From: Straminergon stramineum
Lineage: Eukaryota; Streptophyta; Bryopsida; Hypnales; Calliergonaceae
Assembly: GCA_963920665.1 (NCBI GenBank)
Contig: OY987270.1
Span: 20,982,019-21,046,018 of the forward strand
Reading direction: 5' to 3'
Length of the DNA: 64,000 nt
Made by a program: the position numbers and the translations under genes. Under the pieces are notes generated by a model, which saw only the letters and a program-made list of their open reading frames with translations, was not told where the DNA came from and searched no databases. This document shows, piece after piece, positions 1 to 64,000 of this stretch (positions are counted from its first letter, which is position 1; each line of letters opens with the position of its first letter).

Positions 1-429
1 ATGCAAGGTGGGCATCAAAATAGTCCAGTTGAAAGACTCATAGTGCTAAGAAGAAGATAGTCATAAGAAACACTAATGGAAGAAATTGAAAAAATTGCTA
101 GTAGACCTTCATTCCAACAAAGCTCCATAACTTGTTTTACAAACATACAATAACCAAAGAAAAAAAATATGGAATGCAAATGAAACCCCAACCCCAAATT
201 GTTGATACCCCCACCTCAAACTACCGATACTTGTCTTCTCTGTACTATTGACAAGAAAACATGAACACCGAAGCCTCTATCACAGACAACAAATGCCGCA
301 ACAAACAAATAGAATATCAAACAAACAGAACAGTAGACAAACAACAGACTCAAAAAAAACAAGATCAGATAAATATTCAACACAAAAACTCAAAAATTAG
401 TAGACTGAAACAACAAAACAAAGGCGAAG

Positions 430-2334
430 CTAAAAAAATAGGGTGCAAAAACATTTGCAAGATGAAAAAAATTGAGAAATGAAAAGTGAAGTCACCAAAC
501 TTGCAAATTGTTGTTGAATATTGGCTTGCATGCCTATGAAGTCCTCCTCCGTTACAAACATGTGCTCCTTGGTCACTTTGCAGTTGCAACGGGCGAACAC
601 GTTGGTAACCCCAAAGTTGAAGAGAAGGTGGGATACACCAATCTCCCCTAGCATCTCTTTCCATTCCATTGGAATTTCGGTGCAAGACAAAGAAATTAGC
701 TCTTGGTATCACTGAAACTCTGAAGTCATGAGTGTTATAGATGCATCTATGAACATTTTGGCCAAATCAAACTGACAAACCTTTATAGATTGTATGAATT
801 TGAGATAAAAATGTCACAAGCCTACGAAAGTTTTATGAGGCAATGGACAACATTCAACATCGAAATGGAGCATGTAACGGACGGTAAGACTTCAATATCA
901 ACCAAAAAATCAAAATTGGTAGTGGAGGCAGAGTTGGGTTTCTAGCTAGCGGCAACAGACATGTCAAGGCCCATTTTCACGAATAAGGTCTTATATTCAG
1001 ACATGATGCGTTGGGCTGGGTTGTGCATCAAAATCCATCATGTCTCAACATTCCTCACCATTTTATTCCCCTTAGTTTCCATGAGATCTACAAGCTTCTA
1101 TAGCTCAGTGTAGTGCTTGTGACTATAGTAGAAGTTAGAGTACAAGGATTGACAAAGGATCTCCAAGCAAGAGACCATTGGATAGTTTGATACTATTTCC
1201 TCCACCAAGTTCATTCTGTATCTTGCACAACTAGCTCCAAGGAAAAATGGAGCCTACTTCTCATGAATCTAGGTAGACACCCTAGTTTTCGGTCCTTGAA
1301 AGGTACTCACGCCATCTGCCCAAACCATACAAGCTTACCAACAATTTGTTCTCATGTAAGTCCTTCCTCACTAAGCAATGTCTACATGATCACCTTGGTA
1401 AAATGATCCGCAATGCCACAATCAGAAACACACAAGAGATGAAGCAAGTATGGAATCCTCTCCCATGAACCCTGATCTAGGAAGTGTGGTCTACCACTGT
1501 GACTTCATCAACACTTATCGAGACAAACCTGGCATTTTGGACAACGGCTTTAAGGGCAGCCAATACACAAGCATGAAGGTGTTTTGACATCTCCCAACTA
1601 GATGTTTCAAACTAGTGCTTTCTAGAAACATTTTTAACTCTGAAGTGCCTCAGTTAATATTGCTCGCACTCATAGTCACACATCGGACGACCAGAACTCA
1701 AAATTTGAAATAAGGTAGAGAATTGAACTCCCTTCATGTTGGCTTTGCCATCCAAGTCAGCCACGAGTTGGTCTACAACAATGCCGGCTAGCCTTCACCC
1801 CGCCTAGAAATTTGTTGAATTGCAAGTGCTTGCAATCTCGCTTGACATATGTTTCACCCTTTTTCAAATGTGAAAATGGCTCACTATCAATCTTGCATGT
1901 CCTCTTGCCTTCATATTTCTCAAGGTTGTCACCCTTGGGGACCATAATTTTTCGTCTACCACTGACAGCACTGCAACTCTTGCATACGACCCCCATCAAA
2001 TTTCCTACAACGTCAAACTCACCTTCAACCCACGTGAATTTGCATGCCCAGACCTCCTACTACCTTCGCGTGATGTGGTGGGATTAACTTTTCTTCTCTT
2101 CCGCGTTGTGGAAACTTTTTTTTGCTTGTCGTCACTCACTATCTCTGGAGCCGGATCAGGGAGCTCCACCAACACCACTGTGGCTTCGGAAAGCAATGGA
2201 AAAAGAGGAATAGGACCACAAAGTAAATTAGATAGGTGCGTCTCAAAAATGCAGGTCATGTCCTCCCCACCGTCCCCAACATTAAAAATACAAATCGGCG
2301 CAGTTGCTACTGTCAATGGCAAGTACTTCCCCAA
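430..2334 (-). pseudogene. Decayed hAT-related ZNF862/KIAA1586-like gene
   Basis: Reading the minus strand in shifting frames gives one degraded protein. At 2,334-2,005 there is a basic leader rich in K and R. At 1,999-1,757 a CxxC zinc-finger-like segment (VCKSC) is followed by KGETYVKRDCKHLQF. Near 1,480-1,280 lie SWERIPYLL, then IADHFTKVIM, then EQIVGKLVWFG, and one extra base would continue this as ADGVSTFQG. The C-terminal part at 690-430 reads HLLFNFGVTNVFARC and FVTEEDFIGMQ. These phrases resemble the BED/hAT-derived family annotated in plants as zinc finger protein 862-like or KIAA1586-like, as I remember it. In-frame stops (for example after KVIM and before EQIVG) and frameshifts show that it is dead. 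No introns are apparent, which suits a transposon-derived gene. I see no terminal inverted repeats or 8-bp duplications. The family assignment is from memory and was not checked by a search. Confidence 0.62.
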
Positions 2335-3334
2335 CCCATGGGAATTTCAAGAAGACCCAAAGGTACGCATTCGAAAATTCTCGAGCAATTTCAGTCTGGG
2401 TGCTATTGTAGCAACCGCAATTCTACACCCCATTCTAAACCCCCAAAGGAAGAACAAAAGCAATGCAATAGAAGCAAAGAACAAAACCCAATCATGCAAG
2501 CAATTCAACAAAAATCAAGCAAGGAAGCAGTGAAAGCAAAGTGCAAACTTGAAGCAAAGCACTGAAAACAAGGATAGGGCTGAGGGAGTTAGAGAATGAA
2601 TGGCTCCTTCAACAAGCGTAGAGTTGAGGTTGAGGCCTTGATGGGATTGATTAAAAGCTGGAGAAGTGAAGAATTTGTAGTTTTGCACCCCCTCCCAGTC
2701 CTCCATAGAACTTCAAACAATAATTGCCCATAGCCCCGCACCAAGCTCAATTTTTGAAATTCAATGAATCCAAAGTTCCAAACAGACTCTATATCCAAAT
2801 TGGAGTGAAAAGGTGAGACAATTCATCTCAAAGGGTTCTTAGATCTTCACATTAGCCAAGAAGTAGCGTGTCGGATTTCTCAAAATGGCGTCGCTCATTC
2901 AAAGTAGAACAAGCAAAAGAATGAAGGAATCAAAAACCAATTCAAACTGCATTGAATGCGCCAGTGTGAGTACATTGTTGCTCCTTAATGGAAACTCTAC
3001 TAAACACTTGTACAGCAAGCAGTTCACATTTGCTAAACCCTAGCAGGTGGAGGAGGAGACAGTTGCATCGATGGCTCCGACATTGATGATGGAGATGGAG
3101 TTGTGAATGCAATAAATCAACGGTTGAGGTAAAATATCAGCTAACCCTATTTCCGTGTAGTAGAGGATGAATGCGAAACCCAAACTAGATGAATAGTCAG
3201 TTTTGCAACCTTCTATCCTTGACATGGAAAAAGTTGTTCAAATCTTGATTATCGGTCAAATTTCTACTATGTCTGTTTAGCAAGGGCAAAATCTAGGTAA
3301 AAATCAAGCAATTTTTAGCCACTTTATGGAACTC
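2335..3334. other. No recognisable gene
   Basis: About 1 kb between the hAT-like relic and the first R repeat copy. Only short open frames without recognisable motifs are present, and I found no tRNA, LTR or terminal inverted repeat. Confidence 0.5.
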
Positions 3335-3892
3335 TGAAAGGCAATTATAGGATGGTTATGACACATTTATGACTCTAGTCTATAGGCGCTTTTGTAATTT
3401 TAGGGATGACCACTTCAAAAATTCACAAAAATTACAATTTTAATCAAAAAATTAAAATTCCACTTAGATTTGATCTAGGAAACAAGCATACCCCTCTAAA
3501 AAAAAATATGTGTCCCCCTCAGAATTGGCCCCAAGATATTCAAATTCCAAATCACGGTGGTAATAGACTTGACTACCTTACATTGAATGAAGGGCAAAGC
3601 CCTAGTGGAGGAAAGACAATTACATGCTTTTATTAGGATTTTCCTTTCTTGAAAGACATTTACAATTAAAATTAAGCAACAATAAGTTTTTCTTATGTTC
3701 CTATGTTATAGATATTGGAGGTTGATGAGGTTTACTAGTAAAGAAAGTTACAGCTCCACACAACATCCAACTAGCAACCAACCCTATGTGTCCCATGCAA
3801 CAAGTTTAATTGTATAACATTCTCAAATGCCCTACTTTTCTCTCTTTGGAAACTCTAAGTTTTTGAAATATATCCTTTCTCAAAATTCTGAA

Positions 3893-4804
3893 TTAACCCC
3901 TCAAGTTCCTTAACTTTATTTTCACCGAAAACGCTCCAAAATTGGCATTTCTAGTTTATGAATCAACTTTTGGAAAAATAACATTTTTGGGAACATGTAC
4001 CATAGGATCTTTTAGTATGCTGACTTGAAAACATGTGCAAAAAATTTCAAAAATTTCCATCATATAAATTGCAAGATATGAGTTTTCAAATTTACAAAAA
4101 TCCAATTTTGGTCCCTGCAAAAAACCGGGCAGCTGCACTTCACAAGCTCGCATTTGTATGAAAAAATGTCCAAAACAGTGGTTCTTCTTTGGATTCATTC
4201 TTTGATTCAAGTTGGCTACATGCTCGAAAAATTTCAGATCATATTGAATTGTACAACATATAGAAAAAATATAGTAAGTATAATGAAGTAGAAAATGATT
4301 CAAAATACAAAATTGTTAAAAAAATTTATTTATGGAATTCCAAAATGCCAATCCCAATGGTTGTCATGTTACAATAAAAAAATCTACTTCCAATCATTTA
4401 ATTTTTTTGAAAAATATAGAAATTTGAGTAAATAAAGGACTTCTAGGTTTATTTTAGAGTAGAGAATCTAAAACTACCCACAAAATAAAATTCTTCATAA
4501 CTTTTGATTCCTTGATCAAAATAGAATGATTTAAAGCTTTCTATGCATGTACAAATATAGGGAACCAATTTCAAATTATTTTTTTCATTTGCCCAAATTG
4601 CCTGTTTTCAAAAAAAGTAATATATTAGGCTATAACTTTTGACTTGCAATTCCAAATGTCCTAAATATTAGTATATATGAAAGATATTCCTTGTTCCCAA
4701 CTTCTATTAAATTTTGGTTGGAAAACATGGAAATCTCCACTCACATGTGCCTGTCCAAAATTTCTATGTTGCCAAAAAATGCAACTTGGTCCTTTAGGGG
4801 TTAA
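3893..4804 (+). mobile_element. TTAA element 1, piggyBac-like, 912 bp
   Basis: It starts TTAA-CCCCTCAAG and ends CTTTAGGGG-TTAA, so it has short inverted termini inside a duplicated TTAA. R copies A and B lack it. There the flanks are joined with TTAA but no insert (TTAATTAA at 26,514-26,521, a single TTAA at 32,689-32,692), while the sequence on either side matches (CTTTCTCAAAATTCT on the left, TAGAATAGAGACACTTGCAT on the right). The interior is AT-rich with no open frame. A reversed relative lies at 33,553-34,400 and another at 14,297-15,788. TTAA duplication with CCC ends is the piggyBac hallmark; the superfamily call is an inference because no transposase is present. Confidence 0.8.
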
Positions 4805-5763
4805 CTAGAATATAGATACTTGCATTACAATAGTAGTTGAGCAATGATGTTTTAGTTTTCAATTCTAGTATTTTGTTGCCTTTGGAGGATGAAAATTAGA
4901 TGGAAGAAAAAAAAAGAGTTTCTTTTCTAAATATGACCAATTTTGTAACAATTTTAGTGAAAGGAAGAGTCACAATCAAATTCCTTTCCCTTTGACAAAA
5001 GTATTGAACTATCATTGCTTGTCTTAAATGACAAGTTGATGATTTTTTTATGAGTTCAAAGATTTTGTTGAAGTATTAAAGTAGCCAACAAGAGGGGGAG
5101 TTCAACAAGTCCATTGAAAGTCCCCCCCCAAAGTCCTAACTAAACGGCCTTCTCGTTGTTGAAAATCGCTCAAAATTGCCTTTTCTAGTGCAAAAAGAAA
5201 AAAAATTAAAAATGGCATTTTTTTGCTTATCTAACAATAGGATCTTGCAGTAGGCTTGCATGAGAATGTGTTGAAAGGAATTTTAGAAAGTTTGACTATA
5301 TGGATTGCAAGATATATCCGTTCAAAGAGAAGAAAACATGGTTTGGAGGCATTGTGACAAATTAGTATATGAGACTTTGAATCCTCCTAATCTAAAATTT
5401 TCACACTACACATTTTGAATTTGAAAAAATTAATTATAAATAATTCAACTGAGAATCTAGGAAAAAATCCAAAAATTTAAACCGATTTTCATTCTTCAAA
5501 AAGGTTTTAGATAGAAGTAGATATGAGATAGAGAAAAAAATAAACTATTAATAACTCTAAGATGGAATGAGAACACACCAATCCCATTTGTGAGATTGTT
5601 CAAACAATCAAAGTTAGCATTTTGGAACTTTTTATTTCGAAAAAATGTGAAAATTGAACTTAGAAATGAATCATGTATCTTATACTAATTCTACATTTTC
5701 AAGAAGATGCTTTGATTGCCTATAAAATATGATGCTTTGTAGCCATCTCTTTTTTGGCACCAT

Positions 5764-5875
5764 CACTAGAAGAAAAGTGTAAGGATTTCAACACAATCAA
5801 CTTGATGTTTCTGCATTATAGAAAACAAAAACATCAAGTTGATTGTGTTGAAATCCTCACAATTTTCTTCTAGTG
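5764..5875. mobile_element. CACTA-ended hairpin MITE, 112 bp, TSD CAT
   Basis: A near-perfect palindrome begins CACTAGAAGAAAA and ends TTTTCTTCTAGTG. Its arms run almost to the centre, with a short loop near 5,815-5,825. It is flanked by CAT at 5,761-5,763 and CAT at 5,876-5,878. CACTA termini with a 3-bp duplication define the CACTA (En/Spm) superfamily. No coding sequence. A second member with the same terminal motif is at 51,075-51,238. Confidence 0.85.
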
Positions 5876-6618
5876 CATGGGGCCAAATTGCATCATTTCA
5901 AAATGAATGTCTATTTTTTGCCAAACAAAAGTAATCTTTTTTGGCCAAAAATTTTCCATTTTTATTAAAAATGTAGATGGAGTCACCACATATGGATGAA
6001 AAAGTGCATAGATATGATTTAAAAGTACATTTTGGTCCAAAAGATGTATGGATGTAGAAATACAATGTTTCCCCCAATTTTTAGTGATTTCCATCCTTGC
6101 ACTTTCTCAAAAAGTAAAGAAAAAGGGTTGTTTGTAACTTTCACATCACAAATCCTAATGGAAGGAATCAAAGCTTTTTATGTAGTTTTTAATGAAAAAA
6201 AAAATTTCAAGAAATTTCAGAAACTTTGACTACATAGATTGCAAGATAAATGCATTCAAAATGAAAAAAACATGGTTTGGGGTATTGTGATGAAATAGTA
6301 TATAAAACTTTGAATCCTTGTAACCTAAAACTTTTGCACTACATATTTTGAATTTAAAAAAATTATCATGAAGAATTTAATTCAAAGTTTAGGAAAAAAT
6401 CCAAAAAAATTAGAGTGGTTTTTATTCTTTGAAAAATTGTTCAATAGAAGTAGGTATGAGATAGAAGAGAAAATTAAACCATTAATAGCTCTGAGATGGA
6501 ATTAGAACATACTAATCACAATGATGGGATTATTCTAACAATCAAATTTAACCTTGTGGGATTTTTTGTTTTGAAAAAATGTAAAAATTAAAATGAATCC
6601 TATACATTCTTTTTTTCA

Positions 6619-6836
6619 CACTATAAGATACCCACATTTTAGGTGATGAGCCTTAATTTTTTGGAATGGATTTTAGATGATGTCCAATACAACAAACCAT
6701 GTTTTTTATGTCAACATTGATGTTACATTGACATTATTTTTGACATAAAAACATGGGTTTGTTGCATTGGACATCACCTAAAATCCATTCCAAAAAATGA
6801 AGTCTTATCACCTAAAATGCAAGATTTTTTATAGTG
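6619..6836. mobile_element. CACTA-ended hairpin MITE, 218 bp, TSD TCA
   Basis: It begins CACTATAAGATACC and ends TTTTTTATAGTG. Long imperfect arms share TTTTAGGTGAT and GGAATGGATTTTAG with their complements. It is flanked by TCA at 6,616-6,618 and 6,837-6,839. The unoccupied target survives in related sequence: a poly-T run, one TCA, then AAAGATG at 15,431-15,446, and a similar junction at 33,191-33,205. The termini differ from the 5,764 element after CACTA, so it is a separate family. Confidence 0.85.
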
Positions 6837-8010
6837 TCAAAAAGATGCTTTGATTAGGGGTTTGCTATTATATAAGCCTAGGAGAATGAATTCATGAGCC
6901 TATAAGAATATAGATCTATGTTATAGGTGTTTATATCATAGAATCCTTCTACAATTAAAGTATACCTATGTTATAGATATGTATATTATAGGTGTTCATA
7001 TTATAAGCACCTTTAATGGTTGTTGTATATCTACTTATAAATATGCTCACATTTTCAAGCTCAAACACTATCATAGTTGCTTTGATTGCCCGCAAAACAA
7101 GATGATTCATAACTTTCACATCACAAATCAAAATATTACAAATCAAAATTTTACATGTAGACAAAAATATAATCTATGAGAAACATTTAAAAAAAATTTA
7201 GTTCAAGTTTTTGTAAAATGTGGATGTCTTTTGTTGTCCACCAAGTTGAAGTTTGAACTTATTGTAGTATAACCTTGGTTCCAAAGCTCCGATTGAAATG
7301 AAATTGTATTCAAAAAATGCTATTAAGTTTTTGTTTCTTAAGGTAAAGTTATAAAAAAATTTGCAAAAAATTTCTTCCATAAGAGCCTACATGGAATCCA
7401 ATTTGTTCCTCACAAGGACAATGGGCTTTAGATATCAAACACCTTTTTGGCCAATGAAGAATTCTTCACCAAGTTGTTTTTTCTAAATTCTTTTTACCAA
7501 CCATTTTCCACCACACAAAAATTCTTTCAACAAACTCGGGCAATTCTATAGTATTTATGATCAAGTGTGACCCCCCTAATGACTTTCCCTCACTATATAA
7601 TTGATTTATATTTTGCTTATGATAGTTGTAGGGTAAATTCAACAAGGGGGGATAAAAATATATTCCATTATTTTTGGAGACTATATATTCAAAAGTCCAA
7701 ATATTTTCAAGGAAAAGAAAAAAATATTGAGATTTTTTTCATTTCTATTGGCTTCCTAACCCTTCCCAACATACCCTAAATTAACACAATTAACCTTGGC
7801 CTAGCATATCTTATGGAAAATCTCTCCAAATGCCTTGAAAATTTTCTACAATGTAGATTAATTTATAAAATCGCTATGTGCAAAATTCAATCCAAGATAC
7901 TTTCCAACTTTGGTAGTCATTTTCCTACTATTGACTTTGCTTAGTCATGGTTTCTACCCCCAATTGTTGTTTTGTACTTTGCTCATATCTCTCAAGTCCG
8001 TAGATATAAA

Positions 8011-8757
8011 GGGGCAAATGCACACTACATTGTACCAAAGTTTGGCAGAAATACATCCATAAAAGTCTATGTTATTTTTTGCATATAATTCCTAAATTTT
8101 TAGATTTTTTTTCTATAACTTCTTGATAGTGTATTAAATCAATAGATGAAAAAATTTCCTTGAAATTTCTTTTCAATTTATATATATATATATATATATA
8201 AATTTAAAGATGACATCAAATTTGATTTATTTCAATAAATTGTAGAAATGAAGATAATGAAAATTAAACCTAATGAAATTAGAGAATCCTTAGAAATACT
8301 TATTACAATTATTTCCATAAGAAAGATTTTAAGTAAAAGTGATTTTCAGTATGTCTAATGTACCCCAAAAATCAATAATATTTTTGATAAAATAATGATA
8401 CAAAATAGTCCATATCTACAAATCTAAAGATACAACTCTACATATTTCAAACCAAAACATTTGACTACATATATACCTATTTGAATTCCTAATAGATCAA
8501 CGAGTCTTTATCTTTAATGTTGCAGACTCTGACAATATATGAAGATACATTTCAAAGTCCTTTACAAATAGAGTGTAAACAATTTTGCAAAGATTTATTT
8601 TTTTATATTATAGATAATTAAGTATACATCATTGATATGTGTCCTTTTACATGTTCTATGACTTGTATATTTTTAAATTACAAGAGTTTCAAAAAAAACC
8701 TAGTGAAATAAGGACTTTGATAGTCCATATTGGTATAGTGTAGTGTGCATTTGCCCC
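8011..8757. mobile_element. Element with ~27-bp terminal inverted repeats
   Basis: The left end GGGGCAAATGCACACTACAT (8,011 onward) matches the complement of the right end, ATGTGCATTTGCCCC-like sequence finishing at 8,757, with about three mismatches over 27 bases. The 747 bp interior is very AT-rich and contains a (TA)n run. No clear target duplication is visible (flanks end AAA and begin AAG), so the superfamily is undetermined. No coding potential. Confidence 0.65.
8179..8201. repeat. (TA)n microsatellite
   Basis: Uninterrupted TA dinucleotide run of about 23 bases inside the 8,011-8,757 element. Confidence 0.95.
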
Positions 8758-10931
8758 AAGATTTTTATACAAGATATAAGATAAGTGAAAGAACATACAC
8801 TCAAAGTTTCATAAGTAGATCACAAAAGCTCAAGAATATTGAAGCTCCCAAATACTCCTATCTCGGCTACCTTTGATTTCAAGCACCTCAACTTTGACAC
8901 CTCTTATCTTCATAACCATAAGAGATCTAAATCCAAAATTTGGGTTCATACTAGATCACCTTTCCAAAAAAAACACATTTAAAAGTTTGCTCTAATTCAA
9001 CATTTTTGCCAAATATACCAAAAAATTCTCAATATCAATATCTCCTTCAAAATATAAATTAGGAACAATACATAACTTGGCACAAGTGCTTTCGACACCT
9101 CAAAACCACTAAGAAACAAGAGAGAGAGAGAGAGAGAGAGAAGGGTCAACCTTTGCCTTGAAATAGACACCACAACCAAGGTGGCTAGTTGCCGGCAAAT
9201 TCTAACCCTAGCCCTACTAAACCTAGTATCAACTATTAACCAACCACAAATCAACTAGTTGCTATCAAGATCAACTAACGACAAAGCTTCTTACGCAAAT
9301 AACTCCTAACACTAACAACAATCTTCTAAGAAACAAAGATGTCACTTTCAACAAGTAGACGCCTCACGTCACAACAACAAGAACTTACAATTCACAAATG
9401 AAGAATTCCTTCAAAAAAAATTAAATCAATTATTTCAACTACCTCAACATGTGTAGAATATACGAAGAAATGGAGTACAAAAATTGAGTATCCAAAGAAA
9501 AGCTCAATGAGCGATAAACACAATGAAGCCTAAACTGCAAGATGGGAATTTCGCAAAAAATTATACTACTCTATCTCTCCAACATTGGTCTATAGCTCTC
9601 CATAGAAACCCCATCATAATAGTTTCTTTATCTCATATTGCTAGTCTTTTAGGGTGTGGAATTCTTCTGGGAGGTACTTTTTTAAATCCCCAAATTGAAT
9701 GATGACTTGACATTGATTTGGGTACTCAATAAGCAAGTTAGGGCCCATGGAGATCACTTAGTGTATCCATAACAAACCATGTGTGTTAAAGTGATTTTTT
9801 GACACCCTATTTATTTTTTAATAAATAATCATTTCAACCTATAACTTTGAACTTTGTTTAATATTCACTATCGGTTTCTATTGACAAAAATTCCCAAATC
9901 AAATCAAATATGAAATGATTTCTAAAATAGGTTGAATAATAAACAAAAATGACATGTTTTTTAACTCAAATATTTATAGAGAATACATTTTAGATGACCA
10001 TTGCATCATTATTCAAGTAAATTGAACTTTCAATAGGGTGTTATTTTTAAAAATTTATTCTTCCTTTTTAGACATTTTTTTCTTGGTATGTCAAATTCTA
10101 GTTAATACAATTTAATGAAAGGAAAATTCAAAATTTTATTGATATTTTTATCATATGATTCCAAGAATAATTCCAAATTCTCCTAGTAAAGAATTTTGTA
10201 AAGTTTTCAAATGTTTGTTTTTTCCTTTCCTTTGATTAAATAAAAATGTTCTTAATTAATTTAATTACTTTTGAAAAAGTATTACATAAAATTGGTCATT
10301 TAGTTTAATAATTTATCAATCATTCCTAATGCTCTTTTGATAATTTTCATAGTGTTCTTTTTGTTTAAAACTCTAAGGTTTGGTTTCCACCCAAATGTAG
10401 AGGTGAGGGACTTCAATTTTTGAAGGTTTTGATTGTCTAAAATTTAAAAAAGTCTTTGAAAAATGATTTCACACCATGGAATAAGAGAACACAAGTCTCT
10501 AAGAAGGCTCAATGACTCATGATCAACACTTTTTCCTATGTGGCAATAAAAATCTTCACATTTTGAGGTCCCCAAATTACAATCAGACCTACCTTATGGA
10601 AGTGGGTGTGATTGAAATTCCAAGGTACTTGTTGAATAGCATCATTTTTAATATTTCAATCAATATTACTAGATTTTTATAATATTTGAATATTTTTGTA
10701 AACTATTATATTATTATAATTTTTTTTCTATTTCATGCTCTTGTACGGGTTACACCAATCAAAAGGTCATGACTTCCAAAGGCAGACTTCTCTATAGCAA
10801 ATGAGGGAGATTGGAAAGGGAGATTTCTCAAAAAAATTGACTCATCATTTTTGTACCAGCCGAACCTAATTCCTTCATTTGTGATGACCCAATTTTTGAA
10901 GTGTACCAAACATTTTGAGAGTCACTAGGAG
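8758..10931. other. AT-rich, no gene recognised
   Basis: Contains an AG microsatellite near 9,119-9,141 and otherwise low-information AT-rich sequence. No R repeat similarity, coding frame or element termini were found by eye. Confidence 0.5.
9119..9141. repeat. (AG)n microsatellite
   Basis: About eleven AG units in a row. Confidence 0.95.
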
Positions 10932-10933
10932 TA

Positions 10934-11581
10934 GTCACACCTTCTCCAAATCTGGAATTTCCATGAAGAATGAGAAGTTCTAGAGAGAAATGAGGAGCCA
11001 ATTATAAGCCAAAAATCATGAAGCAAGTGTGACCCCCCTTATGTACTCTGGGAGAATGAGTGTGGAGAAATAAATACCAGATGTACAAAATAAACAATGG
11101 ATGTGCAAGCAATGTGCATCGAACAATGAAGGAGCAGAATGTGCAGACCAGACTAGACAGAGCAAGATGTACATTGAATAGAGGTATTCAGGGGACCCAT
11201 ACTAATTAATCAACATATCACACTGTGTAAATATCTACCTTTATTGTACATCAATAGTTATTGAAGTGTCCGGTGGATGTACATCATGTTTGAAACATCT
11301 ACAGTTTTCCACAATCAGTCCCTCTAAGTTTTTGGTCCCCTTATATACCCCTATTCACTGTAGATAACCGGAAATGTAGAAGTTAGGTGAAAGTGAGCTC
11401 CAAAGCAGTGAAAAATTCTTTAGAGATTGCTTCTTCACACCCATGCTTCACTTCAGGAGGAGAAGAATGACCATTCTCAATCTTCATAGAATGGAGCCTC
11501 CCTAAGCCATGGAGGGCCAATGCAAGAATACCACGTCCCCATTCTATAAAGCCCTTGTGAATGGGGTGAAGAAGGTGTGAC
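10934..11581. mobile_element. TIR element, 648 bp, TA target duplication
   Basis: The left end GTCACACCTTC and right end GAAGGTGTGAC are perfect 11-bp inverted repeats, flanked on both sides by TA (10,932-10,933 and 11,582-11,583). TA duplication suggests the Tc1/mariner/pogo group. Related termini recur at 13,622 (left-type, one mismatch) and 13,885-13,899 (right-type), suggesting a second, shorter copy of about 275 bp. The interior has no coding frame. TA flanks are common by chance in AT-rich DNA, hence moderate confidence. Confidence 0.5.
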
Positions 11582-11808
11582 TACCCCTATTGTAACTTAA
11601 CTTAAACTTGTGTCCAGGGATCAAATTTGACGGAATCCAAACACCGGAATAGCCAATGATCAAATTATAGAGCATGAGTTGGACTTTGTATCCTTTGATG
11701 TTCAAATGATTGTTCATTGTTAGCAATGGGCAATTGGGATCCATTGCATCATCCCTGTGGAAAACATCATCGGGAACTAACCACACACACCCTGTCTTAG
11801 TACTATTG

Positions 11809-11997
11809 CAATATTGTTTCAATGGTTACACAATCCAGTATTAAAAATATATTGTTGTAGTACAACCTCAGTACTGCAACAAAATAGTTTTTAGTGGGAA
11901 CAATGCATTCCATTGAAACTATATTGTTACAATACTACTTTTGTACATTAACAATATACTTTCAATACTAGACTGTGTAACCATTGAAACAATATTG
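11809..11997. mobile_element. Hairpin MITE, 189 bp
   Basis: Arms of about 34 bp at 11,809-11,843 (CAATATTGTTTCAATGGTTA onward) and 11,964-11,997 are inverted copies with a few mismatches. A second nested inverted pair lies inside (TTGTTGTAGTAC against GTACTGCAACAA near 11,853-11,884). A copy of TTGTTTCAATGG directly follows the right arm, so the exact boundary and target duplication are ambiguous. Confidence 0.65.
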
Positions 11998-12625
11998 TTT
12001 CAATGGTGGGTTACTTTCCTGATGATGAACTAAAAAATCCAGACTGGATAGAAACTGTAGGTAGGAACTGCTCTCACTACAGTAGTAAGCAGAGGGGAAG
12101 CATACTGACCTAACTTAAGGTACTGTCTATGAATGGTCTTGCCAAACGGTAAGCTTATATGATATGCCCCTTGACAAAGGAAAAGTCACCCCAGGGGGGA
12201 ACAGGGAAGTTACTGTATGAGATTCGTAGGCAAGGGAAGGGAAGAATCCATTCTTTAGGCAATGGGCATGCAGAAGGATCTTCAATTGAGTTTTCAATAG
12301 TAGTTAAATTTTTTTTAATATACACATACACAGTATATGCATACTTAAGTATCTGCAATAGCAGTGGGACACTTGTCAACACAGAAGCCTTAAGGGACTC
12401 TGGTAGTAATTCCTAACCTAGTTTCCCACAGCATAACTTAAGTTACCTCAACTGGAGCATCGGATGAGATCCTGGAATTAAAAAAATTTGTCATTTGAAC
12501 CAGTCAGGAGATAGTGCATCGCCATTGTTGCACGGTCAAAATGCCATGGCAAGGCAGCTTCCCAGGGCTCAAATAATTTGTTCATAACATTCACAATATC
12601 AGGATGATCGTCCATATCCGACCAC

Positions 12626-12855
12626 TTAACCATTGAACGCTGGGCTGGCGACTGTGGAAATCAGGCATTTTGGAACAGTGTGACATCATCTACTTTAAAA
12701 AAATCAAAAATATTCATTGGGAATCAAACTACTGTAGAAGATCTCCCCTTTCCACCCCTAATTTCGAGGATGAATAGTTGCAATTCTGTCCTACAGAGGA
12801 GAATTCCTTGACATTCATCAGACAAAAAATGCCCGATGTGTTGTTTAGGGGTTAA
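12626..12855. mobile_element. TTAA element 2, piggyBac-like, 230 bp
   Basis: It begins TTAACCATTGAACGCTGGGC and ends GTTTAGGGG-TTAA. The left end aligns with that of the next element (12,852 onward: shared CTGG.C.ACTG pattern), and its right end aligns with that element's right end (CATTCATCA...AAAAA...GATG). It is thus a member of the same family. Its right TTAA is also the left TTAA of the neighbouring element. Confidence 0.65.
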
Positions 12856-13232
12856 CCCCTAAACGATGGACTGGTCACTGCGGGGACAAGGTGGGCTATG
12901 CATTGCTGAACATGCATGGTTTGACCATGGGAATCAAACACTATTCATAGCAGTGAACAATATCGCAAAAAAGGCAGTTGTAGTTGCCTTCATGAAAATT
13001 GAAAGAAGGGCATCGTGAGGCCTAACACAGTGAATCTCCATACTATCCATGTCCATGCTTCCTAAAAATATGAATGAATCCAAAATGATGCTATTTTGGT
13101 CCCTCCATGATGTAGCACGCCTCCACAATCACGTTAAAAAACCCGGTTAAGAAAACACTTTCCCACATCTAGTAGACTATCTTCTTGTCATTCATCAAAT
13201 GAAAAACATCCGCATCAGCATTTAGGGGTTAA
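12852..13232. mobile_element. TTAA element 3, piggyBac-like, 381 bp
   Basis: It begins TTAACCCCTAAACGATGG and ends CATTTAGGGG-TTAA. The inverted terminus is CCCCTAAA. It shares one TTAA with the element to its left, giving a 22-bp perfect palindrome at 12,843-12,864. No coding frame. Confidence 0.7.
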
Positions 13233-14084
13233 CCAATTCAGCCTATCTCCAGCATGGGGAAGGTTGAAGAGCTATTTTTTTCCATGTAGAGAAATAGATT
13301 TAAGAAGGATTCCATAGTTTCTTACATTTTTTTCCTCAAAAATAAAATGACGGGGAATTTTTTTCGTGAAGATTTTGTTTGCTAGGTGTTTGCCCCATTC
13401 TTGATATGTAGGCAAATCTATTTCCATCCATAGTCTAGTTAGAAAATCGATGTAAATGATCGTTGTAGCTTTCAATATTCACCTCCTGGACATTTATGCT
13501 ACTTCTATTGTTCATACTCTACATGAGTTGTCATGTATACCATAGTTGATCTGAAATTCAAGAGCCTAAGCTGTGAGAATGGGAGGCTAGTCAGAAATGG
13601 GTGATCTCCTTTAAGGGGCTGTGTGACACCTTCTTCTCCCCATTCTTCAATCTTCATAGAATGAGGATGTGGCATTCTCTCATGGAATTCCAAAGGGCCC
13701 ATTCTATGAAGATTTGAGAAGTTTTTTTCTTCTCTTCTCAAGGTGAAGACTAAATGGACATGAAGAAATTTCTCCATTTTTCCATTTCTCTCCAGTCTTC
13801 ATTCTCGAAAGGGGTGTCACATCAAAATTAAAGGTTCCTATTTATCAATCCATATCTTCTCATTCTTCATAAAAGTTTCATTCTTGGAGAAGGTGTGACA
13901 ACTCCCTGTGATAGGAAGGTATTATGCCTCCCTAGATACTAGAGAGAGACTTTTAATGCTTGAGAGAGACTTCCTATTTATTCAAGGAGACAATTTTGTT
14001 AACTAGATGGAACCCCTTTTTGAGGATGCAAAAGGGACCCATGCCTTATAGGGCCAAATGCTCTAGTGCTTGAATATGTCAAGT
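13233..14084. other. Non-coding, fragments of a GTGTGAC-ended repeat
   Basis: Contains CATTCTTCAATCTTCATAGA at about 13,650 and CTTCTCATTCTTCAT at about 13,858, which match in inverted orientation sequences at 11,470-11,580 and 10,960-10,985. This is probably one or more short relatives of the 10,934-11,581 element. No gene recognised. Confidence 0.45.
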
Positions 14085-14296
14085 CAAGTTGCTCTTGGTT
14101 GAAAATCTTAGCCATCTCTTTGAGTAAGGCCTAACAAATTTCTAGAAGACTACGATAGGCTAATACCTCAGAACCATAGATTTTGTCTATTTAATTAATC
14201 TTGCAATAGAAAATATTGAATCTCATAATAAATAGATATGGACCGACTCTCGTCTCTCTTTGGGTTATTCCAAGACCATGCAAAGTGCCATTACAC

Positions 14297-15788
14297 TTAA
14301 CCCTTAAAGGACCAAGGCCATTTTTCTATCAAAAAACACTCAAAACTACCATTTCTAATCTGTTCATCAAAGAAAACAATTATTTTTTAAGAATCTAACC
14401 ATAGGATCTTGTACTTTACTTGTTTGAGATGAAGTGGTAAGAATTTCATGAAGTTTGACCATATAGATTGAGAGATATTAGCATTCAAAGTTGGAAAAAA
14501 AAGTTTTCTTGAACACCGGCCTGCAATTTCAAATGACTTTGACTACCTTCTATTGAAATTTTTTGCACTATGGACTTTGATTTAAAAAAAATTCGGTTGA
14601 ATAGTCTAGGAAAAAATTGAGTTGATAGTCTAGGAATTTAAAAAAAACAAAAAATCTCTAGATTTTCATTCTATAAAAAATTGTTAAGTAGAAGTAGGTC
14701 TAAGATTACAAGAAAATCTAAATCGTTAATAGCTCTGAGATAGGATTGAAACACAATAATCCCAATGGTGAGATTGTTCTAGCAAGCAAACTTAACCCCT
14801 AAAGGACCAAGTGTCCGTTCAACGTACGCAAGAAATCTTGGGTAGGCTCCTACGAAGTCATTTTTAGTCGGATGTTCATGAAATTTGAACATAATGTGTA
14901 ACTATGTATCCCCTTCTTGAAAATCTAATTTTTTTTCCAATCGGGTGCCTGAATCAAAAGTTATGCTGCCCTGAACTTTGCAGGCAGCTTCGGGTAGCAT
15001 GTGCAAAACTCTTCCTATGATTTTGAAATTTGGCGGGTGTGTAGCTTACATGATCTAAGATGCAAATGTCAAAAAAAATAACCCTATTTAGTGTAAGAAT
15101 CTCATTCTAGAAGGAGTTCAAGTTTGCAGGCCATGTCGAGCAAGGTTGGAAAAAAACTTTTTCATCTAACTTCAAATGTTATAATTGTTCAATCTGTGCA
15201 GTCAAAATTTCTAGAACTTTTTCCACATGTTCCCAAATAAGTCTAGTTCAAATTTGTACGGTTGAATTTTGAAAAAAAAAAAAAATTTCATTTTTTTCTT
15301 GCTACCCTAAAAAGTGTCAGTTTTTGACAATTTTTGCCCAAAATATGCCTTAGTCCTTTAGGGGTTAAACTTGTCAAACAATTTTTTCTGAAAAATTGTG
15401 AAAATTACATTAAAAAATGAATTCTATAACTTTTTTTTCAAAAGATGTTTAGATTGCCTAAAAAACAAGATCGTTCATAAATTTCACATCACTAATCCAA
15501 ATGGAATGAATTAAAGCTTTAGATGTAGACAAAAGTGTAATCTATGAGGGAAAAAAATCAAATTTTTGTAAATTTATGTTTTTGCCCCTCAAATGAAAAT
15601 TTGGGGTTTTTGTGATATAACTTTTGCTTCTAGGCACCGATTGAAATGAAATTTATATTCCCACAAAGCGAATTAATTTTTCTATCTTGTAGGAAAGTTC
15701 CAAAAAATTTCATGAAAAATTGAGGTTACAAGAACCTGCCCAAAATCCATTTTGTTGCCGAAGGGAACAATATTCCTTTAATGGTTAA
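14297..15788 (+). mobile_element. TTAA element 4 with nested insert
   Basis: It begins TTAACCCTTAAAGGACCAAG and ends TTCCTTTAATGG-TTAA. After removing the nested 577 bp element it measures about 919 bp, close to the 912 bp element at 3,893, and interior blocks correspond (CCATAGGATCTT; ATTTCATGAAGTTTGACCAT). The outer flanks match the flanks of a different TTAA element at 26,992-27,222. Confidence 0.7.
14792..15368 (+). mobile_element. TTAA element 5, nested, 577 bp
   Basis: It begins TTAACCCCTAAAGGACCAAG and ends CTTAGTCCTTTAGGGG-TTAA. The inverted termini match at 15 of 16 positions, the clearest after the 24,805 element. It interrupts a sequence represented without insert at about 6,535-6,560 (ATCAAATTTAACCTTGTGGG). 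The interior has no open frame; it holds AT-rich sequence with repeated short phrases about every 100 bp. Confidence 0.8.
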
Positions 15789-16305
15789 GGTAGACCAACC
15801 CATTTCTATCAACTAACTAATTTCTGTCATCCTATTTTTGGCCCCAATTCCACCTCCAAAATCATCCAAATTCATCCGTTTGTTGACAAGATTGTTGCAT
15901 TAATGCCAACAACAAATAATGTGTCACTACTTTATTGGTGAATACTTCCTTGCCAATAGATAGATAAAAAGGCAATTATGAGTTGCTTATAAGATGTTTA
16001 TGACTCCATTCCATGAGTAGTTTTGTAATTTTAAGGCAAACCACTTCAAAAATTCTCAGAAATTACAATTTTCATTGGAAAAGTAAAATTCCACTTGGGT
16101 TTGATTCTTGAAACAAGTGTACACCTCTGAAAAATATTTGCCCCTCTTGGAGTTGGCCCCCAAGATATTCTAATCAGGGTGGTAATAGGCTTGCCTACCT
16201 TCCTATTTTTTTTGTCTTGGGCTCTTGCTTTGCATGGTCACATCTAACGAAGTGGGGTATCTTATCTTGGAGTGCTTATGGTCCTTGGTTTGATCCTGGT
16301 ATACT

Positions 16306-16536
16306 TCAACCCTAGAACAATGATGAGGATTGAAATTATTTGATGAATGACAAAGGATATCTCTATAGTAGACAAAGAAGCAATTCTTCATCTACTATTT
16401 TTATGGTGGGAGGTGGGGGCATGCAAAGTCTTCTTAGGTATAAGTTAGCCTTTATTGAAGGATTTTCTTTTTTTAGAAGTATATAGATTCAATTACATCA
16501 AAAACCAAGAGCACCCCTATGTCATTCCAAGGTTAA
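16306..16536 (+). mobile_element. TTAA element 6, 231 bp
   Basis: It begins TCAACCCTAGAACAA (TTAA degraded to TCAA) and ends CATTCCAAGG-TTAA. The R copy at 27 kb lacks it: there the flank reads CCTGGTACACTTTAAAACAG, with a single TTAA at 27,755-27,758. The element at 17,128-17,375 is an inverted copy of the same family. Confidence 0.75.
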
Positions 16537-17127
16537 GGTAGTTGATCTATTCTCGACCACCACCCCATTTTCACTATATACGTTGATGTATCTCCAATCA
16601 ATTGTGGTTTACATTTCTGCTCACAACTGACACACACTAGCTAGAGCAACATAAATGTTCAAAAAGTGTACATTGAAAGCATAGAATGATTACAATATGT
16701 ACATTGAAAGCCACAATTATTACTCTCATTGATTTTGTAACAAGCCTATGATTGGGAATAAAATGACCTACATAATAAAAGTAGGTTTCACAAAATCTTC
16801 ATGAAAAAAATTCACAATAAATTCATTTTTGATGAAATAAATGTAAAACATTTCATTTCCTTCTAAAATCTATTTCACTACATGAAGAATTTTTTTCCTT
16901 ACCAAACCCATCCTAAAGCTATGCTCAATTCCATAAGTGGTTTGAAATGGGTCATAAGCTTTTAGAACTACCCAATACTTTGTGGAGAGAGAGAGGGTTC
17001 TTCCATTTCCCAATGTTTTTTTCTTTCATTTCCGTTCCCATAAGAACCATTGATACTTCCAATTCCAAACATCAATAGCCCTGCGAGCATTTGTCCAAGG
17101 GAACCATCTCAACTCATTTGTTGTATG

Positions 17128-17375
17128 TTAACCCTAGAACAACGCTGGGGTGCTCTTGGTTTTTGTTGTAGTTAATTGAATCTCTATACTTCTAAAAAAA
17201 GAAAGGCCTTCAATGAGGGCTGACTCATGCCTAAGAAGACTTTGCATGCCCCTAGTCCCCCACCTCCTATCACAAAAATAATAAATGAAGAATGGCTTCT
17301 CTGTCAACTAACTTACAAAGATATCCTTTGTCATTCATGGGATGATTTCAATCTTCAATGTCCTTCCAAGGTTAA
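17128..17375 (-). mobile_element. TTAA element 7, 248 bp, inverted relative of element 6
   Basis: It begins TTAACCCTAGAACAACGC and ends CCTTCCAAGG-TTAA. Its reverse complement aligns along its length with 16,306-16,536 (shared ATGAATGACAAAGGATATCT and GGCATGCAAAGTCTTCTTAG). The 27 kb R copy has the empty site with one TTAA at 27,924-27,927 between GTTGTAAGTTATG and AATAGAACATTC. Confidence 0.8.
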
Positions 17376-17430
17376 GCTTAAAATGGAACATTCGAAAACC
17401 ACTCAAAGGAAACGATAAAACAAGCTAAGG

Positions 17431-19100
17431 TAGAAGGCTCATAAGTCGTCCATATATGAAAAAATAGGGGTTTGTCTAGAGCTAAGTGTAGCAAAACATT
17501 GGGATTTTTTTTTCCAGACAAAAAAATGAGAAAAAGTTTCTTGACAAATTTAATTGAAATTTTTTGATTCAACATGCATTAATAATGATTATTGAAACTC
17601 AGAGACGCATAGGTCGCTATTCATCTTCCTAGACAGGAGCTGTAATGAATTGCAACATGCCTTGAAATTAAACAAATAAGTCCCAAAAGCATTAAAAAAG
17701 ACGCTTCATATATTCATGTTAGTCCTTGCAGCAAGCTTCAAAGTTCCAAAAAGAAAGAAAGCACATGCATCCAATGTGCCCACATTAAAGCCTAACGACT
17801 CCCTATTTATTTCCTCTTTTGCTCTCATAATAAACTATACTAAAATAAGAAGTTTGTCAGAGGTCCTCCAAAGTTGCCCCTTGCAAGTCATGAAAGTGCA
17901 CACAGGAACCCGAAGAATGTCCAGCTCTTGCGACCATGTGGCTTGCCAAACGCATCTCTAACCAAACTAAGTCCATTTGCTTCAAAATAAAAAAACAAAA
18001 CTGCACACAACTGACAGAGCCACATTTCCATAAAGAGCCGTTGCTAAGAACGGGAAGTTCATCCAAGGACTGTTGCTCACTCCTCAGCTTCCCAAGCCAC
18101 CTCCATTAGAACTGCATTAAACCCGTCTCTCCGATTCCCCCCGGATGTCGTCGGTCATTGCTAGTTGTAAGTGGGGTAGCAGCTACTACAACTTAAGAGA
18201 TGGCCGCCCTTGCTTGGAATTCCATCTTCATGCAGGAAGAGGTGTCGCTCCTCTCACTACTCCCCTTGCCTCTGTTTGTATCTTCTATCTCGTTGTTTAC
18301 TGATCTAATGTGGTTTGCTCATCCGGTTGCAGCAACACCTTCCCCTAGGGTTCTTTGTCGAAGCAATGACTGTAGCACCATGCACCCCTCTCACAAGAGC
18401 TGCTGCACTGCAACACCCTCTGCATTGATGATACTTACAGGGGTAAGCCCATGCCAATCTTCTCGTACATTTTTTTGGTTCTTTCCTCATATGGAGTATT
18501 TGCAATAAACCTTGTGCTCCTCCTTATATTCATAGTGGTTGTCCCTGTTCCATAGATCAAAAGCAAGTAGTGACACTACAAAGTGGCCAAGTCTTTGTCC
18601 ATCCACGTCATTCTCTGCTGCACAAGTCTACCACTATAATGTCCCTCAATGTCCTACTTGTTGGTATATAATCTCCATGTTTTTTGCTTTTCCGGTTCAC
18701 TTGTAGTTGTTGCATATATCTCCTTTTGCTACAGTCTATCTTGAACGTCCACTGCAATGGCTCCATTGAAATGGCAACGTACCATAGTTATTTATTTCCG
18801 TTGTTGTAGCAGGCATAGTGGTATATTGCCACTCATTGAGAAGGGCGGCCATAGGTTTTGCGTGGTGGAAGGGCCAACAAGGGGGCCACTGTAGTATTGT
18901 GCACTACTGTTGCGTTGCTGTGGCACAAAAAAGGACATTCTAGGCAATCGAACTTCATGCAATGTAGGTATGTTTGTGGTGTCCTCCCCTTGTTTCTTTG
19001 CTCTCTGCCATTGTAGCGCTATTCTCTAATTTTCTTTGCAAACACAAGGCATGAAGCCGTAGTAGGGTGCCCTATATCCAACCACATGGGTGTTAGCTTT
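17431..19100. other. Uncharacterised; 12-bp inverted repeat pair
   Basis: Less AT-rich than its surroundings from about 17,700. A 12-bp sequence ATGGCCGCCCTT at 18,199-18,210 recurs perfectly inverted at 18,841-18,852. Short open frames here show no motif I recognise. It may be part of the transposon carrying the pogo-like transposase that follows. Confidence 0.4.
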
Positions 19101-19123
19101 GATTGCAGTATGTAATTTGTCTC

Positions 19124-21100
19124 TTAGAGTTGGACGTTTTTTAAACTCCAAAGTTCTTTGTCTCTTCTCTTGGATCTAGCTAACGCTGCTCTCTCTTCTT
19201 TGGCTTGTAACTTGATCCTTTTTTCTTTATCTCTCTTCTCCTTGTTGGCATCCATCTCTAACCTCCTCCTCTCTCTCTTGTGCAGCTTCCTCCCTCTTGG
19301 CCGCCAAATCTTCAAGTTGTTTGATGTGTTGCTCCTCTGTCAATAGGATGGACTTATAATAGTCTATTTTTGGCTCCATGTAGGTCTTGGACAGGGGTGG
19401 TAAGTGTACTCGGGGTAGCTTTAGCAAATCAATGAAGGCAATGTGGTTTGCACATTCTTGCTCTCGAGCTATTTCAGTTTCTTCGTCACTGTCAATGTCA
19501 TTGTCTACTTGCTCTCCATGAAACTTTGAATCTTCACCATCAATGTCTACATAGTATTGCTCGCAGTTGGGAAGATCAAGTGGTACTTCTTCAAAGATTT
19601 CTTGCACCTCCCATTGTTCCAATTGATTGTTGTGGTGACCTTCTCTTGGACTCCCGTGGATGTTTGAGTTGAATACTTCGGTTGGGCTCTTGCAAAACGC
19701 TTCGCTTGGTCCCATTTTGTTGTTAATAGCACTAGGGTTGATAGGAAAGATGCCTGTTGATTGAAATCCTTTGATAATATTCTTAGTAGACAAAGCTCTT
19801 TTCAATCCATGAGATACCCATTGGGCAAGATCTTCTTTCCTAGGTAGAGTCCCCTTGTGACTCAATGTCCATTTGTCCTTATAGGCTCTAAAAGATAGTT
19901 TGAACGATTTGAAACAGGTGACATCCAAGGGTTGTAGGATGTGAGTTGTATGGGAAGGAAATGTGAGCAAATCTAGGCCTTTCTCCATAGCTAGCTTGAT
20001 GACTTCCAATGTGACGTGAGAACCATGTCCATCTAGAATGAGCAAATGCCTATTGGATGGAGAAATCCCATGCATTTTAGAAACTGTGAATAAAAAATGA
20101 AACATCCACTCTTTGAATAAGTAATGTGTCATCCAAGCTTTTGGCTGCATAGCCATCACTGCACCCTTTTCTCCTGTTTTTGACAAGAAATTCCTTGTTC
20201 TTCTCTTGCCCTTGAAAATGTAGAAGTTAGGCAAACACTCACCTTTTGCATTGATGCAGGAAAGAATTGACAGCCACTCTCTTTGATCTATAGTCACAAT
20301 GTCTATATTTCTAGATCCTCTTTTGGCAATGACGAAGCCCCCTCCATCTTTACCAGCTTGAGCGCCGCTCTCATCGCAATTCCAATCTGATGAGGTTGGT
20401 AATTGTGCATGTTGTAGAGTATTTGGAGATTCTCATAAAAAGAAGCCACTATTTTAGGACGTAGATTTCTTGCTCTCTTTTGCTCTAAAGCTTGGGGCTA
20501 TCTCATGGATAACTCTACATGTCTTCTCTTGAAGCACTTAACCTATCCACGGCCTGGCACTCTGTCCTTGAAAGGGGTGCACTTAGCTTGGGTAAGAATA
20601 CCAACTTTCTCTCTCAATTGTCCAATGGTCAAGGGAAATCCCAAGTTTTGCATTTTTATGAGATATTGAACTTGTTGGTTCTCTTCTTCATCTATAAGTA
20701 CGTCCCTTCTACCTCTTCTCCTATGAACTACTGTACCATAGAGATGTCCTCTAAGACTTGATGTGGGAATGCCATTATTTCTAGTTGCTGCTCTCATAGT
20801 CATACCATTGTCAATGTCAGCAATGGCATTGTTTACTTGCTGCGATGTCCAGTTCCCATTCAACTTGCGCTTTCGATTAGACCTAGACCTTACACGTTGA
20901 GGAAATGGCTTAACATCAATGGAATTTGTACTTGGTCGTTGCATTGCACTAGTACACATTCCATCATGGAGGGATTGAAATTGCCTGTCCTTATCATTTC
21001 TTTGGCAAGGACTTACAATAGGGGTCTCGTTCAAACCCTGCTCGTGGAGCTCGTGAGCAGTGCCTCCCCATGCTTGGACGTCATCAACTGCAAAGGACAA
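19124..21100 (-). pseudogene. Pogo/CENP-B-like DDE_1 transposase pseudogene
   Basis: Minus-strand transposase in broken frames. An N-terminal Psq-type helix-turn-helix lies at about 20,854-20,732 (NGNWTSQQVNNAIADIDNG, then RAATRNNGIPTSSLRGHL). A second CENP-B-type DNA-binding region follows, interrupted by TAG after VPGRG (20,540) and by another TAG after HVELSMR. The DDE_1 catalytic core spans about 20,470-19,850: first Asp in NCDESG (20,373-20,375), second in LILDGHGSH (20,031-20,033), third in LQPLDV (19,923-19,925). The last two have 35 residues between them, normal for pogo-type DD(29-36)D enzymes. The reading frame shifts just before NCDESG (a T missing after HQI) and again in the GAGAGAG tract near 19,265, after which a Lys/Glu-rich coiled-coil tail runs to 19,124. 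The long 19,227-20,297 frame has no ATG start. Dead, but recent enough that all three catalytic Asp survive. Confidence 0.85.
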
Positions 21101-21328
21101 TTCCTGTGGTATTCTTCTGTGCTTGTTGTGTTGATTGGATCAACTCTAGGAGACATCAGCATGCATGTCTACAGAGCAGCTGCCGTCGTCATTGTGGAGA
21201 TGGTCCTACTCTTTAAGGTCAACATAACTATAACTACTATCTAAGCTTGGCATGTCTTCATCGATGAAACCTCCACCTTGCTTACTACTGCAAGGGCGAG
21301 TGGGCTGTGAGCGTATAATTCTTCTATG

Positions 21329-21721
21329 CTATAGGGCTTTAGTGACGATTGCATGCTCTCTTTCACCTATGCCATCTTCCTCAAATACTCCCATGGCTAG
21401 TAGCTTTTGAAAAGATTCTCGCTCACCTTCTTCCTTCGCCCACTTGAATAATAATGCGTTCTTTTCTTCTCTATTGCCTTCGTCTTCTCCACTATAGTCT
21501 TCGTCTTCTTGACCATAGTCTTCGTCCTCTCCATCGTAGTCCGACATGCTACTCCCCCAGCTACGGCGTTGCTGCCAATTTCCACCATCTTCGTCACTTC
21601 TTTCATCGGACTCGTTCTCAAAACTCATGATGATGGTACTCAAGTTTCTAAAATCTTTGGGATATGGTCCATGAACGTATGAGACTATCAGTAAGTTGCT
21701 TGTGACTAATTCTTTGTTCAC
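21329..21721 (-). pseudogene. Acidic N-terminal segment, possibly of the pogo transposase
   Basis: An open frame upstream of the transposase holds MSFENESDERSDEDGG and a run of short acidic repeats (DYDGEDEDYGQEDEDYSGED), then FKWAKEEGERESFQKLLAMG. The frame ends at a stop, after which HRRIIRSQPTRP and GGGFIDEDMPSLDSS lead towards the helix-turn-helix region with more stops. It could be a degraded N-terminal extension of the same protein or a separate fragment. The acidic tract alone has no diagnostic value. Confidence 0.4.
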
Positions 21722-22269
21722 TAACTACAATCCTTCGCCTTTGTTGTGCATAACAAACTTTGTTCCTACAAGTTTCTCACGATCACAGTGTTTGAAATGC
21801 AACAACCATGTCATGGGAGTTTCTTTAATGAAGTTTCCAAAACTGGTGGCTATGGCAATAAAAAAACGTTAGCCACGATAATCTAAACCACACCCATTTC
21901 AGTTGTAAAATTGCCCTGAGTCATCATTCTAATCAATGTTTCTGACTCCATAATCAATGTGATTATTTTTATGGCAACCAAAGAACTCATCCACTACAGG
22001 CTTTTGGGTAGTTCACTTTCTACTCTAAAAAATAGTTCATTGTACTACCATCACTTCCTTCATATTTTATCTTAAGTGAATTATGAACTTCATACTTTTT
22101 GTAAGTGGTTCATAAAGAGAGCAAATGTTAACTCACTAATACCCTATAACGGTGGACATACGATAGTATTGTCTTGCACAAAAATATCTCCTTCCATTCA
22201 GGTTTGCACTGCTCACTTTATGAAACTCTTATAAGGTTGGTTTAAAATGCCTTAATGGAGTTCGAGCCT
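21722..22269. other. No gene recognised
   Basis: About 550 bp between the transposase relic and R copy A. No clear inverted terminus of the pogo-like element could be matched here to one near 19 kb. Confidence 0.5.
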
Positions 22270-23585
22270 TCTACCTTATAGAGTTCTAACATGCAATATG
22301 CATAGTCACCCACAATTGAAGGACAAATGAAGGATTGACTTGTTCCCACCCACTTTGCCCCCCCTTAAAATCTAGCCGAGTTAACCACCCCCCTTGCTCG
22401 TCCTCGAGGTTCATCCCAAGGGAAAACACAAGACCTTTTCATTTGTCACACAAGATAACTTAATATTTGGGAATTTTGAATTCATATTTGCAATCAAAGG
22501 CCCTCAATTAAGGAGTAGTGGTGCATAAAATAGAATAATTAAGTACAAAATAGGGGGGCTATTTTTTTAACATTCACCCCTAGGAAAAAAATTTGGAGTT
22601 CGAGAGGACAAGTGAGGGGATCAATTCACCTGGCTATAAAATCCCAAAGCCTTACCAACAACCAGGGTGAACTTACCCCCTCATTCGTTATTGGTTTTAC
22701 CCCTTGGAAAAAACACCAGACCTTAGTTTTTATTTGCCATGCATTATAAAAATTGGAAATTTTGAATTCATATTTGCAATCAAAGGCCCCAAATTAGCTA
22801 GGAATGGTGTAGAGAATAGATTAAATTGAGCACAAAATAGGGTTTGGTTTTTTGTTTTGTTTTTCTAAAATGCACCCTTCGGAAAAAAGTTGGGGACTTT
22901 GTTGAGAAGCACAAGCGAATGAAAATCATGTGTTCCACCAAATTCAAAACAACCAAAAAGCAAGAAATGCCAAAAATGGTTTATTACAGTAATCCTGAAA
23001 GGACAGGCCCATGACCATAAATTTAATTCAGGTCTCTCAATCCTTAAATCTGTCTGCTGCCATTTTGCAACAAGATGAATGAAATTTTACTTTGAATGGC
23101 ACCAAATTTGCCATTCAAAGAATAAATTTGTTCTGAAATGGAATCACATGTCTTATGTGATTCATAAAAATTTCAATTTTGGGGGGAAAATCTGAAATTA
23201 TTGTTAATTCTTCAAAGAAAAAGTGAAGAAAATTCATATCAAATGCAAAATATGCTCAAAAGATTTGGAATTCTTCCTTGGGCATATACTATGGTACATA
23301 ACATCATAGTATAAATTGAATTTTTGTCTCATTAGAAAATTAGAAAATCATCAAACCATGGCTTGTTGGCCAAAGTTGAAATTGCAATGAAATATTGGAT
23401 TTTCAGAATTTTTCAATTGGAGTAGAAACTACACTTGATGAAATTCATTTCATTAGTTGAGCACAAATTCCAAAAATATCATTATTATGGCTAAAATTCA
23501 CATCAAGAATATAGAGCAAGAAGTGGCTAATATACATTACAAGCTCTATCAAAAAAGAGGGATCTAAGTACTAAGGATTGCTACC

Positions 23586-23647
23586 AGAGCATAGTGCCCA
23601 AAGACCATGTTGGTACCAACTTGGTGCCAGTGTATGCACTATGCTCT
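23586..23647. repeat. Conserved palindrome in R copy A
   Basis: The arms AGAGCATAGTGC and GCACTATGCTCT (12 bp perfect) enclose a second palindrome, TTGGTACCAA. The same structure with 10-bp arms is kept in copy B at 30,675-30,732. It could be a structural feature of R. Confidence 0.7.
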
Positions 23648-24804
23648 ACCACTACTATTCCTTGGTGCTTCAAGACTAGCATTCTACTAGTAAAGGGTGA
23701 TCCTTGGATTACGCATCTTCTTCTTGTGAAAATTCAATAGTGAGGGGATTTTTAAATTGTATTCACTTACAATGCACTCAAGCAATTCTCCCAAGAAACT
23801 TAAGATGAAACATTGTTTTTTTCCATCTTACAATCCCTCTTGAAATCATGCAAAGGACCCAAATTGTCCGCAACACCCTTATAGAGTATAAAGTAATACA
23901 ACCATTCCCACCATGCACCCAATTTTGACCTCATTTACCAATGAAGAACATTTTGGGAAAAAAAAAATCCACCATTGGTATATGAAGAAGGAATCCATAC
24001 CTTAAGTTAGGTTGTTTGTTTTGTTGTGTTTGTTGCAGTGAGATTTCCTACACCGTGAGTCCTCAATCATGTTCTTGGTACCATCACAAAGCCCTCACCA
24101 AGTAGGGGTGTACAAACTTTGTTTCATGGCATTTCGACCTACAGTGTAAAAGATATTGCATTTCAAAGCTTTCATGAATTCAAAAATTATTACTTCTACT
24201 TTTATCAGTTTGACTGTGACAATGGCACATGGCACACTAATTTAGTTCTTACTGAGGGATGGAAAGGAATGGGTGTCCATCTCACTCTCCCTTGGTGCTA
24301 TGGACGTCCAATTGGTTGGACCAACAATCGAAAAAACTGTGGATTGAAATGGTTGGACTTGAGTCTGCGGTTCTTCCTGAATATCCCTTCCCCCTCCATG
24401 TGGCCAGGCATGAAGATTCAAATAACTCAAACAACCGCTGATCATCAAATCAAAAACAAAAGAATAAGTAGTAAGTTACTAGTAACTTAAGTAACGCCCA
24501 ATTGGTTTGGTTTTATCTGCAGGAACACAGGCAATGAGAAAGAGAGTACGGTAGATGCTTACATTACATATGAATGGCCACCACGTCCCTTATTAACTTT
24601 ACAGAATCTCCCATTCTGAGCAGAAAGCTTCCAGCAAGGATATGAAAATAATGCACAGTACAGTTGGGTTGAAACTCACCCAGTAGGCACAAGAAGTATC
24701 TTAAGCAGTTTCTTTCTTTCCTTCTTTCTTCTTCTGGAAATAAATGGACAAATCATTCCATTGTGAGGGAGAAAACATGTGATAGGCAACCCATTTCTGA
24801 CCAC

Positions 24805-25811
24805 TTAACCCCTCATTGCCCAAGGGGATGAAAAGTGTCCTCACATTGTCTGGCAGTCATATTCAAAGTGTTGTTACCTTTACATCCGATGTCTGAATTC
24901 AATCAAACTTGTTGGAAAAGTTTCACATATTAGTCTAGTTTCATTGGTAAAATTTTCAGATCAATCTAAGTTTTACTGAGTTTTTGAGAGCCCTTCGAAG
25001 TTCACAGGTTCAATTTGAGTTCACCACATTGAATTCTAATGGCTGCAACTTTGGGGGCTTATAACTTTTTCATAAAATGTTTGTTTTCAATAAAATTTGT
25101 TGGGTTTTGTTCCTCTTAAGGTCTAGTTATTGTGGTAAATTTTTCTTTTTCTTTTTGATTGTGGTAAATTTTTCATGTCAAACCAAGTTGTTTTGAATGT
25201 TTGGGAGCAATTCGAAGTTCAAAATGCAGACATTTTTCCATTACAATGAACTTCCGCAGCTTATAACTTCTTCATACATGGTCCGTTTTCAATCATTTTT
25301 ATTGGAAAAGTTTTGCATACTAGTCTAGTTCGTGTGGTTAAAATTTCATATCAATCAAAGAGGTAATGAGTGATTGAGAAGCATTTTAGTAGAGGGAGGT
25401 TTAGCTGTAGATGTGATTTTTTGCTACTTTTTTCAGTGTTTTTTGACATTTCAAAACAATTTTGTTGACATAATGAGTCAATCAAATGATATTTTTTTCA
25501 TGAAGTGTTTGTCTTTGGGTTTTAAATCACTTTGTAGTTAAATTTTTTTCATTTGAGTAGGTTTAGAAATCGAATTTCACCTCCGAATGTGTTTTTAAGA
25601 AAATTTCAGCATCTTTTTTCAAGACTAGAACATTATAATCTTGCAATCTATACAATCAAATGCCCCCAAATTTGTTTCACACCATCTACAACATGTACAC
25701 TACAAGATTGTACGGTTGAGATTTTCATACTTCACTGAAATTTAGACTTATAGCACTTGAAAAGCAAGGATGCTTTTACACACGTTTGGACTTTGGGCAA
25801 TGAGGGGTTAA
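24805..25811. mobile_element. TTAA element 8, piggyBac-like, 1,007 bp
   Basis: It begins TTAA-CCCCTCATTGCCCAA and ends TTGGGCAATGAGGGG-TTAA, a perfect 15-bp inverted terminus. Copy B keeps the empty site: CTCACCAC, one TTAA at 31,979-31,982, then GCAGTTACA, against the same flanks in A. The interior carries three degraded repeats of roughly 195 bp around 24,907, 25,097 and 25,298 (shared TTGGAAAAGTTT and TAGTCTAGTT). No transposase frame. Confidence 0.88.
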
Positions 25812-26149
25812 ATAGTTACATGTGTGCAAGGCATGTTTCTTCAATGGGGAAATTTTTCAGTGTGCAAAAATAGAGTTCAAAAGGTTTCCAAGTATTTTTG
25901 AGATTTTTATTTCTCAAAACATAAAATTACTATGAATTTTGGAGCGGAAAATTTCATTCCTCTAGCTCTGGTCAAGTAGACCTACCTCTTTTTGACCAAG
26001 AGCTAGTTGCAAATCCACCAAGGGTTGGCTACAATATTGAGAGTCTTGTAGAACAATCACAATGTGCCACAATAGCACCAGGAATTGTGCCATGATTCAT
26101 CATTGTTCATCTCCTCATGGGTGTAAAGAGAGTGGCCTACATTGCCAAA

Positions 26150-26184
26150 GGGGGGGGGGGGGGGGGGCGGGGGGCGGGGGGGGG
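26150..26184. repeat. G homopolymer tract
   Basis: Thirty-five bases of G interrupted only by two C. Copy B has a shorter G-rich stretch (GGGGGGTGGGGGGTGGGGGT-like) at about 32,329-32,350. Length may be unreliable owing to sequencing. Confidence 0.9.
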
Positions 26185-26991
26185 ATTAGGAATGGGTTGC
26201 CTTCCATACATTGAATCAAGGACAAAGCCCCAACGGAAGAAAGCTAATTAAACACTTTATGGTTTTCCTTTCTTTGAAGACATTTACAAAGAAAATTAAG
26301 CAACAACATGTTTCTATTGCATACCTATGCTCTAGATATTTGGGGTTGATGAAGTTTACTACTTGAGGGTTAAGTGGCTCCACACAACCAACAACTATCT
26401 CCCCCCCCCTCCCTTTGTCCCATGCAACAAGTTTTATATAACATTCTCAAATGCCTTACTTTTCTCTCTTTGGCTACTCTAAGTGGTTTGAAAAATATCC
26501 TTTCTCAAAATTCTTAATTAAATAGAATAGAGACACTTTCTTCTTAATAGTAATTGAGCAATGATATCTAAGTTTGCAATGCTAGAATTTTTGTTGCCTT
26601 TTAAAAGATGAAAATAAAATGGAAGAAAAAATGAGAGTTTCTTTTCTAAATAGTTTGACCAATTTTGTAACAAAGGTGAAAGGGAGCTCAATCACAATTA
26701 AATCCCCTACACTTTGACAAATGTATTGAACTATCATTGCTTGTCTTAAAAGACAAGGTAATGAAATTTTAATGAGTTGAAATTTTTTGTTGAAGTGATT
26801 TTCATTCTTTCAATTTGAATAAGGCTTGATAGATTTTTAGGAGATTATGATGGGCTAAAAACTCACAACCATAGATTTTGTCTACTGAATTGATCTTGTA
26901 GTTGAATATATCGAATCTCATAATAAATACATATGGCTCAGCTATAGTCTCTCTTTGGGTTATACCAAGACCATACAAAGCGCCATTACAT

Positions 26992-27222
26992 TTAACCCTA
27001 GAAGGGCCTGAAAGCCCTTTGCGGCCATGTAGTATATTATGTATTTGGTGGTATTTGATTAGGAAAACACTGACCAAATACTTTTCACGACAAAGTAAAC
27101 TAATGATCATGATAATACATAAATAAAAATGTATCATAACTCATCTATTAAACCACAATTGAAGAATTACAAAGCAAAATACAGGTTGTATAGAGGGACC
27201 CCAAGGGCCTTTCAAGGGTTAA
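26992..27222. mobile_element. TTAA element 9, 231 bp
   Basis: It begins TTAACCCTAGAAGGGCC and ends GGCCTTTCAAGGG-TTAA; inverted termini agree at 11 of 13 positions. Flanks GCGCCATTACAT and GTTAGACCAACCCATTTC equal those of the unrelated element at 14,297-15,788, so the same target position is occupied by different elements in two R copies. Confidence 0.72.
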
Positions 27223-28768
27223 GTTAGACCAACCCATTTCCACCAACTACCTAATTTTCGTCATCCTACTTTTGGCCCCAATCCTGCCCCCCAAATAATC
27301 CAAATTGGTCCATTTGTTGATAAGATCGTTGCATTATTGCTAACAACGGATAACGTGTCAATACTTTATTGGTGAATACTTAAGTGCTAGTAGATAGATA
27401 AAAAGGCGATTATGAGATGTTTATAAGATGTTTATGACTAAATTTCATGAGTGGTTTTGTAACATAATTCAAGGCAAGCCACCTCAGAAATTCACAAAAA
27501 TCACAATTTCAATTGGAAAACTATAATTCCACGTGGATTTGATTTGTGAAACAAGCACACACGTTTGAAAAATATGTGCCCCTCTTGGAATTGGACCCCA
27601 AGATATTCAGATTGCTAATCAGGATGGGATTAGGCTTGCCTACCTTACTAATTTATTTTTTTGTCTTGGGCTCTTGCTTTGCATAGTCACCTCTAAAGAA
27701 GTGGGGTATCTTCCACTGAAATGCTTATGGTCCTTGGTCTGATCCTGGTACACTTTAAAACAGCCCAATGCTTGGTGGAGAGGAGGGTTCTTCCATTTCC
27801 AAATGCTTTTTTTCTTTCGTTTCCGTTCCCATAAGAACCGTTGATCCTTCCAATTCCAAATATCATCATCCCGGCGAGCATTTGCCCAAGGGAACCATCT
27901 CATCTCATCTGTTGTAAGTTATGTTAAAATAGAACATTCAAAAACCACTCAAAGGAAACAATAAAACAAGCTATAGAGTTCTAACATGCAACATGCACGG
28001 TCCCCCATAACTGAAGGACAAATGAAGGACTGACTTGTCCCCACCCACTTTGCCACCCATAAAATCCAGCCGGGGTGAACCGACCCCAAGCTCGTCCTTG
28101 GGGTTCATCCCAGGGGAAAACACAAGACCTTTTCATTTGCCACACATGATAATATTTGGGAATTCTGAATTCATATTTGCAATCAAAGGCCCTCAATTAA
28201 GGAGTAGTGGTGCATAAAATAGAATAATTAAATACAAAATAGGGATCTATTTTTTAACATTCACCCCTAAAGCAAAAGATTTTGGAGTTCGAGAGGACAA
28301 GTGGGGGGGTCAATTCACCTGGCTGTAAAATCCCAAAGCCCTATCAACAACCAAGGTGAACTGACCCCTTGCTTGTTCTTTGTTTTACCCCTTGGGAAAA
28401 AAATACCAAACCTTGGTTTTTATTTGCCATGCATGATCAAACTTGGAAATTTTGAATTCATATTTGCAACCAAAGGCCCCTAATTAGCTAAGAATGGTGC
28501 AGAGAAAAGATTAATTAAGCACAGAATAGAGGGTGTTTCTTTCTAACATGCATCCTTGGGGAAAAAGTCGGGGACTTTGTTTGGAAGCACAAGCAAATGA
28601 AAATCATGTGTTCCACCAAATTCTAAACAACCAAAAAGCAAGAAATGCCGAAAATGGCTCATTATAGTAATCTTGAAAGGACGGGCCCATGAACAAAAAT
28701 TCAATTCAGGTCTCTCATCCTTAAATTTGTTTGTTGCCATTTCGCAACTAGATGAATGAAATTTTACT

Positions 28769-28917
28769 TTAACCCTTAAAAGACGCAGACCCCATGACCA
28801 AGGTAGTCATCAAAATTGCTCCAATTATTGGTCCAATAGGTGCATTCTATTTTTCTACAATCAACAATGAAGTCATCCACCAGACACAAAATGTCCATGT
28901 TGACGTTTAAGGGTTAA
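28769..28917. mobile_element. TTAA element 10, 149 bp
   Basis: It begins TTAACCCTTAAAAGACGC and ends GACGTTTAAGGG-TTAA. The right end resembles those of the elements at 12.6-13.2 kb (CATC.ACCAGACA.AAAATG). Copy A at the same place (23,091-23,125) has no TTAA insert but instead a short 11-bp inverted pair, TTTGAATGGCA and TGCCATTCAAA. Confidence 0.72.
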
Positions 28918-29335
28918 ATTTATTCTTAAATGGAATCGCATGTCTTATGTGATTCATAAAAATTTCCATTTTATTTATTTTTGGTAAAAATTTGAAATGA
29001 TTGTTAATTCTTCAAAGAAAAAGTGAAAAAAATTCATATCAAATGCAAAATATGCTCAAAAGATTTGGAATTCTACCTTAGGCATATACTATAGTGCATA
29101 ACATCATAGTATAAATTGAAGTTAATGTATCATTCTAAAATTATAAAATCATCAAACCATGACTTATAGGTCCAAAGTTGAAATTGCAATGAAATATTGA
29201 ATTTTTAGAATTTTTCAATTGGAGTAGAAACTATACTTGATAAAATTCATTTCATTAGTTGAGCAAAGTTTCCAAGAATATCATTATTATGGCTAAAATT
29301 CACATCAAGAATATAGAACAAGAAGTGGCCAAAAT

Positions 29336-30615
29336 TGTCACGCCCCTTAGTGACACTTACCACCTTAAATCCACCTTCCAATGCTTTCCAAGCACTTAAC
29401 ACTTTAATGGCACCAAGGGTCACGCTCCCCTAACACTGCACATGCCACGCACATCCAATGTTAGTCTCCCATTCCAACTCTTTGTGCTAAGTCCCAACTC
29501 TTTGTGCTAAGTCCCAGTCACCGGGACTACTAGCATGCACACACACCCATCATGACATTAGGGCATGTTACTTGGTAACATGGGGCGGAACTTCCATTTT
29601 ATTGTGTAAGGACCCATGGTGGCACTACTCACCATGGTCCTAACTGCCCTTGAGTGTCACCCCAACTCCATACTAGGCTCATTGTGTATTTGCTACTTTC
29701 CACTTCGTCACTAACCGGGACTCACCATTCGGGACACCTCAACACAGCCTAGCAAGGAGTGGGACTCCACCCAACCGGTGCAACGGGACACCTACAAGTG
29801 TCCCATGGTGCCTAGGAGTGGTGGTGACCCCACACCACCAACCTTGAGTCACCAGGACTCACCAAGGCTTCAAGAAGGAGGGAGGAGGGAGACCAACCCC
29901 TCCTATAGTACTCTCTGTGGGATTCAGCAGCCCCCCCCCTTTATATGTCAAAGGGAACTCTCAAAACCACTTTGGTTTTGGAAGACCACCTCATTTCTCC
30001 CGATTCGCCCTAGTTTGGGACTCCCGAACTTCCACCCGGCATAACTTTGCGGTTCGGGATCCAAATCTCACATGCGAGCCCATTTTCGAAATCTACTCGA
30101 CGAGTAGATGCCGATGGACTACTCACTTTCCCCATTTGGACAAGTCCTCACAAAGAGAGGCGTCACGCCTTCACCATGGCACTTCTCTTGGCCATAACTT
30201 GAGGCTCCTACCTTAGAACCTCGTAATTCTTGTCAATCTGGCATCCTTGTGTTCTTATCTTTCCAAGGATATGCTACATGACATATTTCATAGAGGGATT
30301 CCTCATGAACCCCTCCCTCCTAGCCCTTAAGTGTCCTGGTGCCACCGGGACACCCCTACCTTGAACGCCCATAATTTTTGACTCACAAGTCCAAATCACG
30401 CGTTCTTTGGACTGCTAGAAGCCTCTCCTCGAGACCTTTTCAAGCATGTATCACACGCCCCCAAATTTGTCTGGATCAGAGCGTTAACACGCTCTGATCG
30501 CTCGGGACTCCTAGTCCCCCTCACCTCATCTCTTGCAAGGCTTGGGGAGTCACCCCCAATGTCCCCCTTGCTCACCAGGGTGGCATGGGCATGCCTTGTG
30601 ATGAGGGTCATGACA
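29336..30615. mobile_element. Solo LTR, 1,280 bp, TSD AAAAT
   Basis: It starts TGTCACGCCCCTTAGTGACA and ends GGTCATGACA, so it has TG...CA termini within 5-bp inverted ends TGTCA/TGACA. It is flanked by AAAAT at 29,331-29,335 and 30,616-30,620. Copy A has the unoccupied target (GTGGCTAATATACATTAC at 23,524-23,541). It is markedly GC-richer than its surroundings. Similar TGTCACGCCC starts are common in plant Ty3/gypsy LTRs. No internal element region is adjacent, so it probably arose by recombination between two LTRs. Confidence 0.9.
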
Positions 30616-30674
30616 AAAATACACTATAAGCACTATCAAAAAAGAGGGATCTAAGTTCTAAGGAATTCTACCAA

Positions 30675-30732
30675 AGCATAGTGCCTGAGGCCCATGTTGG
30701 TATCAACTTAGTGCCAATGTATGCACTATGCT
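30675..30732. repeat. Conserved palindrome in R copy B
   Basis: Counterpart of 23,586-23,647, with arms AGCATAGTGC and GCACTATGCT. The central palindrome has one change (TTGGTATCAA). Confidence 0.65.
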
Positions 30733-33552
30733 CTGCCACCGCTATTCCTTGGTGCTTCAAATCTAGCATTCTGTGAGTAAATGGTGATCCTTCAATTACG
30801 TATCTTTTTCTTGTGAAAATTCAATAGTGAGGGGATTTTTAAATGATATTCACTTTAAATGCACTCAAGCAACTCCCCCAAGAAACTTGGGATGAGACAT
30901 TGTTTTTTTCCATCCTACAATCCCTCATGAAATCCTCCAAAGGACCCAAATTATCTACAACACCCTTATAGAGTTAAAGTAGACACAACCATTCCCACTA
31001 TGCACCCAATTTTGACCTCATGTACCAATGGAGTACATTTTGGAAAAAATAGACCATTAGAACATGAAGAAGGAATCCATACCTTAAGTTAGGTTGTTTG
31101 TTCATTTTGATTTGTATTGTTGTGTTTGTTACGGTGAGATCTCCTAGACTGTGCATCCCCTAATCACATTCTTGGTACCATTGGAAAGCCCTCAACAAGG
31201 AGGGATGCATAGACTTTTTTTCATGGCATTTGGACCTACAGTGTGAAAGATATTGCATTTCGAAGCTTTCATGAATTCAAAAATTCAAAAATTATTACTT
31301 CTACTTTTATCAGTTTGACTGTGACAACAGCACATGGCACACTAATTTAGTTCTTACTGAGGGATGGAAAGGAATGGGTGTCCGTCTCACTCTAGCCTTG
31401 GTGCAATGGACGTCCACTTGGTTGGACCAACAATGGAAAAAACCGTGGATTGAAACGGTCAGACTGGAGTCTTCTGTTCTTCCTGAATATCCCTTCCCCC
31501 TCCATGTGGCCAGAAATGAAGATTCAAGTAATCCAAACAACTGATCATCAAATAAAAACAAAAAAGGCCGTATGTTTCAAAAAAATAAAAAATAAAAAAC
31601 TAAAAACAAAAGAATAAGTAGTAAGTTACTAGTAACTTAAGTAATGCCCAATTGGTTCGATTTTATCTGCAGGATCACATTGAGAAAGAGAGTACGGTAG
31701 ATGCTTATTATATTATGAATGGCCACCGCGTCCCTTAAGTAAAATACTTACTTTACAGAATCTCCCATTCTGAGCACAGCAAGGATAAGAAAAATAATGC
31801 ACAGTACAGTTGGGTTGAAACTCACCCAGTGGGCACAAGAAGTATCTTAAGCAGTTTCTTTTCTTTCTTTCCTTATTTCTTAATTTCTTTCTTTCCTTAT
31901 TTCTTGCTCTGGAAATAAATGGACGAATCATTCCATTGGGAGGGAGAAAACATTGGGAGGCAACCCATTTCTCACCACTTAAGCAGTTACACATATCGAT
32001 TTGCAAGGCACGTTTCTTCAATGGGGGAAATTTTTCAGTGTGCTGAAATAGAGTCCAGAAGGTTTTCAAGTATTTTCTAGATTTTTATTTCTCAGAACAT
32101 AATTACTATGAATTTTCAAGTGGAGGATTTCATTCCTCCCACTCTGGTTAAATAGACCTACCTCTTTCCGACCAAGAGTTGGTTGCAAATTCCACCAAGG
32201 GGTGGCTACAATATTGAGAGTGTTGTAGAACAATCACAATGTGCCACAACTGTACTAGGAACTCTGCCGTAATTTAATTACTGTTCATCTCCTCTTGGGT
32301 GGAAAGAGAGCAACCTACATTGCAAGAAGGGGGGTGGGGGGTGGGGGTTGATCAGGAATGGGGTGCTTCTCTAATACATTGAATCAAGGGCAAAGCCTTG
32401 GCGGAGGAAAGAGAATAACACACTTTATGATTTTCCTTTCTTTGAAGACATTTACAATGACAATCAAGCAACAACAAGTTTTGTTTTGTACCTTTGCTCT
32501 AGATATTGGGGGTTGATAAAATTTACTATTTGATCATGTTATGTCTTTGCACAATAACAACTAATAACCAACCAAACCCTTGTGTCCCATGATGGAACAA
32601 GTTTATATAACATTCTCAAATACCTTACTTTAATTTTTCTCTTTGGCAACTCTAAGTTTTGAAAAATATTCTTTCCCAAAATTCTTCATTAAGTAGAATA
32701 GAGACACTTGCATTGCAATTGTAGTAGAGCAATTATGTCTTAGTTTGCAATGCTAGAATTTTTGTTACGTTTTGGAAGATGAAAATCAAAAGGAAGAAGA
32801 AATGAGAGTTGGATTTCTAAAAAGCGTGACCAATTTTGTAACAGAGGTGAAAGGAAGAGTCCAATGGAAATTATCCATGTATTAAAGAAATAAGAAGGAA
32901 GAGTCACAATCCCCTAAAATTTGATAGGTATACTAAATTTATCATTGCTTATCAAAGACAAGGTAATGGAATTTTGATGACTTCAAAGATTTTGTTGAAG
33001 TGATTTTCATACTTTAAAAAATTGTTAAGTAGAAGTAGGTACAAGATAGAGAACAAAACTAAATCATTAATAGCTCTAATACATGGAATTAGAACACACT
33101 AATCCCAATGGTGAGATTGGGAAGTTCACCTTGTAGGACTTTTTGTTTGAAAAAAATGTAAAAATTGAGCTAAAAAATGAATCATGTTTGTTATTTTTTC
33201 AAGGAAATGCTTGGATTGTCCACAAAACAAGATGCTCCATAACTTTCACATCATGAATTCAAATGGAACAAATCAAAACTTTCTATACAAAAAAAATACA
33301 ATCTATTAAAAACAAAATTTTAAATTTCTTTTAGTTCAAGCTTGTATGGATGTCTTTTGTTGTCTACCAAGTTGAAATTTTGGGCTCATTGTAGTATAAA
33401 CTTTGCTTCAAAGTACTCATTGAAATGAAAGTTATATTTGTAAAAAGTTCATAATTTTCTCTATCTTAAAGTAAAGTTTAAAAGAAAATTGCCAAAAATT
33501 TCTCTCATAGGAACTTGTCTAGAATCCATTTTTTCCAATGGCACTTTAGAGA

Positions 33553-34400
33553 ATAACTCCTAAAGTCTCAAATAATGTTTTTTTGGCAACATAGATATTT
33601 TGTGCAATTCTCTACAAACGGGTTTTTCATTTTTTTCCTTTGAAATTTTCACACAACATGTGATCAAGGAGTAGCTTTAAGGCACAACAATTTTTATAAC
33701 TTTTGACTACATGATTAAAAAGTCATTGCATAATATGTTTCTTTTTTCCAACTAAATATTAGTTATGAATCATTTCATTTTCATTAATGAGATGAAAGTT
33801 ATGAGAAGTTTTGGTTTGTAGGTAGTTATGGATTCTCTATTCTAAAATAAACTTTGAAGTCCTTTATTTAACTCAATTTTTAATATTTAAAAAAAAAATC
33901 ATAGGATGTAGATTTTTATTACAACATCACAACCATAGGGATTGGCATTTTTCAATTCCATAACAAAATTCTTGACAACTTAGTATTTTGAATCATTATC
34001 TACTTCTTTCTACTTACTATTTTTTCCCTATATATTGTACAATTTCAAATGATCTGAAAAATTTCAAGCATGTAGCCAACTTGCCTTTGAAGAATGAATC
34101 CAAAGAAGTGCCACCATTTTGGATATTTTTTCATACAAATGTAACCTGGAGAAGAATAGCTACCTAGTTCTTAGCTCAACCAAAAAATGGATTTTTGTCG
34201 AATCAAATGCTAATATCTTGCAATCTCCATTGAAGAAATTTCTGAATTTTTTTCCACATCTTCACAAACTAGTATACTACAAGATCCTATGGTTACATTT
34301 GTCCCAAAATGTTTATTTTCTAAATTTTGGTACTTATATTAAAAATGGCAATTTTGGAGCATTTTTGGTGAAAACATAGTCAAAAACCTTGAGGTGTTAA
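33553..34400 (-). mobile_element. TTAA element 11, reversed relative of element 1
   Basis: Its reverse complement aligns with 3,893-4,804: here the right end CCTTGAGGTGTTAA corresponds to TTAACCCCTCAAG there, and interior phrases CCATAGGATCTT-like, CATGTAGCCAACTTG and AATGATTCAAAATA-like recur. The left terminus is worn (AATAACTCCTAAAG). It abuts the right end of another family member at 33,552, so two members lie end to end. Confidence 0.65.
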
Positions 34401-34740
34401 ACACCTTTTTGATCAATGAAGAATTCTTCAATGAGTTTGTTTTTCTAGGGTTTAGGATTTTCCACCAAGCAAGAATTCTTTCAACGAACTTGAGAAATGC
34501 TATGATATTCATGATCAAGTGTAACTTCCCTTAATGACTTACCTCAATATAATTGATTCATACTTTTGCATATTGTAGCTGTAGGGTAGGTTCAACAAGT
34601 TTAAAAAAAATAGATTGTAATATTTTTGGGGATTATATTTTCAAAAGCCAATAGTTTGTAAGGAAAAGAAAAGAATATTCAGATTTCTTATTTGTTTTTT
34701 CATTTCTAGTATTTTCTGAATTTTTTTTTTGGAAATAATA

Positions 34741-35464
34741 AATGTTTGTCATAGATGTGCCGACCTCCCCTTCACTTATAATAGTGACCTACTTGCCACA
34801 ATTGAACAATTGAAATCTCTACAAATTCATTTTGTGTGCCCACTTCTAATCCACTCCTAATTATATATTGTAGGCAAAGAGCACTATGCAATGTTTTTTT
34901 TTTGGTTTTTAGACAAATGGTTATGTGGCCTTTCTTTCAAGAAGGTTCTGTATTTCCTAGCTCCTTCATTTTTAGGGATTTGAATTGCATGAGGCCAGTT
35001 ATGAGTAAACAATTTTGAATATATAATTTTTGTATGCAATATTTGTATGTTTTTGGCTGTGCATGATGGATAAAATGAGGTTTTGGAAACATTGTGGCAA
35101 CAATGTGCAAGGCCATGATGATAGTCTAGCATTTTTTAAACATCTATCCCCTTTTTTTCTACAAGCTTGAAGTTGTCCATTTTTTTTTGAGACAATTGGG
35201 CATTTAATTTAATTGACTAAAACCAACAACATTGGCCCTATGTAACACTCTTGACTCTTGCATAGAGTATTATTCATCTTCTAGAAGAATCTTCATTGTG
35301 CATTGTAAATTGAGATACATTATTTTACCCACAAAGATTCAATTTGGATTCTTCACCAATCTCTACTCCACCATCTCCATCTCCATCAGCATCGTCCTTA
35401 TTGCACCTTCATATGATTGCGTCCCAAAGATGGTCTTCCAACTAGGTCAAAGAATGTTTTTGTG
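34741..35464. other. AT-rich, no gene recognised
   Basis: Repeat-like AT-rich sequence up to a sharp compositional boundary near 35,465, after which GC content rises. Confidence 0.5.
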
Positions 35465-37358
35465 TGTAACGTAGAAGGATCGGCCACGGCACGCCCCGAA
35501 CAGAATATTCTGGTCCCCCTCCCCAACGCCCCAAGATATCGTGTCCCTTGCGTTCCCTAGTGAGCAACCCCAGCGTCAGCAGAAAAAGCCTGACGGGGCG
35601 ACGAGGACTCGGGCTCGAGGGGCTCGAGGAGTCCGTGGGTAATCTCGCAGAAAATAAAACACAGAGAAAAACACAGAGTTGCAAGGTATTACTGGAAAAA
35701 ACAGTAAAAAAACACACACTCAGACGGAGAGTTGTAAGGAATTGCAGCAGAAAGCAGAAAAGAGAGATAGAGTTGCAAGGAATGTTCGCCCGTCAGACTG
35801 CATTGCTCATCACGGCTGCGGAAGAGTTGGCAGCAGAAGCAGCAGCATGCGGCGGCAGCAAGCCAGGTGTCGGAGGGAATATCCCTTTCGATCCTTTTGG
35901 CATATGCTGCAAAGCTGCCATGCGCGAGCTCCAGATCCTGCGGCATATGCTTTGCTACCTTGCGGTTGATCCTCGCGAACCCTCCATCAGTTCAGTTGTC
36001 GGCGCCAGTCAACCTCAGGCGTGCGCTTGGTGGGGAGTCGCAGTTGGCCCACACGCAACCACTTTCGTCAGTTTCGCGCTGCCGTGGCTATTGATTCAGT
36101 TTCGTGCGTCGATCAATTGCCTTCATCACTTCAAACCATGCCCGGCCATCACGGGACTCACTGCAGTTGTTCCGGGAAAGTAAATTTTTTTTCGTGAAAG
36201 TAAAATTTCGTGGGTTCAGAGCAAATCTCGTCCACCAACCAACCAACCACCCCCACGGCGGTGATCGATTTCGTTTCCCTTCAGAATTTCGGTTCTTGCG
36301 AATCCAATCCATGTGTCTGCGTTTATTCGGAATTTTTATATTCGCTGAAAGGATTAATAATTCGTCACCGCTTTCGCGTCGTTCCCCTGCTAGGAGACCG
36401 GTCTTTGATTTATTTTTGCATTAGGGTTTGGGAGAGGATATTACGGCGATCACGGAAGGATTAACGTAGATTTGGAGTCTTCGTTGTCGCAAAGCAGCTG
36501 TTGCAGGTTAAGTTTCACACGCGAGGTAATTACATTCTGGTAGTACCCTCACGGCTTTCGGTTTTCTTTTAGTAGTTTTAACTTAACGCGGCCGTGACTT
36601 GTTCATTTTGGGTGACGGATTGAACGGTTTCTGTGGTTTACTGTCTGGTCGCTTCATGGTGACTCTGCGGCGTTGATTTCCGTGTTGTCGGGTTTGAGGA
36701 AGTTTCCTCTTTAGGGGAAGTTTGTGGAATCGCGGTAGTACGTGTGATTTGCAGTTTGAGGGTGGGGGCACCTACGCTGGGCTGAGTCAAGCCCGATGTG
36801 CAAGATACAGGGTTGAAATTCCCTGGATCGCCACTTGGTGATAAAGCTGGCGGCCCTGGTTCTCAGTTGCCACAACAGAGCTCTAAGCTTAAGTTTCTTA
36901 GCTTCGACGGGTGTGCCGCTTACAGCATTGCAAAAGCTCTTTTGCGAAAGTTGCTTCCTTCATCTGCACCTTCTTCTCGCTTTCTAGGGTATTGCACGTT
37001 TAGGTCGGGCTGCATTACTGCGTCGCAATCTCGCTCTTCTGAATTTCATTGAGATTGCTTTTCTAATCTGTCTGCTCAATACCGGTAGTCAGGCAGAGTG
37101 ATTCCTCTTCCGTTGGGGACGCCGACCAGGCTCTATTGTTGTCGGAGGTTGTCGGGTTTGTAAATCTTGTGTATGATTATGCCCGGCGTTCGCCAGTTCT
37201 CGGACGTTTTGTGCCTTGCATGGCGATTGTAGCATTAGAGACGATGCAGAAGCGTGCGTGAAGGAGAGCATTATTGCTAGGGACACAATTGTACATAGAA
37301 CTTTTCCAATCGCTAGGGACGCAATTGTTTTTGAGGATCAATTTTGTAGGAGAGAGAG
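35465..37358 (+). promoter_or_regulatory. GC-rich upstream region of the transporter gene
   Basis: Probable promoter and 5' leader. GC content rises sharply at about 35,465. A 12-bp palindrome, CAGAATATTCTG, lies near 35,502. Three degraded repeats containing AGAGTTGYAAGG occur at about 35,674, 35,726 and 35,772. A possible upstream reading frame of 13 codons (ATG 37,220, stop 37,259-37,261) precedes the main start. A sequence resembling a 3' splice site (TTTTGTAG|GAG) lies just before the start codon at about 37,342-37,349, and a possible donor GAG|GTAATT at 36,526, so a leader intron is possible but unproven. The first 300 bp have the composition of an LTR fragment. Longer open frames here lack recognisable domains. 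Confidence 0.45.
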
Positions 37359-39501
37359 ATGGAGGCACACGGACAAGCCACTCGGAGCCCACCACCAGGG
37401 ATCGTCCTCTTGCGCAAGCTCAGGGGAGGGAACAATTTTGGCCACCGAACATACCAAGTTTCCGTCCTGTCCATCACGTTCATCGCGTATGCATTCTTCC
37501 ACATGAGCCGTAAGCCCCCGAGCATCGTGAAGAGCGTGTTGGATCCCGAGGGCTCGGTGATCTCTACGCTGGGATCGGGACACTACGCCTTACCTGCGTC
37601 ATGGACACCTTCCTTCGACAGCTTGTTTTACAACAACTCGGAGAGCTTGTTTCATAATGGCACTGGCCACAAGAAGATTGGTGAGAAAGGGTGGGCGCCT
37701 TTCGATGGCAAGACAGGGAAGAACAGGCTTGGGGAGATTGACGTTGCTTTTCTGGCGTCGTATGCGCTTGGGATGTACTTTGCAGGGCACTTGGGCGACC
37801 GTTTGGACTTGCGTAAGTTTCTCTCGTTTGGCATGGTGGCAAGCGGCTTCTTCGTGTGTTTGTTCGGTATGGGACACTACTGGAACATCCACCGTTTGTG
37901 GTATTTCTTGCTGGTGCAAATGGCAGCTGGTTTGTTTCAAGCGACTGGATGGCCGTCTGTTGTCACGATAGTGGGCCACTGGTTTGGGAAGAAGAAGAGA
38001 GGCTTGATCATGGGGATATGGAACGCTCATACATCCATCGGTAACATCATGGGGTCGTTGATTGCTGCTTCTGTGCTTCAGTATGGGTGGGGCTGGTCGT
38101 TCATCATTCCGGGGACCATTTTGGCTACTGGTGGTCTTTTGGTGTGGGGCTTCCTCGCTGTGGACCCTCATGATGTGGGTCTGCCTTCGGTTGATGAAAT
38201 CGAAGTCGCTGAAGGTGAGAGATTTTGCACTGATTTCTCCTTAAGCTTCCAACTTTGAAGTGTGCTACATTCAATAATTGTGTGGGAAGTGTGCAGAATT
38301 TCATTTCTGAGAAGATCCTAATAAAGAGATTTGAGTGTAGTGTGAACGTTTGTAACATTGATCAATTTAGATTTGCTTTAACATGTCGACTTTGTTTTGA
38401 TGCAGCTGATGAAGCTTCAGAAGGAGCAGTGAATGCGGAGAGAGCTTCCGAGCAGACAGGGTTGCTGCCAGGAGATAACAAGAGGTCAGCTGAACCTGAA
38501 TTAGTGAAGAGCGGTGGTTCTGAGGAGGTCGATTTGGAGTCACAGCAGCTTGTTGTGAATAAGCAAGACGTGCCGGAGTTGAGTAGGAATGACCCTGCGG
38601 TAGGGTTTCTTGAGGCATGGCGAATTCCTGGCGTGGCCACTTTCGCTTTGTGTTTGTTCTTCTCCAAGCTCGTGGCGTATACCTTCCTCTACTGGCTTCC
38701 ATTCTACATCAGACAGACACGTGAGTTTCATATTGCTGCATTCTCCTGTTTCAATATTCCTTGTTTTGGGGGGTTCACTCCATGTTTGATTTAATAGACC
38801 GATTCTGCAAAGTGTTGTAAATGAAAACTTCCTAGGAAGACCCAAACGTTATGTGTTCTCTTGCGAGTGGTGGATCTGACGTTGTTTAAAACCTGGTTGT
38901 GATAGCCATCGCCGGGAAGATATTGGACGAGGAAACGGCGGGGAATTTGTCGACGTTCTTTGATGTCGGGGGTGTGGTTGGAGGTATCTTGGCCGGTCAT
39001 ATCTCAGACAAGTTGAATGCAAGGGCTATCACAGCCGCCGGTTTTATGTATTGTGCGATTCCAGCCTTGTTCCTTTACAGGACGTATGGCAGTGTCTCCC
39101 TGACGCTTAATATCGTACTGATGGTAATTGCGGGGATGTTAATTAACGGACCTTATGCGCTCATCACGACTGCTGTTTCTGCTGACCTTGGAACGCATAG
39201 CTCGTTGAAAGGAAATGGGAGAGCCTTGGCTACTGTGACAGCTATCATTGACGGAACAGGTTCACTCGGGGCAGCAATTGGACCTTTGTTAACCGGCTTC
39301 CTTTCAGGCCAAGGGTGGGGCGCAGTTTTCATCATGCTTATGATGGCTGCACTGTTTGCTGGCTTGCTCTTGACGAAGTTGGTGGTAGCTGAGATTGTGG
39401 ACAAGCTAGTAACCTATCAACGGCTTCAAAGTCTCTCAGTGTCTGCGCGCGAAGAGTTGACTGGTAAACTCCCCCACCCTTCTTTTGGACAAATCAGTTA
39501 G
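37359..39501 (+). CDS. G3Pp: Glycerol-3-phosphate transporter (SLC37/G3P permease family, MFS)
   Basis: Three exons, 37,359-38,214, 38,406-38,720 and 38,906-39,501, give 588 residues. Introns begin GTGAGA and GTGAGT and end GATGCAG and GATAG; both interrupt after the first codon base. The first splice joins GAAG to CTGATGAA (reading ADEAS), the second joins CAGACAC to CCATCGCC (reading RQTPIAGK, the family's usual junction). The family exchanges glycerol-3-phosphate or sugar phosphates for inorganic phosphate across membranes. Evidence: about 12 hydrophobic segments, NFGHRTYQ and [12 protein letters not shown] at the first helix (residues 26-55), MFS motif A as [12 protein letters not shown] (143-154), [20 protein letters not shown] (207-226), a DPHDVGL end to the first half (269-275), a variable acidic loop (286-370), and [19 protein letters not shown] in exon 3. 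Start context GAGATGG is favourable. Length slightly exceeds the usual 500-540, mostly in the N-terminal and central loops. Membrane location (plasma or plastid) cannot be read here. No frame break is seen, so it is probably functional. Confidence 0.95.
38215..38405 (+). other. Intron 1 of the transporter gene
   Basis: 191 bp, GTGAGA...TTTTGATGCAG. Using these sites restores one frame between the two exons. Confidence 0.9.
38721..38905 (+). other. Intron 2 of the transporter gene
   Basis: 185 bp, GTGAGT...TTGTGATAG. Joining restores the conserved transporter sequence across the junction. Confidence 0.9.
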
Positions 39502-41560
39502 ATAGTGTTTTTTGTAAAGTCCAGCCATAAATTGCGGCAATTGTGATGGATTCTGGATTTAAATGTCCATGCCTTCACGTCAAATTCTTGATTAATCATT
39601 CCAAATGGTAAACATCTAATGGAATGAAGATCCAGCAGAGGACATGCAAGTTGGTCTTATCTGCTGGATCAATCATGTCTGGTGCTTTTAAACTTACAGC
39701 TTGTCTTTTGCTTGTACCAGATTTGTTGCTAGGAGGGGGGAGGAAATGAGGGGAAAAGGGATATGGAACCATGAAGAAATATTTCAACAGATTTATGTTA
39801 TTGCCCTCGGGGAGTTAAACGAGTGTCGCTTGGCGATACTATTTCAGTCCCAGATGTATATATCTCATATATTCTCGAGGCAACAACTGCGTTTGCCTAT
39901 CGTATATTATCTGCAAACAGATGAGGACCTTTCCCCGACACCTTTCGGGGGTTGTATCGTTTTGAGTACTCTGGACACTTTATATATTCACGCTCGGTCA
40001 TCTGTTGCAGAGCTGTGATGGGCTGCTACTCCCATTTCCCAGGCATGGAAAATAAAGTGTACTGGCCACGGTCATCTCTACATCATTGGCTTCCTTGCCA
40101 TGGATCCCCGCCCCAGTGGCCAGAATGAGGTTGATACCCTCAATCTATGGCAGCTATGAGAAGAAGTAAGGAGCACGCAACTGGGGATTTGATCTACTGC
40201 TCTGCATTTACTGCCAAGCTAGCTGCTTCGCTATTGAAGATAATGGTCGACTGGCCTGGCCTGTCACTTGGAGATACTTGCTCCGTTTGCAGAATTCGCG
40301 ACTCACTCTTGATGAAGATAGATTCTTTGGAAGCCACCTATCCTAGAGAGGGGAAGCATTCCCATGCGATGGAATCTGATGGTCTTACTTGCTCCTTAGA
40401 TGAGGGCACTGCATTGAGTGCACCAAGTCTGGGTCAGGGAAATGCTTGACCCAGTAGTTTCTGTACAGATTCTTCCATCATTATTTTCACCTTGAACGTG
40501 AATTGGAATGAAACTACACAGGGGATTTCATCCATACTAGCTGTTTTGTTGTGCTCTCTTTGTTGTGCGAGATACTCTGGGGGAGATGGGGCTCATCTAA
40601 CTGTTGTGATGTCTGGGAGAAAGATGTGGGGTTGGATCTCTGTACAGAAAATGTTCAACCCTTTTGGGCTTCCGCCTAGACTTTCTACTGCATGCTCGCG
40701 CGGTGACGACCGTCCGCTCATTTCACTCTTACGTATACTGTGGTCAGCATCAACTACACTTGCGCACAAACTTTGCCAAGTTCCAATGCTTTCACCTTGA
40801 GAGGCTATGTGCCACAGAAAGATGTCAGAGAATTGGAGCATCTTGAGAACGCTACTTTGTCCTTGAATTAGCTTTTTAACATAGGCCCTTGGTGTCCGCA
40901 ACTCCTTCCAAGAAAATTTAGCGTGGAGACAATCATGTGGTGGGACATCTGTCTGCAGTGGTGGAGTTTTAAACTTATTACTTCCATGTAGAAATGTACA
41001 ATTGGTGGGATAGAGAGGAGAAATGTCTCCAACCTCTTTGGAAGTGTGCCGTAAATAATTTCTACGTCAAGCTTATTCATCTGAAGTCTCTGAAGGATCA
41101 ATGCCAGTGATACTTCGGGAAATCACTTCCTGTACTGTACATTGGAAGACGGCACGTTATTTAATGAAACTGTGAGATATTTTGGGATATTGTTTCTGGG
41201 TGACCCTCTCCTTCAGGTGAATGGTACTTTAAAGACATTCGACACTCACTGCGTACCCACTGCTTCAAAGATTTTTTTAGTGCGACTACGACACTACGAC
41301 ACTACGACAATGTAAGCTTTACCTCTTTGTGTGTCGAACAACTGATCTAACGACAAACTTAACACCTCAGCATTTGTCAGTCTTTTGTACGTAGCACATG
41401 CGGGGTTTGAAAAGAATCTTCTCGTCTCAGCTCCTGCTAACTTAAATTTGAATCGTCTCGGCTCATCTCCCAACTTAAATTTGAAGGGCCATTGCTTGAT
41501 ATGCTCTGACTGACAAGAATATTTTGAGGGGTCTAGAGCACTTATCATCTATGTTGGTAA
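39502..41560 (+). other. 3' flank of the transporter gene, no second gene
   Basis: Remains in the GC-richer island. A canonical AATAAA at 40,051-40,056 is a plausible polyadenylation signal, which would give a 3' UTR of about 570 bp. Short frames at 40,147-40,449 and 40,492-40,800 lack known motifs and look like chance. An 8-bp unit ACTACGAC is repeated three times at 41,285-41,308, and a 31-bp direct repeat starting CGTCTCRGCTC lies at 41,423 and 41,454. Confidence 0.5.
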
Positions 41561-44354
41561 GTGTTACAAAGACTCTTTATTAGCGAAGGTATGGATGCTT
41601 TTTGCTAAGGTTGCCTACTAGGGCTGGACTATTATCTCTTGCTCTGTCCAGTGCGATATGATATTCTTAGAAACTGTCTATTGTGCTTTTTAAAGAAATT
41701 TTCATAATGTAAAATAGAATTGGTATTTTTTGTAATGTAGGATTATTGTTGCATACTCAATCTCAATGAAGCATACCAAATTTCAATTTAAAAACGTCAA
41801 AACTTTACTTGCGGTGGGATTTTGCCTATACATTTTTTGATTTTAATTAAGTAATAATTTATTGAAGATTGTCAATGGTAATGAATTTTTAAGATTCAAT
41901 TGTACAAAACATATGTACAAAACATCTACACACATCTTCAAAGTTAGAAAAAATATTGTAAGGTAACAAATTTAACTTTTCAATCTCTTAAGAGTTCATA
42001 TCAAATTTTGTAAAATAGATATCTATGTATTGTGACTAAATTTAATCTAATTAATTGTACTATTATACTTCAAGATATAAGACTAGTCTTAGTATGACAG
42101 TGTAATTGCAAAACATGCATGCACAATGTTCTAAAAGCCATGTTTAGAAAAATAAAATTAGAGAAAATGTGAGGATAAATACAACACGACCATAATGTGA
42201 TTACAAAGGTTGGCCAAAAACCTCTAAAAATAAATGAAGTGCTTCTATAATTACAGAAATCAACATGACTTAGTTTCCATTTGATTTTAAATTTTGGACT
42301 ACTCTTCTAAATTACAAAAATTAAACTCCCACTCAAAGTGTTTTGCATCCTCAAGTTATGCCTACAAATCATAGTAAGATTCTTCTAGCTAGTATGCTAC
42401 CTTTCTAGTATTCTCACAAGATGATTACGCCTCCTCTAATGCATTCAACTACATTTTGTGCGGTGCCATGGAAATGTAAAAGCAGATGTAATTCCTAAAC
42501 TAGGAGAACATTTTCATTATACACTAGCATGCAATTACTCAAAGTTCAAAACTAAAATAGAGGATAACCTAACCCAAGGTTCATGGCCTCAACAAAGAAT
42601 TGTATAGTTGTTGGTAGTGGAATTTCCTAAACACACAAAGCTTATCAATTAATGCTTATGGACTGCATATAAGTCATTTATAGTTTTTGCTTCAATGTTT
42701 TGTTAGATTCTTTTTTTAAAGGCTCTACATGGCATCCTATATTCAATCTAAAATATTAGGTGAAATTAGGACCCTAAATTAGTTACAATCTCCTAAATGC
42801 CTAAAACTGCACTCAATGTTTGAAGTAAAAAAATTTGAATTTTTTGTTCAAGTTTTGAAAGAACCATATCTTTGGACTCACATATATTTCGAAGACTAAC
42901 ATCCAATGCCCCTCCCCCAATGTAAATATAGATGTTTCCTCTATGATCTTAAAAATCCCTCATTGGTTGGTTTCAATCAATTATCATCTAAAATCACAAA
43001 AGCCACCAAAAAAATCTATAGAAAGAGAGTTTTTGTTTCTTCAAATGAAAATTATGCTTGATTGAAATTTAGTAAGAATGCAATCACATAACTGTAAAGA
43101 TATAAAAATGAAATTTTGACATTTGTCTTCAAAGATGAAACTATAGAACTCTTATATGTTATAAAAATTTCATTTTGGGGATAAAAATTTGAAACTACTA
43201 TGAGTTTTTGAAAAAAATGTAAAAATTTTCATTTCAAATACAAAACATGCTTGAAAAATTTGAAAATTTCACCATTGGTGTGTAAATAGACTATTCGGAA
43301 TTAAGTTTGTAATTTTGATGTTTGTTTTGTGTGTTTTAGATCTTTTTGTCAAATTGGTTGGTTGGTTGGTTGGTTGTATTCTAATTTGGTAGTTTTGAGT
43401 GTTCTTTTATCAAATTAGATGTGATTTTTTGTGTTCGTTTGAGGCAAGCCTAGTTGGACAATGTGGTTCATTTATCAAATTAATGGGGAGATGCCAAGTT
43501 AGAGTGATATTTAGATGGAATCTAGTAGGAATATAAGGATGTCATTATTGGTAGGCAATTCCAATTCGGTAGTTCATACTTAAATCTGTAAAAATCCAAG
43601 TGATGGTGGTTGTCAAGTAGGTGGATAAGGTGATCCCAGTTGAAATGGGAATTGGATTCATTGCAATTAGGTTTGGAATTGTCAATGGGTAGTCAATTGA
43701 ATTTTAGTTCCAATTTGGTGGTTAGTTAGCAATTAGTTGTCTTCTTCCTTTCCGGTAACTTCCGGGTTTGTTTTCTATTAGGTTCCTTTTTCCAATTTTT
43801 TCTTCACCTATTATTGAAGAAGTCTAGTGTGAATCCCAACATGTGGTGCTGTGTAATTTTTAGTTTTTCATGATGTGTGTGTTTGTGTGTTCATATGTTG
43901 TGATCAAAAGTGTGAAGTTGAAAGAAACTGTGTATCCAAGTTTGGAGATATGTTTGTGAGCTAATTCATTGTGTTGAGGGTGTTAGTGTATTTTGGAAGA
44001 TGTGTCCCAATTGAGAATGTTCGGAAGATGGAGAGTTTATGAACTTAAAGGAGGATGTGAAGTTAATTAAGTATTAGTGGGTGAAGAAGATATTTTGTAT
44101 CTAATCGGAGAATTAGTGTGGAAGTTGGGAAATTTGTGAAGCTAGATGAGGAGGAATAACATTAAGAGGAATAACATTAAGAGTTTAAATTGTGAAACAA
44201 TTTTGTGTAAGCTACAATGATGATGTATTCACCATTTGGAAATAATATGACATATTTTTTGATTAAATAAGTGTGATGAGAATGTTGTGTATGTGTGAGC
44301 TTCTAGTTTGTCACTAGTGACTCATAATTTTTTTTTTATAAATTTTTTTACTAG
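41561..44354. other. AT-rich, no gene recognised
   Basis: Low-complexity AT-rich DNA with a (TTGG)n microsatellite at about 43,354-43,376. From about 43,340 it becomes G/T-biased and reads like worn retroelement sequence, but no LTR ends or protein motifs were identified. Confidence 0.5.
43354..43376. repeat. (TTGG)n microsatellite
   Basis: Five to six tandem TTGG units. Confidence 0.95.
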
Positions 44355-46213
44355 TTTTGAGTGTAGTTTATTATACAAAAAGCCCCAAAGAGAGTGTAAA
44401 GCCAAAATATGTATGTCACATACCAATATAGCATTTGGTCCTAAATAGAGTGTTTTTCTTTAAATAAACCCCAAATCCACATGTAAATAGGGTAGAAACT
44501 GACAAATTGTACATAGTTAATGTGTTTTAGGAAAAATTGCCCATATTCCCCAAACCTACCTTGCTGTAACAAATTATGACTAAATTGGTCCAAGAGAACC
44601 TAAGTGAGAACTCTTAGTTGATTTCAAAAAAGAGTTTTAGTTTCCTCATTCCATGAACAAAATAATAGAAACCATTGTGAGTTTGAAGGTGAGGAAAACT
44701 CAAGATGGATCAGTGAAGGACATTTATGATCCAAGAATGGTGTTTCAAGGTGAGAATCATGCTAAGAGTCCAACGGTGAAATCGGTTTGCCTAGATTCTC
44801 CTTCGTGTGAAAGATTCCTTGTTCACCAAAAATTAAAGGAGATAGCAGGATTTGTCTCTCCTTCTTCATATGTGCAAAGTAAAAATGTGAGCTTGCACAT
44901 CTTTTGTGGGATTCCATGAGAGGTCCCACAAAAAGCTCTGGAATTTTCTAATAGTTAGAAGATTTTCTTCCTAATGGTCAACCACCGAAATTTATGTTGA
45001 GAAATTTATGGAAATTACCTAAATTGCATTAAAACCTCACTAAAAATTTGACTAGCTTCTTTTCTACTAATAATACACTTCAACAAATTTTGTAGTATTT
45101 TGATAGTCAAAAGTATCAAAATTGACAAGAGCCTCTAAAACTAGCAAAATTGAAGATCATTCGTGGAGTTGACCAATGTATCAGGAGCACATGAAGATTG
45201 AAGTCAAAATGGGGACTTTTCTTACTCCCTTATACCTACTAAAGAACCTAAATAATTATTTTCATAGAAAATTCAAACTCAAAAAGTTGAGTTTTAAATC
45301 CTTTTTGGCATTAAGTTGGCGTTAGGTTTCGATGAGATTTTGGTGATAGAAAAGAAATTGGGGGATTCCCATAGACCAAAAATGGCCTTTAGAAGCCAAT
45401 GGCCCAATCTATTTGTGAGTGGAAGTTAATCTCTACAAATTAGAGTTTTGGATCAACCAAAAAAGTTAAAACAAGAGGTTTAGGATGAAAATCTTAAATG
45501 ATAAGATTACCTTAGTTTATGAGGGGGGATGGGTGCCCTTGGAAATGTATGTAAGGGCACTCTTTCCCCCCTAAAAAACAACCCTTGATTCAATTTTGAA
45601 CCTCTTACTACAATTTGGATCCATTTAGTTGAGATTTTTGGCCATTTTGAGCCAAGTTGCCAAATTTTTGTGTTTTAGGAGCATTTTAGCTCCATTGTTG
45701 TTGTTTTTCAAGCTTCATTTGAATGGTTGCTCTTTTATGTGCTTGTTTTGAGTTATTGTACTAATTTTGTTGAGGTTTACTTGTGGTACTAATCCTAGAA
45801 CAATCCTCTACCATACCTTGGTGATGCCGCTTTGGGGGGCTTCTAGTTTATGTTTGTGAAGTATCTAACCTTCTAAGTGGGAATTCATTAATTGAGAAAT
45901 CCCCTAGAATTTGTGTGTGGATGTAGTAATTTGTTTGTATTATGTTCTTGAACTAACAAGTGGTTGTACTAACCTTCTTACTCTAATTTGTTTCGAGTGG
46001 TTTTTGATAAAGTTGATTTTTGTTGAAATTGTCTTGTCTTTTTGTGGTTTTGCCAAAACTTGGCAAAGCTTTGACTTTGTGAGTTCTAGGAAGTACTAGT
46101 ATTTTGTCAAAAATTCCCGAGACTACAAAGCTTTGACCTTCTTCATAATTTTAGTTTCAAAGTTTAGTTTCCAAAACTTGTTGGAAACATCTCAAGTTTA
46201 GTATCCTAAATGT
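44355..46213 (+). repeat. Direct repeat D, first copy
   Basis: Begins TTTTGAGTGTAG and aligns with 46,580-48,149. Matches include CAAAAAGCCCC, ATGTCACATACCAATATAGC-type sequence, TTTTCTTACTCCCT, GCCACTTTGGGGGGC-type sequence and TTTAGTTTCCAAAACT. A frame of 88 codons at 44,653-44,919 lies inside it and is not preserved in the second copy. It could be old LTRs or a segmental duplication. Confidence 0.7.
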
Positions 46214-46579
46214 AAGTTTTGGAAATCCAAGTTTAGAGTCTAAAAATCCTTGTCTAGCCTTCCAATTGTAAAAGTTGTGGTAGTTCGTCTACATTCATTG
46301 TTTGGGAAGTGACTCTTCGTGTTCCAAGAATTCCCAAAATTTAGAGTCTATGTTGGGAAAGATTCCCAACACATGGGGAAGGCCAAAGGGCTCCAACGTT
46401 CCTAAGAAATACCCAAAAAATTAAATTTCAGTCCTTAGACTAATCCTAAATGAACTAGCCAGGGCTCTAATCAAAGCCAAGGGGTTTGAATTGCTAGACA
46501 AGGCTTCATTCGATCGGACCCTTGTAAGCCCTCAATTTGTCATGGGGACTCATTGTTTTCTTCTTTTTGTATTTTGCAA

Positions 46580-48149
46580 TTTTGAGTATAGTTTTATATA
46601 CAAAAAGCCCCCCAAAGAGTGTAGAACCAAAATAGGTATGTGACATACCAATATAGCATTTGGTCTAAAAATAGAATAATATAGCTAGAACACTCCAAAC
46701 CACCACTTGGACATAAGTTAGAACTCGACTAATTGTGGTAAATTGGAGAATTATGTGTTATTGGAATAATAGGCTCACACTATGCATGCAAGAGATATCT
46801 CTAGGCTAAAGTTGGAATTTTCTAATAGTGAGAAGATGCTCTTCCAAACAGTCAATTGCCAAAATCTACGACGAAAAATTCCTAAAAATTACCCACATGG
46901 TGGTAAAATCTCACCAAAAATTAGAATGGCTTTTTTATGTTAATAAGATGCCCTGACAAGTTTTGGGACATTCTGATAGTTAGAAGTATCTGAACCTACA
47001 AGGTTCCTCGACAACCAACAAAATTTAAAGATTATGGTGGAGTTGACCATCGGAGCAAGAGTATATGGAAGTGGAATAAGGCCGAAGATTGGTCTTTTCT
47101 TACTCCCTCATACCTACTTAAGAGTCTAGACTAGTTATTTTTGTTAGAAAAGTCAAACTCCCAAAGTTGTTTTTTTACTTGATTTTGGTGTTAAGTTGGT
47201 GCTAAATTTCATCAAGATTTTGGAGTTAGGAAAGAGGGTGAGGTTTTTTACAATTATAAAATGGACTTTTGAAACTAGTAGCGCAATTCATTTGTGATTT
47301 GGAGTTAATCTCCAAAAGTTAGGTTTACGGACCAACGTAGAAAGTGAAACTCTTGAGGATGAAGATGAAAATTCAAAGTGACAGGGTTACCTTAGATGAA
47401 TGAGGGGACGTGGGTTCCCGGAAAAGAGTATAAAAGGCACCCTTTCCCTCTCAACTCACCCCCATTTGTTGTATTTGGATCTGTTGGGTCCAACTTATGT
47501 TGAAATTTTGGCATTTTAAATCAAAAACTTTAGAACGGTTTTTTTGGGGCACTTTAGGCCCATTGTTTTTCTTTTTCAAGCTTTGGAGGTCTTGTGGGTC
47601 CCTTACACTTTGAGTCCTCTGTACTAACCATCTCAAGTCTTTTAAGGGCTTGATAATTCACTCCTATTTGGCTTCCGAGAAGTCGTGGCCTTGTCTTATC
47701 TTTTGAAGGTTTCTTGTGATCTTCTTCCATATCTTTTCCTTGTACTAATCTTAGAGTAACCCCCCATATGACTTGGCAATGCCACTTTGGGGGGCCTTTA
47801 AATCAAGTATTGACGTTGTATAAACCCACATGTCACTAACCATTAGCTTCTAAGTATTCTCTTGTCCCTCCCATATAGCTTTGTAGTCCACAAGTTGGTC
47901 CCAAGCTTATGTAAGGTTGGGTGGGTTCCACCCAAACAGCAAAGCTTTGAACCCCTTGGGGTGAAAAAGTTTTAGTTGCGTGGTAAAAGCCAGAATCATG
48001 ATGAAACTTTGAACCCCCTTGGGGTGAAAAAGTCTTAGTGTGTGTTAAAGCTAGCCTAGGGCCAAGCCTTAATCCCTCGTAGGCTTCAGGTTCAAAGTTT
48101 AGTTTCCAAAACTCGTTGGAAATTATTCAAAGTTTAGCCTCAAAAATGT
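46580..48149 (+). repeat. Direct repeat D, second copy
   Basis: Second copy of the preceding repeat, in the same orientation, starting about 370 bp after the first ends. Identity by eye is perhaps 70-75 percent, so the duplication is old. Includes a local tandem duplication of about 60 bp (TTTGAACCCC and GGGGTGAAAAAGT) at about 47,946-48,052. Confidence 0.7.
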
Positions 48150-48289
48150 TATAGAGTATGGAGAGTAGAAATAGGGAAGAGGGTAAGTTGTAGGTTAATT
48201 TACAAGCGACTTAGTAGGTTCAAAATCCTCCCTCTTTCCTTCGATTTGGGCCTCCCCCTAGCATTTACAAGGGTAGATTAAGCCCTTCA

Positions 48290-48570
48290 AATGCTCGTCC
48301 ATCCAAAATAGACATTTAGGGGAAGGCCAACAACTTTGAAGGCTAGTAGCCAAGCTAGCCCCAAGGCCAACACTGGGACAACCCTTGAAGACCAACAACA
48401 TCCGGCTAGTCTCAGTGGATTAGCCTTCGAGGCCAACATCGTGCAACGGACAAGCCATCCCCCAAAGACTAGTAGCTAGTGGCTAGCCCTGGAGGCAACA
48501 AGGTAGGGCCAACCCTTAAAGGCTGGTAGCGAACCCTAGAGGCAGCAAGGCAAGGCTAGCCCTAAAGGCC
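48290..48570. repeat. Degraded short tandem repeats (AGGCCAAC / GGCTAGTAG)
   Basis: Repeated AGGCCAACA, GGCTAGTAGC and GCTAGCCC phrases at irregular spacing of about 30-45 bp. Similar in style to a worn minisatellite; no coding function apparent. Confidence 0.6.
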
Positions 48571-49570
48571 AATTGAGTGGTTTGTCCTAGAGAAGAGAAA
48601 TTTGGAGTTGGTGGGGAGGAGAGAAGAAGAAACATGAGTAAGAACCAAGAAGGGAGTGAGGAGTAGAAATGGTAAACCAAGGTAGAAATAGAAGAGTCAT
48701 TCCAAGTAAAGCCAAACACTCTCCATGATGCATCATTAAGCCTCACAAAACCTCCCAATCATTAGAAGTCCACAAAGTATAAGTGTTGCTTTACATCTGG
48801 ATGTTGGGCCAATTTGTTGTGTCAAAGGCCAAGAATCCTCACTTGTGATTGGATAAAATGATGAAATTGGTCCCAACCACTTTACACTTAGAGGCTAGGC
48901 CAATTTGGTGGAATGAATAATTAATTCAAAAATGACATGATTTGACATGGTCGGAGCTTGCTGAATTGGATGCATCAAAAATGGGAGGCCAATTCTTGGC
49001 CTAGGGGTGAATGTCAGAATTTCATTTACAAAACTTTTTCTTTTAAATATTATTATTTTAAGAAAATCTGATCCATTGGATTTTGTGCAGTTGGCTTGAA
49101 AGGAAAGTGGCCCAGCCTCTAAGTGTGAAGCAACCCTAAAAATTTCAGCCCCTCTCTCTCTCTTTTCTAGATTTTATTGAATCGGTCCAGCTTCATGGCC
49201 TTAAGGCCTTTACTTGTAGGAGAATTAGCTCCTAATATAATCTTATTCTAATAAGTAGTTGAGGTCGACCTTTAGTCCAAAAAGGGCTGAAATTTTGAGC
49301 AATCAACCTCAAGGGGAATCAGCCCAGCCTCTAAGTGTAAAGTGGCCCTAAGTAGGAAACTCAATGAAGAATGTGAGAGCAAGTGGGAGAGAGGTCAAGA
49401 GAGTGAAAGGTTATCTAGTACCCATGTCAAGAAAGGGGTTAATCTAGAAATCTCACCTTGACCATTAGGAAAGAGGATTAGGTAGTTGGGATCGTGGTTT
49501 AGGGTGAGAGGGAATGACGTCTTATAAACTCCCTCGAAAATAGGAATGAGGGTAGTTGGGTCACTTCAAG
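48571..49570. other. Non-coding with small inverted repeat
   Basis: CACTTAGAGGCTAGGCC near 48,885 recurs inverted as CAGCCTCTAAGTGT at about 49,112 and 49,328. No gene recognised. Confidence 0.45.
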
Positions 49571-50885
49571 GACATAAGAGGAATAGGGTAGAAAGAAAAG
49601 AGAAGCAGTTTGGTAGAAGTAGGAAGATCCACCGTTGTATTAATCCCCCACTTTATTAAAATAGTGATCTATTGCGCCATCTCACAGGAATTCATGGTGG
49701 AAGAAGTGCCCCCGAGAGGCATAACCCATGACATTAGCTTTGAGGTATGAAGCTAAAACCCTCCTCAACCTTCTCAAACCACCTAATTAACAACTACTAA
49801 CTCTAGCCGAGGCCTAGCCCCAAGTCAGACCCATAAGATTAGAATTCAGGTCGGTTTTAAGTTTAAATCCTTAGAGAGGAGGTTTGTAGCTCTCCAAAAA
49901 CCTAAGATACGTCAAAATCGAAGTGAAAATAAGAAAGTTATCATGGGATGAAGGTTTGGACTTAAATTGGATGAAAAATAGTTAGACATAAAATTTTGGA
50001 AAAGTGAGAGAAATAGAAATAGACAATTAATTCAAGTCCACAAGTGAAAGAAAAAGTCAATTCCAAATTGTAGAGTAGAAGAAATTAGCAGATGAAGTTT
50101 TAAGTACCGACTAGTGGTCAAACTTCATCCATCAAGAACTTTTAGTAGGAAAGTTGGAATAGAAAGTGTGTTACCAATATGGAGAGCTAGAATTTGGGGC
50201 TACAAGAAGAGAATATAAACTTACTAAAAATAATAAATAGACAAAAGTTAACCTAAAACTAGAACACCAAAGAAGCCTAATAAGGAACTTAGAGGGTCGA
50301 GTAGAGTAAGGAAGATAGGACCCTAGGCCTATAGAGTAAGTTAAATAAAATTCATAGGACCCCCTCACTTAGGGAAAGACCAAAAGTCCAAGAAGATAAA
50401 GAAAGAGGAAGTTTAGCATAGGTTTGGATGAAATGTTTATAGAAGTGTCCAATTAAAACCAAATTCGAGACTTAGGTAGAAACCAAGCTTCTAAAACACT
50501 TCCATGAAATTTCAAGTTATTCTGAGTTAGGGAATTAGGATTAAGTCGTGGATGAAGTTTAATGAACCAAGTAGCGGTTAAACTTCATCTACCTATAGCT
50601 CTAGCTAAAAAGGTCGGATAGGGTCAAATTTTATGTTTTTAGAAAGGGCAAAGAATTCTCTAGAAGGTTTTGCTATTAGTCCCACTTTGACATGTCTTAC
50701 AACAAAAACCACAACGGCCTAATCAATTTGGCCAAATATTGTTGTGGTTGCCTTAGAAGTTAGACTTTGGTGGGTTTTGCTCATTTGGGTACACATATGC
50801 ATTTAGAAAAGATCCATTTCTTGGAAGGCACAATGAACTATGCTTAAACATCTAAAGGTAGGAATCATTTAGTCACAAGACCCCC
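49571..50885 (+). repeat. LTR-like direct repeat E, first copy
   Basis: Aligns with about 51,730-53,055. Matches include TGAGGTATG, GAGGCCTAG, CTTCATCCATCAA, AAAGAATTCTCTAGAAG, ACCACAA.GGC and TTGGGTACAC-type sequence. The spacing and lengths would fit two old LTRs, or one LTR beside a related element, but no TG...CA ends or target duplications could be fixed. Confidence 0.6.
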
Positions 50886-51074
50886 AATCAAATCATGCCA
50901 CATGTCTGCCCGACCAACAGGCAACTGCCATCCCTATCAGCAATTGCGGGATTCTCACTAGTTAGAATACGCCACATGTTCGGCCATCAAGCGAGCCCTA
51001 GAAGGTCCCAGCTAGTTAAAATGTGCTACATATACAAGAGGAGCCTAGGGGGGACAAGCTAGGAGTCTTGAAGT

Positions 51075-51238
51075 CACTAGAAGAAATTTGTGTTTGCCTC
51101 AACAAAATCTACATGACGTGTTTGTTGAGGCAAACACAAAATCTGCATTGAAAAACATAGAAAAACACAGATTTTGCATTGGCCTCAACAAACATGTCGT
51201 GTAGATTTTGTTGAGGCAAACACAAATTTCTTCTAATG
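51075..51238. mobile_element. CACTA-ended hairpin MITE, 164 bp, TSD AGT
   Basis: It begins CACTAGAAGAAATTTGTG and ends CACAAATTTCTTCTAATG (one change in the terminal CACTA complement). It is flanked by AGT at 51,072-51,074 and 51,239-51,241. The arms contain GTTTGCCTCAACAAAATCTA and its complement. Same terminal motif as the 5,764 element. Confidence 0.85.
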
Positions 51239-51729
51239 AGTGAAGATAGGAAGTCCAGTGATCATCTAGGGGTGAATTCTACCAAGACTAGAGTTCAAGT
51301 GTGCTCTCCATTCTTCAAAACTTTGTCTAAGAATTGCATAAGGGACTTGTATTTCCAAAAGAAAATTGGAATTAGTTAAGTAGGAAGAGAAAAGAGGAAG
51401 AGAAGTAGAGCTAATCATCACATAGACTAAGTTTCAAATGCCAAAAGTCACAAATTAGAAGAAAGAAGGGACTTAGAATAGCACTCACCATCCAATAGAT
51501 AGGATTCCAAACTCCATTTGCAAGTATAAGAGAAGAAGGGACAAATAGGACTTTGAAGGGAGATTTTAGAATTGATAAGATTATTAGTGGTAAATCTTAG
51601 AAAGAAACTTAGAAGCATTAGAATTTACATAGAATAATAATTGACTCATAGGATTTGAAAAGTCAATTATTGTTGGAAGACTTGAATCAATTGTTGTATA
51701 AAAATCCCAAGGTCATCTTTTGAATACAA

Positions 51730-53055
51730 TGATGTAGATGGAATAGTGTTGAAGAGAAAGAAGTGAAGTAGAAAGAAAAGTAGTTAGAAGTTCATTTTAA
51801 ACTTGTACTAAAACACTATTTTTAAGTGGTGAACAAAAATATCAAACAAAGATTGACAATGGCAAACAAGAGAGAGTTTGAAGGTGTGTTCAACCACCTA
51901 ATTGATGACAGAGACCATGAGGTATGCACTTAAATCCTTCTTTTTCTATTGATTAGCAAAGATTAGGAAAATTATCAATAGAGTTGAGGCCTAGATACAA
52001 GTCAAACCCATAGGATTAGAAGTCAAATCACTTTTGAATTTATAATGTGAAAGTAGAAGTTCATAGCTTTCCAAAAACAAAATACAAGTAGAAATTGGAG
52101 TTAAAACGAAGAATTTATCGATAGATGAAGTTTAGGATTTAAATTGGATGAAACTTAGTTAGACTTGGAAATTTGGAACAAGAACATAAAATTAGGAAGA
52201 ATGAATCACGAAGAATCCACAAGCAGAATCTAAAGTTGAGTTTAAATTGAAGGTTAAGAGTAATTAGCATATGAAATTTTAAGTGTTGATTAGCAGTCAA
52301 ACTTCATCCATCAAAAAAATTTAGTAGAAAGGTAAAATCCACAAGTGCCTTAGCAATTTATAAATCTATAATTAGACTCTACAAAGAAAATATATCAAAA
52401 CTCTAAAAATATCAAATTGAGGGAACTTAAGTTGAACTGAGGCTAGAAAATTAAGGAACTTCAACCAATAACTTAGAATATAGATTAGAAAAGGAAAATT
52501 TAGAATCATAGACTCTTAACATTAGCTTAGAAGAATCCATAGACACTTCATACTTAAGAAAAGACTAAAAAACGAAGAAGTTATATAAGGATGAAGTCTT
52601 AGACTAGATTTGGATGAAAGTTTAGGGGAATCCTTCAATCTAGATCAAAATAAATTTTTAGATAAAAGTTAAAATTTATAACTCTCTCCCAAAAGTTGAG
52701 TCATTTTGAATTCGGAAAATAAGTAAAAGTAGTAGATGAAGTTTGGTAAACCAATTAGCGATCAAACTTCATCTGCCTATAATCTTTACTAGGAAGCTTG
52801 GATATGGTTGAATTTTAGATTTTTGTAAAGGACAAAGAATTCTCTAGAAGTGAGTGTTATTATTTACCTTGACTTATCTTACACCAAAAACCACAATGGC
52901 TTAATTCATTCAACCAATTACCTTAATTTTTGCTTAGAAGTTGTATTTTTGGTTATTTTCCCACATTTGAGTACACTTAGGAATGTAGAAAAGATTCATT
53001 GCTTGAAATGCACAATGGACTGTGCATAGACACCCAAAAGTTGGAATAGTTTGAT
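51730..53055 (+). repeat. LTR-like direct repeat E, second copy
   Basis: Second copy of repeat E. It lies about 1 kb upstream of the primer-binding-site-like motif at 54,023, so it could be part of the long terminal repeat of the Ty3/gypsy element that follows. That link is inference. Confidence 0.6.
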
Positions 53056-54022
53056 TGAAAACCAAGAACTTGATTGTGCTCATAAATTTAACAAGGGTGG
53101 GTAAATTGGCACTTATGATATGAAATGGATTTCTTTGGTTGAGATTTGAATGTGGTGCTTGTGAGCCAAGTTGAAAGATATGTTGAATCATGTGTTTACA
53201 ATTTGTGTTTTAGTTAAAAATATTATATTAATTGAGAGGTTTTGTTTGAGAGTAATGTTGTATGTCTAACGTTTGAGTGTAATTTGGGAAATTAATATTG
53301 AACAATGTATGTACTAATAGGATAGTTTGAGTTAAGTGTGGTCTATTGAGGGCATTCCAAGTTGTGTCTACAAGTCTGTGTATGACTTCTATCCAATTTA
53401 GGATGGTTCTTAAGAATATGTGAAATAATAGTTAAGTCACAAATTGGTAAGATAGTTATAATTGAGAAATGAATAAGAAAGAAGATAGGAAGTTAAACCC
53501 CAAGTTAGGAGATAAAAAATGTCAATTCTGTAGTTGTCAAAATTATATGAAGCCCAATTGTGAAGTCAAAGGTGAAAATATCAAATTAGTAAAGAAGGAT
53601 TCTATGGCTCTCATAGAAGGAGATGTAGCTGAGTTGGAAGGTGTTCAAAATTGAACCTAAAGCTAAAGAATATTTGTCGACTTGGTTGGTTCCCGTGATC
53701 CAAAGTTGAAAGATTGAAAATCCAAGTTAGAGAAAAGTTAGAGAAAAGATTGAAGAAAAATAAAGAATTAAAGATTATTTGGGAATGACTCAACCTTTGT
53801 GGCCATGAAGAGTGAAGGAAAAGAATTTAGTATTTAGTGTTATCGTGTAAGGAAAACAAATTGTATGTTTGGATTAAAGAACATTTTCTTATTTTCTTTG
53901 GTTGCAATGGCCAATTAGGAATATTTGGAAGCATCAAGCATCCCTATTGAACAAGCCTCCTTGGAACGAACTTATACTATTAGCTTGGTTTTCTTAAATT
54001 GGACCCAAGTTTACCTACATTT

Positions 54023-54040
54023 TGGCACCGATACTGTGGA
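54023..54040 (+). other. Primer-binding-site-like motif of a Ty3/gypsy element
   Basis: TGGCACCGATACTGTGGA resembles a worn form of the TGGCGCCGTTGCCGGGGA-type sites of plant Athila/Tat retrotransposons. It follows a CTACA end at 54,019 by three bases, where an LTR should finish. Confidence 0.5.
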
Positions 54041-54757
54041 GGCGTCCCTATTAGGTTTCTTTTCTTCTTTTCACTTTATAGTGGGGATGTAGAAATGCTA
54101 CATTGTAATGAGCAACACATTTGTAACCTTAGAAGCTAGTAAACAAGCTAGGGACAAAAGTTAAAAGGAAAGAGCTGTGGATAAAAAAATGCAAATTTGT
54201 TTCCAAGGCTGATTTTGAGCGTGCTTTGCTTAGTTGAAAAGATTCGTTTCATTTGGGATATTATTCCCAACATAGGTTGGAATGTAGCCAAATTGTAGAC
54301 ATTGTTCTTCATAAGGATAAATATCAAGTAGGAGAAATTAATGAAGTTGAATTAGACAATAAAGATGAAGTAAAGGTTTGAGAAGGATTTAGTGTACCTC
54401 ATCTTTTCTGCGAACCAATTTTTTTTCAAATACTCCCTCACCTAAAAGCTTACCAAGAGAGCATGGTGGGAAGGAGCAAATTGAATGGGTCCAGTTCAAT
54501 AGGATAGCCAAAGGAAGATCCAACTTGGATTTCAGGGAGGAAGAAAATTGAAATTCCGCTTGCATGTAGGAAAGACTTAGAATTACAAAATATTAACTGC
54601 AATTTGGAATTAACTGAGTTTCTCAAATTGAGTGATTTCTCTAAATCGAGTGAAAATAGCTAAATTGTGGAAGTGGTAAGTATAATGGTAGTTCCAACCC
54701 AAATCTGAGTTGTGATGTGGCGGAGTGAAGAAACCAATTGGCCATATTCACTTATGC

Positions 54758-55208
54758 CCTATCCAATTTTTAATGGCTGAATAGATGATGAAGTAGATAG
54801 TCATGTCTATGAGTTTTTTATTGGGTGTAATGCAAATAATGCCTCGACCAAGGCTCATCTCTTTAGTATTTTTCCTAGTACATTAGCCAACCAAGCCAAA
54901 TGTTGGTTCCAAAGGCAACTGATGGGCCATTTTGACACATAGGTAAGTTTACGTGATGCATTTTTAGCCCATCTAGACCCAATTTGTTTGAAGATAAACT
55001 ATATGAGAGGTTAGCAGAATTGCAAATGGCTAGTGGGGAAGGAATCGATTCTTACTACGATCGGTTAGAGGAAATACTTTTATGGTTGCCAAACCATGAG
55101 CTTCCAAATCCTCATATTTTGAGGCAATTTGTAATCGGGTTATATATTCTTAAATTACAAGCATATATTAAAGAGATTAGTCCTACTAAATTGCCCACAT
55201 CTTACTAA
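54758..55208 (+). pseudogene. Ty3/gypsy gag remnant
   Basis: Capsid-type gag of a plant retrotransposon. One frame reads YPIFNG, stop, IDDEVDSHVYEFF, then HLFSIFPSTLANQAKCWFQR and MGHFDT, stop, VSLRDAFLAHL. After a frameshift the open part at 54,984-55,208 reads FEDKLYERLAELQ, GEGIDSYYDRLEEIL and HILRQFVIGL. Both stops fall where TGG is expected (TGA, TAG), consistent with deamination of methylated cytosine. The zinc knuckle and protease do not follow directly. Confidence 0.8.
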
Positions 55209-58200
55209 AGAGCTAAGCTATGGGAGAAAATGCAGTTTTGCAATAAAACAAAAAATATTAAAAAAATATAGTTTTGTAATTGTAATAGATTTTTCCACAA
55301 GATATGACAAACACACTATAGGGAAAAATGATAATGTATTTCTTAGCAAAATATAATTCTATTCATTATTGAGGCACTTAGACATGTCAAACAAAAGTTA
55401 CAAATAATCTACCATTATTAATAAAATTATTTATTGTAATTTTGTTGTAGGATCTATACATATGCTTCAAAAGTGGAAGTAGTTGGCACTAAGATAGAGA
55501 GGCTTCTATGAAATTCATGTTGTTTTTGTATGATAAATGCTTCTACAATTTTGTGAAGACAATATTATAGTGAAAAAGAAAATTCTACACTTAAAATATT
55601 ATCACGTCCTATAAATATGGTTTGTAAATATTCTTGAAGTATTTTTCTTTGTTTTCTTTTCAATTATGAGATCCAATAACTGAAAAACGATGTTAAAAAA
55701 GCTTCATAAATCTTGGGCAATGTAAACACAAAAATATTAATTAAAGTTTGAATGGAAATAGTTTCTTTGGTGTAAAAAAGGTTCATATTTGCATTTGATT
55801 TTTGAAAATTTGTGCAATATGAATGTATATACTCAATGGATTCTAATAAGTGACTATTGACAATAAAAATGTTTATTCATAGGAAACAATGATAAATGCT
55901 TAAGAAATTAGTTGTCAATGCAAGAATTCCAAGTATAAATAGGAAGCATTTTTCTTTTATTGGGTGAATAGACAACTATGGTCTACAAAAAAAAATTTCA
56001 ACAAATTTTTTTTATATGAATGTTTTTTTATATGTATGATTTTATCATCAATTTAAGTGATTGTGAATCATTTATAATGAACTGAGTGAACATATATGTG
56101 AAATTATAATGAAAAATATATTAATAGTGATGCATAATTATGAATTAATTCAATTTTAAGTATGTAAATTAGAATCACTATATGTTTGAGTAATTATAGT
56201 GTAGGATATAAAATTATTACAATTAAAGTTACAGAATTCAAATCAATGTGAGTGTGGCAATTGAATGTGAATTAAATTGTTGATAGTTGCAGACTGTGGT
56301 TTGATATGTACTTAGGTCATAAACTATAATCATTTTATTTTTTTGTGAGTGAAATATGTATCATTAGAATTGCAGTCTATTATTGATAATCATTATAGTC
56401 TATTTAAGAATTTTAAATATTTGATAACAAAGTTTGTAAAGTTAATCAAAGATTATAGCTAGGTGTATAATGTATCAAAAGTGAGAATGTTTATGAATTT
56501 GCTTAAAAATTGTAATTTGACTATGATCTAATAGAACTATTGGGTAATGCATAATTAAAAGTCAAGAATGATTCAAAAATTTGAGTTTATTCGAGTCTAG
56601 AATATTGCATGTGTGATGCTTATAATTATTGTTTCGCCTTGATTTGAAATTTTTATAATGTTCTAGTTTGGATTTGGGTAATTATAAGTGAAGACTGAAG
56701 AGTGGATTGTCTTTGGGGATCCTTGAAATTTATAGATTGACTATTATTTTCACATGATAATATCTGAGATTGAGTAAAATTAGTGAAGTGAGACACTATG
56801 GAAATTATTTAAGGATTAAAAGAACAAATTAGAGTTTGTGGAATTGAATGTGGAATATAAAGACTACTACTTGACTATTGCTCTAAAATTGACCATATAA
56901 AAATAGACTTCTTCTAATTTATTTATAATATAGAAAATTTGCATGGGATTGCATTCATGAGTCTACAAATTGATGAACGTTCTTAATATGGAACTTTCTC
57001 ACAGGATTGTATATAGGTATAATTTTCATATTAACATTATTTAATAAACCTTAATAACTTATTTTTTCCAAATAGAATATCATTTGCTTATGTGTAACTT
57101 TAGATATCCAAAACTCTAGCTAACTCGAGTCTTCCCCCAAATAAGCCATTTTATTATATTATTTCTTGTTTTTTTGGTTGTTATTTTTCTATACTACATT
57201 TTAGCACCATTGCAAGGGAAGATTTGAACTAGAGGTGACTAAGATGTCAATATTAAATAATAGAATAAATAGAAAATAATCAAATTGGTAAGGGTATCTA
57301 GTGATGTGAATACTAAAGTATTACACTTTAAGGGAATATTTTCATAAACATGGAACTCCTTATTGATATCTATTTCATACGATCAAAATGTAGGTATCCT
57401 TGAAAATCCATTTGAAAAATTGTAAAAAAAAGTTTTGAAAACTCCTATAACAAAAATGAAGTAAAAAATAATAAATCATGTAAATTTGTGGTTGTAAAAG
57501 AGTGAGGCTCATGAATGTTACTAGTAAAGATAAAATGGTGTTCTATAGGGAATTTAGTGATGAGATTACAACAAAGATTTTATTTGATGCATTTCAGAAG
57601 AATTCTACATTACATAAATCAAATAGTCAAATTAAGTATAATCATAATATACCATTGGATAAGATGATTTAGCCAATAAATAAAACCTTTTTGAAAACCT
57701 TTTATAGGATCATCCTATATAAAAAATTTGAAAATCAAAAAGAAAATATTTCTATTAGAGGTAAGAAAATTAAGAGAAAATATTATCATAATTTTTGTGA
57801 AAAAATAGGCCATAATTTCCAAAGGACTTCTAAAAACAAAGCTTTCTAAATTCTACATAACCAATTTCACCTCCACAAATGAGTTTTGAACCATGATTTT
57901 TAAGAATTGTAAGATTTCTAAATTTATTAGAAGTTCAACTAATAATTGTACCCGAGTTGGTTCAATTTAGGCTGGTTATTGATACACTTATTTATTTTCA
58001 TCGTCCAATAAAAATAAATATTATAGACCATGTTCATAAAATTTTCTTAGGAAAATTGCTTGGATAAAAATATAAAATTCTTTGTTTGAAGAAAGAACAA
58101 AGATCTTATAAAGAGTTGTAAAATTTTAATATTATTATCATATATTTATACATATCTAAATGATTTTACCAATGAATCATGATGAATTATTTTTTCCATG

Positions 58201-58660
58201 GTAAACCTTAAATATAATCAATTTGTATCTTGCACCTTGTTTTCTAATGGCTTTATGTACATTTTTATAAAAGTGTTTATTTTGAATAAGAATTTTATTT
58301 GAGTGGTATGTACCCTAATAGTAACAATTTTTTGTAACCAAATTGACTAGTTGCCTTAGATATTAGAAGAAGAAAATTTAGCAAAATTTTAAACAATGAA
58401 AATCTTTTGAAGGTAGAGTGATAAAAAAAAGGAAAATTACTTTTAAATTTCATCTTATACTATGAAATTGTTCAATACAAGAAATTGAAAAAATTGTATT
58501 TCTAGAGTTCCTAGAATATATATTGATAAGAATGGAACCTAAGTAGCTAGAAAAGTTTACATTTTAACCTAGGGTCCTATTATTCCAACTTCCACTCTTT
58601 TTGAATCTAGATTTTATTTGTAGATGAAAAAAAATCCTCTTACTGTTTTGTTTGGCCGAA

Positions 58661-58914
58661 TATGCCCATGATTACTTGAGTCTTTAAACGTTTTGGCTTC
58701 AAGGACATTTATCCCATAACATTTGGTTAATGCAAGCAAAAGCAAATACAAGAGATTTTTGATGGAAATAGAGATGCATCTAGTAATATGCCCATGATTA
58801 CTTGAATCTTTAGACATTTCTCCTTCAAAGGATATTTATCCTATAACGTTTGGTCTATGCAACATAAGCAAATATAGGAGATTTTTGTTGGAAATAATGC
58901 ATCTTGGTAATTAG
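58661..58914 (+). repeat. 127-bp direct duplication
   Basis: Two adjacent copies starting TATGCCCATGATTACTTG at 58,661 and 58,788, sharing ATTTATCC.ATAAC.TTTGGT and GAGATTTTTG.TGGAAATA. Confidence 0.8.
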
Positions 58915-59799
58915 TGGGAGGTGACTACCACAATTTATTATGATAGACAATCTCTAGTGCTTATCAAGAATTTTACTTAATGAATCATTTGGCCTTCAAA
59001 ACCTTCATGAAATTGATTTTTGTTGGCATTTTGGATGGACAAAAAGTATCTCAAAAAATTTCATACCCTTTTTTTTAATATGTTTAATTTTCATAGAAAC
59101 ATAGCAAAAAACAATTTGTTTTTTTAGTTTCTAAATATAAGGATTATACTATTATAGGATAAATTTTCAATATATTTTCTATATATGTAAGTTAATATTT
59201 ATAAAATTTTAATTGAATTGAACAAAAAATTCTAAAAATAAATTCAATAGATTTTTTTTTAAAAATTTTAAAATTAAAAAGTTGATGATTTGTAATTTGT
59301 AATACATTTACATTCCAAACCAAAACCATCTTCAAGATTGACTATAATTGTCTTAATCCATTACATTTACCTTTTAAAAAACATGAAATGTTTTTAAATT
59401 GAGTGTATGTGTGAGTACAATTTGCTTTCTCTTAAAATTATATTCAATAGACTTAATTCTAATTAGATTCAATTTACTTTGAGCATTGCACTTAACAAAA
59501 AATCAGGATGATAGAAAACAAAAATGTAGGCCATCCAAATAATAGAAATACTATGAAATTGCTAGCAAGTTTTCTAACCTAATAAACATTTTCTAGAAGA
59601 TTTGTGCAATAAATGGACTTTATATATTTCAAAAGAATACTTCTATTTTTACACAATGTATAGAAGTTTATTATTTATTTACATTTGATATTATGACATA
59701 TTTTTGTACTAATAAAGATATCAACATTATGTATTTTATAATAAACTATGATTATTTTAAATTGAATAGAATGGGATTCTTTAAAAATAATAATTAACA

Positions 59800-60080
59800 C
59801 CTTAAATGAGACTTTTTTTTGGTTAGTTTGATATGCTAAAATTTTGGGAATTGTGTGTCCTCTAGTCGTGTTTTTAGAATTGTTGAAAAGCTCTCTCCAA
59901 AAAACATCACATTGTCTTTGTTTTGTAGCGTTTGGACCTACAATGTGAAAGTTATTGAATTTAAATTTTTTATAAATTAAAAAAATTAAAATATTCATTT
60001 TAATTGAATTGAATTTTTTTGTTGCTACAACACAAGGTACACTAATAATTTATTATAAAAGTGCTGTCATTGTTAAAATT
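59800..60080 (+). repeat. AT-shifted fragment of the R repeat
   Basis: TTTGGACCTACAATGTGAAAG at 59,931 corresponds to TTTGGACCTACAGTGTGAAAG at about 31,229 in copy B, followed by ATTGAATTT, an AATTAAAAA tract and GG.ACACTAAT in the same order. Most differences are towards A or T. Confidence 0.55.
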
Positions 60081-61121
60081 ATTAGTGCATAGTAATTATT
60101 CTTTCTAAAATTAGAATCTCTAAAAATAAGTTTAGTCTTTTGAAGTTCTTAAAAAATTTATAACACCCCAAAAAATAAAAATTATTTGTTATTTTATTAT
60201 AAAATTAAATATAAAAATATCCTTGAAATATCTTTTTTATGTTTGTTGTCACTAAAGGTGCTTTTAACAATGAAGCTTCTCATGGTTATAATCAAATTAG
60301 AGATGCCCCATCCACATCCATGGAACTTAGCAAAGCAATTTTACTACAACATTCAATATATACTTCTCATGATAATTGCCATGAATGAAATAGTATTCTT
60401 CATTGATCATGAATTTGTATAAAATATAGCTTATGAATTAAGTGAAATCTATTTTCGTCATGAATACAAAATATTTAGTAGACAAAACAATAGATATATT
60501 TTGCATTAAATTTTCTATTGCAAAAAATAAGATTTTCTTTCAAAAAGATTTATATTAGTATATGAATTATTTTATAATTTAAAATGTTCATAGTCACTAT
60601 AAATTAGTTGTTAAATTTAATGAACTAAAATATCATGTAATTAAATTTTGTCAAGTTGTAAATTAATATTTTGAAAAAAAATCTTCAAAAAGTTTTATAA
60701 ATTTTTTTGTTAACTTTTGAAAAAAAGACAAATTTTAAAGATGCAGGAATATTATGCAATTATAAAAAATATTTAAATTCACTTAAAAAATATATATATA
60801 TATAAATCCATATATAATTTATAAAATTTTAATTTAAAAAAAACTATTGAAAAATACCAAAAATAAACAAATTTTCTTACTGCATTTGGTATTTGATTGA
60901 TTTAAATGTGAAATGAAAAAATATATTTTCTTAATTGAACAATAATATACAACCATTCTTCCTAATTTATGAATTGAGAAACAAATACAAATATTAAATA
61001 TGATTGACTTTAAAAATAGCAATAACTATCAAATAAACATTTGGCAATTGAATATAACTTTAGCAATAAAAAAAATTAAAAATTATATCAATTTTTAATT
61101 TTTTAAACTACAATTGTATTA

Positions 61122-62100
61122 TTGTCCGGTTATTGGTGGTCTTCTCTTTTTAAAGATGCCCATGCATGTGCATGTAGGTGTGATCCTTGCCAATTAGTGG
61201 AGAAGCCTACCCCCTCTACTACTATGCCACTTGTACTATTAATTGCTTTAGCTCCATTTGACAAGGAGGGAATTGATTTTGTAGGGCCTTTTGTTGCTAT
61301 TACTAATCCTAGTAGGATATGTTATATTCTTATGGCAATGAACTACGCTACCAAATGGATAGAGGCCATTGCAACTAGAAATATTGATGCCAAAGACAAT
61401 AGTTAGGTTTTTATAAGAAAATATTATTTTCCGTTTTGGGTGTCTGGTGTCCCAAGGAACTTATTAGCAATACAGGTGATTACCAGTATGCACTTTTTCA
61501 ATGAGAGTATGAGACTATTAAAGAATTGACTAAGAAATATTTAATTAAGCATAGAGAGATGGCTCCTACCATCCTAGAGCCAATGGGCAAAGTGAAAAGA
61601 CAAATGGGTTGTTCTGTAAAATAATCACTAAAATTGTTAGTGAGGTTGGCACAAATTGGGAGAAAAAGCTTTGGTATGTACTATGGGCTTATCGTACGGC
61701 CTATAAGGGCACAACATGGTTTATTCATTTTCAATTGGTGTATGGTTAGGAAGCTATTCTTCCCATTGAGTTTGAAAATACCTCCTTTGAGAGTGAAAAT
61801 TCAAAACTGTTTAGGGAATCAAGAGAGTTTACAACACTAATTGGGTACTTTGAAAAAGTTAGATGAAAATTGCTAGGATGCTGATTTAAATGTCATAGCT
61901 ACCCTGAAATGGCAAAGTTCTTTAAAATGGTGATTTTATCCTATTATATGATAGTTGATGTTTCAATTTTTCTGGAAAAATTCCAGATTAATTGGTTAGG
62001 AGCTTATGAAATAGTTGATAATAATCCAAATGAGTCAATACAATTTAAAGAATTTGAAGGTCAATTATTGCCAACTAGGATCAATAAATATAGACTTTAA
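61122..62100 (+). pseudogene. Ty3/gypsy integrase remnant
   Basis: The N-terminal zinc-binding part reads FKDAHACACRCDPCQL, then the core GIDFVGPFVAITNPSRICYI with NYATKWIEAIATRN (first catalytic Asp in GIDF). After a stop and a frameshift come KELISNTGDYQ (the second Asp), ANGQSEKTNGLF (another frame, with the expected Glu nearby), EVGTNWEKKLWYVLWAYRT and EAILPIEF. The C-terminal tail reads FKEFEGQLLPTRINKYRL and stops at 62,098-62,100, the usual end of plant gypsy pol. It is split over at least three frames and non-functional. Orientation agrees with gag at 54.8 kb. Confidence 0.88.
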
Positions 62101-63400
62101 CCTTATCTCTTTTAAATGTTGGGGGTGGCATCTCTTTAGAAGGAAGTAATGGTCTAAGAATGTAATTATGGAGGTTTATACCTCCTAATATACATATACA
62201 TACATGCATACATATATGGCAACTTAGTTTCATGAAGAAGAAAAAAAATAGTCTATTAATTGCCAAGAATTTTTTTTCCAAATTGGAGTATTACTAGGGG
62301 ATAGGATATCAAGTACCAATAAAAATAAATCATGAATAAAGATTATACAATCAACTTGGTATAATTATTTTAATTGATGGGGACCAACTTAATTTCAAAT
62401 GCCACTGAGAGATATAGTGCAAGAAGCCTAGGGTGGCATGAAACGATAACTTAGAAAATTGTCAAGTGATGCAAGACAAGTAAGGAATTGTCAATTAAAG
62501 TTGTTGCAAGAAGAATTTTCCAAGAGAATTGAAAGAAGGAAATTTCCAAATAGGTGAGTACATGTTGCAACTTGGTTGAGTGAGTTGTGAGAGATTTCTC
62601 AAATTGGAGAGTATGAGAGTAGAAAAGGAGTGCAATTTCACTTTGCAGTGAACAAAGTAGAGAATGTTAGAGTGAATTGTATGTAAAAGCTTTGAATTTG
62701 AGTGAAATTGTTTGTTTTGAATTGTGCGTGTCCCTTGATATTTCTTCCAAATCAATGTTTTTGAGTTGTGTTGCACTCATTCTTGACTAGAAGTTCAATT
62801 ATGATTGCTAGTCTTGTGAAGTGAGTCTATAGTACGGTAGAATCAAAATTTCCAATTAGGCAACAAGAGAAGTGCAAAGTGGTTGAAGTCTAAATTGTGA
62901 GAGGTCAAAGTTGGATCATTTGCCAAGAGAATGTAAGGATTGTGGTTTGTAGGTCAATAAATCGTTAATGAATGAATCCAAGCGAGTTGTCATATTGAGC
63001 TTCCAAGTAGGAGACCCAAAGTACCAATTGGAAAAAAAGGCCAAGCTTGGGAGTAGTTTTGCATCGAACCTCGTACTTTCCAATTTGGAGGGGACTTTCA
63101 TGTGATTGGGGTAGTTTAAACCAAGGTAATTGAAGGAGGTCCCATATTTTGAGGTGTTGCAGCAAGCAAGGTTGGTGGAATATGTATTAGTCACCTACTA
63201 GTAGGGTTGTCTTGTTGGACATATTTTTGGGTTTTCGTGTTGTGTAAGACGTTTGATGTTGCGTGTCAACAAGGCATTGCATCCCATCGCATAAGGGTAA
63301 AACCATTTATCCCTTGATAAATGGATTTGGCCTACATGGCAAGTTTTGCAGATTGACGTAGAAAGCTAGAACCACGTCAGCTTGGGGGCGAGTGTGGGTC
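62101..63400 (+). other. Possible 3' LTR region of the gypsy remnant
   Basis: A purine run GTTGGGGGTGG at 62,118-62,128 just after the integrase stop is a candidate polypurine tract, with TGGCATCTC at 62,126 as the possible LTR start. I could not match this region confidently to sequence before 54,019, so the LTR pair is unproven. No gene recognised. Confidence 0.4.
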
Positions 63401-63960
63401 TATGAAAGGGCGACTTCAGGTTTGTGTATGTGCAAGTAAAGAGGTGATTGCCAGTGGGTGAAGAGGTGGCCTCAGGTGAAACAACAACCTCAGGTGGGTG
63501 AAGGAGTAATCGCGTATGGGTGAAGGAGCAACCATAGGTGAAAGGCACGAGTGTACTTAGGTGGGTGACCATAGGTGAAAGGGCAACCTCAAGTAGTTGA
63601 AGAAGTGACCACGAATGGCTAAAGGAGCGACTGTGGGTGAAGGGGTGAGTGTAGGTGGGTGACCGTAGATGAAAGGGCGACCTCGGGTGGTTGAAAGAGC
63701 GACCACGGGTAGCTAAAGGAACAACCTCTGATGAAGGGGCGAGTATAGGTGGGCAATGCAGGTGAAAGGGTGACCTCGAGCGGTTGAAAGAATGACTACG
63801 GGTGGCTAAAGAAGCGACCTCTGATGAAGGGGCAAGTGTAGGTGGGCAACACAGGTGAAAGGGCAACCTCGGGTGGTTGAAGGAACGACCAAGGGTGGCT
63901 AAAGGTGCGACCATTGGTAAAGGGGCGAGTGCAAGTGGGTGACCATGGGTAGGTGTAAGG
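63400..63960. repeat. Minisatellite, 93-bp unit
   Basis: Units start GGTGAAAGGGYRACCTC at about 63,574, 63,668, 63,761 and 63,854, spacing 93-94 bp; more diverged units precede from about 63,400. Each unit has sub-repeats of 13-15 bp (GTGGTTGAA, GAGCGACCACGGG, TGGCTAAAGG, GATGAAGGGGCGAGT). Because 93 is divisible by three, the minus strand stays open for 182 codons; this is a by-product of the period rather than evidence of a protein. Confidence 0.88.
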
Positions 63961-64000
63961 ACACCTGTGGAAAGAAAAAAAATCCAATCTCTTTTAGATC

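Follow-up and report, generated by a model that had tools for sequence, protein, structure and literature searches.

Transposons of the piggyBac type are known chiefly in animals. The piggyBac superfamily, including Trichoplusia ni piggyBac and piggyBat, duplicates a TTAA target, and the rule for its members is TTAA plus a CCYT start (PMC10175614). The end of T. ni piggyBac is TTAA-CCCTAGAAAGATAGTC, and the catalytic residues of its transposase are D268, D346 and D447 (PMC7351741). In plants, animal-derived piggyBac is used to excise markers precisely and to edit genomes (PMC12732532, PMC10794571), while natural members are described as occasional, red algae being the example given (PMC12732532). 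PiggyBac is listed among seven angiosperm MITE superfamilies in a review (PMC10004981), and a Ceratopteris repeat table holds 1230 PiggyBac entries (PMC6890710). These are labels, and the available parts of the review and the table contain no plant transposase with matching termini. Our literature search gave no report of piggyBac transposases in land plants, judged by title among the matches listed. One moss paper (PMC10619864) contains the word "piggybacking" alone, and the available parts of PMC5199201, PMC8634313 and PMC9499001 hold nothing useful on Sola3 placement or on plant piggyBac. An earlier note on this DNA had remarked that piggyBac is scarcely documented in land plants. Herein, we describe members of a known superfamily in a lineage for which the literature searched hardly documents piggyBac.

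The window, i.e., the whole 64-kb stretch of DNA that was analyzed, contains eleven TTAA-flanked elements (Table 1), and, unlike that of T. ni piggyBac and piggyBat, their host is a land plant, probably a bryophyte. The earlier note had listed eleven such elements, including one with a TCAA site and one with a worn left end, and all were recovered when positions and ends were recounted. It had also given TTAA-CC(C)(C) as their start and a TTAA target with a 5'-CCC terminus as the signature of piggyBac transposition. TTAA is exact at 20 of the 22 ends (the exceptions are TCAA at the left of E6 and ATAA at the left of E11), and the base directly after it is C at all 22; CC follows at 20/22, while CCC stands at 16/22 only, the remaining six ends starting with CCA, CCT, CTC or CAC. 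Not all of these 22 ends are independent, because E2 and E3 share a TTAA and E4 and E9 share a site. The CC(C) start of T. ni piggyBac recurs in E7 (CCCTAGAACAACGC) and E9 (CCCTAGAAGGGCC). The four bases preceding TTAA were mixed, the commonest base occurring at no more than 11 of the 22 ends. To obtain a chance level, we counted TTAACC..GGTTAA pairs whose members are separated by 100–1500 bp and agree at 9/13 or more inverted positions. The window holds ten, some of them overlapping or crossing one another, whereas 100 dinucleotide shuffles averaged 0.17 and never gave more than 1. The window had no match in Rfam at gathering thresholds, and an exact 20-base terminus matched neither IMG/VR nor GTDB genome contigs.

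Table 1. Positions in the window of the TTAA-flanked elements, of the paralogous sites compared with them and of the pogo-like transposase.
Feature	Position	Strand	Length (bp)	Remarks
E1	3893..4804	+	912	non-autonomous; ends CCCCTCAAGTTCCTT / CCCCTAAAGGACCAAG; TTAA on both sides
E2	12626..12855	+	230	right TTAA common with E3
E3	12852..13232	+	381	ends CCCCTAAACGATGG / CCCCTAAATGCTGATG
E4	14297..15788	+	1492	interrupted by E5
E5	14792..15368	+	577	nested in E4
E6	16306..16536	-		inverted relative of E7 (86%); left site TCAA
E7	17128..17375	+	248	ends CCCTAGAACAACGC / CCTTGGAAGGACA
E8	24805..25811	+	1007	both ends CCCCTCATTGCCC
E9	26992..27222	+	231	ends CCCTAGAAGGGCC / CCCTTGAAAGGCC
E10	28769..28917	+	149	ends CCCTTAAAAGACG / CCCTTAAACGTCA
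E11	33553..34400	-	848	inverted relative of E1 (76%, 695 columns); worn left end ATAA-CTCC
E1 empty TTAA site	26518..26521	+		segment copy 3
E1 empty TTAA site	32689..32692	+		segment copy 4
E8 empty TTAA site	31979..31982	+		segment copy 4
E5 empty TTAA site	6548..6551	+		relative of E4 interior, segment copy 1
E7 paralogous site	27919-27922			TTAT
E11 paralogous site	7435-7438			TCAA
Pogo-like transposase	19227-21139	-		DDE_1 (PF03184) at 19227-20432

Several copies of one segment lie within the window and supply paralogous counterparts of the elements. For five of the eleven (E1, E5, E7, E8 and E11), the flanks joined across the element match another place in the window, and these elements are therefore insertions. 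The junction-spanning empty counterparts of E1, E5 and E8 each hold exactly one intact TTAA, and those of E7 and E11 hold TTAA with one substitution. The further counterparts of E5 carry TTAG, a gapped TTCA or, in a poor match of 62.6%, no site. Clean comparisons could not be made for the other six. For E6, the left side alone is comparable, segment copy 3 reading TTTAAAA there (near 27754), and a second insert abuts the element; the counterpart of E10 holds a hairpin of ~30 nt; E4 and E9 fill one site in two different segment copies, leaving no empty version; and E2 and E3 lie outside the repeated segment. Since TTAA is palindromic, an empty site alone cannot separate a TTAA duplication from one of TA or TAA, but the near-fixed outer T and A at the 22 ends do separate them. 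The empty paralogous sites may be sites that were never filled rather than products of excision.

The window shows no piggyBac transposase. E1, E3, E4, E5, E8 and E11 and one neighbouring region contain open stretches of 45 aa or more; three of these stretches (in E1, E8 and E11) gave no transposase match in Pfam at E values up to 5. The claim that no transposase is visible therefore stands for piggyBac, but not for the window as a whole, which contains the pogo-like gene. The source had been expected elsewhere, and a profile search for PF13843 (DDE_Tnp_1_7) in the same assembly (326 Mb, 59 contigs) returned 118 matches on contigs C1–C11, the best with an E value of 7.8e-79; stops were present in 104 of the 118 match rows. 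At 15 of 20 fetched loci, the domain sits between TTAA-CCC...GGG-TTAA inverted ends matching at 10/12 or better, where TTAA is given by the construction of the search. Such a partner with the same termini is what the earlier note had proposed to look for. With 63 alternative three-base cores as decoys, no core framed any of the 20 loci at 10/12, and at 9/12 AAA and AAT framed one locus each. The five loci with no TTAA-CCC pair reaching 10/12 were L016, L017, L021, L027 and L028. The framed autonomous elements span 4.7–7.5 kb, as against 2.1–3.5 kb for beetle piggyBac (PMC12732532).

The encoded proteins resemble piggyBac and piggyBat transposases in their DDE_Tnp_1_7 domain and aligned catalytic stretches. 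The 616-aa frame of L025 matches the solved transposases of piggyBat (2.9e-33) and piggyBac (1.7e-26), as well as the Pfam profile (3.9e-74). Its DE, DN and GVD..DQ stretches align to piggyBat, and the catalytic DDD triad is present (DEIM, VMDN, GVDVVDQ); the 698-aa frame of L026 carries TIDEMM, TLDNY and GVDVADQ. The PF13843 domain starts at residue 141 of 616 in L025 and at residue 447 of 935 in L011. Cysteine-rich tails are visible in L011, L013, L014, L025 and L026; Pfam gave no zinc-finger family, and the match of the L025 tail to that of piggyBat is weak (12.5 bits). A tree built from 8 genome proteins and 40 of 57 relatives (48 rows) put the transposases of this genome in at least four separate places, a placement more in keeping with a long presence in plants than with a single recent acquisition from an animal.

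At both of their ends, four window elements (E1, E11, E4 and E5) match autonomous elements whose middle part has no counterpart in them. E1 aligns with the ends of L024 over 1–298 (77%) and 310–912 (78.5%), and pieces of E11 align with both L024 ends at 84%, 76% and 64%. The ends of E4 match an L012-type autonomous element (71%, 62%), and those of E5 an L026-type one (72%, 66%). By these alignments, E1 derives through an internal deletion from an autonomous element of the L024 type, and E5 from one of the L026 type. E8 gave weak end matches to L012, L026, L022, L025 and L020 (E 3.5e-8 to 7e-4). For E2, E3, E6, E7, E9 and E10, no match was found at E 1e-3 among the 15 autonomous elements, which come from 20 of the 118 loci. 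These six are tied to piggyBac through site and termini only, and E8 through its weak end matches.

Copies elsewhere in the genome carry the same sites. For E1, 40 places were scored out of 6944 first-look candidates; for E7, 40 were scored out of 153, and 26 of the 40 rows (E7 included) aligned over 1–248. TTAA on both sides was kept in 3/3 other copies of E7 that were read. The earlier note had named two outcomes that would speak against piggyBac: genome copies lacking TTAA, and an autonomous partner from another superfamily such as PIF/Harbinger. TTAA is kept at 15 of the 16 ends of eight genome copies that were read and at both ends of seven more, and the partner identified is piggyBac rather than PIF/Harbinger. 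Among the autonomous copies L010, L011, L013 and L014, identity over ~6.3 kb of aligned columns is 99.1–99.3% in the 4 of 6 pairs that were compared; BLAST sums for these copies reach only 93.8–96.8%, because internal repeats are counted crosswise. Two E1-type copies on different contigs are 100% identical over 933 bp. All six of these copies are flanked by TTAA and their flanks differ. The near identity of the autonomous and of the E1-type copies suggests recent movement.

Other transposon classes could leave similar traces. A palindromic site is compatible with a TA parse, and a transposase with a DDE_1 domain lies inside the window; that enzyme might hence be what moves the elements, which would then belong to Tc1/mariner or pogo, duplicate TA and end in ACCCC..GGGGT. 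The pogo-like element, however, is bounded by 13-bp ends of its own (AGGTAGAAGGCTC) and a duplicated TA, and a precise empty site exists for it; in ends and duplication it is unlike the TTAA elements. In addition, the T preceding the central TA (21/22 ends) and the A following it (22/22) are no less fixed than the TA they enclose, and PF13843 is the domain encoded by the partner whose ends match. For those elements that have a matching autonomous partner this reading is refuted, and overall we give it hardly any credence. PIF/Harbinger (Tourist-like) MITEs, which duplicate 3 bp (TTA/TAA), are a common plant class with a similar target (PMC10004981). Against them, all four TTAA bases are near-fixed at both ends and recur in three perfect empty sites, and the partner found, in a genome searched for PF13843, is piggyBac. 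They are refuted for E1, E4, E5 and E11, and for the set as a whole they are exceedingly improbable.

The length of the duplication does not distinguish Kolobok or Sola3, other superfamilies that duplicate TTAA. Sola3 also duplicates this tetranucleotide. The terminal bases do distinguish Kolobok, since it shares the TTAA duplication but ends in 5'-RR..YY-3' (PMC9587614), the opposite of the C found here at 22/22 first positions and the CC at 20/22. For both superfamilies, the transposase found within such ends is PF13843, the domain for which the genome was searched, and the chance that either accounts for the elements is minute. Another possibility is a second, unseen TTAA-specific system that would have produced E2, E3, E6, E7, E9 and E10, leaving the large elements alone to piggyBac. 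The inner sequence of these small elements is indeed absent from the 15 framed elements (20/118 matches), but target and end profile are common to all 22 ends, and we consider such a system unlikely.

The piggyBac reading of the earlier note is supported by PF13843 genes lying within TTAA-CCC..GGG-TTAA ends and by the four elements that share both ends with them. The eleven elements are almost certainly non-autonomous transposons of the piggyBac superfamily, four of them plain internal deletions of autonomous elements elsewhere in the genome. Direct observations comprise the termini, the TTAA sites with their empty counterparts, the transposase genes within like termini, the deletion derivatives and the near-identical copies. 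By the piggyBac mechanism (PMC7351741), transposase from autonomous copies would bind the CC..GG ends, the elements would be cut out via four-base TTAA hairpins, and insertion into TTAA would duplicate it. The piggyBac transposases of the genome may move the window elements in trans, and some copies may be active today. On balance, we favor a land plant with a living endogenous piggyBac, in which several autonomous lineages that diverged deeply, and of which some have open transposase frames, are still moving or have moved very recently and feed large TTAA-specific families of deletion derivatives.

TTAA MITEs may stand under the wrong superfamily in annotations of plant genomes, because the categories of a 207-genome survey comprise five major superfamilies and, in the available part of that source, piggyBac is not among them (PMC12550479). 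With more than 100 native transposase copies, most of them broken, and with near-identical insertions, piggyBac silencing and repair in plants become testable. A native enzyme would likewise allow the seamlessness of excision to be tested. Whether plant piggyBac is old or horizontally transferred becomes testable as well.

Eleven TTAA-flanked elements (E1–E11), read in the earlier note as carrying CCC/GGG ends in a plant window, were recovered by pattern lists and paired-end scans. Their termini held as CC at 20/22 ends, but CCC was present at 16/22 only. Exact TTAA occurred at 20 of the 22 ends, and C came next at all 22; these ends are partly non-independent, because E2 adjoins E3 with one TTAA common to both, and E4 and E9 have a site in common. 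E5 is nested within E4, while E6 is related to E7 (86%) in inverted orientation. TTAACC..GGTTAA pairs with at least 9/13 inverted matches numbered ten in the window, overlaps included; in 100 dinucleotide-keeping shuffles the mean was 0.17 and the maximum 1.

Window self-comparison revealed one segment repeated in four copies, which differ in the elements they carry and therefore serve as empty alleles. The flanks of each element were fused with one TTAA, and the joint was sought elsewhere in the window. An intact TTAA was found for E1 (two segment copies) and E8 (one). For E5, one copy had TTAA, another TTAG and a third a gapped TTCA, with a poor fourth match; the counterpart sites of E7 and E11 read TTAT and TCAA. 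Among these flank joints, a clean empty site was missing for six of the eleven elements: E2 and E3 lie outside the repeated segments, the site taken by E4 in one copy is taken by E9 in another, a further insert sits directly beside E6, and the E10 counterpart carries a short hairpin. The interiors of E4 and E9 differ; their shared TTAA may have been hit twice independently or refilled after an excision, or only the inside of an element may have been exchanged. As TTAA is palindromic, an empty site alone is ambiguous between a TTAA duplication and one of TA or TAA. The outer T was present at 21/22 ends and the outer A at 22/22, whereas preceding bases were mixed; the duplication is thus TTAA, not TA or TAA. 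Control insertions in the same array have other duplications (pogo-like element, TA; likely solo LTR, 5 bp).

Features of the window and their positions
Feature	Position	Strand	Remarks
E1	3893-4804
E2	12626-12855
E3	12852-13232
E4	14297-15788
E5	14792-15368
E6	16306-16536
E7	17128-17375
E8	24805-25811
E9	26992-27222
E10	28769-28917		carried by segment copy 4
E11	33553-34400		worn left end
E10 counterpart	23090-23120		segment copy 3; hairpin ~30 nt, perfect stem
Segment copy 1	~3337-7750
Segment copy 2	~14119-17130
Segment copy 3	~22277-27921
Segment copy 4	~27972-34698
Pogo-like element	17426-22278		13-bp ends AGGTAGAAGGCTC; TA duplication; precise empty site 27972-27973
DDE_1 transposase frame	19227-20432	minus	in pogo-like element
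Frame, sub-threshold HTH_psq match	20543-21139	minus	in pogo-like element
Likely solo LTR	29336-30610		TG..CA ends; 5-bp duplication AAAAT; other segment copy without insert at 23529-23533
Near-perfect foldbacks	5764-5875, 6619-6836		CACTA-like ends (CACTAG.., CACTATAA..); 3-bp repeats beside them, CAT and TCA
Insert	16537-16960		abuts E6; segment copy 3 without it
Inverted relative of this insert	13235-13500		adjoins E3
Tandem array	63573-63945		93-bp unit, at least 4 copies
Transporter frame	37350-38258

The pogo-like element has 1060 relatives. It is unexpected in this host, since land-plant pogo is described, in the part of the source available, only as Lemi in 23 eudicots (PMC7386202).

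The earlier note had proposed looking for a piggyBac transposase in the same assembly (326 Mb, 59 contigs), and such genes were found in number. PF13843, the piggyBac transposase family, gave at least 118 matches, all above the curated cut-off, a lower bound because 116 of 473 candidates were scored. Fourteen of the 118 had no internal stop, and nine of these cover nearly the whole domain. PF13843 had no match in 14 control genomes, where the plant NAC family also had none; the control therefore shows no more than that the model gives no random matches. We fetched 20 loci (the 17 best and three lower-scoring ones without stops). In 15 of them a TTAA-CCC..GGG-TTAA pair with at least 10/12 matches, the same kind of termini as in the window, spans the transposase domain, framing autonomous elements of 4.7–7.5 kb; L016, L017, L021, L027 and L028 had no spanning pair at this threshold. 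Each of 63 other three-base cores gave 0/20 loci at 10/12, and at 9/12 AAA and AAT gave one locus each. At L011 two end pairs tie, and the one common to L010, L013 and L014 was chosen.

The L025 product (616 aa, Pfam match 3.9e-74) matched only piggyBat (2.9e-33) and piggyBac (1.7e-26) in the PDB at E 0.001, and its catalytic stretches align with piggyBat. Trichoplusia ni piggyBac has catalytic D268, D346 and D447 and a hairpin mechanism (PMC7351741). The 698-aa open frame of L026 contains all three motifs as well as a cysteine-rich tail; from the first ATG, L011, L013 and L014 are open for 840, 798 and 810 aa. Many other copies are broken. The transposases had 57 relatives, the best 51% identical over 81% (shorter stretches up to 56%); the only two with an organism name come from insects (30% and 26% identity). 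A 48-row tree, built from 8 genome proteins and 40 of the 57 relatives, put the genome proteins in at least four places, with single placements unsure because some rows, including L024 and the two insects, are long-branched.

The two ends of L024 align with E1, one with bases 1-298 (77%) and the other with bases 310-912 (78.5%), and also with pieces of E11 (84%, 76% and 64%). Both ends of L026 have counterparts in E5 (72%, 66%), as have both ends of L012 in E4 (71%, 62%). On these alignments, E1, E4, E5 and E11 are internal-deletion derivatives of autonomous elements. E8 has weak end matches only, and E2, E3, E6, E7, E9 and E10 matched none of the 15 framed autonomous elements at E 1e-3.

Genome-wide, 40 places were scored for E1 (of 6944 first-look candidates) and 40 for E7 (of 153), where 26/40 rows aligned over the whole length, E7 itself counted. 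Eight further copies (L030-L034, L043-L045) had TTAA at 15/16 ends and TTCA at the other. Seven more, 933 bp long and ~79% like E1, were flanked by TTAA at either end; L036 does not differ from L037, and all remaining pairs show 92.9–98.5% identity. L010, L011, L013 and L014 have differing flanks and are 99.1–99.3% identical (4/6 pairs compared, ~6.3 kb of aligned columns, gaps excluded); BLAST sums gave 93.8–96.8%, with internal repeats counted crosswise. From such comparisons, the piggyBac lineage seems to have been mobile in the recent past. Copies in the window are older, as E1 is 86–87% identical to its best full-length relatives.

The distribution of piggyBac across large contigs speaks against contamination as its source. 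NAC-domain genes are a streptophyte family; their 28 matches lie on contigs C1, C3, C4, C5, C8 (that of the window) and C10, which also carry piggyBac. Land plants are among the best named matches of the window's transporter frame (best 120 of 1573). In a tree of 44 rows the frame groups with nine rows, and this group of ten splits off with four rows including two Sphagnum species (support 86/86, rooting for drawing only). The host is a land plant and probably a bryophyte.

PiggyBac is described as occasional in plants, e.g. red algae (PMC12732532), and plants are named in the abstract of PMC10813416. The available part of a 2008 account describes five superfamilies in plants, piggyBac not among them (PMC2528002); another study uses five MITE superfamilies, with TTAA absent from the main text as available (PMC12550479). 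PiggyBac is listed among angiosperm MITE superfamilies (PMC10004981) and has 1230 entries in a fern table (PMC6890710), so the label already exists in plants. Among the titles listed from the open-licence literature, which were not all of the matches, none dealt with a piggyBac transposase of plants together with the elements derived from it.

The piggyBac reading of the earlier note was borne out, and the presence of the enzyme gene in number strengthens it. Confidence in the two readings that follow is slightly reduced by CCC at 16/22 ends only, by most transposase copies being broken and by the weak support for their cysteine-rich tail. The eleven elements are almost certainly non-autonomous piggyBac-superfamily transposons, four of them internal deletions of autonomous elements in the same genome. 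We also consider it fairly probable that this is a living endogenous plant piggyBac system, with several diverged autonomous lineages, still or very recently moving. The mechanism is already known; what surprises is the host.
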